Source: Kiritimatiellia bacterium | Lineage (GTDB): Bacteria > Verrucomicrobiota > Kiritimatiellia > SLAD01 | Assembly (NCBI GenBank): GCA_007136425.1 | Contig: SLGY01000135.1 | Span: 1-38,391 of the forward strand | DNA: 38,391 nt | Reading direction: 5' to 3' | In this document: positions 1-38,391 of the stretch, one piece after another | How the letters are laid out: each line of letters starts with the position of its first letter | Position numbering within the stretch: position 1 is the stretch's first letter | Notes under the pieces: generated by a model | What the model was told of the DNA's origin: nothing | Databases searched by the model: none | Seen by the model: the letters and a program-made list of their open reading frames with translations, nothing else | Translations under genes and position numbers: made by a program

Positions 1-223
1 CGGTCACACCATAGGCCCAACCCGGCGTAATTTCCCAGCGGTCCAGACCTCGCTGGTCCTCGTCGGGCACCATATAGTCATACTGCAGATACACCAACGA
101 TTCCCCGCGAGCCGGGGTCGTGTAGCTTTCCAGTTCGATATATTCCATGGCGTGATGGGCGTTGGCGACGCCGGCCGCCAGGGTCAGGGCCATGACGCCG
201 GCATACAGCTTCTTGCATGTCAT
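1..223 (-). CDS. Exported protein, N-terminal part only (runs off left edge); possible outer-membrane/periplasmic protein downstream of nikR
   Basis: Manual translation of the minus strand: MTCKKLYAGVMALTLAAGVANAHHAMEYIELESYTTPARGESLVYLQYDYMVPDEDQRGLDRWEITPGWAYGVT..; signal peptide ending ANA; ATG overlaps the nikR stop (ATGA). Confidence 0.7.
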   Translation of the reverse strand, partial: MTCKKLYAGVMALTLAAGVANAHHAMEYIELESYTTPARGESLVYLQYDYMVPDEDQRGLDRWEITPGWAYGVT

Positions 224-648
224 TGTTTCTGCTCCTTTCGGGTTGTAGTTACCGTCAGCTTGGCGTGTTGCACCCCCTTCACCGTAGCCAGCGCATCCGC
301 CAATCGGTGAATGCGGGCACTGCGCCCGCGCACCGCAATGACCTCCATGCAATGGTGATGATCCAGGTGCACATGCATGACCGCTATGACCAACCCCTCA
401 TGGTCGTGTTGGATATCGGTAAGCCGGGCCTGCAAATCCCGTTTATGATGGTCGTAGACCAGGGTAATTGTGCCAGCAATCGGTTCCTGTCCCCGGCGCG
501 CCTCATGCGCAACCAAACCGGCTTCCACCAAATCCGCCACGGCCCGGGATCGGTTGGCATACCCCTTTCTCCTCACCAACGCATCCAGCCGCTTCAACAA
601 CGCGCGCGGCATAGTCAGACTTAATCTCGTGAATGTATCCCCGGCCAT
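220..648 (-). CDS. nikR: Nickel-responsive transcriptional regulator NikR (ribbon-helix-helix plus C-terminal Ni domain)
   Basis: RHH N-terminus (FTRLSLTMPRALLKRLDALVRRKGYANRSRAVADLV) and NikR metal-site pattern QHDHEGL...HVHLDHHHCMEVIAV. Start placed at the second Met (MAGDTF); the ORF-track start at 684 would put the candidate operator inside the gene. Confidence 0.9.
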   Translation of the reverse strand: MAGDTFTRLSLTMPRALLKRLDALVRRKGYANRSRAVADLVEAGLVAHEARRGQEPIAGTITLVYDHHKRDLQARLTDIQHDHEGLVIAVMHVHLDHHHCMEVIAVRGRSARIHRLADALATVKGVQHAKLTVTTTRKEQKQ

Positions 649-652
649 AGCA

Positions 653-680
653 GTATTACCTTTCTTATTTTTTGTAATAC
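653..680. promoter_or_regulatory. Candidate NikR operator: GTATTAC-N14-GTAATAC
   Basis: Perfect 7-bp inverted repeat with 14-nt spacer immediately upstream of the proposed nikR start; same geometry as GTATGA-N16-TCATAC in E. coli. Confidence 0.7.
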
Positions 681-877
681 TCAATGCTTACCGCATCCGC
701 CCGCACGCGGTCAAGCAGCTTTCTTTTCCAATCGGCCGGCCGAACGCGCGCCCGGGCATCAGATCGTTCGGCGCTTGAAATTCGTGTCAGACATGGATAA
801 ACCATGGCATCCCTTGAAGAACACCTTGTATACATCCGGGGATGAGGGCTATAAGCAGGTCGTACGTGGCTTGAAAT

Positions 878-1981
878 ATGCGCAACTCTACTCCATTCGA
901 AAAACCGGCGGGCGCGGACGCCGCCCCATCTCCGGCAACGGCCGATCCCCTGGTCGACGTGCCGGACGGCCTGCCCGTTTGCCGTTTTATTTTCCGGAAC
1001 TATCACCATTTCAATGCGCGCGTCTTGCGCCACGCGCTTGTGTCCTACTGGCGGCACCTGGAACAGGGCGGGAAGATGTTCTGGAGTATCGCCGGGGCCA
1101 TGTCCTCCGCTCAGCTCGGAATATCGCTCGCACCGGCCATCCGGGCGGGCTTGATTCACGGGATATCCACGACCGGAGCCAACCTGGAGGAGTCCCTGTT
1201 TCGCTTGGTCGCGCACGATCACTACAGGGACTTTCCCGAATACCGATATTTCTCGAAAGACGATGATACCCGCCTCTTGGAAGCCGGCTTCTGCAGGGTA
1301 ACCGATACGAGCATCCCGGAAGACGAAGCGTTTCGGGCCGTCGAGAAAATCGTCGTCCCTCTCTGGGAATCCGCCGATTGGGAAGGACGCCGCCACTTCT
1401 GGCACGAGTATTTTTATGAGTTGATGCATCACATCGACCCCAGCCAGTATCAGGGCGATCCTTCGAGCTGTTGGCTGCTCGCCGCCGCGGAACGCGGACT
1501 GCCGATGGTCGTTCCGGGATATGAGGATTCAACGTTCGGCAATATCTTCGCTTCCCATGTGAAAAAAGGCGAAGTCTCGGCTTCCATCGCGAAATCCGGG
1601 ATCGAGTACATGGTTGATTTCTATGACCGTTATCGGGCCTTGGCGGATGGACCCGGCGTCGGGTTTTTCCAGATCGGCGGGGGCATTGCCGGCGATTTCC
1701 CGATCTGCGTGGTGCCCTCGATCCGGCAAGACCTGAAGGAACCGGCGCCGACATGGGCTTATTACTGTCAGATCTCAGACTCAACGACGTCGTACGGTTC
1801 CTATTCCGGCGCCACGCCGAACGAAAAGATTACCTGGGACAAGCTCACCAAGGACACGCCGATGTTTGTGATCGAATCCGATGCAACGCTGGTGGTTCCT
1901 CTGCTCCTCAACGCATTACTTGAATGCCGGAAGGAACCGCGCCAGGCACAAGCACTATTTCAACAGTATCATCCGGCCTGA
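878..1981 (+). CDS. Deoxyhypusine synthase-like family protein
   Basis: DHS-family motifs GISTTGANLEESLF, GGG.., SGATPNEKITWDKL (catalytic Lys context) and DATLVVPLLL. Confidence 0.8.
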   Translation: MRNSTPFEKPAGADAAPSPATADPLVDVPDGLPVCRFIFRNYHHFNARVLRHALVSYWRHLEQGGKMFWSIAGAMSSAQLGISLAPAIRAGLIHGISTTGANLEESLFRLVAHDHYRDFPEYRYFSKDDDTRLLEAGFCRVTDTSIPEDEAFRAVEKIVVPLWESADWEGRRHFWHEYFYELMHHIDPSQYQGDPSSCWLLAAAERGLPMVVPGYEDSTFGNIFASHVKKGEVSASIAKSGIEYMVDFYDRYRALADGPGVGFFQIGGGIAGDFPICVVPSIRQDLKEPAPTWAYYCQISDSTTSYGSYSGATPNEKITWDKLTKDTPMFVIESDATLVVPLLLNALLECRKEPRQAQALFQQYHPA

Positions 1982-2037
1982 AGACATGACCTCCTTTGGA
2001 ACGCCGGGACGTTAAGCATCAAAAGAAGGAATCTACC

Positions 2038-3081
2038 ATGACACAACACTACCTGATTACCGGTGGCGCGGGCTTTCTGGGCATCAACCTGATACGGCAT
2101 CTTCTGCCCAGAGGCGCAAAGATAACATCACTCGATTTCGCCGAATTCGATTATCCCGATGTGCAGAATGAAATAACCATTGTACGCGGTGATATCCGCC
2201 AGCCCGAAGACGTGCGCAAGGCGATGGAGGGCGTCGACATCGTCGTGCACGCGGCCGCGGCATTGCCGCTTTACAAGCCGCGCGATATCTTCTCCACGGA
2301 TGTGGACGGGACCCGTACCGTGCTGGAAGAAGCCGTGCGCGCCAACGTCCATCGCGTCATTCATGTCTCCTCCACGGCCGTGTACGGCGTGCCGGATCAT
2401 CATCCCCTGCTCGAAACGGACCCGATGCACGGGGTCGGCCCCTACGGCGAAGCGAAAGTCGCCGCGGAAAAGCTCTGCGAAGAGTATCGGGCCCAAGGCT
2501 TGTGCCTGCCGATCCTGCGCCCGAAATCGTTCATCGGCCCAGAACGTCTCGGTGTCTTTGCCATGCTGTATGAGTGGGCCAGCGAAGGACGCAATTTCCC
2601 GATCCTCGGCTCCGGGAACAACCTCTACCAGTATCTCGACGTCGAAGATCTATGCGAAGTCATCTGGCTTTGCTCCACGCTGCCGGAAGAGCGCGTGAAC
2701 GATACGTTCAATATCGGCGCCGCAGAATACGGGACCACCCGCAGCGATTTCCAGGCCGTGCTCGACGAGGCGGGATTCGGAAAACGGATCGTATCCATTC
2801 CCGAGCGACCGGCCATACTCGCGCTGCGCCTGCTTGAAGCACTGCGTCTGTCACCGCTTTACAAGTGGATCTACGAAACCGTCGGCAAAGAATCCTTTGT
2901 GTCCATTGAGAAGGCGCAGCAGAAGCTGGGTTACAAGCCGAAGTATTCCAATGTCGATTCGTTATTGAGGAATTATCACTGGTACATGGAGCACCGGGAT
3001 GAGTTCCGTAACGGCGGGGGGGTCACCCATCGAACCCCGTGGGCGCAAGGCGCCTTGCGACTGCTCAAAGCGTTCTTCTAA
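2038..3081 (+). CDS. NAD-dependent epimerase/dehydratase (extended SDR)
   Basis: [17 protein letters not shown] Rossmann motif, GPYGEAK (YxxxK), C-terminal SDR region; GAAGGA RBS ahead of ATG 2038. Confidence 0.88.
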
Positions 3082-3087
3082 TTCCGT

Positions 3088-5289
3088 ATGACCCGCGACA
3101 AGGATACGGCACAGGCCGAACCGCGTAAATTCAGCGCCTTCGGCGGCGTCTTCACACCCAGTGTGCTGACGATCCTTGGCGTGATCATGTTCCTGCGGTA
3201 CGCCGATGTCGTGGGCTATGCGGGGTTGTGGAATGCCCTGCTTATTCTGGCCATGGCCAAAATGATCTCGCTGATCACGGGTCTATCCCTTTCCTCCATC
3301 GCCACCAACATGAGCGTAAAAGGGGGCGGCGCCTACTACCTGATCAGTCGCAGTCTGGGCGTGGAATTCGGCGGCGTCATTGCGGTGTTCTTTTATGTGG
3401 CCCAAGCCGTGGTTGTCGCGCTTTATGTGGTCGGTTTTACGGAGGCCCTGTTCTTTGCCTTTCCCGATATCGCGCTCTCCTTTAGGACGGTCGCCACCTT
3501 GACGAATATCGCGGTCTTCCTCTGCGTTTATATCGGCGCCGGCTGGACCATTCGCATTCAGTACGGCATTCTGGCCGTCCTGCTGCTGTCCATTGCTTCC
3601 TTCTTCATCGGGGGCGCCGGCCACTTTTCGATGGACAACCTGCAAGCCAATCTGGCCCCGAACTGGACCTCGGAATATTCCTTTTTCGTCGTATTCGCGC
3701 TTTTCTTCCCGGCCGTCACAGGCATCATGTCGGGCGTCAACATGTCGGGCGATCTGAAGGATCCCAGTCGCGCCATTCCCGCAGGGACCTTCGCGGCCAT
3801 CCTTTTTTCCGCGCTCATCTATATCGGCATCGCGTTCCTTTTGGCGGGCGGGAAGACGCAGGCCGAGTTGGTCGGCGGCGGATTTGTCATGAAAGAGTAT
3901 GCGTATTCGCCGGCGTTGGTATACGCCGGAGTGATCAGCGCCACGCTTTCGTCGGCCCTGGCCAGCATGATGGGCGCCCCGCGCATCCTGCAGGCCTTTG
4001 CCCGGGACGACATCTTCCGTCCACTCCGCTGGTTTGGTGTCGGCAGCGGAAGCAGGGGGGAACCGCGTCGTGCCATCGTGCTCACCTTTATCATTGCCCA
4101 GGCCGGGGTCTGGGCGGGGGACCTGAACACCATTGCGCCCGTTATCACCATGTTCTTTCTGATGACGTACGGCACGACCAACCTCGCCTGCTTTTATGAG
4201 GGCCGCTCGAAGAACCCGAGTTTTCGGCCGACGTTTCGCTACAATCATTGGTCCCTTGCCCTCGCGGGCGCCGTCGGCTGCCTGGGCGTCATGTTTCTCA
4301 TCAATGCGCTCTGGGCCGCCGTGGCCATCGTTCTGGCCGCGCTCTTGTACCTGCTCATCGCGCGCGCAAAGATCCTTGTAAAATGGGGGGATGTGGGCAG
4401 CGGCCTGGCCTATCAACATGCGCGCAAGGCGTTACTGCGCCTCGAACAGGAACACTATCATCCCAAGAACTGGCGTCCGTCCATTCTCGCCTTATGCGGC
4501 GGGGCGTTCAATCGTTTGCATTTATCCCAGTACGCCTGCTGGTTTGCCGGGGATACCGGCATTGTTTCCATCGGACAATTCATTCGCGGCGACCTTGCCG
4601 CCCTGCTGGACCGGCGCCGGGAAGCGGAGACGATTCTGCGCAAATTCATTCTCAGCGAAGCACTCTCTGCATTTCCCGTGGTTGTCGTGGAAGAGAACAT
4701 GCATGCGGCGCTCCAAGCCCTGCTCCAAAGCCACGGACTCGGCGGCATGCGGCCCAACACCGTCCTGATCGGCTGGAGCGAGGATCCGGAGAAGGCCGAA
4801 TTGTTTGTCGATACCTTGAGCATAGCCAAACGCATGAAACGCAGCCTCGTTGTCGTGGCCTGCGAAGAAGACGAAGAAAAGGCGCACATACCGAACGGAG
4901 CCATCAACATCTGGTGGACGTCCGCCGAAAACGGGCCCCTGATGCTGCTTCTGGCCTACCTGCTCAAACAGAACCCCGAATGGCGCGAGCTGCCCTTGCG
5001 CGTGCTTCGGACCGTCCCGCCCAAGGCTGACGTGGAAAATGTGGAAAAGGAAATGCACGCGCTGCTTCAGACCGCCCGTATCGCGGCGGAAACGGTCATT
5101 CTACCCACCGAATCACCGCGGGACGCCGTCCGGGAAGCCATGGCGCCATCCGCCGTCCTGTTCACCGGTTTCACGCCCACCGAGGACGATCCGTTGGGCG
5201 GCATGCTTCCCGGCTTGCAGGAAACGGTCAATCTACCGGGCGACGTCATTCTGGTGTACAACGCCGGCGATGTGTCGCTGGACGCATAA
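3088..5289 (+). CDS. Cation-chloride cotransporter / amino-acid permease-like (SLC12/APC superfamily)
   Basis: FGGVFTPSVLTILGVIMFLRYADVVGYAGLWNALLI and multiple TM segments followed by a cytosolic C-terminal domain. Confidence 0.82.
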   Translation: MTRDKDTAQAEPRKFSAFGGVFTPSVLTILGVIMFLRYADVVGYAGLWNALLILAMAKMISLITGLSLSSIATNMSVKGGGAYYLISRSLGVEFGGVIAVFFYVAQAVVVALYVVGFTEALFFAFPDIALSFRTVATLTNIAVFLCVYIGAGWTIRIQYGILAVLLLSIASFFIGGAGHFSMDNLQANLAPNWTSEYSFFVVFALFFPAVTGIMSGVNMSGDLKDPSRAIPAGTFAAILFSALIYIGIAFLLAGGKTQAELVGGGFVMKEYAYSPALVYAGVISATLSSALASMMGAPRILQAFARDDIFRPLRWFGVGSGSRGEPRRAIVLTFIIAQAGVWAGDLNTIAPVITMFFLMTYGTTNLACFYEGRSKNPSFRPTFRYNHWSLALAGAVGCLGVMFLINALWAAVAIVLAALLYLLIARAKILVKWGDVGSGLAYQHARKALLRLEQEHYHPKNWRPSILALCGGAFNRLHLSQYACWFAGDTGIVSIGQFIRGDLAALLDRRREAETILRKFILSEALSAFPVVVVEENMHAALQALLQSHGLGGMRPNTVLIGWSEDPEKAELFVDTLSIAKRMKRSLVVVACEEDEEKAHIPNGAINIWWTSAENGPLMLLLAYLLKQNPEWRELPLRVLRTVPPKADVENVEKEMHALLQTARIAAETVILPTESPRDAVREAMAPSAVLFTGFTPTEDDPLGGMLPGLQETVNLPGDVILVYNAGDVSLDA

Positions 5290-5332
5290 CCCTCGTTGCT
5301 CACTCCCGGCGGGCGTTCTTCTCGCATCTCAT

Positions 5333-5378
5333 GCCCCCCGCCCTTTCGTCGCGGAGACGCAAGGGCGCGGGGCGTTTT
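5333..5378 (+). terminator. Rho-independent terminator-like hairpin
   Basis: GCCCCCCGCCCTT..AAGGGCGCGGGGC followed by TTTT. Confidence 0.55.
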
Positions 5379-5439
5379 GATGAGAAAAGCGATCAAACGC
5401 GACACGCACATCCGACACAAAGAATGCCCGTATTGCTTG

Positions 5440-5463
5440 TTGCATTATTGCGCAATTATGCAA
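5440..5463. promoter_or_regulatory. Candidate ArsR-family operator
   Basis: TTGCATTATTGCGCAATTATGCAA, palindromic at 22 of 24 positions, ending 10 nt before the arsR ATG. Confidence 0.6.
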
Positions 5464-5473
5464 TATTTGCCGC

Positions 5474-5797
5474 ATGAGAAGGAAGCCGACCGAACAGCAA
5501 TACGAAGCGCGCGCGTGCGTGATGAAGGCCCTGGCGCATCCTGATCGATTGAAGATCATCGATGTATTGAGCAGGAAGGAGCGCTGTCTGTGCGAATTGG
5601 AGCCGCTCTTCAGGACGGATAAATCCACGCTGTCCCGCCATATCAGCGCGCTGCGCAACGCAGGCATCGTCCGTGAACGACGCGAAGGGGTCCGCGTCTA
5701 CCTCACCCTGGCCACACCCTGTATCCTGAATATCTTCGACTGCACGATGAAGGTCATTCAGGCCGATACCAAACGGAAACAGGAATGGAAGAAATGA
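5474..5797 (+). CDS. ArsR/SmtB-family metalloregulator (copy 1)
   Basis: wHTH pattern ALAHPDRLKIIDVLSRKERCLCELEPLFRTDKSTLSRHISALRNAGIVRERREGVRVYL with CLCEL metal-site-like motif. Confidence 0.9.
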   Translation: MRRKPTEQQYEARACVMKALAHPDRLKIIDVLSRKERCLCELEPLFRTDKSTLSRHISALRNAGIVRERREGVRVYLTLATPCILNIFDCTMKVIQADTKRKQEWKK

Positions 5798-7170
5798 ACC
5801 GGGAATTCAAAATCCTTGCCGGTCTGGTCGGTGCGTTCCTTGCCGCCTATTTCCTGCCTGTAGACACGCCCCGCTTTCAAGACGCGGTACTGGAGTCGCT
5901 GGTACTGGTGCAGTGGTACGCGGAGGAACATGTGCTCCTATGTTTGGTGCCCGCCTTCTTCATCGCCGGGGCCATCGGCGTGTTTGTAAGCCAGTCGGCG
6001 GTGATGAAATATTTCGGCGCCCAGGCCAATAAGCTGCTTTCCTACAGTGTGGCCTCGGTCTCCGGCACCGTGCTGGCCGTCTGTTCCTGCACGGTCCTCC
6101 CCCTCTTCGGCGGGATCTACATGCGGGGCGCGGGTATCGGGCCGGCGACGGCCTTTCTCTATGCCGGGCCTGCGGTGAATGTGCTGGCCATCGTTCTCAC
6201 GGCCCGCGTACTGGGCGCGCCGCTCGGCATCGCGCGCACCCTGGGCGCGGTGATCTTTGCCGCCCTTATCGGCGGCCTGATGCACCTGATCTTTCTGAAA
6301 GAGGCGCGGGCCAAATCCGCTGAGGCGAAGGACCTGTATATCGAGGAGGATGAGCGCCCGGCGCGTCCGCTTTGGCAGACCACACTGTATTTCTTCAGCA
6401 TGGTGGGCGTGCTGGTGTTTGCGAACTGGGCCGCACCGACCGAACCTGTCGGGATCTGGCACGGCATCTATCAGGCCAAATGGTGGCTGGTATCCGCGTT
6501 TGCCCTGTTGATGTGCTACACGCTTTGGCGATTTCTGCAGGTCAAACGGCTGCACTTGATTGGTGCAATCATCAGCGTGGGCGTGATTGCGGCGCTGTTC
6601 CCCGGCCATCCGGTGGTGGCGTTTACTTTTGGCGCAGTGGCGTTGACGATCATGACGTTCTTCAATACGACGGAACTCAAGGAGTGGCGCAATCAAACCT
6701 GGGGCTTCGCCAAATTGATCATGCCGTTGTTGTTTTTCGGTGTCCTGGCGGCCGGTTTCTTCCTGGGCAGTCCGGGGTCGGACGACGCGGGCATCATTCC
6801 TGATCGCTGGATTCAGGCGCTGGTCGGCGATGATCCGGCGTTGTTCTGGGGGCTCGTCGGTGGAGAGGGCGCCATGCCCGCTTGGCTCGCCGCCGCATGG
6901 CCGGTCTGGACCAATTTCTTCGCCTCGATCACCGGCGCCTTGATGTACTTTGCCACCCTGACCGAAGTGCCGATCCTGCGCGGGCTGATGGACAGCGGCA
7001 TGGGGCAAGGCCCCGCCTTGGCCCTGTTGCTCGCCGGTCCGGCCGTATCCTTGCCGAACATGCTCGTGATCAATTCCATCCTCGGCCCAAAGAAGACCCT
7101 GACTTTTATGGGGCTTGTGGTGGTGATGGCGACCGTGTCGGGTTTGATTTTTGGAGTGGTGATGTCGTAG
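5785..7170 (+). CDS. ArsP/SO_0444-like permease (DUF318 family)
   Basis: Polytopic protein with VCSCTVLPLFGGIYMRGAGIGPATAFLYAGPAVNVLAI; located between ArsR and a thioredoxin-like gene. Confidence 0.82.
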   Translation: MEEMNREFKILAGLVGAFLAAYFLPVDTPRFQDAVLESLVLVQWYAEEHVLLCLVPAFFIAGAIGVFVSQSAVMKYFGAQANKLLSYSVASVSGTVLAVCSCTVLPLFGGIYMRGAGIGPATAFLYAGPAVNVLAIVLTARVLGAPLGIARTLGAVIFAALIGGLMHLIFLKEARAKSAEAKDLYIEEDERPARPLWQTTLYFFSMVGVLVFANWAAPTEPVGIWHGIYQAKWWLVSAFALLMCYTLWRFLQVKRLHLIGAIISVGVIAALFPGHPVVAFTFGAVALTIMTFFNTTELKEWRNQTWGFAKLIMPLLFFGVLAAGFFLGSPGSDDAGIIPDRWIQALVGDDPALFWGLVGGEGAMPAWLAAAWPVWTNFFASITGALMYFATLTEVPILRGLMDSGMGQGPALALLLAGPAVSLPNMLVINSILGPKKTLTFMGLVVVMATVSGLIFGVVMS

Positions 7171-7174
7171 GTGG

Positions 7175-7198
7175 ACCATTCAACCATTCCGATATTCC
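7175..7198. repeat. Short 8-bp periodic tract just after the permease stop codon
   Basis: ACCATTCA ACCATTCC GATATTCC, starting 4 nt after the stop codon. Confidence 0.5.
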
Positions 7199-7226
7199 AA
7201 CAAGACCACACGAAAGGACAGCGCAC

Positions 7227-7469
7227 ATGAAACAGATCAAGATTCTCGGGACCGGATGCCCGAATTGCAATTCGTTGCAGGAAAACACGCAGGCGGCCGT
7301 GGCCGCGGCGGGTGTGGAGGCGCAGATTGAAAAAGTCGAAAAAATTACAGACATCATCGGCTATGGCGTGATGACCACGCCGGCGCTGGTCATCGACGGG
7401 AAAGTCAAGAGCGCGGGGAAGGTGCTGTCACCGGAACAGATTTCCGCGTTTCTCGCGGAGAACGCATAG
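7227..7469 (+). CDS. Thioredoxin-like small redox-active disulfide protein (MTH895/TM0996-like)
   Basis: MKQIKILGTGCPNCNSLQENTQAAV..YGVMTTPALVIDGKVKSAGKVLS; CPNC active site. Confidence 0.88.
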   Translation: MKQIKILGTGCPNCNSLQENTQAAVAAAGVEAQIEKVEKITDIIGYGVMTTPALVIDGKVKSAGKVLSPEQISAFLAENA

Positions 7470-7509
7470 TCCCGGCCGGTCGACTTCACGAGGAATCTCC
7501 GAACCCGGT

Positions 7510-7556
7510 TTGACACCGCCCCCCCATCGCGTCTATATTTCGCCACATAACGAAAT
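7510..7556 (+). promoter_or_regulatory. Candidate sigma70-type promoter with embedded inverted-repeat operator for arsR copy 2
   Basis: TTGACA (7510-7515), 18-bp spacer, TATATT (7534-7539); inverted repeat ATTTCG-N8-CGAAAT (7537-7556). Confidence 0.55.
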
Positions 7557-7962
7557 GAAAAACGCAAACCCATCACTGAAACTGGTCATGCGGGTGACCA
7601 AGGCGCTGGCGGACAGTCAACGCGTCCGCATCATGATGCTCCTGGAAGCAGGCGAGCTGTGTGTGTGCCAGATCGTCGAGGTGTTAGGGCTGGCCCCTTC
7701 CACCACGTCCAAACACCTGTCGATTCTGGAGGACGCAAATCTGATCGCGGGCCGGAAAGCGGGGCGCTGGATGTATTACCGGCTGACGTCCGGAACCGCG
7801 GGGGCGTGGGTGCGCCCGGTCCGCCAATGGATGCAGACGGCCTTGGCGGAAGACCCGCAGGTCGCGCAAGACCTCGGGAAATTAAGACGGGTGACGGCAT
7901 GTCCACCCGATGAATTGAGAAAGAAGCAGAGGAAGGATCTTCCGGGACACCCCGCTACATAG
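7555..7962 (+). CDS. ArsR-family regulator (copy 2)
   Basis: KALADSQRVRIMMLLEAGELCVCQIVEVLGLAPSTTSKHLSILEDANLIAGRKAGRWMYYRL; ELCVC motif. Confidence 0.9.
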   Translation: MKNANPSLKLVMRVTKALADSQRVRIMMLLEAGELCVCQIVEVLGLAPSTTSKHLSILEDANLIAGRKAGRWMYYRLTSGTAGAWVRPVRQWMQTALAEDPQVAQDLGKLRRVTACPPDELRKKQRKDLPGHPAT

Positions 7963-7976
7963 ACCAAGGAGCAAGG

Positions 7977-8420
7977 ATGAACAACAAACACAAGGTGGTG
8001 TTCCTCTGCACCGGCAATTCGTGCCGCAGTCAGATGGCGGAAGGCTGGGCGCGCCATTTGCGCGGCGACGAAATCGAGGCCTATTCCGCGGGGACGAATC
8101 CGCACGGGCTGAATCCGCTGGCGTCCAAGGTAATGGCGGAGGCGGGCGTGGATATTTCCGGTCACACGTCCAAGCATGTGGACGATCTCAAGGAGGTTGC
8201 CTTTGATCTGGCCGTGACGGTCTGTGATCGCGCGCATGAAACGTGTCCCCTCTTCCCCGGCGCAGCGCGAACCGTGCATCACAATTTCGACGACCCGCCG
8301 CGCCTGGCGGAGAACGCCCAAACGGAGGAGGAGGCGCTGAACCACTATCGCCGGGTACGCGATGAAATCAGGGATTTTATAGAGACGATGGACATACGAC
8401 GGAAGGAGAAGGCGGAATGA
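7977..8420 (+). CDS. arsC: Arsenate reductase, low-MW phosphatase fold
   Basis: [39 protein letters not shown]. Confidence 0.92.
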
Positions 8421-9607
8421 ATGATATGAGGGTAGACCCCGCAGACCGGAAGATGACCAGCGTGTTCGAACGCTACCTCACCGTTTGGGTGGGACTCTGT
8501 ATTGTGGGCGGGATCATACTCGGGCGGGTGGCGCCGGGATTTGCACAGACCTTGGACGGCTGGGCGATTGTCATTAATGACGCGCCGGTGGTATCCATCC
8601 CCATCGCGATCTGCCTGTTCTTCATGATGTACCCCATCATGGTTAAAATCGACTTCGCGTCGGTGATCAAGGCGGGCAAGAGCGGCAAGCCGGTCTTCCT
8701 GACCTTGTTCGTCAACTGGGCAATCAAGCCCTTCACGATGTATGCTATTTCCCTGTTCTTTCTGGGCTTCGTATTGCGCGGCTTGATCGGTACGGACGCA
8801 ACCGACCTGGTCAAGATGCCGTTCGGTCTCGATCTCCCGATCGGCTCGGAGCACGGCGCGGGCGTCGTGGTCCTGCACGAAGGGGTCAAGATGCTGGAGA
8901 TCCCGCTCTGGCGCAGTTACCTCGCAGGCTGTATTCTGCTCGGTATCGCGCCCTGCACCGCGATGGTGCTGGTCTGGGGCTATCTCTCGCGCGGCAACGC
9001 CGGACTGACTCTGGTCATGGTGGCCATCAATTCACTGACCATGCTTTTACTCTACGGGGTGCTTGGCGGATTCCTTTTGGGCGTAGGCCAACTTCCCGTC
9101 CCGTGGGAAGCCCTCCTGCTCTCCATCGGCATCTACGTGGCCCTGCCGCTGATTGCAGGCTATTTCTCGCGCGTATGGATCATCCGCGCCAAAGGCGTCG
9201 AATGGTTCACGGAAAAGTTCCTGCACGTCCTCACCCCCATCACCATTGTTGCCCTGCTGACCACGCTGGTCCTGTTGTTCAGTTTCAAGGGCGATGTGAT
9301 TGTGGAAAACCCGCTGACGATCCTCTGGATCGCGATTCCCCTCTTCATCCAAACGATGTTCGTCTTCTGGCTGGCCTACGGCGCAGCCAAGGCGATCAAG
9401 TTACGTTACGAAGACGCGGCGCCGGCGGCCATGATCGGGGCCTCAAACCATTTTGAGGTAGCCATCGCCACGGCCGTGATGCTGTTCGGTCTCGGATCCG
9501 GCGCCGCCCTCGCCACGGTGGTCGGCGTGTTGATCGAAGTGCCGTTGATGTTGTGGCTGGTGAAGATCTGTCTACGCACGAAACATTGGTTTCCCGCGAA
9601 CGCCTGA
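8417..9607 (+). CDS. acr3: ACR3-family arsenite efflux permease
   Basis: [66 protein letters not shown]. Confidence 0.93.
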
Positions 9608-9716
9608 ACGGACATAGCCCGTTGATAACCCTTGTTGGGCGCGCCATCCACCGCCAGACCCGCCAGCGGCGCGGGAAGCCGCGCCGCTCCATTCTGGTAG
9701 CCGACGTCGTGAGGCT

Positions 9717-9837
9717 GTGTTGATTTATTCGAAATCGCGTGGCGAAATCGGCACGCCGCAAGCGGCGGCCCTACAAGATCCTTTGGTCGTAGGGCTGTAG
9801 GGCCGTCGCTTGCGACGCGCCGGGAATGAATCAACAC
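9717..9837. repeat. Palindromic MITE/REP-like intergenic element, 121 bp
   Basis: Terminal inverted repeats GTGTTGATTTATTC / GAATGAATCAACAC (13/14) and internal arms GGCACGCCGCAAGCGGCGGCCCTAC / GTAGGGCCGTCGCTTGCGACGCGCC (22/25). Confidence 0.65.
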
Positions 9838-9892
9838 GCCCGTAAGACGGTGGACAGCTTTACCATTGGACATCGCCTCCACGCTGTTGCCC

Positions 9893-9929
9893 AAAAAAAC
9901 GCCCCGGCGCAGGGAACCCTGCGCGGGGC
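9893..9929 (-). terminator. Rho-independent terminator of the RRM gene
   Basis: Minus strand GCCCCGCGCAGGG-TT-CCCTGCGCCGGGGC followed by a 7-T run. Confidence 0.85.
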
Positions 9930-9953
9930 GAATGGATTGAGATAAGAGAACAA

Positions 9954-10214
9954 TCAGCGATTAGGACGGTCTTCGCGGGGACGGGCTTCATTGACCCGCA
10001 CTGCACGACCGGCAATGTCCTGGTTGTTCATCTCATCGATAGCCTTCTGACCTTCCTCGTTGCTCGGCATCTCGACGAAACCAAAACCACGGGAACGCCC
10101 GGTGAACTTATCCTTGATTACCTGCGCGGAAGAGACCTGACCAAACTTTTCGAAAGCCTCGCGCAGATCGTCATCACTTGCCTGGTAGGAAAGGTTTCCC
10201 ACATATATATTCAC
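9954..10214 (-). CDS. RNA-binding protein with single RRM (glycine-poor, cold-shock/Rbp-like)
   Basis: IYVGNL (RNP2) and RGFGFVEM (RNP1). Confidence 0.93.
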   Translation of the reverse strand: MNIYVGNLSYQASDDDLREAFEKFGQVSSAQVIKDKFTGRSRGFGFVEMPSNEEGQKAIDEMNNQDIAGRAVRVNEARPREDRPNR

Positions 10215-10391
10215 GAACGTACTCCTTCTTCAGCCGCACTCACCTCGCGAATCCTGAACCTGCAGCTCATGGCCCCATGGATTCGACTAACTATCGCGCA
10301 GAGTAGGACGTCAAATACGCCCGTGGCAAGCAGATTGTGAAATGTTTTTGGCGACGCTCCGGGCGGTTCCCGGCTCGATCCGGCCGGCACG

Positions 10392-11813
10392 CTAAATGTG
10401 CAGGCTCCGCTTGTGCACGCCCAACGCCGCCTCGTGTACCGCCTCGGACATGGTGGGATGCGCGTGTACGATACAGGCAAGATCCTCGGCGCTGGCCTTG
10501 TACTCCATGGCGACCACCGCTTCGGCGATCAATTCCGAGGCCGCCGCCCCGAAAATATGTACGCCGAGGATCTCGTCCGTCCCGGCGTCCGTGATGACCT
10601 TGACCAGGCCGACCGTCTCCTCCATGGCCAACGCCCGCCCGCTCGCGCGCATGGGAAACGTGCCCGACTGAAACTCGCGCGCCTCTTTCTTGAGCGCCTT
10701 CTCGGTCTTGCCCACCCAGGCGATTTCCGGCCACGTATAGATCACCCACGGAATCGTATCATGATTAACGCGCGTCTTCTTGCCGGCAATGCGCTCGGCC
10801 ACCATGATCCCTTCTTCCGAACCCTTGTGTGCAAGCATCGGTCCCCGTACCACATCCCCGATGGCGTAGATGTCCGGGATGTTCGTGCAGCAGAATTCGT
10901 CGACATGAATGTAGCCGCTTTCATCGACAAATAGATCCACTTCCGTCGAGTTCAATCCGTCCGTGTGCGGTTTTCGTCCCACGGCCACCACCAGCTTATC
11001 CACTTCCAGTTGGTGTTCGCCTTCGGCATCCTCGTAATCTACAACAACCCCCGCTCCCGACACATCGGCCTTGTTTACGCGCGCGCCGAGATGGATATCG
11101 AGCCCCTGCCGCTTGAACTCCTTCAGGGCCTCCGCGGCGATCTGTTCATCGGTCATGGCAAGAAAATCGTCCATGGCCTCCAGCACCACCACTTCCGCGC
11201 CGAGCCGGCTCCAGACCGAACCCAATTCCAGGCCGATCACGCCGGCGCCAATGACCCCCAACCGCTTCGGGACTTCTTTGAATTCAAGCGCACCGGTCGA
11301 ATCCACGACCTTCTCCTGATCGATCGTCAAATTCGGCAGCGTCCGCGGAACGGAACCGGTCGCAAGGATAATATGCTTGGCCTGAACGACCTCCTCCTCG
11401 CCTTCCCCCGCAACCGGCGAGACACGCACTTTCATGCCCAGCTCCAACCGGCCGTGCCCCTGCAACCAGGTGATCTTATTCTTCTTGAACAGACCCGCCA
11501 CGCCCTTGGTCAGGGTCGAAACGATCTTGTCCTTGCGCTCGATCATCTTCGACACATCCAGCGTCAACCCCGTTGCCGTGATCCCGTGCGAACCGAATTT
11601 ATGTTTTACCCGATGATAGTGCTCGGACGAATCCAGCAGCGCCTTGGAAGGAATGCAGCCGGCGTTTAGACAGGTCCCGCCCAGGGCATGTTTGCCGTCC
11701 TTGCCGACGTATTCGTCCACCAGCGCCGTGGACAGCCCCAGCTGCGCCGAACGGATCGCCGCCACGTAGCCCGCGGGTCCGCCCCCGATCACTACCACAT
11801 CAAATTCTTTCAT
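10392..11813 (-). CDS. lpdA: Dihydrolipoyl dehydrogenase (E3)
   Basis: FDVVVIGGGPAGYVAAIRSAQLG, GGTCLNAGCIPSKALL, HAHPTMSEAVHEAAL. Confidence 0.95.
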   Translation of the reverse strand: MKEFDVVVIGGGPAGYVAAIRSAQLGLSTALVDEYVGKDGKHALGGTCLNAGCIPSKALLDSSEHYHRVKHKFGSHGITATGLTLDVSKMIERKDKIVSTLTKGVAGLFKKNKITWLQGHGRLELGMKVRVSPVAGEGEEEVVQAKHIILATGSVPRTLPNLTIDQEKVVDSTGALEFKEVPKRLGVIGAGVIGLELGSVWSRLGAEVVVLEAMDDFLAMTDEQIAAEALKEFKRQGLDIHLGARVNKADVSGAGVVVDYEDAEGEHQLEVDKLVVAVGRKPHTDGLNSTEVDLFVDESGYIHVDEFCCTNIPDIYAIGDVVRGPMLAHKGSEEGIMVAERIAGKKTRVNHDTIPWVIYTWPEIAWVGKTEKALKKEAREFQSGTFPMRASGRALAMEETVGLVKVITDAGTDEILGVHIFGAAASELIAEAVVAMEYKASAEDLACIVHAHPTMSEAVHEAALGVHKRSLHI

Positions 11814-11833
11814 GACTGAATGCCTCCCTTCGC

Positions 11834-13225
11834 TCACAAATCCAGCAACATCCGCGCCGGATCCTCGAGGTTCTCCTTGATCGCCACCAAGAACTGCACG
11901 GCCTCCCGCCCGTCGATCAGACGGTGGTCATACGACAACGCGAGATACATCACGGGACGCACCACCACCTGCCCGTTTTCGGCCATCGGACGTTCCTCGA
12001 TCTTGTGCATCCCGAGAATGGCGCTCTGTGGCGGATTCAAAATGGGTGTGGACAACATCGATCCGAAAATACCGCCGTTCGTGATGCTGAACGTACCTCC
12101 CGTCAACTCTTCCAATCCCAATTTGCCCGCCTGCGCGCGGTTTGCAAAATCCGCGATATTCCGTTCGATATCGGAATAGGACTGTCGATCGGCGTCACGC
12201 AAGATCGGCACCACCAACCCGCGCTCGGTGCTGACGGCCACCCCGATGTCGAAGTAACCGTGATACACGATGTCCCCGCCGTCGAGTGTGGCATTGATCA
12301 CGGGGAACCGTTTCAACGCATCCACGGACGCCTTCACGAAAAACGACATGAACCCCAATTTGACCCCGCCGACCTTCTCAAACTCGTCCTTATACCGTTT
12401 CCGCAATTCGATTATCGGCTGCATGTTGACTTCGTTAAACGTCGTCAAAATCGCCGCCGTTTGTTGCGCCTCCACCAACCGCTCGGCAATACGCGCACGA
12501 ATACGCGAAAGCGGAACACGCTTTTCCGGACGCCCTTCCGCCACGCCGGAGATGCGCGGCGCCGGCGGCGCCGCTTCCGACTTCGTCGTTGTCTCGGGTT
12601 GTTTCTCTTCCGTTTCTTCCTCGACCGCACCGTCCGTCGGCGATTCCAGATATTGCAGGACGTCCGCCTTCGTGATCATACCGCCCCGTCCGGAACCCGG
12701 GATATCCGCAGGATCGAGGTCGTGCTCATCAATCAGGCGACGCACGGCGGGACTCAAACGCACCGGCTCGGTTTCGCGGCGTGCCGCCGATTCTTTCCCG
12801 GTACGCGCGGAGGAGTCCTTATCCGCATCCTCCTCCGGAGATGCCGCGTCGTCCGCGGTGTCCGTAGCCGGTCGCTCCGCCCGGACCGTTTCCTGTTCTT
12901 CCTCCGCGCCGGCCTCCGTGTCTTTCTTCGTCCCGGCATCCTTCTTATCTCTATCTTTCGAAGCGGATGACGGCTTCGAGCCCTCACCGCCGGATTCAAT
13001 CCGCGCAAGGAGCTGCCCCGCCTGAACCGTGTCCCCTTCCTTTACATCCAAGCCCGATAACACACCGGCTTCCGATGCGGACACTTCGAGCACAATCTTG
13101 TCCGTCTCAATATCCGCAATCTTTTCATCGCGTTCAACGGCGTCCCCCTCCTGCTTATGCCAGGCGGTCAGGGTCCCCTCCTCTACGGACTCGGGAAAGG
13201 GCGGAACTTTTACATCTGCGGACAT
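11834..13225 (-). CDS. sucB: Dihydrolipoyllysine succinyltransferase (2-oxoglutarate dehydrogenase E2)
   Basis: Lipoyl domain ([11 protein letters not shown]), E3-binding domain ([34 protein letters not shown]), catalytic domain ending [16 protein letters not shown]; adjacent to sucA. Confidence 0.94.
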
Positions 13226-13231
13226 CGGTAT

Positions 13232-16132
13232 TTATCTCCTTGTAAGCTCAAGCTTCGGTTCCATGGGATGAAAAACCATAATCGGGCACGGCGGCGACCA
13301 TTCCATATTCAGGGCCGCATTGACAAGCCGTCGCTGCCGCTCCACATGCTGTTGATGGTGTCCCCCGGACGGTGCGGCGCTGCGCAAACGGCCCACATAA
13401 CTCAGCGACTGGTGCGCCAGCATGCAATCGCGGATATCGTGCTGAATCGCGTACCAAGCACCCTGATTCATTGGCTCTTCCTGCGCCCAGACCACCTCGT
13501 GCGCCTGCTCGTATTTGGCCAACTCCTCCTTCAAACGGTTTTTTGGAAAGGGGTATAACTGCTCAATACGGATGATCGCCATCTCCGTCTTCTCCAATGC
13601 GCGGCGACGTTCGAGCAAATCGTAATAGACCTTGCCGCTGCAAAGGATCACCCGGTTCAGCCCGTCGGCCGGCAGCGGATCGACTTCCCCGATGACCACC
13701 TCGAAGGCGCCCCGGGTCAATTCCTCGATGGCGCTGAACGAGATCTTGCGGCGCAACATGCTCTTGGGGCTCATGATAATCAACGGCTTGCGATACGGCC
13801 GGATGATTTCGCGACGAAGCATGTGAAACATCTGGGCCGGCGAGGTCGGCACGCACACCTGCATGTTGTCCTGCGCGCATAACTGCAGGAACCGTTCCAG
13901 CCGGGCCGAGGTATGTTCGGGCCCCTGCCCTTCCCACCCGTTCGGCAGCATCAGCACCAGTCCGCACAGTTTCCGCCATTTTTGTTCCGACGAGCTGAGG
14001 AACTGATCGATCACGACCTGGGCGCCGTTTACGAAATCGCCGAACTGCGCCTCCCAGATCACCAGCGTTTCCGGGTTGGTCATCGCGTAGCCGTATTCGA
14101 AAGCCAACACGGCCTCTTCGGAGAGGATCGTATCCGCCACGGTGAACAGCGGTTGATCCGCCTTGATGTGCCGGAGCGGAATATAACTTTCCCCGTTACG
14201 CTGATTATGCAGCACGGCATGACGATGAAAGAACGTCCCGCGCCCCGAATCCTGACCCACCAGCCGGATTGCATAATCCTCCTCCAGCAAACTCGCGTAG
14301 GCCAACGTCTCCGCACCGCCCCAATCCACCGGCAGGGCGCCGGAAGCCATCTTGCGACGGTCGTCGATGATCTTTTCGACCCGCGGATGCAGCACAAACC
14401 CTTCCGGCACGCCCGTAACGGTCGCGCCCAACCGCTTCAAACGGTCCAGGGCGACGGCGGTATCGGCCGGGTCGTCCCATTGGGCGCTGAGATAACGGGC
14501 CCAGTTCAATTGGAACGGGTATTTCTCCTTTGCCGGCGGATACGGCGCCACGGACTGGTTCTTTTCCAGCGCATCCCGATAGTCCTCGACCATCTGATCG
14601 TCGTCACCCGCCGCAATAACGCCTTCGGCTTCGAGACGTTGGGCGTATATCTTGCGCGTGGGAGGATGCTCCTTGATGCGCTCGTACATCATGGGCTGGG
14701 TCGCCGCCGGTTCGTCGGCTTCGTTATGGCCGCGACGTCGCGTACAGACGAGATCGATGATCACGTCCTTGCCGAACGTATCCCGGAAATCCATCGCCAG
14801 TTGCATCGCATAGGCGCAGGCCTCGGGATCATCGCCGTTGACATGGAAGATCGGCGCTTGCACCACCTTGCCGATATCCGTGCAATACAAAGTCGATCGA
14901 TAATCCAACGGATTGCTCAACGTGAAACCGATACGATTGTTCACCACGATGTGCACCATGCCGCGGGCCGAATACGCGCGCGTCTGGGTAAGATTGAAGG
15001 TCTCATAGACCACCCCTTGCCCCCAGAGCGCCGCGTCGCCATGAATCAATACACCCAGCACCTCATCCGCGCGGCCTGCGCGCCGATCCACCCGGGCACG
15101 CACGGCGCCCGCCACCACCGGATCGATAATCTCCAGATGCGAGGGGTTGAATGCCAGCGCCAGATGCATCGACCCGTTGCTCAGCTCGTAGTCCGACGAA
15201 AACCCTTCATGGTATTTCACATCGCCGCGCATCAAGTCCACTTCGTCGCCCGGCTCTTTCCCCTCGAAGATGGAGAACAACGCGTCGGGCATCTTGCCCA
15301 TGATATTGATCAGCACGTTCAGTCGGCCGCGATGCGCCATCCCGATGACCACCTCCTTAACGCGCTGCTTATTTGCCTGCTGCAGCATCACGTCCATCAT
15401 CGGGATCAACGATTCCCCCCCTTCGAGGGAAAAGCGTTTCTGGCCGACGTACTTGAGATGCAGGTACTGTTCCAATCCCTCCGCCGCCGTCAACCGTTCA
15501 AGCAACCGTTTCTTGAAGACGGCGTCGTATTCGGCCTGGCCGAGCGCGCGCTCGAAGCGGTCCTGCAACCAACGGCGTTGTTCCACCGCGCTGATGTGAA
15601 TATACTCAAGACCGATATGCCCGGTGTATGTCGTCTTCAGGCGGTCTTCGATTTCGCGCAACGTCAAATTCGGCGGTGCGACAAACGTGCCGGAATTGAA
15701 CACCGTGTCGTAATCCTTTTCGCTCAATCCCTGAAAATACGGGTCCAGATCCGGTACGGGCGGAAGCGGGCGCAGCTTGATGGGGTCCAAATCGGCGCGC
15801 AGATGGCCGAACAGGCGATACCCGCGGATCAGACGCAAGACCCCGGCCTGCTTTTCGGCGAAGGCGCGGGCAAATCCGTCCGGCGCCGTCGGAAGACCGG
15901 ACCCGCGCGCCGCGCGGGCCAGCTGTGCGAACTCGTGTCGCACCTCCGAGTGCTTCACGTCTTTCCGCCCGTTCCCGGCGGATTGCAGCTCATCGAAAAA
16001 CGCGCGCCACGCCGGGTCCACCCCGTCCGGTTCACTCAGATACCGCTCGTAAATCTCTTCAATGAATGGCGCGTTACCTGAATACAGATAGGAATCGCGG
16101 ATCCGCTCCATCCATGCATTTTTCGAAATCAT
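13232..16132 (-). CDS. sucA: 2-oxoglutarate dehydrogenase E1
   Basis: YLYSGNAPFIEEIYERYL, GMAHRGRLNVLINIMGKMP, GDAALWGQGVVYETFNL, RRGHNEADEPAATQPMMYERIK. Confidence 0.95.
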   Translation of the reverse strand: MISKNAWMERIRDSYLYSGNAPFIEEIYERYLSEPDGVDPAWRAFFDELQSAGNGRKDVKHSEVRHEFAQLARAARGSGLPTAPDGFARAFAEKQAGVLRLIRGYRLFGHLRADLDPIKLRPLPPVPDLDPYFQGLSEKDYDTVFNSGTFVAPPNLTLREIEDRLKTTYTGHIGLEYIHISAVEQRRWLQDRFERALGQAEYDAVFKKRLLERLTAAEGLEQYLHLKYVGQKRFSLEGGESLIPMMDVMLQQANKQRVKEVVIGMAHRGRLNVLINIMGKMPDALFSIFEGKEPGDEVDLMRGDVKYHEGFSSDYELSNGSMHLALAFNPSHLEIIDPVVAGAVRARVDRRAGRADEVLGVLIHGDAALWGQGVVYETFNLTQTRAYSARGMVHIVVNNRIGFTLSNPLDYRSTLYCTDIGKVVQAPIFHVNGDDPEACAYAMQLAMDFRDTFGKDVIIDLVCTRRRGHNEADEPAATQPMMYERIKEHPPTRKIYAQRLEAEGVIAAGDDDQMVEDYRDALEKNQSVAPYPPAKEKYPFQLNWARYLSAQWDDPADTAVALDRLKRLGATVTGVPEGFVLHPRVEKIIDDRRKMASGALPVDWGGAETLAYASLLEEDYAIRLVGQDSGRGTFFHRHAVLHNQRNGESYIPLRHIKADQPLFTVADTILSEEAVLAFEYGYAMTNPETLVIWEAQFGDFVNGAQVVIDQFLSSSEQKWRKLCGLVLMLPNGWEGQGPEHTSARLERFLQLCAQDNMQVCVPTSPAQMFHMLRREIIRPYRKPLIIMSPKSMLRRKISFSAIEELTRGAFEVVIGEVDPLPADGLNRVILCSGKVYYDLLERRRALEKTEMAIIRIEQLYPFPKNRLKEELAKYEQAHEVVWAQEEPMNQGAWYAIQHDIRDCMLAHQSLSYVGRLRSAAPSGGHHQQHVERQRRLVNAALNMEWSPPCPIMVFHPMEPKLELTRR

Positions 16133-16357
16133 ATCCTTTCACCCGCTTCGATCATGGCATATCAGGGATAACCCGATAAAATAACTGGGCACATTAGCAT
16201 TGAAATCAATTATTTGCACCAGATAAAAGAGACTTTTCGGACGCGTATTACGGCAAACGACGCCATCCCGCCGATTCCTCTTTACCCGGAGCAGTAGCCG
16301 TTTATACTGCGACGCGAACGGCTAATCCAGACCAATTACAAAAGGAGTTACACAAAA

Positions 16358-17365
16358 ATGAGCTACATCACCAACGACAAACTCGTCATTCTCGGCGCGG
16401 CGGGCGCGATCGGGTCCAACATGAGCCAGGCCGCCCTGACCCTGGGCCTGACGCCGAACGTTTGCATGTATGATCCGTTCGAAAAAGGCCTGCAAGGCGC
16501 CGCCGAAGAGATTTATCATTGCGCGTTTCCCGGCGCGCGCGTCACGTGGACCACGGACATCGCCGAAGCGTTGCAGGGCGCCAAATACCTCGTCTCTTCC
16601 GGCGGCGCGCCCCGCAAAGAAGGCATGACCCGGGAAGACCTGCTCAAGGGCAACGCGGAAATAGCCGCGCAGCTCGGGAAAGACATCAAAGCCCATGCCC
16701 CCGACTTGAAGTTCGGAGTCATCATCTTCAACCCGGCCGATATCACCGGACTGACGACCCTGGTTCATTCCGGACTGCCGCCCAGCGTAATCGGCACACT
16801 CGCCGCGCTCGACAGCACGCGCCTGCAAACCGCGCTCGCGCAGCATTTCGGCGTGGCGCAGGACGAGGTCACCGGTTGCCGCACCTATGGCGGGCACGGC
16901 GAAATGATGGCCGTCTTCGCCGGCGGCACCAAAGTCGCCGGCACGCCGCTCACGGACCTGATCGGCACGGACAAGCTCACCGATGAACAATGGGACGCGA
17001 TCAAGAAACATGTTCAACAGGGCGGCAAAAGAATCATTCAACTGCGCGGCCGTAGCTCGTTCCAGAGTCCGTCGCACCAGTCGCTGGTCATGGTTAAAGC
17101 GGTCATGGACGGCCAGGGCTATCCGTGGCCCTCGGGCATCTATGTCAACGACCAAGCCAACGGCTTCGAGAAGATCATGATGGCCATGGCGACCACCCTC
17201 GATCAAAACGGCCTTTCGGGCGCCATGCCCAAGGGCTCCGAAGCGGACATCGCCGCCCTGCGCGAATCGTATCAGCACCTCTGCAAGCTGCGCGATGAAG
17301 TCATCGAAATGGGCGTCCTCCCGCCGCTCGCCGAATGGGAACAGGTGAACCCGAACCTTAAGTAG
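16358..17365 (+). CDS. mdh: Malate dehydrogenase
   Basis: LVILGAAGAIGSNMSQAAL; SSGGAPRKEGMTREDLLKGNAEI; FNPADITGL; TYGGHGEMM. Confidence 0.88.
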   Translation: MSYITNDKLVILGAAGAIGSNMSQAALTLGLTPNVCMYDPFEKGLQGAAEEIYHCAFPGARVTWTTDIAEALQGAKYLVSSGGAPRKEGMTREDLLKGNAEIAAQLGKDIKAHAPDLKFGVIIFNPADITGLTTLVHSGLPPSVIGTLAALDSTRLQTALAQHFGVAQDEVTGCRTYGGHGEMMAVFAGGTKVAGTPLTDLIGTDKLTDEQWDAIKKHVQQGGKRIIQLRGRSSFQSPSHQSLVMVKAVMDGQGYPWPSGIYVNDQANGFEKIMMAMATTLDQNGLSGAMPKGSEADIAALRESYQHLCKLRDEVIEMGVLPPLAEWEQVNPNLK

Positions 17366-17422
17366 GAAGTAAGAAGTTAGAAGTAAGAAGTAAGAAGTAG
17401 TAAGTAGTAAGTGAGAAGTGGG
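17360..17422. repeat. Heptameric tandem repeat, 9 units of AAGTNNN, overlapping the mdh stop
   Basis: AAGTAGG AAGTAAG AAGTTAG AAGTAAG AAGTAAG AAGTAGT AAGTAGT AAGTGAG AAGTGGG read directly. Confidence 0.95.
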
Positions 17423-17457
17423 CCGTGGGCGGGAATATACCGTGCACGGCCCGCTTT
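17420..17457 (+). terminator. Terminator-like hairpin after mdh
   Basis: GGGCCGTG...CACGGCCC followed by GCTTTCGTTT (imperfect T tract). Confidence 0.45.
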
Positions 17458-17497
17458 CGTTTGAACAGAAGAGGGTTCAGCCATCTTTCGCTTCTGT

Positions 17498-18433
17498 TCA
17501 ATCCGCTTCGAATTCCGGCCGGCACAGTTCGTAGAAATTGCAACGGGCGCAGACATTGCGGTCAGGCGTCATGTCCCATTCCTCTTTCGGGCGCGGCTGA
17601 TTCTTCTTCGGATCGGCGTCTTCGAGATAATCGGCCATGTCGCGGGACGTCTCGACAATAAAAGCGCGCGCCTCGTCCAGCATCGCAGGCGTGACGACCT
17701 CCATGGCCACCTGTCCTTCGCGCAGATATTCAATGTAGACGCGGATGTTTTCCGGTGCGACCCCGTGCTTGAGATGCGCCCATAATCCGTAAACGGCCAA
17801 CTGTTTCATGTGATCGGAGCGCGGACGCCCCGCTTTCCAGTCGTGAATGTGCCAGGCGCCGTCCTGTTGATAGACATAATCGGGGATGGCATAGATCGTC
17901 AGTCCGTCGAGATCGAACGATTCCATGCGTTCCACACGCACCTCGTCTTCGGGGCGTACGCTGGCAAGCCTCGGGAGGACGGTATCCATGAAATTACGAA
18001 TGCACAGGCAGACCTGTTCCTTAAGCTGTTCCGGCCATTTGGGATCAAGCTCGGGATGCAAATCAGGATAGTAGTGTTCGTGCAGGCAGGTGTTGCGTTT
18101 GGGATCATCGCGCCACGCGCCGGATTTCGATTGTTTCCACCCTTCGTTGAGAAGCGGGCGCGCCGCGGTTTCGTAGGCGTCCTCGACGGTGTGCGTGCGG
18201 CCTTGCTGATGTTCGCGCAGAACCCAACGTACGGCCTCCTCCGAGGCGCGGCCCTGCAAGGTATGACGCGAATCCATCTTGTTCAGCCGGTACGCGGCAC
18301 GCGCGGTTTCGGGCGCGTTCCGATCCCAGCCGCCCCACGCGCCGTATTTGCTCCAGTATCGTTTGCGCCGGCACACTTCGAAATCAGACGCCGCGCTGAA
18401 GGACCAGGAGAAGGTGTTGATCAGTTCAGCCAT
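17498..18433 (-). CDS. PD-(D/E)XK nuclease, RecB/Cas4-like, with C-terminal Cys cluster
   Basis: IPDYVYQQDGAWHIHDWKAGRP (D..DWK) and C-terminal CARCNFYELC with an upstream Cys (RRKRYW..C context). Confidence 0.8.
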   Translation of the reverse strand: MAELINTFSWSFSAASDFEVCRRKRYWSKYGAWGGWDRNAPETARAAYRLNKMDSRHTLQGRASEEAVRWVLREHQQGRTHTVEDAYETAARPLLNEGWKQSKSGAWRDDPKRNTCLHEHYYPDLHPELDPKWPEQLKEQVCLCIRNFMDTVLPRLASVRPEDEVRVERMESFDLDGLTIYAIPDYVYQQDGAWHIHDWKAGRPRSDHMKQLAVYGLWAHLKHGVAPENIRVYIEYLREGQVAMEVVTPAMLDEARAFIVETSRDMADYLEDADPKKNQPRPKEEWDMTPDRNVCARCNFYELCRPEFEAD

Positions 18434-18468
18434 ACCGGGAGTGTGGCATAAACGGAGGGGGGAAGAAA

Positions 18469-18524
18469 GTGTTCAGTATTCAGTGTTCAGTGTTCAGTAT
18501 TCAGTGTTCAGTGTTCAGTGTTCA
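18469..18524. repeat. Heptameric tandem repeat, 8 units of GTRTTCA
   Basis: GTGTTCA GTATTCA GTGTTCA GTGTTCA GTATTCA GTGTTCA GTGTTCA GTGTTCA read directly. Confidence 0.97.
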
Positions 18525-18578
18525 GGTAGGGCGCTCGCTCCGCGAGCGGCGCGGCGGTGTGAGCCACGCCGCCCTACC
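18525..18578. repeat. REP-like palindromic element abutting the heptamer array
   Basis: GGTAGGGCG...CGCCCTACC ends with internal hairpin CTCGC-TCC-GCGAG; shares GTAGGGC/GCCCTAC with the 9717-9837 element. Confidence 0.6.
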
Positions 18579-18671
18579 CCCTCGTGTTGGTCGACACATG
18601 CACGTGGGGCGAGAAGCTTATAAGGAAAGCGAACTCTTGACCGCGACGAGAGGAGAAATCATCATCCGCAC

Positions 18672-19421
18672 ATGACCAACCAGCGCGACATGCTTAAACA
18701 GGTGGCCGACGGCACGCTATCGGTCGACGAAGCGCTTGCGCGCATGCAGAAGGACAAGGAAGTCGATCTGGGCTTCGCCAAAGCGGATCTGTCCCGACCC
18801 AAGCGGTGCGGGGTATCAGAGGTCATCTACGCGGCGGGCAAGACGCCCGTGCAGGTGGCCGAAATTGCCGCGGCCCTGCACGGGAAACAGGCCCCGGTCA
18901 TGGCGACCAAGGCGACAGCGGCTCATTACGATGCGGTGAGGGCGCAATTTCCCGACGCTGAATGGCATGAGACGGCGCGCATCATCACCCTGCACGCTGG
19001 GAACCGACCGAAACCCATTGGCGGCGTGGCCGTGGTCGCGGCGGGCACGTCCGATTTGCCCATAGCCGAGGAAGCCGCGGTGACGGCGGAATTTTTCGGC
19101 GCGCGCGTCGATCGTTTCACGGATGTCGGCGTGGCCGGCGTCCATCGGCTGGTGAACCGCATTGATCTTATTCGCCAGGCCCGCGTGGTCATCGCCGTGG
19201 CCGGCATGGAAGGCGCGCTGCCCTCGGTGTTGGGCGGATTGATCGACCGACCGCTGATCGCCGTGCCGACCAGTGTCGGCTACGGGATGAACCTGAACGG
19301 GCTGGCCGCCCTCCTCGCCATGTTGAATTCGTGCGCGCCCGGCATTACGGTCGTCAATGTCGATAACGGCTTCGGCGCCGGCGTGGCGGCAACGTTGATT
19401 AACCGACTGGAACCCACATGA
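18672..19421 (+). CDS. larB: Nickel-pincer cofactor biosynthesis protein LarB
   Basis: AIR-carboxylase-like PVMATKATAAHYDAV, VVAAGTSDLPIAEEAAVTAEFFGARVDRFTDVGVAGVHRL, GMEGALPSVLGGLIDRPLIAVPTSVGYG. Confidence 0.93.
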   Translation: MTNQRDMLKQVADGTLSVDEALARMQKDKEVDLGFAKADLSRPKRCGVSEVIYAAGKTPVQVAEIAAALHGKQAPVMATKATAAHYDAVRAQFPDAEWHETARIITLHAGNRPKPIGGVAVVAAGTSDLPIAEEAAVTAEFFGARVDRFTDVGVAGVHRLVNRIDLIRQARVVIAVAGMEGALPSVLGGLIDRPLIAVPTSVGYGMNLNGLAALLAMLNSCAPGITVVNVDNGFGAGVAATLINRLEPT

Positions 19422-20653
19422 AACACCTGCACTTTGATGTCATCGGCGGGGCGAGCGGCGACATGATTCTCGGCGCCCTGCTCGCACTCGGCGTGAACCC
19501 GGTCGTCATCGAGCACGCCCTTGCTTCGCTCGCCGTGGAAGGGGTACACCTCCATGTCGACCCGGCGGACGACCGTGGGATTCACGGCACACGGGTGATC
19601 GTACACGCACACGAAGCAACCGGCGCGCGCCATCATCATGATCATGATCACGGCGCCGGGGACGCGCACGACGCCACACCCCACAGGAATCTTGAAGATA
19701 TACGGAAGATCGTTGAATCTTCGCAGCTTCCTGACCCCGTCAAGGCCATGAGCCTGACCGTGTTCCGGCGCATCGGCGAAGCAGAGGCGAAAATTCACGG
19801 GACCACCGTGGACAAGATTCATTTTCATGAGGTCGGCGCGTTGGACTCGATCGCCGATATTGTCGGGAGCTGTCTCGGCCTTCATCTGTTGGGTGTGGGC
19901 GGGGTGTCCGTGTCCGCTCTGCCCGTGGGCCATGGCTCGATCGAGTGCGCGCACGGGACCTATCCGAATCCCGCCCCCGCCACGGTAGAACTATCCAAAG
20001 GGATGCCGGTCGTGTCCATCGACGAACCCCACGAATTGGTCACGCCTACCGGGGCGGCCCTGCTGTCCACGTGGAAAACCGCGGATACACCGCCGGCGGG
20101 CAGTCGCATCGAAAACTCCGGCTACAGCGTCGGCCATCGAACACTGAGCCGTCGCCCGAACGTCCTGCGCGCAGTATTGCACGACACGTCCGACACCCGA
20201 CACGCCACACCCGACTCCGTCCTGGTGCTCGAATGCAATCTCGACGACATGACCCCGGAACTCGTCGGCGCGCTGACCGAACGTCTCCTGGCGGACGGCG
20301 CGCTGGACGCATTCATCACCCCGGTCCAAATGAAAAAACAGCGGCCCGGCATGCTATTGACCGTATTGAGTCGTCCGGAAGATCGCGAAAAGATGCTGGA
20401 CCTGATCTTTGCCGAGTCCACGACGTTCGGAGTACGTGAACGGGCCATGCAGCGAACGGTCCTCGAACGGCGCACGGATACGGTGGACACTCCGTACGGT
20501 GCGGTACGCGTAAAGATCGGACGCTGGAAGGAGAGGGACGTCACACGCGCCCCGGAAATGGACGACTGCATCGCGCGCGCCCGCGAACACGGCGTCGCCG
20601 CCCGCACGGTGTACCAAGCGGCCGCAACTGCAGCGCAGCAGGACTCTTGTTAA
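19418..20653 (+). CDS. larC: Nickel-pincer cofactor biosynthesis protein LarC (nickel insertion)
   Basis: HFDVIGGASGDMILGALLALG, His-rich HHHDHDHGAGDAHD, VLECNLDDMTPELVGALTERLLADGALDAFITPVQMKKQRPGMLLTVL; 4-bp overlap with larB. Confidence 0.94.
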   Translation: MKHLHFDVIGGASGDMILGALLALGVNPVVIEHALASLAVEGVHLHVDPADDRGIHGTRVIVHAHEATGARHHHDHDHGAGDAHDATPHRNLEDIRKIVESSQLPDPVKAMSLTVFRRIGEAEAKIHGTTVDKIHFHEVGALDSIADIVGSCLGLHLLGVGGVSVSALPVGHGSIECAHGTYPNPAPATVELSKGMPVVSIDEPHELVTPTGAALLSTWKTADTPPAGSRIENSGYSVGHRTLSRRPNVLRAVLHDTSDTRHATPDSVLVLECNLDDMTPELVGALTERLLADGALDAFITPVQMKKQRPGMLLTVLSRPEDREKMLDLIFAESTTFGVRERAMQRTVLERRTDTVDTPYGAVRVKIGRWKERDVTRAPEMDDCIARAREHGVAARTVYQAAATAAQQDSC

Positions 20654-20688
20654 GTTTGAAAGAATAACGTGCGCTGAATGATAACGAT

Positions 20689-21750
20689 GTGGCGACCGAA
20701 CTGGTGATTGGTCCGGAAGCAAAAAAGCCGCTAGTGCTGAAGATCCCGCTGTTCGTATCGGATATGAGTTTTGGCGCGCTATCCGAGGAGGCGAAGATTG
20801 CCCTGGCGCGGGGCGCTGAATTGGCCGGCACAGGCATTTGTTCCGGTGAAGGCGGTATGCTTCCGGAAGAACAGGCGGAGAATTCCCGCTACTTGTACGA
20901 GCTGGCGAGTGCGAAGTTTGGCTACGCCGAAGACCTGTTGGAAAAGGTGCAAGCTTTTCACTTCAAAGGGGGGCAGGGAGCCAAGACCGGTACCGGCGGT
21001 CACTTACCCGCCAACAAGAACGTCGGCAAGATATCCAGTGTACGGAAGATCAAGGAGGGGCAACCGGCGGTTTCGCCGCCCACCTTCGCCGACCTGAACA
21101 CGGTAGAAGATTTTCGCGCCTTCGGCGAGCGCGTGCGGGAAGTTAGCGGCGGCATTCCGATCGGATTCAAGCTGAGCGCGAATCATATCGAGCAGGATAT
21201 TCAGTTCGCGTTGGATGCGGGCGCCGACTACATCATTCTCGACGGGCGCGGCGGCGGAACCGGCGCGGCGCCGGCCATATTCCGGGACCACATCAGCGTG
21301 CCCTCCATTCCGGCGTTGGCGAGAGCGCGACGCTATCTCGACCAGCAAGGGGCGAGCGGCCGGGTGACTCTGATCATCACGGGCGGCTTGCGTGTGCCGA
21401 TCGATTTCGTGAAGGCCATGGCCTTGGGTGCGGACGGCATTGCCCTGGCCAACAGCGCCATGCAGGCGATCGGCTGTGTCGCCGCCCGCATCTGCAATAC
21501 CAACAATTGCCCGGCGGGCATCGCTACTCAAAAGCGGGATTTACGTCAACGACTCAAGGCCGATAAGTCCGCCAAACAATTGCACAACTTCTTTAACGCA
21601 TCGGTGGCTCTTATGCAGGTCATGGCGCGGGCATGCGGACACGATGCTTTGAGCAAGTTCAACCCCAACGACTTGGCCACTTGGCATCGGGACATGGCGC
21701 GCTTGTCCGGAGTGAAGTATGCGGGAGTCGGGGAGCTGGGTGATCGGTGA
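20689..21750 (+). CDS. Glutamate synthase large-subunit-like FMN/Fe-S domain protein, apparently N-terminally truncated
   Basis: PLFVSDMSFGALSEEAKIALARGAELAGTGICSGEGG; CVAARICNTNNC (C-x5-C-x4-C); in-frame TAA at 20665 leaves almost no N-terminal region; GTG start used in the track. Confidence 0.7.
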   Translation: MATELVIGPEAKKPLVLKIPLFVSDMSFGALSEEAKIALARGAELAGTGICSGEGGMLPEEQAENSRYLYELASAKFGYAEDLLEKVQAFHFKGGQGAKTGTGGHLPANKNVGKISSVRKIKEGQPAVSPPTFADLNTVEDFRAFGERVREVSGGIPIGFKLSANHIEQDIQFALDAGADYIILDGRGGGTGAAPAIFRDHISVPSIPALARARRYLDQQGASGRVTLIITGGLRVPIDFVKAMALGADGIALANSAMQAIGCVAARICNTNNCPAGIATQKRDLRQRLKADKSAKQLHNFFNASVALMQVMARACGHDALSKFNPNDLATWHRDMARLSGVKYAGVGELGDR

Positions 21751-21793
21751 CCGGTGTCCGGGGCAGGTTTTGGTTTTCGGTTGTAGGTTTTAG
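21739..21793. repeat. Degenerate heptad tract overlapping the stop codon of the glutamate-synthase-like ORF
   Basis: GGTGATC GGTGACC GGTGTCC GGGGCA GGTTTT GGTTTTC GGTTGTA GGTTTTA. Confidence 0.7.
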
Positions 21794-21944
21794 AGCCCGT
21801 TGTCCCTCTATCTCCACCACACCTTCCTCCACATAGCCCAGCCGCCCCAGGACCCGTCTACGCAGGCGCTGGGGCGGCAGCAGCACCACTATCGACTCAA
21901 AGCCCCATGTGGCAATACCGCGCCAAATCAGTTCGTCGTAGACG

Positions 21945-21998
21945 GTCATTCCGACCGGAGGACCGGAGCGAAGCGAAGGGACGGAGTGGAGGAATCTC
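21945..21998. repeat. Low-complexity purine-rich intergenic repeat (GTCATTCCGACCGGAG..GGAGTGGAGGAATCT)
   Basis: GTCATTCCGACCGGAGGACCGGAGCGAAGCGAAGGGACGGAGTGGAGGAATC; looks like the dispersed GTCATTCCGA..GGAATCT class seen in many genomes. Confidence 0.4.
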
Positions 21999-22108
21999 AT
22001 GATCCCGCCAACCACCTTCCAAAACACCGAGCCCCAACTGAGAATATTCATTCTGCGTTGCCTTCATAGCGGGCGTGATCTACCCTCACAACAAGCGGGG
22101 AGATCATC

Positions 22109-22246
22109 CTGAACAAGGTCTGCCATTTCGAGATTCCGATAGAAGATCACGATCGTGCGAAGAAATTCTACTCCCAGGTGTTCGGCTGGCACACGGGAGG
22201 CAACCTGATGGGGCTCTGGGAGAATATGAAGGAGGCGAAAGGATAA
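22109..22246 (+). pseudogene. Remnant of a VOC/glyoxalase-family protein with internal deletion
   Basis: Manual translation LNKVCHFEIPIEDHDRAKKFYSQVFGWHTGGNLMGLWENMKEAKG*: VOC N-terminus joined in frame to a VOC-like C-terminus, 45 codons, no ATG start. Confidence 0.7.
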
Positions 22247-22255
22247 AGAGTTCGC

Positions 22256-22286
22256 CGCAAAGAGGCGCAAGAAAGCGCAAAGCGAG
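22256..22286. repeat. 10-bp periodic tract (CGCAARRRRG-like x3)
   Basis: CGCAAAGAGG CGCAAGAAAG CGCAAAGCGA. Confidence 0.6.
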
Positions 22287-22295
22287 AGTCGCAAT

Positions 22296-22595
22296 ATGAC
22301 GGAAAAGGAATTCTTCGATACGTTAGAGGAAGACGGGCCGCCTGAAGGTTGGTCGCCCGCATTGCACGCGTTGTGGTTCGCCGAGAAGGGCGATTGGGAT
22401 CGGGCGCATCGCATCGCGCAGGACGACGACACCTCGGACGGGAGCTGGGTGCACGCCTATCTACACCGGGAAGAAGGCGACATCGGCAACGCGCACTACT
22501 GGTACCGCCGCGCGGGAAGAACCATGCCCGACCTTTCCGTGGAGGATGAACGCAGGGCGATCATTGCCGAACTGCTGAAAGCCGACGGATCCTGA
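22296..22595 (+). CDS. Conserved hypothetical protein, 99 aa, acidic
   Basis: Continuous ORF MTEKEFFDTLEEDGPPEGWSPALHALWFAEKGDWDRAHRIAQDDDTSDGSWVHAYLHREEGDIGNAHYWYRRAG.., protein-like composition. Confidence 0.75.
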   Translation: MTEKEFFDTLEEDGPPEGWSPALHALWFAEKGDWDRAHRIAQDDDTSDGSWVHAYLHREEGDIGNAHYWYRRAGRTMPDLSVEDERRAIIAELLKADGS

Positions 22596-22768
22596 TCCGC
22601 CACGGATGACAACCCGGACGGTCGAGTAAGTGGGGCGACTAAGGGGAGCCGATTAAGTGTGGCAGTACCCGGTTATGCGTTCGGATTGCTTTTCGACGAC
22701 GAAACGGGTAACGTGTTTCGTACAATGAAGAATAACCTTATATGTCTAAATGATCTGGAATCAGTCTG

Positions 22769-24889
22769 GTGAACGCCGAGCCATCCCATGCGTGGGTCCG
22801 CAGGGCCGCTATCCCGATGGTCTTTATTATATCATGCCTTGCGTGTGACCGACTATCCGCGCAGCAACCCGGCCATCTGACCGCCTTTCATCGATCCGGC
22901 CAGACCTTCCTGACGTGGAACGAGTTGGAGGAGCTCGCTGGGGAACATTATCGCGTGTACCGCCACACCGCGCCGATCGACGAGACATCCCTGTCCGAAG
23001 CGGTCGCGCTGGCCGTCGTCGAAGAGAACTCCTCGTGGCATGCCAGGGAGAATGCCCGATTCATCATCGAAGACTTGGGCGATCCGCTGCCGGCCGACCG
23101 CGGTTTGTTTGTGCATACCGCTCAGGATACGGGCACATTCTACTACGCGATCACCCTGATCACGAACACCGTGGAGAATCAAGCCGAGTTCGGACCCGAC
23201 AACAGCCTGACCACCGGAATAGCGGAGCAACCCGACCAGCCGGAACCGGTCCTGATCCGAACCGAAGGGAACTCCCGGGTCTACACGCAGTTCATGGACT
23301 ACCAAAACTGGAATGCGACCTTTAACGGATACGCCTATAATTATGCGGTCAATATCGCCGACGATGTGAGTCCAGACACGCCGGCCCCGGTATTTCTCTA
23401 TCTGCACCAGCGCAGCAATAAATATTCCGTTCAAGACGAACCCAGACTCGATGCACCGGGCATTGAAATCAGCGTGGATGATCCGGATAACACCTGGCAT
23501 TACGGATTCAGCGCCACGTGGGACTTTACCACCGGTGACAACCCCGAATCCGGTCCCATTGTGAACTTCACCGAGCTCCGGCATTTACGCGCGATCGATG
23601 AGGTGATCCGGAATCCGGATTATCTTGTGGACACCAATCGGATTTACGTTTTTGGATCATCCATGGGCGGCAGTGGAGCGCTTTCGATGGGGTTGCGCTA
23701 TCCCAATGTGTTTGCCGCCGCATTCTGCTGGCAACCCATGACCGATTACCGGGCGGCGGCCGAGGGCGGGCGATCATGGGATCTATACCCCAAATGGGGA
23801 TCGACCACCGCAAACCTGCCCGTCGAGAACCGTGGCGTACATGCCGAACACCTGGCCGTACACGACGGTACCGGCGTGTATGACTGGATGAACCATGTCC
23901 TCCAAGTCGAAAGCCGACCCGGTGACGAATCCGCTTATATCTTTTTCCATCACGGCAAGAACGATAACACGATCGCCTGGCCCGCGCAGGGAGAGGCGTT
24001 CCCGGAAGCGATGTACCGGGGTCGACGCGGCTTTCATGCCATGATCGACGGATCCAGCCACATGGGAATCGGATGGTTGGATCCGGACCATAATGCTACA
24101 CCCAATTGGCACTTCAAACTCGCCAATTTCACCCGCGACTCGAGTTTCCCGGCCTTCAGCATGGCCACCGGCGATGCTCCTGTCCCGCCACCCAGCGACA
24201 ACTCGACCAACCTGTACAACCAGACCTTGGAATGGTCCTCTGCGATGAACGATTTTGCCGGAGAGATTGTAGATACCCCCACGCACTACGCGATCGCGCT
24301 GCGTTCCACCAGCACCACGCAAACCGCGCGTGTGACGCTTCGACGCCTGATCGCGTTTCCTTCAACGCCCGGAGATCGCGTGATCTGGCGTAATACGGGA
24401 CTTGCGGACGATGAGATGATCGGGTTCGGGATACTTGCGGTTGATCCCAATGGGTTGATTTCCCTTCCGAATGTGACGATCGAGGCAACGGGGAATCTGC
24501 TCGAATTCTTTCCGGACGAACCGCCGGAGACCCCGCTGGGCGATCCGCCGGCCATCTGGTACGAAGTGTCCGGACTCGACCCGGAAGATCCGATGAGCGA
24601 TCCGGAGGCGGATTACGACGGTAGCGGCCTTATCAATCGACACGAATACTGGGCCGGCACGAATCCGCAAGACGCGGCTTCCCGCTTCTCGATCTTTGCC
24701 CTGGACTATGATGGACTGTCGTGGTTGGCTGCGCCCGGCTTTGCGTATGTCGTGGAGTTCAGCTCCGACCTGGAGGAATGGGTTTCTCTTGCGGATCCAT
24801 ACGTGGCTGAAGAAATGGAAGAAGCCATTCCGCTACCGGAATCCGCCCATACCCAAGGATTCTTTCGCATATTGATCGACACCCCTTGA
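22769..24889 (+). CDS. Secreted alpha/beta-hydrolase (esterase/PHB-depolymerase-like) with C-terminal Ca-binding-like and FFR(V/I) module
   Basis: N-terminal hydrophobic signal, VFGSSMGGSGALSMGLRYP nucleophile elbow, FFHHGKNDNTIAW, DPEADYDGSGLINRHEYWAGTNPQD near C-terminus; GTG start. Confidence 0.8.
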   Translation: MNAEPSHAWVRRAAIPMVFIISCLACDRLSAQQPGHLTAFHRSGQTFLTWNELEELAGEHYRVYRHTAPIDETSLSEAVALAVVEENSSWHARENARFIIEDLGDPLPADRGLFVHTAQDTGTFYYAITLITNTVENQAEFGPDNSLTTGIAEQPDQPEPVLIRTEGNSRVYTQFMDYQNWNATFNGYAYNYAVNIADDVSPDTPAPVFLYLHQRSNKYSVQDEPRLDAPGIEISVDDPDNTWHYGFSATWDFTTGDNPESGPIVNFTELRHLRAIDEVIRNPDYLVDTNRIYVFGSSMGGSGALSMGLRYPNVFAAAFCWQPMTDYRAAAEGGRSWDLYPKWGSTTANLPVENRGVHAEHLAVHDGTGVYDWMNHVLQVESRPGDESAYIFFHHGKNDNTIAWPAQGEAFPEAMYRGRRGFHAMIDGSSHMGIGWLDPDHNATPNWHFKLANFTRDSSFPAFSMATGDAPVPPPSDNSTNLYNQTLEWSSAMNDFAGEIVDTPTHYAIALRSTSTTQTARVTLRRLIAFPSTPGDRVIWRNTGLADDEMIGFGILAVDPNGLISLPNVTIEATGNLLEFFPDEPPETPLGDPPAIWYEVSGLDPEDPMSDPEADYDGSGLINRHEYWAGTNPQDAASRFSIFALDYDGLSWLAAPGFAYVVEFSSDLEEWVSLADPYVAEEMEEAIPLPESAHTQGFFRILIDTP

Positions 24890-24995
24890 AGCGTGCCCGT
24901 CAGCGGATCGCTGCCCCTCCCAGGCACATCGCCACACCCTTTCGTTCTCTTTCGACCCGCGCAGGGCCTCCCGGGCCGAAAGCATTTTCCCCATC

Positions 24996-26015
24996 CTACG
25001 GTTGCCAGACGATACGACCGTCCCGGTTGATATAGGCCCAAACGGGGGTTCGCGCCCTGAAAGCGACTTCACCGCCGGTATGCGAACTTCCTTGTCCAGT
25101 CGTCTCCAGCGCCACGCGTGCCAAGGGACCGACGAAAGGCTCGGCGTAAGCGAACCGTCGTCGGAATTGCTCATTCCCGTCTTGGTCCACGTAGTACCAC
25201 ATGTCGCGCATGCCAAAGCCATCGTGTTCGACCGGGGCCAAACCATTATCGAATGGACGCGCCAGGGCCCAATTCGTATCTTCCCAGGTCTCGCCATCGC
25301 GATTCACGAAGGTCCAGTTGTCGTCCTCCTCGACCGGGGCGTACCCGTCCGCGAAACTGAGCGCGTCATCAAACTGTGCTTCGATGACCCATTCGCCTTC
25401 CTTGTTAATGAACCCCCACTCGCCGAACACGAAGCCACCGGTCAAGACCGGCGCCAACCCCTCGCTGAAATGACGCGCACCGTTGAATGGCCCGGGTATT
25501 ACCACTGCTCCGCTGGTGTCGATAAAGGCGAATTCGCCGGATGGCGCGCCCGGTTCCTCCACATCAACGGCGGCCAACCCCTCTGCGAAATGATAGGCTT
25601 GGCGAAAAGTGGGCTCGATCACGAACGTGCCGTCCCGATCGATGTACCCGAAGCCCTCGTCCTCTTCGAGTTGAGCCGCAGCCAATCCTTCCGAGAAATT
25701 ACCGACCTCGTTCCACGTCCCGCTTAGCTGAACGGCGCCAGTCGAATCAATGAAGTGGTACTCTTCATTCTTCTTCACGCGGGCTAAGCCATCCGAGAAG
25801 GCATAGGCCGCGTCGAACTGCGCGTCGATCATTTTATCGCCTTCGGCATCGATATAACCCCAGCGTTCATTGACTTCAACCGGGTACAAGTAAACAGGCT
25901 CAGCTTGCACGCTCGCCACCGCAACCAATGCCCCTATCGAGCCGATCATAACCCACCCTCCAAGGCGTGTCCGGGATAGGGTTTGCGACCATACATTGTG
26001 TGCTGTGTTGCTCAT
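24996..26015 (-). CDS. WG-repeat-containing exported protein
   Basis: Repeats ..WGYIDAEGDKMIDAQFDAAYAFSDGLARV..FGYIDRDGTFVIEPTFRQAYHFAEGLAAV..WGFINKEGEWVIEAQFDDALSFADGYAPV; start at MSNTAH with AGGAGGAG RBS. Confidence 0.88.
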   Translation of the reverse strand: MSNTAHNVWSQTLSRTRLGGWVMIGSIGALVAVASVQAEPVYLYPVEVNERWGYIDAEGDKMIDAQFDAAYAFSDGLARVKKNEEYHFIDSTGAVQLSGTWNEVGNFSEGLAAAQLEEDEGFGYIDRDGTFVIEPTFRQAYHFAEGLAAVDVEEPGAPSGEFAFIDTSGAVVIPGPFNGARHFSEGLAPVLTGGFVFGEWGFINKEGEWVIEAQFDDALSFADGYAPVEEDDNWTFVNRDGETWEDTNWALARPFDNGLAPVEHDGFGMRDMWYYVDQDGNEQFRRRFAYAEPFVGPLARVALETTGQGSSHTGGEVAFRARTPVWAYINRDGRIVWQP

Positions 26016-26123
26016 GGGTTCTCCTCCTCTTGTTATCGATGACATCTCATACTGGCGCAGAAAATGACGCCAAGCTAAGACATGGTCCTCTTCCGGCACG
26101 CAAGGGCCGCGTTCAATGCACGC

Positions 26124-26987
26124 TCACGGCACGAGCGGCACGTGCGGGCGCACGCGGAAGAAACGGTTGGTGGTATCCGCGTACGGGATTGATCGCAGGA
26201 TAGCACCGTCGACACCATTCATCACACCGAAGCCGGCATCTTCCCACGCCTCGTCGTCCAGCAGATCCGTCGACATTTCCAACTGATATTGGCGCGACGC
26301 GCGCGTTCCCCACGTGACCTGCACGGCGTTCGATCCGCCGATCGTTCCTTCTGCTATCCACGTTATGCGCGCGCCCATTGGCGTCGTCGGATTGGAGCCC
26401 CACGCGTAATACAGACGCACCTCATCATCGCTCAATCCATCCAGCAAAGCCCCCATCATCGCTTCCCACGCCGCCGGCACACCGTCCACCGCCCCCTCGG
26501 GGCCAGGGGCAAGATAATCCGTCTGCGCAAAGGCCTGGCTATTGCTCAAGCTGATCCAACCGACGTTGGCGCCCCACACGTAACCGGATAACGCGCCGGT
26601 TTGGAAATCGACTTGCGGCTCGTACCCGGTCTCGCCATGACCAAAGTTTAGCCAACCGATATTGGCTCCGTACGCGTATCCGGTGAGGTTGCCTTCGCCG
26701 TCATGGTTCACGCCCCAGTCCGTGGCTGAGTCGTTGGCATAGGACCAGCCGTTGGCGGGCGCGCCGCTGCCCATCCTGATCCAGCCGACGTTGGGACTCC
26801 AGACGTAACCGGTACTGTAGAAAAGCCCCAGTTCAGCGCCCTCCGTTACGTCGCCGCGCAAGTTCAGCCAGCCGATATTCGCGCCGTAGGCGAAGGCGTT
26901 GTCCGTGTTGATCGAGGTGGCGGCCAAGCCCGTCTGAACACCCAAGCCGACAACAAGCGTGGCCATGAATATGATTCGGTTCATCAT
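26124..26987 (-). CDS. Secreted protein with GANIGW-type repeats
   Basis: Signal peptide MMNRIIFMATLVVGLGVQTGLAA; four repeats AYGANIGWLNL / YVWSPNVGWIRM / YAYGANIGWLNF / YVWGANVGWISL; GAGGAGG RBS. Confidence 0.82.
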   Translation of the reverse strand: MMNRIIFMATLVVGLGVQTGLAATSINTDNAFAYGANIGWLNLRGDVTEGAELGLFYSTGYVWSPNVGWIRMGSGAPANGWSYANDSATDWGVNHDGEGNLTGYAYGANIGWLNFGHGETGYEPQVDFQTGALSGYVWGANVGWISLSNSQAFAQTDYLAPGPEGAVDGVPAAWEAMMGALLDGLSDDEVRLYYAWGSNPTTPMGARITWIAEGTIGGSNAVQVTWGTRASRQYQLEMSTDLLDDEAWEDAGFGVMNGVDGAILRSIPYADTTNRFFRVRPHVPLVP

Positions 26988-26998
26988 AACAACCTCCT

Positions 26999-28258
26999 CT
27001 ATTCTTCCAGCCGGAAATTGGCCCAAGAATTATTTGGGATGGGCGTAGACTCGATCACCGGCCCATAGGTGTCGTCCAAGGATGTAACAAACGGCTCACC
27101 AAGAACGGAGTTACCTGTGACCACGATGCCCTCGCTGTCATCCATGCGTAGGCCCAGGTCGGTTCCTCCTGACACATGGTTGCCTTGGACCGCGCCGCCA
27201 ATCACCTCTTCAATCCATATGTTGCGTCTAAAATTGCCAAAGAGCACATTGTTTTTAACAAAAGCATTTTCGACCATTTCGTTTTCAGAAATGTCGCCCG
27301 GGAAGACAACCCCGCCTATCAGCGTACTGTTGTCTGATACAACATTGCCGAGGATGCGGGTTCCGCTAATGAGGCCGGGGCCTCCCGTGAGGATACCCGC
27401 ATTTGAATGGCCATGGATCACGTTGTTGATGATCGATGTGTTTCTAATTGTTCCATCCGCGCTAACCCTCAGATAGAAGCCGCGCCCATCATTGTCCATG
27501 AATGTGTTGTCCCGGAATTGATTGCCTCGAAACGTTGACGCGGAAGACCACACGTAAACACCGTAGCGTCCCGTCGTCCCCTCGTCTGTGCCATTGCCGA
27601 CAACGGTGCAACCACTGATTTGATTATCCAACATCGCACTATCGCTCGAAATCAGCATATAAGCTCCATTATAGGCATTGCGAGCAATCACAGAGTCCTC
27701 AATCCGGTTGCCTGTGATCTCTCCTTCGAGTTGCGCTGAAAACCAAATGCCGTCTTGACCATTGTTTGCGATGAGGCAATCACGGATCACGTTCCCCGCC
27801 ACGAGCTGGCCGGCCCCGGAGGCCCGCAAATAAAATCCTCGCCCGGTCATATCGCGCACACGCAACCGCTCATAAACCCCGTTGCGACTGCCCTCGAGTT
27901 GCACGCCGGTTTCAAATTCCTCAATTGCCCCATTGCGGACCACTGTGTTTTCCACGCCGGATGCAACAAAGATGCCCACCAAGTCGGTCCCTGAAAGGGT
28001 GAAGCCCATCAGGTCAACCGTCACGTTATCCGCCTCAATCGTGATCCCGCCGTCGGCACCGGCGTCCAGGTTGCCCGTTAAATAATAAGAACCCGGCTCA
28101 TCAATCGTGATCGGAACGGATTCAATGGGCGTTCGCGACTCCAATTCGTCCAGTGCACGCATCGTGACATCCGGCGGTCCCGGCGGTGACAAAGGCCCCT
28201 GCGCATGGGTGGTAATAGCGAACACTAACGCGGCACCTATGATAATAAATCGTTTCAT
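26999..28258 (-). CDS. Secreted right-handed parallel beta-helix protein (paralog 1)
   Basis: Signal peptide, QGPLSPPGPPDVTMRALDELESRTPIESVPITIDEPGSYYLTGNL then NxI/GN beta-helix repeats; AGGAGG RBS. Confidence 0.87.
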   Translation of the reverse strand: MKRFIIIGAALVFAITTHAQGPLSPPGPPDVTMRALDELESRTPIESVPITIDEPGSYYLTGNLDAGADGGITIEADNVTVDLMGFTLSGTDLVGIFVASGVENTVVRNGAIEEFETGVQLEGSRNGVYERLRVRDMTGRGFYLRASGAGQLVAGNVIRDCLIANNGQDGIWFSAQLEGEITGNRIEDSVIARNAYNGAYMLISSDSAMLDNQISGCTVVGNGTDEGTTGRYGVYVWSSASTFRGNQFRDNTFMDNDGRGFYLRVSADGTIRNTSIINNVIHGHSNAGILTGGPGLISGTRILGNVVSDNSTLIGGVVFPGDISENEMVENAFVKNNVLFGNFRRNIWIEEVIGGAVQGNHVSGGTDLGLRMDDSEGIVVTGNSVLGEPFVTSLDDTYGPVIESTPIPNNSWANFRLEE

Positions 28259-28283
28259 GGTCATTCCTCCTTATAGGTCACAT

Positions 28284-29519
28284 TCAGCGACTGAAATTGG
28301 CCCACGCGTTCGGATTGCTCAGTTCCCCCGGTGTGCTGATGACCGGAGCATCCAGATTACCCGTCCCGGCCGAAAACGGCGTGTCGTTATCGAGAGAGAT
28401 ATTGCGAAAAACAAAGGCGCTGGTGGACCCGATGTTGTAACCGGTACCATGCCCGGCGACTCTATTCCCCTCAATGCGTGTACCCTCCGTGCCACCGAAC
28501 AGGCGAATCCCGTCGTTCCCGTTCTGCACCACATACGAATCGCGGATCAAATTGCCTTGTGCTGTTCCGCCTGCGGACGCATTCAGGTAGACACCGAACC
28601 CGTTGTTCTCAGCAATGTGATTGCCGAGCAGCTTGTTTCCATTGGCATGGCCGCCCAGAATTCCTTGAACAGACAAGCCAATGTTACTGTTGCGCATGAT
28701 CTGGGTGTCGCGGACAAAATTACCGACGGCTTCCGAATCGTTTCCAGAGGCGACGATGCGCAGGCCATCATTTGTATTGTCGACAATCGTCAGCCCGGCA
28801 ACAAGATTTCCATTGCATCTTCCACCATCCTCACTGGAGAGATTCACTCCTCGCAATCCTGAGCCGGACACCACGCAGTCACGAATGATGTTTCCCGAGG
28901 CGAGCCCGGCATCTCCTAACAAATGAATGCCAGCTTGTCCGTTGTCTGAAATGATCGAATCCAAGATCATGTTGCCGTTCACGGTACCGGCGGCCGCCCG
29001 GATGAGAATGCCTTCGTCTCCGTTGCCCGTCACCCGCAACTGCGACAACACATTGCCGTTGGCTTCATCGCCGTCACCGATGATCAGGATCCCCTCCGCG
29101 CTGTTATCTTTGATCGCCAAGTCCTCGAAACGGTTGTAGCTTCGGCCAGTAAGCAACAGCCCCGTCTCGAATCCTCGAATCGTTCCATTTCGGACCTCCA
29201 CGTCATGGCCCAAAACGATCACTCCAATGTTGCCACCCGATCCGGCCAGGGTATGACCTTGCAGATCGATGGTCACCGAATCGACCTCCACGGTAATGCC
29301 GTTGAGACCCGTGCTCAGACTTTCCGTGACGATGTACGAACCCGATTCTGAGATGGTGTAAGGTAATTCGTCGATCGGCGTGCGCGGCTCGATCTGGTCC
29401 AGCGACTTCATCGTTTCCGCCGGTCCGCTGTCCGGTTGCAACGGGCCTTGCGCCCAGGCCGTGGGCCCCGCCAACAAGGCGCACAGCAAAAGACAGTACG
29501 GGCGTGTAAGAGATTGCAT
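28284..29519 (-). CDS. Secreted right-handed parallel beta-helix protein (paralog 2)
   Basis: Signal peptide, QGPLQPDSGPAETMKSLDQIEPRTPIDELPYTISESGSYIVTESL then GNxI repeats; start at MQSLTR with GGAGG RBS. Confidence 0.87.
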   Translation of the reverse strand: MQSLTRPYCLLLCALLAGPTAWAQGPLQPDSGPAETMKSLDQIEPRTPIDELPYTISESGSYIVTESLSTGLNGITVEVDSVTIDLQGHTLAGSGGNIGVIVLGHDVEVRNGTIRGFETGLLLTGRSYNRFEDLAIKDNSAEGILIIGDGDEANGNVLSQLRVTGNGDEGILIRAAAGTVNGNMILDSIISDNGQAGIHLLGDAGLASGNIIRDCVVSGSGLRGVNLSSEDGGRCNGNLVAGLTIVDNTNDGLRIVASGNDSEAVGNFVRDTQIMRNSNIGLSVQGILGGHANGNKLLGNHIAENNGFGVYLNASAGGTAQGNLIRDSYVVQNGNDGIRLFGGTEGTRIEGNRVAGHGTGYNIGSTSAFVFRNISLDNDTPFSAGTGNLDAPVISTPGELSNPNAWANFSR

Positions 29520-29554
29520 ATTACTCCTCCCTGTTCTAAAGCGCGCAACGGGGT

Positions 29555-29602
29555 TTCCAATCATTGGAACGACTTCTCACGTCTTTTCCCAATCGTTGGA
29601 AA
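29555..29602. promoter_or_regulatory. Paired short palindromes upstream of beta-helix paralog 2
   Basis: TTCCAA-TCA-TTGGAA (29555-29569) and TTTCCCAATCGTTGGAAA (29585-29602), centres about 32 bp apart. Confidence 0.5.
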
Positions 29603-29682
29603 GGCCGTGCGCATTCTCCTTATGTTCGCAAGCCGTAGCAATTGTAGGGAGGCTTACATTTATGTCAAGAAGGCAGGCAGGA

Positions 29683-30246
29683 TCAATTCGCCCAGGAAAG
29701 GATGTCCCGGTCCGTATCGGATCGACGATCGCTCCCGAAAGACCACGCAACCACACCGACACCGGTTTGATTCCGGTAGATGGTCTGGGTCATCGTGCAG
29801 ACGTTGTTCATGTCGGTATCCAGCACGATCTGATAGGGCGACCCCCATGGGTCGACAAAACGGCCCGTCTCCGTCACGCCCGAACGGCCGCGTCCGCGAT
29901 AGCCCACGTCGACGTATTCAATACGGTCCGGATTCAGGCGGTGCCCCTCATTTCCGGGTCCGTCGATCGCGCGCAGTATATTCATAACCAATTCATTACC
30001 CGCCTCGCGGCCATAGCGCACGTCCCCCGCCGTTCCCATGTGCGGCGAAGGCCAATACCCGTAATCGAAAAAGAACCGTTCACTGGCCGAAACCAGCATA
30101 TCCAAATCCGCGCGCGTCATGGCCTCGCGGCGATCGGATTCCACGGTTACCCAGACCGGGATAATGATCGAAAGCACGATCAGCAGGACGCCGCCGCCAA
30201 TCAGCTTCTCGGCCTTCGAAAAAGGCTGTTTCCTGTTCTCGCTCAT
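29683..30246 (-). CDS. Pseudopilin-like (GspG-like) membrane-anchored protein
   Basis: N-terminal TM helix followed by TRADLDMLVSASERFFFDYGYWPSP..GRFVDPWGSPYQIVLDTDMNN..VVAWSFGSDRRSDTDRDILSW, typical of GspG-like C-terminal domains. Confidence 0.72.
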   Translation of the reverse strand: MSENRKQPFSKAEKLIGGGVLLIVLSIIIPVWVTVESDRREAMTRADLDMLVSASERFFFDYGYWPSPHMGTAGDVRYGREAGNELVMNILRAIDGPGNEGHRLNPDRIEYVDVGYRGRGRSGVTETGRFVDPWGSPYQIVLDTDMNNVCTMTQTIYRNQTGVGVVAWSFGSDRRSDTDRDILSWAN

Positions 30247-30263
30247 TTCAGATTCCGAAGAGG

Positions 30264-30337
30264 AACCGCGAATAGACGCGAATGAACACGAATAAGGAGC
30301 TGTATAAATTTGCGTCCATTCGCGTTCATTCGCGGTT
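30264..30337. repeat. Imperfect inverted repeat made of 10-bp periodic sequence
   Basis: AACCGCGAATAGACGCGAATGAACACGAAT (30264-30293), 14-nt loop, ATTTGCGTCCATTCGCGTTCATTCGCGGTT (30308-30337); 25/30 complementary. Confidence 0.85.
30308..30337. repeat. 30-bp direct repeat, copy A
   Basis: ATTTGCGTCCATTCGCGTTCATTCGCGGTT, identical to 30722-30751. Confidence 0.97.
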
Positions 30338-30723
30338 TAGTCTTGCTGAAGCACCACCCGCTTCCACTCCAGCTTCGCTCTTTTGAAGTTTAGAATCAGA
30401 CCGACCGGCAACTTCGAGATCTTGAGATAATTGAGCATTTGCCCCAATTCGTGATCACCGATGGATTCAACAACTTTCGTATCAACAACCACCTTGTCAT
30501 AGGCAATGAGATCAGGGACATAGTCTCCCACTCGAACACCCTTGTAAACTATATCGAACCGCTCCTGTTGCCTGACAGGGATTCCTCGCAATTCGAATTC
30601 CACGACGAGCGCGTTTTCGTAAGGTTTCTCCAATAAACCGTGCCCCAGCGTATTCAAGACCTCAAACGCACAGTTCACCACTTCATAGACTTCCTGTTTA
30701 AGAAGCAGGCTCTTGTCATTCAT
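30337..30723 (-). CDS. GxxExxY family protein
   Basis: EVYEVVNCAFEVLNTLGHGLLEKPYENALVVEFELRGIPVRQQERFDIVYKGVRVGDYVPDLIAYDKVVVDTKVV; GxxExxY variant GLLEKPY. Confidence 0.92.
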   Translation of the reverse strand: MNDKSLLLKQEVYEVVNCAFEVLNTLGHGLLEKPYENALVVEFELRGIPVRQQERFDIVYKGVRVGDYVPDLIAYDKVVVDTKVVESIGDHELGQMLNYLKISKLPVGLILNFKRAKLEWKRVVLQQD

Positions 30724-30751
30724 TTGCGTCCATTCGCGTTCATTCGCGGTT
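30722..30751. repeat. 30-bp direct repeat, copy B, directly after the alaS stop
   Basis: Exact match to 30308-30337. Confidence 0.97.
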
Positions 30752-33376
30752 CTACGACTTGTCCAACAGATCGGGTACGGCGGCGATGGCTTCCGGCACT
30801 TTCGTAGCGTCCTTCCCGCCGGCCTGCGCCATGTTCGGACGCCCCCCGCCACCGCCGCCGGCGATCTTGGCCACCTGCCCGATGAGTTTGCCCGCATGCA
30901 GACCGCGCGTAACGAGGTCGTCGCTGACCGACGCCACGAAGGCCGCTTTGCCCTCGGACGCGCCGCCCAGCACGATCACACCCGACTTCATGGCCGGACG
31001 GATTTGATCAAGCACGGCGCGTAACCCTTCCACGCCCTGCCCCTCCACCACGTCCGCAATGAGCGGCACGGCGCCCACGGTTTGTTGTTTCTGCAGCAGT
31101 GCGCCCGCCACGTCCTTATTGGCCGCGGCCGCCTGTTCCTTGAGCGCTCGTTCCAATTTCTTGTTCTGCTCGATCAGGGATTCGACACGTTTGAGCAACT
31201 CATCAGGCGGCGCACTGAAACGCTGCGCCAGGCTGCGTACCAGATTGTGCTCGCGTTGGGTCCACTCGTAAGCGGGCCAACCGCAGACGGCTTCGATGCG
31301 CCGAATCCCGGCGGCCACCGCACTTTCGCTGACAATGCGAAAGAAACCCAATTGCCCCGTCTCGCGCACATGCGTCCCGCCGCACAGCTCCCGGCTGAAT
31401 CCGCCGATATCCACCACCCGCACTTCATCGCCGTACTTCTCATCGAAGACCGCGATGATCCCCGAATCCGGCACCTCTTTGTAGGGCATGGTATAGGTCC
31501 GCACCGGAGTATCTTCCATGATCCATTGGTTCACCCGATGTTCGATGGCTTCCAGTTTCTCGGGCGTCACGGCCTCATAATGCGTAAAATCGAAACGCAA
31601 CCGGTCGGGCGCAACGAGCGAACCCGCCTGACGCGCCGTCGCGCTGACCAATTCGCGCAGCGCGGCATTGAGCAAATGCGTGGCGGTATGATGATGCTGC
31701 ACGTGGGCCCGACGCTCGTCGTCCACGACGGCGCCGACCGGGTCCCCGACGGTAAAGCGACCCTGTACCACCTTGCCGATATGTAACACCATGCCCTCCA
31801 CCGGACGTTGCGTGTCCCAGACCTCGAATTCGCCGTCCGGGCCCCGGATACTTCCGTGATCGCCCAATTGCCCGCCGGCCTCGGCATAAAAAGGCGTCTC
31901 GGCCAGGATCAGCTCGGCGGCTTCGCCCGTGTCGAGCGCGGTCTTGCGTTCCCCGGCGGAAAGGATGGCCGTCAGTTTGGTTTGTTTTTCCAAAGCGCGA
32001 TAGCCGTCGAATACCGTACGTACCCCTTCCGCGTGCAGTTCCTGAATCGACTCCGCGTCTTCGGTCATGGCGGCATCCTTCCGATCAAGCCGCGCCCGCT
32101 CGCGTTGTTGTTCCATCAAGGCTTCGAAGCGTTCGTGATCGACCGAGAGATTCTGTTCCGCCGCCATCAATGTCGTAAGGTCCGCCGGGAAGCCGTAGGT
32201 ATCATACAGCTTGAATGCCTGATCGCCGGGAAAGATCGTTTGGTTGTCCTTCTTCAACTCGGCTACAACCTCCTCGAACAGCGACATGCCGCGATCCAGC
32301 GTGGCCGCGAAACTGTCCTCTTCCGCCTGCAACGCGCGCAAGACGCGTTCGCGATTCCGGCGCAGCTCGGGAAAGATATCGCCCATCACTTCCTCGACGA
32401 CGGGAAACAAATCGCCCAGAAACGGCTTGGTCAAATTAAGGGTACGACCGTACCGCGCGGCGCGGCGCAAGAGTCGGCGCAACACGTATCCACGCCCGTC
32501 GTTGGACGGCAGGACGCCGTCGGAAATCGCAATGGACAAAGCACGCACGTGATCGGCGATAACGCGCATGGCCACGGCCGCCTCCCCCTCGTACGGGCAG
32601 CCCGACATGCGTTTGAGTTCGTTCACGTAGGGCGTGAACACGTCCGACTCATAATTGGAGTTCTTGCCCTGCAACACCGCGGCCACCCGCTCAAATCCCA
32701 TCCCGGTATCGACATGTTTCGACGGCAACTCTTCCAACGAGCCGTCGCCTTTACGGTTATACTGAATGAACACCAGGTTCCAGAGTTCGATCACGTCCGG
32801 CGATCCGGCATTGACCATTTCCGGGCCGCACCCGTCCGCGCTGATATCGATATGGATTTCGGAACAGGGTCCGCAGGGCCCTGTTTCGCCCATCTCCCAG
32901 AAATTATCCTTTTCGTCGAAGCGCAGGATGTGCTTGGGGTGAATGTCGGTCACTTCTTTCCACAACTTCTCAGCTTCGTCGTCGTCCTTGTACACCGTGG
33001 CCCAAAGCCGCTCCTTGGGCAGCGCCCACACGTCGGTCAACAATTCCCAGGCCCAGGCGATGGCCTCCCGTTTGTAGTAGTCACCGAAAGACCAGTTCCC
33101 GAGCATTTCAAAGAAGGTATGGTGATACGTGTCGCGCCCGACTTCCTCCAGATCGTTATGCTTGCCGCTCACGCGAATACATTTTTGCGTGTTCGCCACC
33201 CGCCGGTCCCGGCTTTCGCGGGTGCCAAGAAAGATGTCCTTAAACTGGTTCATGCCCGAGTTGGTAAACAACAGGGTGGGATCCGTCGGCAAGACCACCG
33301 GCGAACTGGGAACGATGGCGTGCTCTTTGGATTTGAAAAAGTCCAGAAACGATTGTCGTATTTCGGTTGATGTCAT
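30752..33376 (-). CDS. alaS: Alanyl-tRNA synthetase
   Basis: MTSTEIRQSFLDFFKSKEHAIVPSSPVVLPTDPTLLFTNSGMNQFKDIFLG; HHTATHLLNAALRELV; CGGTHVRETGQLG. Start could also be 33394. Confidence 0.96.
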   Translation of the reverse strand: MTSTEIRQSFLDFFKSKEHAIVPSSPVVLPTDPTLLFTNSGMNQFKDIFLGTRESRDRRVANTQKCIRVSGKHNDLEEVGRDTYHHTFFEMLGNWSFGDYYKREAIAWAWELLTDVWALPKERLWATVYKDDDEAEKLWKEVTDIHPKHILRFDEKDNFWEMGETGPCGPCSEIHIDISADGCGPEMVNAGSPDVIELWNLVFIQYNRKGDGSLEELPSKHVDTGMGFERVAAVLQGKNSNYESDVFTPYVNELKRMSGCPYEGEAAVAMRVIADHVRALSIAISDGVLPSNDGRGYVLRRLLRRAARYGRTLNLTKPFLGDLFPVVEEVMGDIFPELRRNRERVLRALQAEEDSFAATLDRGMSLFEEVVAELKKDNQTIFPGDQAFKLYDTYGFPADLTTLMAAEQNLSVDHERFEALMEQQRERARLDRKDAAMTEDAESIQELHAEGVRTVFDGYRALEKQTKLTAILSAGERKTALDTGEAAELILAETPFYAEAGGQLGDHGSIRGPDGEFEVWDTQRPVEGMVLHIGKVVQGRFTVGDPVGAVVDDERRAHVQHHHTATHLLNAALRELVSATARQAGSLVAPDRLRFDFTHYEAVTPEKLEAIEHRVNQWIMEDTPVRTYTMPYKEVPDSGIIAVFDEKYGDEVRVVDIGGFSRELCGGTHVRETGQLGFFRIVSESAVAAGIRRIEAVCGWPAYEWTQREHNLVRSLAQRFSAPPDELLKRVESLIEQNKKLERALKEQAAAANKDVAGALLQKQQTVGAVPLIADVVEGQGVEGLRAVLDQIRPAMKSGVIVLGGASEGKAAFVASVSDDLVTRGLHAGKLIGQVAKIAGGGGGGRPNMAQAGGKDATKVPEAIAAVPDLLDKS

Positions 33377-33394
33377 TACTTTACGCGTATTCAT

Positions 33395-33430
33395 GGGATT
33401 CAGGATGCAAGGATTTGGGAGGCAAGGCAA
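33395..33430. repeat. Degenerate 7/8-bp periodic tract upstream of alaS
   Basis: GGGATTCAGGATGCAAGGATTTGGGAGGCAAGGC: GGA at 33396, 33103-type spacing 7/8/7 (33396, 33403, 33411, 33418). Confidence 0.45.
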
Positions 33431-33548
33431 GAGCGAACCGAGGGGGAATCATTCTCCTGCTTGTACGCGCAATCCGCACGACGTATAATGCAACCGAAGC
33501 CGTAAGCCAAAATGATCCCTGTAACAGACGGGGGGATGGAAGAATACC

Positions 33549-34553
33549 ATGAGCAAACCGCGAGCAGCCGTTTTTGATGTGAAGCCGTACGATCGCGACT
33601 CGCTGGTCGCCGCGCAACGCGGCGAGAATATCGATTGGTCATTTCATTCCTTCCGACTCGACCCCTCGACGGCCGCGGCCGTCAAAGACGTCGACGTGGG
33701 CTGCGTCTTTGTCAATGACCGCGCCGACGAGACCGCACTACACACACTTGCGGAGGCCGGGGTACGTCATCTCGCCCTGCGTTGCGCGGGTTATAACAAC
33801 GTCGATCTGTCTGCGGCAAAAGAACACGGCATTTGCGTGACTCGCGTGCCCAGCTACTCGCCGCATGCCGTGGCCGAACATACCTTGGCACTTCTCCTCA
33901 CGTTGAATCGCCGAATTCATCGCGCTTACAATCGGGTGCGCGAGCTGAACTTTTCCCTGCACGGCCTGGTGGGGATGGATCTACACGGCAAAACAGCAGG
34001 GGTTATCGGGACGGGACGAACCGGCGCCCTGGTCGCACAAATCTTCCGCGGATTCGGCATGCGCGTGTGCGCGCACGATCCGTACCCGAACGAAGAATGG
34101 GCCGCTCGCTACGAGGTAGCTTACAAGCCCATTGAATCGGTATTCACGGACGCCGATATCGTGTCCCTGCATCTGCCGTTAACGCCGGATACGCGACACC
34201 TGGTCAATGAGCATAGGCTGGGTCTCATGAAACCAGGCGCCATTCTGCTGAATGTCAGCCGGGGCGCACTGGTCGACACGGGCGCACTGATTAAAGCCTT
34301 GAAAGCGCGAAAACTCGGCGGGGTAGGCCTGGACGTGTACGAGGAGGAAGAAGGCATCTTCTTCGAGGACCTTTCCAATGAGATGCTGGACGACGACGAG
34401 CTCGCCCGACTGCTTACTTTCCCGAACGTGCTAATCACGTCCCATCAGGCCTTCCTCACCCGCGAGGCGCTTTCGGAAATCGCGCGCGTCACGACCGAAA
34501 ACATCCTGCGCGTACACCGCAAAGAACCTCCGCTGGAAGACACGGAATTATAG
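33549..34553 (+). CDS. ldhA: D-2-hydroxyacid dehydrogenase, D-lactate dehydrogenase type
   Basis: RCAGYNNVDLSAAKEHGICVTRVPSYSPHAVAEHTLALLLTLNRRIHRAYNRVRELNFSLHGLVGMDLHGKTAGVIGTGRTG. Confidence 0.88.
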   Translation: MSKPRAAVFDVKPYDRDSLVAAQRGENIDWSFHSFRLDPSTAAAVKDVDVGCVFVNDRADETALHTLAEAGVRHLALRCAGYNNVDLSAAKEHGICVTRVPSYSPHAVAEHTLALLLTLNRRIHRAYNRVRELNFSLHGLVGMDLHGKTAGVIGTGRTGALVAQIFRGFGMRVCAHDPYPNEEWAARYEVAYKPIESVFTDADIVSLHLPLTPDTRHLVNEHRLGLMKPGAILLNVSRGALVDTGALIKALKARKLGGVGLDVYEEEEGIFFEDLSNEMLDDDELARLLTFPNVLITSHQAFLTREALSEIARVTTENILRVHRKEPPLEDTEL

Positions 34554-34662
34554 CGCGTCGCCGCGCTCCGGCGCAAAGAGAGCGCCGTCACTACAAGTCA
34601 TACACTCTAGTAATGGCAGATCCGAGGAAGCACAAGGTCGGACATCGGCCCTCGCCGCCAAC

Positions 34663-35022
34663 CTACGGGCTCTCTTCCGAACGGGGTTGCATGTGCCCAA
34701 CCTCGACCAACCGATTGCCGGCTCGGAGCTCAATCACAACTTGCGGGAGAAGCGGTTCCAGCCAATCAAACAATACCCGGTTAACCGCGTTCCCAATTCG
34801 GAGCCATAGGACTTGCGGCCCCTGATCGTGCCCAGCAGCCATATGTGCAAAATCTTCGTCCTTTGTGACTATGACCCAATCCTCTTTCTCGGCCAGCGAC
34901 CACAACTCACGATCCGCGGCATCACGCAATCCCACGGAACGCACCGCCTTGGCTTCATATCCCCGCTGAATCAGCCACTCCGCCAACGCGGGAGGCAATT
35001 GGGCATCAATGAGAAATTTCAC
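34663..35022 (-). CDS. DUF5615 PIN-like toxin
   Basis: MKFLIDAQLPPALAEWLIQRGYEAKAVRSVGLRDAADRELWSLAEKEDWVIVTKDEDF; 3 nt after a DUF433 gene. Confidence 0.88.
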   Translation of the reverse strand: MKFLIDAQLPPALAEWLIQRGYEAKAVRSVGLRDAADRELWSLAEKEDWVIVTKDEDFAHMAAGHDQGPQVLWLRIGNAVNRVLFDWLEPLLPQVVIELRAGNRLVEVGHMQPRSEESP

Positions 35023-35025
35023 CGA

Positions 35026-35241
35026 TCAGCTCGCCGGGACAACGGGGTGATCCACATAACGCGCCGCATAGGCGATACAGGCGCGAATATCGTCGACTTC
35101 CAAGTCAGGAAAGTCTTTGAGTATCTCTTCCTGCGTCGCACCGCCAGCAAGCATGTCCAATACGTCTTTTACGCGGATGCGCATACCACGCACACACGGA
35201 TGCCCGCCACACTGGACCGGGTTGACTGTGATGCGATTCAT
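35026..35241 (-). CDS. DUF433 antitoxin
   Basis: RITVNPVQCGGHPCVRGMRIRVKDVLDMLAGGATQEEILKDFPDLEVDDIRACIAYAA. Confidence 0.92.
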   Translation of the reverse strand: MNRITVNPVQCGGHPCVRGMRIRVKDVLDMLAGGATQEEILKDFPDLEVDDIRACIAYAARYVDHPVVPAS

Positions 35242-35339
35242 TAGCGCCTTCCCTTCATCTGATATTCACGTCATATAACTTACGCTTTGCCATGCCGCTC
35301 CGCAACGGGGAACAATACATTCCGCGATATCCTGGGAGT

Positions 35340-36380
35340 CTATCTCCCGCTCACCACCCCCGCGTGCGCTTCCATGATTTTATCGATCAGCTTCTGCTGC
35401 ATGTCCGGGTTCTCTTTCAAGCTCTTCGCCGCCGCGTCGCGGCCCTGACCGATTTGTTCCCCTTCATAGGACAGCCACGACCCGCGCTTCTCCACCAAAT
35501 TGTACTGAATGGCGGCATCCAGAATGGAACCTGTCCACGAAATCCCTTCCGCATACAGGATATCGAATTCCGCTTCCGTAAACGGGGGCGCCACCTTGTT
35601 TTTCACCACCTTTACCTTCGTCCGGCTGCCGTACACGCGCCCGGACGAATCCTTCAGATTGGCAATACGCCGAATATCCATGCGCACGGACGCATAAAAC
35701 TTCAGCGCCCGGCCGCCCGGCGTCGTTTCCGGATTACCAAACATGACACCGATCTTTTCGCGGATCTGGTTGGTAAAGATGCAGGTGGTTTTCGATCGGT
35801 TGATGGCCGACGTCAATTTTCGAAGCGCCTGTGACATCAGTCGAGCTTGCAACCCGACATGCGAATCGCCCATGGCGCCTTCCAGCTCCGCGCGAGGGGC
35901 CAGGGCGGCGACGGAATCCACGACCACCACATCCAGCGAGTTACTCTTGACCAGTTGTTCGGCAATGTTCAGCGCCTCTTCTCCCGAATCCGGTTGCGAC
36001 ACCAACAGGTCATCCACATTGATCCCGATCTTTCGCGCATACGCCGGATCCAACGCGTGTTCCGTATCGATAAACGCCGCCAGTCCCCCATTCTTCTGTG
36101 CGTTGGCAATGATGTGAGAAACCAACGTCGTCTTGCCGGATGATTCCGGTCCGTAGATCTCGATCACGCGCCCGCGCGGAACGCCGCCGATGCCGAGCGC
36201 GAGATCCAACGTCAACGCGCCGGTAGGTATGGACGCGATCTGTTTCGGTGTATCTTCGTCGCCCAAGCGCATGATGGCGCCGTCTCCGTATTCTTTCTGT
36301 ATTTGCGCCAGCACGGCGCTCAAGGGAGCGGGCATGTTCTTCTGTGCGGAACCGGCGTTTTTTGTGGTTTTTGCGGCCAT
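35340..36380 (-). CDS. recA: Recombinase RecA
   Basis: [85 protein letters not shown]-like region. Confidence 0.98.
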
Positions 36381-36382
36381 GA

Positions 36383-36964
36383 TCAGGGTTCTCCTTTTAG
36401 TCTGCTAGAATGTAGAATCGTGTAACGAGCGCCTTCCGGATGCAGCCGGCTCTCAAAAAGATGGACGTGGTCAACCTGAACCGTACCGCGGACCGTAACG
36501 CTATCCGACGCGAGGGCCGATGTCAATGCGCCCGCACCTCGGCGAGAACGCACGCGACCCAACGTCAAGTGCGGATGAAACGGGCGCGATTCCAAAGAAA
36601 CGCCCGATGCGCGAGCAGCGTCGGCCAAGCCTTGTTGCAGTCCGGCAAGCGCCCCGGAACGTTCCACAACACCCGCCCAGATCACGCGGGGCGAGCGAGG
36701 CCCGCCGAAGTGTCCAACGCCTTCCACCTCCATCAGAAAAGGAGGCACGCTACCGGCCACCCGATCCATGGCTTGTTGGAGTTCGGCAATTCGTTCGGAC
36801 GGCAGATCCCCGAGGAAAACCAAGGTCAGGTGTATGTTTCCCGGGTCAACCCAACTCACCCGCGCCCCGCTCCCGCGCAACCGGGACTGAACCCGCTGCA
36901 GCGCCGTCCGAATCTCTTCGGAAATCTTAATGGCCATGAACGCCCTTATAGTATCGCCGGACAT
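36383..36964 (-). CDS. thpR: RNA 2',3'-cyclic phosphodiesterase (2H family)
   Basis: [10 protein letters not shown] and HPHLTLGRV (two HxT motifs). Confidence 0.9.
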
Positions 36965-37130
36965 GAGCACATCCCTCATTCAATCTCGATATCTTTAAGA
37001 CGATTTCGCGGACAGCATCGCTCTTATCACTTTCCTCGCAGGCATACGGCGTACACGGTATCAAGTCGCCCCGTTTCATTGCGAATAGATTCCGTTCCCG
37101 TGTTGCTCCGTCGGACAGAACGGGGGGCGC

Positions 37131-37547
37131 TCAAAACACCGTCCTCCCCGGTTCCAATTCCTTCAAACCACCCGCATGGGCAAGCCAGCGCCGCCGTTGT
37201 TCGCGGCCCGACGCACAATACGGGTCCCGCTCAAACACGTGCACTTCCCGGCCCCACGCCGTGTCTACAAAGATCAGGGTATCGTTCTTGATGTTATCGG
37301 TCCGGAAAAAGAGTTCGTCGGAGACCGAAACCTCGCCGACGCGTACATGCACCTCCGCGCGCCACGCGCGGACACGTTCCTCATCCTGTTCATGGAACGG
37401 ATCGGGCGCAACTACCGCCATGGCCCGTTCATCGTCCGACGCAAATAGATGGGTGTCGTACTGCGATCCATCCCATTGATCCCGTTCCATCGACAGTTGC
37501 GGCAGCCAATACAAAGCGATCAATATTGGTATCATCCATACTTTCAT
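37131..37547 (-). CDS. Small exported hypothetical protein
   Basis: MKVWMIPILIALYWLPQLSMERDQWDGSQYDTHLFASDDERAMAV..; N-terminal hydrophobic segment, GGGAG RBS. Confidence 0.6.
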   Translation of the reverse strand: MKVWMIPILIALYWLPQLSMERDQWDGSQYDTHLFASDDERAMAVVAPDPFHEQDEERVRAWRAEVHVRVGEVSVSDELFFRTDNIKNDTLIFVDTAWGREVHVFERDPYCASGREQRRRWLAHAGGLKELEPGRTVF

Positions 37548-37730
37548 TGTGTTGCTCCCTTCTGCTTGTTGTTCTTGTAGGGATAAGGAAACGAAGCCGT
37601 CCCATTTCCGGGGGAAAATGTTTTCTTCAGTCGGCGATGTATACAACCTGCTGGTAATCAGAACATTGCGAGAGCAACTTCTCCCCACCCGGATTGACGG
37701 CGCCGGCAAATACCGGTACCGTGCGTTTCA

Positions 37731-38391
37731 ATGACGGAACACGCCCGGACGCTGTCCCTCGCGGAAAGGGACCGTGAAGACCTGGCACGGCTCGCGTGCC
37801 AGGAAGGGGGATGTTTTGTCTCTGATCTACCCGTTTCCGCCGCCGCTCATACGAGTTCCATTCTGCCGGACCTGCTGCCGCACCCCGTCGTTGTCGTGCT
37901 TGACGGCCCACGCGCCATGGACGAATTCGTACGCGATTTGACCACCCTTCGTCCGGACCTGGATGTCGCATATTATCCCCCGTGGGAAAGCCTGCCCGGC
38001 CAAGGCGTCCAACCGTTGGCCGACCTCGTCGGCGATCGCCTCGACGTCTTGCATCGCTGTCTGGAACCGGTTCCTCCGCCCATCATCATCACCTGCATAC
38101 AGGCGCTGATGCAGAGAACACTGGCGCCGAAAGAACTGCAACGCCAACGGAGGCGACTGCTTCGCTCGGAGACGTATGACTTTCAACAACTGCTCGATCA
38201 CCTCCAGCAAGCCGGCTATGCGTTCGAAGCGGAAGTGACGGCCAAGGGAGAGGCTTCGCATCGCGGCGGTATCATCGATTGCTGGCCGCCCACGGAAACC
38301 TGGCCGATCCGGCTCGAATTCTTCGGCGACGTGCTCGATTCCATCCGTTATTTTGATCCGGCGGATCAACGCTCCATCGAACGACTCGAAG
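37731..38391 (+). CDS. mfd: Transcription-repair coupling factor Mfd, N-terminal part (runs off right edge)
   Basis: Manual translation MTEHARTLSLAERDRED..VAYYPPWESLPGQG..RGGIIDCWPPTETWPIRLEFFGDVLDSIRYFDPADQRSIERLE; open at right edge so absent from the ORF track. Confidence 0.92.
   Translation, partial: MTEHARTLSLAERDREDLARLACQEGGCFVSDLPVSAAAHTSSILPDLLPHPVVVVLDGPRAMDEFVRDLTTLRPDLDVAYYPPWESLPGQGVQPLADLVGDRLDVLHRCLEPVPPPIIITCIQALMQRTLAPKELQRQRRRLLRSETYDFQQLLDHLQQAGYAFEAEVTAKGEASHRGGIIDCWPPTETWPIRLEFFGDVLDSIRYFDPADQRSIERLE

Follow-up and report, generated by a model that had tools for sequence, protein, structure and literature searches.

Short-period repeat tracts and a GxxExxY element within the window

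The window analyzed here, a stretch of 38,391 nucleotides from a Kiritimatiellia bacterium (contig SLGY01000135.1), harbors several tracts of short-period repeats at gene borders. A first-pass annotation had listed eight of them, and all eight sequences were found at the positions given there. Chance levels were taken from dinucleotide shuffles of the window, whereby four of the eight tracts lay far above chance: 17360–17430 (period 7, score 36.5), 18468–18525 (period 7, score 41), 30308–30334 (period 10, score 12; 0.05 expected per window), and 30721–30748 (period 10, score 13; none expected). The tract at 21731–21761, with a score of 11.5 and about 0.15 expected, was borderline; a second weak 7-bp run comes after it at 21768–21793. 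The other three did not exceed chance by periodicity, namely 22256–22286 (score 7.5 versus 10.7 expected), 7175–7198 (7 versus 23), and 33395–33430 (5 versus at least 77). The tracts at 7175 and 33395 are chance occurrences, and 22256–22286 is at best a relic, possibly of a CGCAAAG-type triad. The common design that had been suggested for the tracts does hold for the strong ones, which have one architecture in common. However, a single family for all tracts was rejected, because the 7-bp and the 8–10-bp classes accompany different genes. The significant tracts fall into two classes, 10-bp ends of a GxxExxY element and 7-bp gene-less arrays of S23 type.

The 10-bp tracts belong to a 488-bp element on the reverse strand (30264–30751), which lies between alaS and the next gene and contains one gene. 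Its 5′ terminal triad (AACCGCGAATGAACGCGAATGGACGCAAAT; 30722–30751, reverse strand) is located immediately after the alaS stop codon (30752–30754). The gene itself (30337–30723, reverse strand) encodes a GxxExxY/PDDEXK_3 protein of 128 aa, as judged from profile matches, sequence, and an AlphaFold2 model. Gene and triads overlap on both sides, the ATG start codon with the end of the 5′ triad and the TAA stop codon with the start of an inner 3′ triad (30308–30337, reverse strand), a 30-mer identical to the 5′ triad and in direct orientation. The outer 3′ triad (AACCGCGAATAGACGCGAATGAACACGAATA; 30264–30294, forward strand) is inverted and makes up a hairpin with the inner one (DNA fold −20.2 kcal/mol, z −5.3). 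The protein is a member of both TIGR04256 (GxxExxY; E = 5.9e-38, 129.8 bits, cut-off 35) and PF13366 (PDDEXK_3; E = 3.3e-35, 121.4 bits, cut-off 22). Residues G28, E31, and Y34 are invariant, D70 and K82 are nearly so, and the PD-(D/E)XK residues of the window protein read PD..DTK. The AlphaFold2 model (pLDDT 94.9) presents a high-confidence PD-(D/E)XK fold, for which LHK-Exo and Cas4 are the closest solved folds, and the protein can be regarded as a small putative DNA-cutting enzyme. A DDE transposase is missing from the 488-bp element, the only gene of which is PDDEXK_3. In the same-genus genomes G002 and G001 (left end only, as the contig ends there), a GxxExxY element also follows alaS; none was found 3′ of alaS in G003–G006 and G008.

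Both in this genome and in a sister genome, the 7-bp units of the window flank genes for the 23S-rRNA intervening-sequence protein (S23, PF05635). The array at 17360–17430 (unit AAGTAAG), which contains the mdh stop codon, has its unit in common with inverted arrays around an S23 gene on contig C171, and the unit of the array at 18468–18525 (AGTGTTC) recurs in inverted arrays around an S23 gene of the same-genus G002. The heptad arrays of the window themselves contain no S23 gene; both are gene-less members of the S23 family. The region 21731–21793 (GGTGACC/GGTTTTN), which covers the stop of a glutamate-synthase-like ORF, is probably a decayed gene-less array of the same type, although it is statistically borderline; similar units occur elsewhere in the genome. 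A PDDEXK_1 gene (17498–18433) lies between the arrays at 17360 and 18468, but the idea that these form its two ends was rejected: they have different units, neither of which is an inverted copy of the other.

Association of the two gene families with inverted arrays

In a set of 111 GxxExxY loci drawn from many phyla, the gene is enclosed by triads of 8–10-bp period that are inverted relative to each other and specific to the locus. The left/right inverted-flank score had a median of 17.5, compared to 8.0 for cross-pairs and 8.5 for control spans (p ~1e-46), and 63% of the loci reached a score of at least 16, compared to 2% and 0.6%, respectively. Among loci from relatives of the same class this fraction rose to 85%. 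Roughly one in four of the named GxxExxY loci shows no clear inverted ends. None of 30 PIN genes had inverted arrays at this threshold. Of the five GxxExxY genes of this genome, four are flanked by triads at both ends, and every one of the four has a unit of its own. An element on contig C50 retains its arrays although its gene is broken. The triad unit type (CRCNRAT or CRCNRAG) requires only 2 changes on the GxxExxY tree, compared to 17.2 in shuffles, and none of 500 shuffles was as low. GxxExxY proteins of the window clade occur at 60–75% identity in Planctomycetota, Acidobacteriota, Verrucomicrobiota, Hydrogenedentota, Bacteroidota, and Desulfobulbaceae, and AACCACGGATGAACACGGAT-type ends are present at nearly all loci of this clade. 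Gene-less hairpins and dispersed end copies of GxxExxY elements were found as well, for instance in the relative G018, where element ends of about 60 bp occur as dozens of dispersed copies. Carriage by phages or plasmids has little support, with 5 loci in viral contigs and 8 of 72,556 plasmid records. Our literature search, outside which most subscription papers lay, yielded two incidental mentions of GxxExxY and none of PDDEXK_3. The element family occurs in many phyla and seems to have gone undescribed.

For S23, the PF05635 gene likewise lies inside inverted repeats, as in 23S intervening sequences. Inverted arrays with a score of at least 16 were found at 62% of 32 S23 loci, and of the 34 periodic flanks, 25 have a period of 7 bp and 7 more one of 8 bp. 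This genome contains three S23 matches, and the element copy on C171 is located between glmS and murA, not within 23S rRNA. The correlation between S23 unit and protein clade was weak (rho 0.10, p 0.10), so that tracking of the clade by the unit was not accepted beyond a trend.

Gene-end placement and insertion polymorphism

Genome statistics were obtained from 886 kb of the 2.6-Mb genome, in which 39 period-7 arrays reached a score of at least 12; in the first 420 kb, 19 reached at least 13, compared to none in shuffles. Triads with the core CRCNRAK occurred 38 times, whereas shuffles gave 1.0 and the reversed sequence none. The first-pass annotation was right in placing the repeats at gene ends: with genes from a crude ORF caller, 13 of 23 non-coding 7-bp arrays lay at most 15 bp from a stop codon, compared to 17% for random intergenic placement (p = 2e-5). 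Its statement that the tracts are not one dispersed repeat is misleading, since every unit recurs at several loci of the genome and its relatives.

The junctions of relatives were found both occupied and empty. Between plsY and gpsA an element is present in G000 and G002, whereas in G005 the two genes overlap by 4 nt; G003, G004, G007, and G008 also have no element there, and G001 carries a different gene-less hairpin. Between glmS and murA an S23 element is present in G000 and G002, whereas G008 and G006 run directly into murA. Four species of one genus present, in turn, a GxxExxY element, a gene-less heptad pair, a decayed right end, and no element. Genes and arrays are associated and the insertions are polymorphic. 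The gap sequences of these syntenic genomes are too diverged for target-site duplications to be read, and the genomes are mostly MAGs, so that single contigs may be mis-binned.

These data do not support the earlier suggestion that the repeats were made where genes were broken or joined. Syntenic relatives have intact junctions without tracts, and the tracts stem from small inserted elements that bring their own genes, either as their ends or as gene-less copies. In addition, the unit type of the 10-bp class goes with the clade to which the enclosed nuclease belongs, also between phyla, which is not expected from slippage at broken ends. Two families of small insertable elements account, with their ends and gene-less copies, for most of the short-repeat tracts beside genes.

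A protein–repeat model and its alternatives

We consider it probable that the significant tracts are the cis-parts of two very small element families that would work like REPIN-RAYT, each with one gene, inverted arrays, and dispersed gene-less copies. In one family, the GxxExxY (PDDEXK_3) nuclease-like protein is paired with triads of an 8–10-bp unit (core CRCNRAK), and in the other, the S23 protein (PF05635), a four-helix bundle, with 7-bp arrays. Hairpins of DNA (or RNA) formed by the cognate arrays may be what the protein recognizes and then cuts or copies, whereby repair or copying would seed new arrays in tolerated gaps just 3′ of stop codons; hairpin-templated copying could maintain the likeness of the left and right arms. 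Of the models considered, the best seems to be one in which gene-end gaps receive gene-less copies through the action of the protein on the repeats cognate to it.

REPIN-RAYT itself combines REP doublets with a TnpA-REP Y1 transposase (Bertels and Rainey, 2011; PMC3116915). The likeness lies in a gene between its cognate short repeats, in gene-less inverted doublets that form hairpins and are dispersed extragenically, and in a repeat class tied to a gene class (clearly for GxxExxY, weakly for S23). However, the proteins here are PD-(D/E)XK nuclease-like or Avd-like helix bundles and not Y1/HUH transposases, and the ends are short-period arrays and not a single palindrome. In the Coxiella intervening sequence, tandem heptamers of variable copy number precede the S23p ORF and the ends form a 28-bp inverted repeat; the authors called it a selfish element (PMC4990558). 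PF05635 protein, inverted termini, and heptamers before the ORF recur here, but between protein genes, with 7-bp arrays on both sides and with units also dispersed as gene-less arrays. The TAACTGA heptamer arrays of Beggiatoaceae, Cyanobacteria, and Bacteroidetes, whose description neither mentions S23 nor finds an evident mechanism (PMC4679880), are also 7-bp, intergenic, and near gene borders, with a patchy, apparently horizontal distribution, whereas the heptads described here have other units and are tied to S23 genes. The DGR accessory protein Avd, which is required for retrohoming, resembles S23/PF05635 (PMC10053308). GxxExxY proteins have fold and catalytic signature in common with Cas4, lambda-type exonucleases, Rpn, and other PD-(D/E)XK nucleases. 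We know of none of these that has been described with flanking short-period inverted arrays.

The link of GxxExxY and S23, common proteins of unknown function, to specific cis-sequences turns a vague oddity of gene ends into a testable protein–DNA system, and points to a candidate mechanism for the spread of heptamer arrays, for which none had been known (PMC4679880). It is conceivable, at slightly less than even chance in our view, that GxxExxY elements represent a widespread undescribed class of mobile repeats in bacteria and archaea, in which a transposase-free PD-(D/E)XK nuclease recognizes and spreads short-period palindromic ends, and that the S23/Avd-like family does likewise with heptads. 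This would add a nuclease-only or Avd-like route to short-repeat mobility in prokaryotes, and the S23/Avd-like route would also account for the heptanucleotide repeats that have long been noted in environmental genomes.

It might also be that an unrelated transposase moves MITE- or REP-like array pairs, whereby GxxExxY and S23 are captured accessory genes. The C50 element would fit such passive cargo, as would the excess of gene-less pairs and solo arrays over gene-bearing ones. Yet across many phyla it is again and again these two gene families, and never PIN genes, that are found between arrays, and the unit type tracks the GxxExxY clade, which makes this explanation unlikely. The excess of gene-less arrays is large (39 heptad arrays in 886 kb versus three S23 matches in the genome) and also fits other causes of spread. 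Selection instead of mobility would maintain the tracts if they were RNA or DNA hairpins that act on transcript ends, mRNA stability, or translation. The strong predicted hairpins, their location directly 3′ of stop codons, and the regulatory role that MacGregor suggests for TAACTGA heptamers (PMC4679880) are in line with this. We nevertheless regard it as quite improbable, given that relatives with the same gene order have no tract, or one of another family, at the same junctions, and that many solo arrays cannot fold into a hairpin. Arrays might instead grow in situ wherever a gene has been inserted or broken, through replication slippage and hairpin-templated copying. This view, which comes close to the idea of the first-pass annotation, would account for the likeness of the two arms of an element and for array copy numbers that differ between orthologous S23 elements (G000 versus G002) and between Coxiella strains (PMC4990558). 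It appears very improbable, as identical units are found at many separate loci, the matches between unlinked loci point to homology through dispersal, the unit type is common across phyla within a protein clade, and PIN genes of the same genomes show no arrays. The clade-linked units, their dispersal, and the empty sites led us to reject slippage at broken genes alone as the cause; slippage may still tune the copy number of the arrays.

Short-period tracts and the GxxExxY element after alaS

All eight short-period tracts that the first-pass annotation had placed at gene borders were recovered in place, and as one set they hold only in part when measured against dinucleotide shuffles of the window. 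Four of them far exceed chance, two with period 7 (17360-17430 and 18468-18525) and two with period 10 (at 30308 and 30721). The tract at 21731-21793 is borderline and, judged by period alone, those at 22256, 7175, and 33395 do not exceed chance. In the window's own genome (G000), 39 period-7 (heptad) arrays with a score of at least 12 were detected in 886 kb scanned; at a score of at least 13, there were 19 in the first 420 kb and 0 in shuffles. Triads, counted as three CRCNRAK heptamers spaced 1-4 bp, occur 38 times in G000 compared to 1.0 in shuffles and 0 in reversed sequence. The suggested proximity to stop codons was confirmed, since 13 of the 23 heptad arrays in non-coding sequence are at most 15 bp from a stop codon as placed by a crude ORF caller, compared to 17% of random intergenic positions (p = 2e-5). 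Within the larC coding sequence there is a short 7-bp run of CGACACC (20182-20218), a unit family common in G000.

The two 10-bp tracts belong to one element of 488 bp (30264-30751, minus strand). Here, the alaS stop codon TAG is followed from the very next base by AACCGCGAATGAACGCGAATGGACGCAAAT. Two identical 30-mers enclose a gene for a GxxExxY protein (TIGR04256; PDDEXK_3), whereby its ATG overlaps the end of the 5′ triad and its TAA the start of the second 30-mer. Past the latter and a short spacer lies an inverted triad with the last bases CGCGGTT, and fold computation predicts a hairpin of the 3′ triads (z -5.3). G000 has five GxxExxY genes, four of which carry triads on both sides with a different unit for each, the remaining one being a distant homologue. 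On contig C206 (locus L057), a GxxExxY gene has complete inverted pairs at either side; the same-genus genome G002 shows this composite arrangement after alaS as well.

Among 33 GxxExxY loci from G000 and class relatives plus 78 usable ones from named bacterial and archaeal genomes spread over many phyla, the best inverted left/right flank match had a median of 17.5, compared to 8.0 when flanks were exchanged among loci and 8.5 for control spans taken from these loci. PIN-domain genes of the same relatives had inverted flanks in 0 of 30 cases. Homologues with 60-75% identity to the window protein occur in Planctomycetota, Acidobacteriota, Verrucomicrobiota, Hydrogenedentota, Bacteroidota, Myxococcales, and Desulfobulbaceae, and nearly all have AACCACGGATGAACACGGATGGACACGGAT-type ends. 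A phylogeny of 110 proteins requires 2 changes of unit type (ending in T, mostly 10 bp, or in G, mostly 8-9 bp), compared to 17 for shuffled labels. The AlphaFold2 model of the protein is confident (pLDDT 94.9), with LHK-Exo and Cas4 as nearest solved folds, and the motif residues D70 and K82 are nearly invariant. The window also holds a stand-alone DUF5615/PIN-like gene (34663-35022).

Heptad arrays and S23 genes

Several heptad arrays form inverted pairs. The gene of the 23S-rRNA intervening-sequence protein S23 (PF05635) was tested as their candidate partner. The S23 gene on contig C171 is flanked by inverted AAGTAAG/AAGTGAG arrays with the unit of window tract 17360, and an S23 gene of G002 is flanked by AGTGTTC and GAACACT arrays with the unit of window tract 18468. 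Strong inverted flanks were found in 62% of S23 loci (n = 32), most with period 7; S23 unit and protein clade showed no clear correspondence (p = 0.10). The window contains no S23 gene, and thus its heptad arrays are gene-less copies. A precedent is the Coxiella intervening sequence, where tandem heptamers, differing in number among strains, precede the S23p ORF (PMC4990558).

A PDDEXK_1/Cas4-like gene (17498-18433; 311 aa) lies alone between two heptad arrays with different units. In the relatives G003 and G004, many draft contigs have an AGTGTTC array within ~50 bases of their start (G003 C1, C71, C98, C111, C112, C122, C125, C141, C158, and C194; G004 C154), and such arrays seem to break metagenome assemblies.

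Occupied and empty sites in relatives

An element follows alaS in G001 and G002, both of the same genus as G000, and is missing there in G003-G006 and G008; in G008, alaS is directly followed by the homologous next gene. Between plsY and gpsA, which overlap by 4 nt in G005, G000 and G002 carry a GxxExxY element (with a broken gene in G000), and through this insertion the final residues of the plsY frame are encoded by the repeat. G001 has a different, gene-less hairpin at this junction. At locus L294 (contig C50), the inserted repeat at the plsY 3′ end encodes the final residues (GTTEGAEEHGGRNGTE), and such an insertion may also lie behind similar repeat-encoded protein tails elsewhere. The glmS-murA junction holds an S23 element in G000 and G002 and one 10-bp-type tract in G004, while glmS leads straight to murA in G006 and G008. 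At one junction in genus g13, G055 carries a GxxExxY element, G018 a gene-less heptad pair, and G033 a decayed right end; G044 has no element there.

The G055 element ends (~60 bp) have dozens of dispersed copies in G018. In intergenic gaps of G018 and G033 (L358, L359-L374), several array families stand side by side (heptads, CACAAAGGA, and CAGATT-type ends), as if these gaps were hot spots of repeated insertion. Copies in G018 have in common an inner palindrome GGGCGTGCTACCGCACGC and AGGACTGCCAG.

Possible mechanism and known systems

The following probable mechanism is, as a whole, inferred by analogy with REPIN-RAYT (PMC3116915). Each protein, GxxExxY or S23, would recognise the array ends belonging to it, probably in hairpin form, and would cut them or help in copying them. 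New gene-less copies would land, and be tolerated, in short gaps 3′ of stop codons. Through hairpin-templated copying, the two arms of an element would stay similar, with units drifting from element to element. The resemblance of PF05635 to the DGR protein Avd (PMC10053308) makes a route via reverse transcriptase conceivable for S23. The Y1 transposase that defines REPIN-RAYT is absent from the elements described here, and thus the GxxExxY/S23 system is not a member of it. The S23 part is an extension of a known element. No description of GxxExxY arrays was found in the searched literature, and there is a real chance that this part constitutes a new kind of system.
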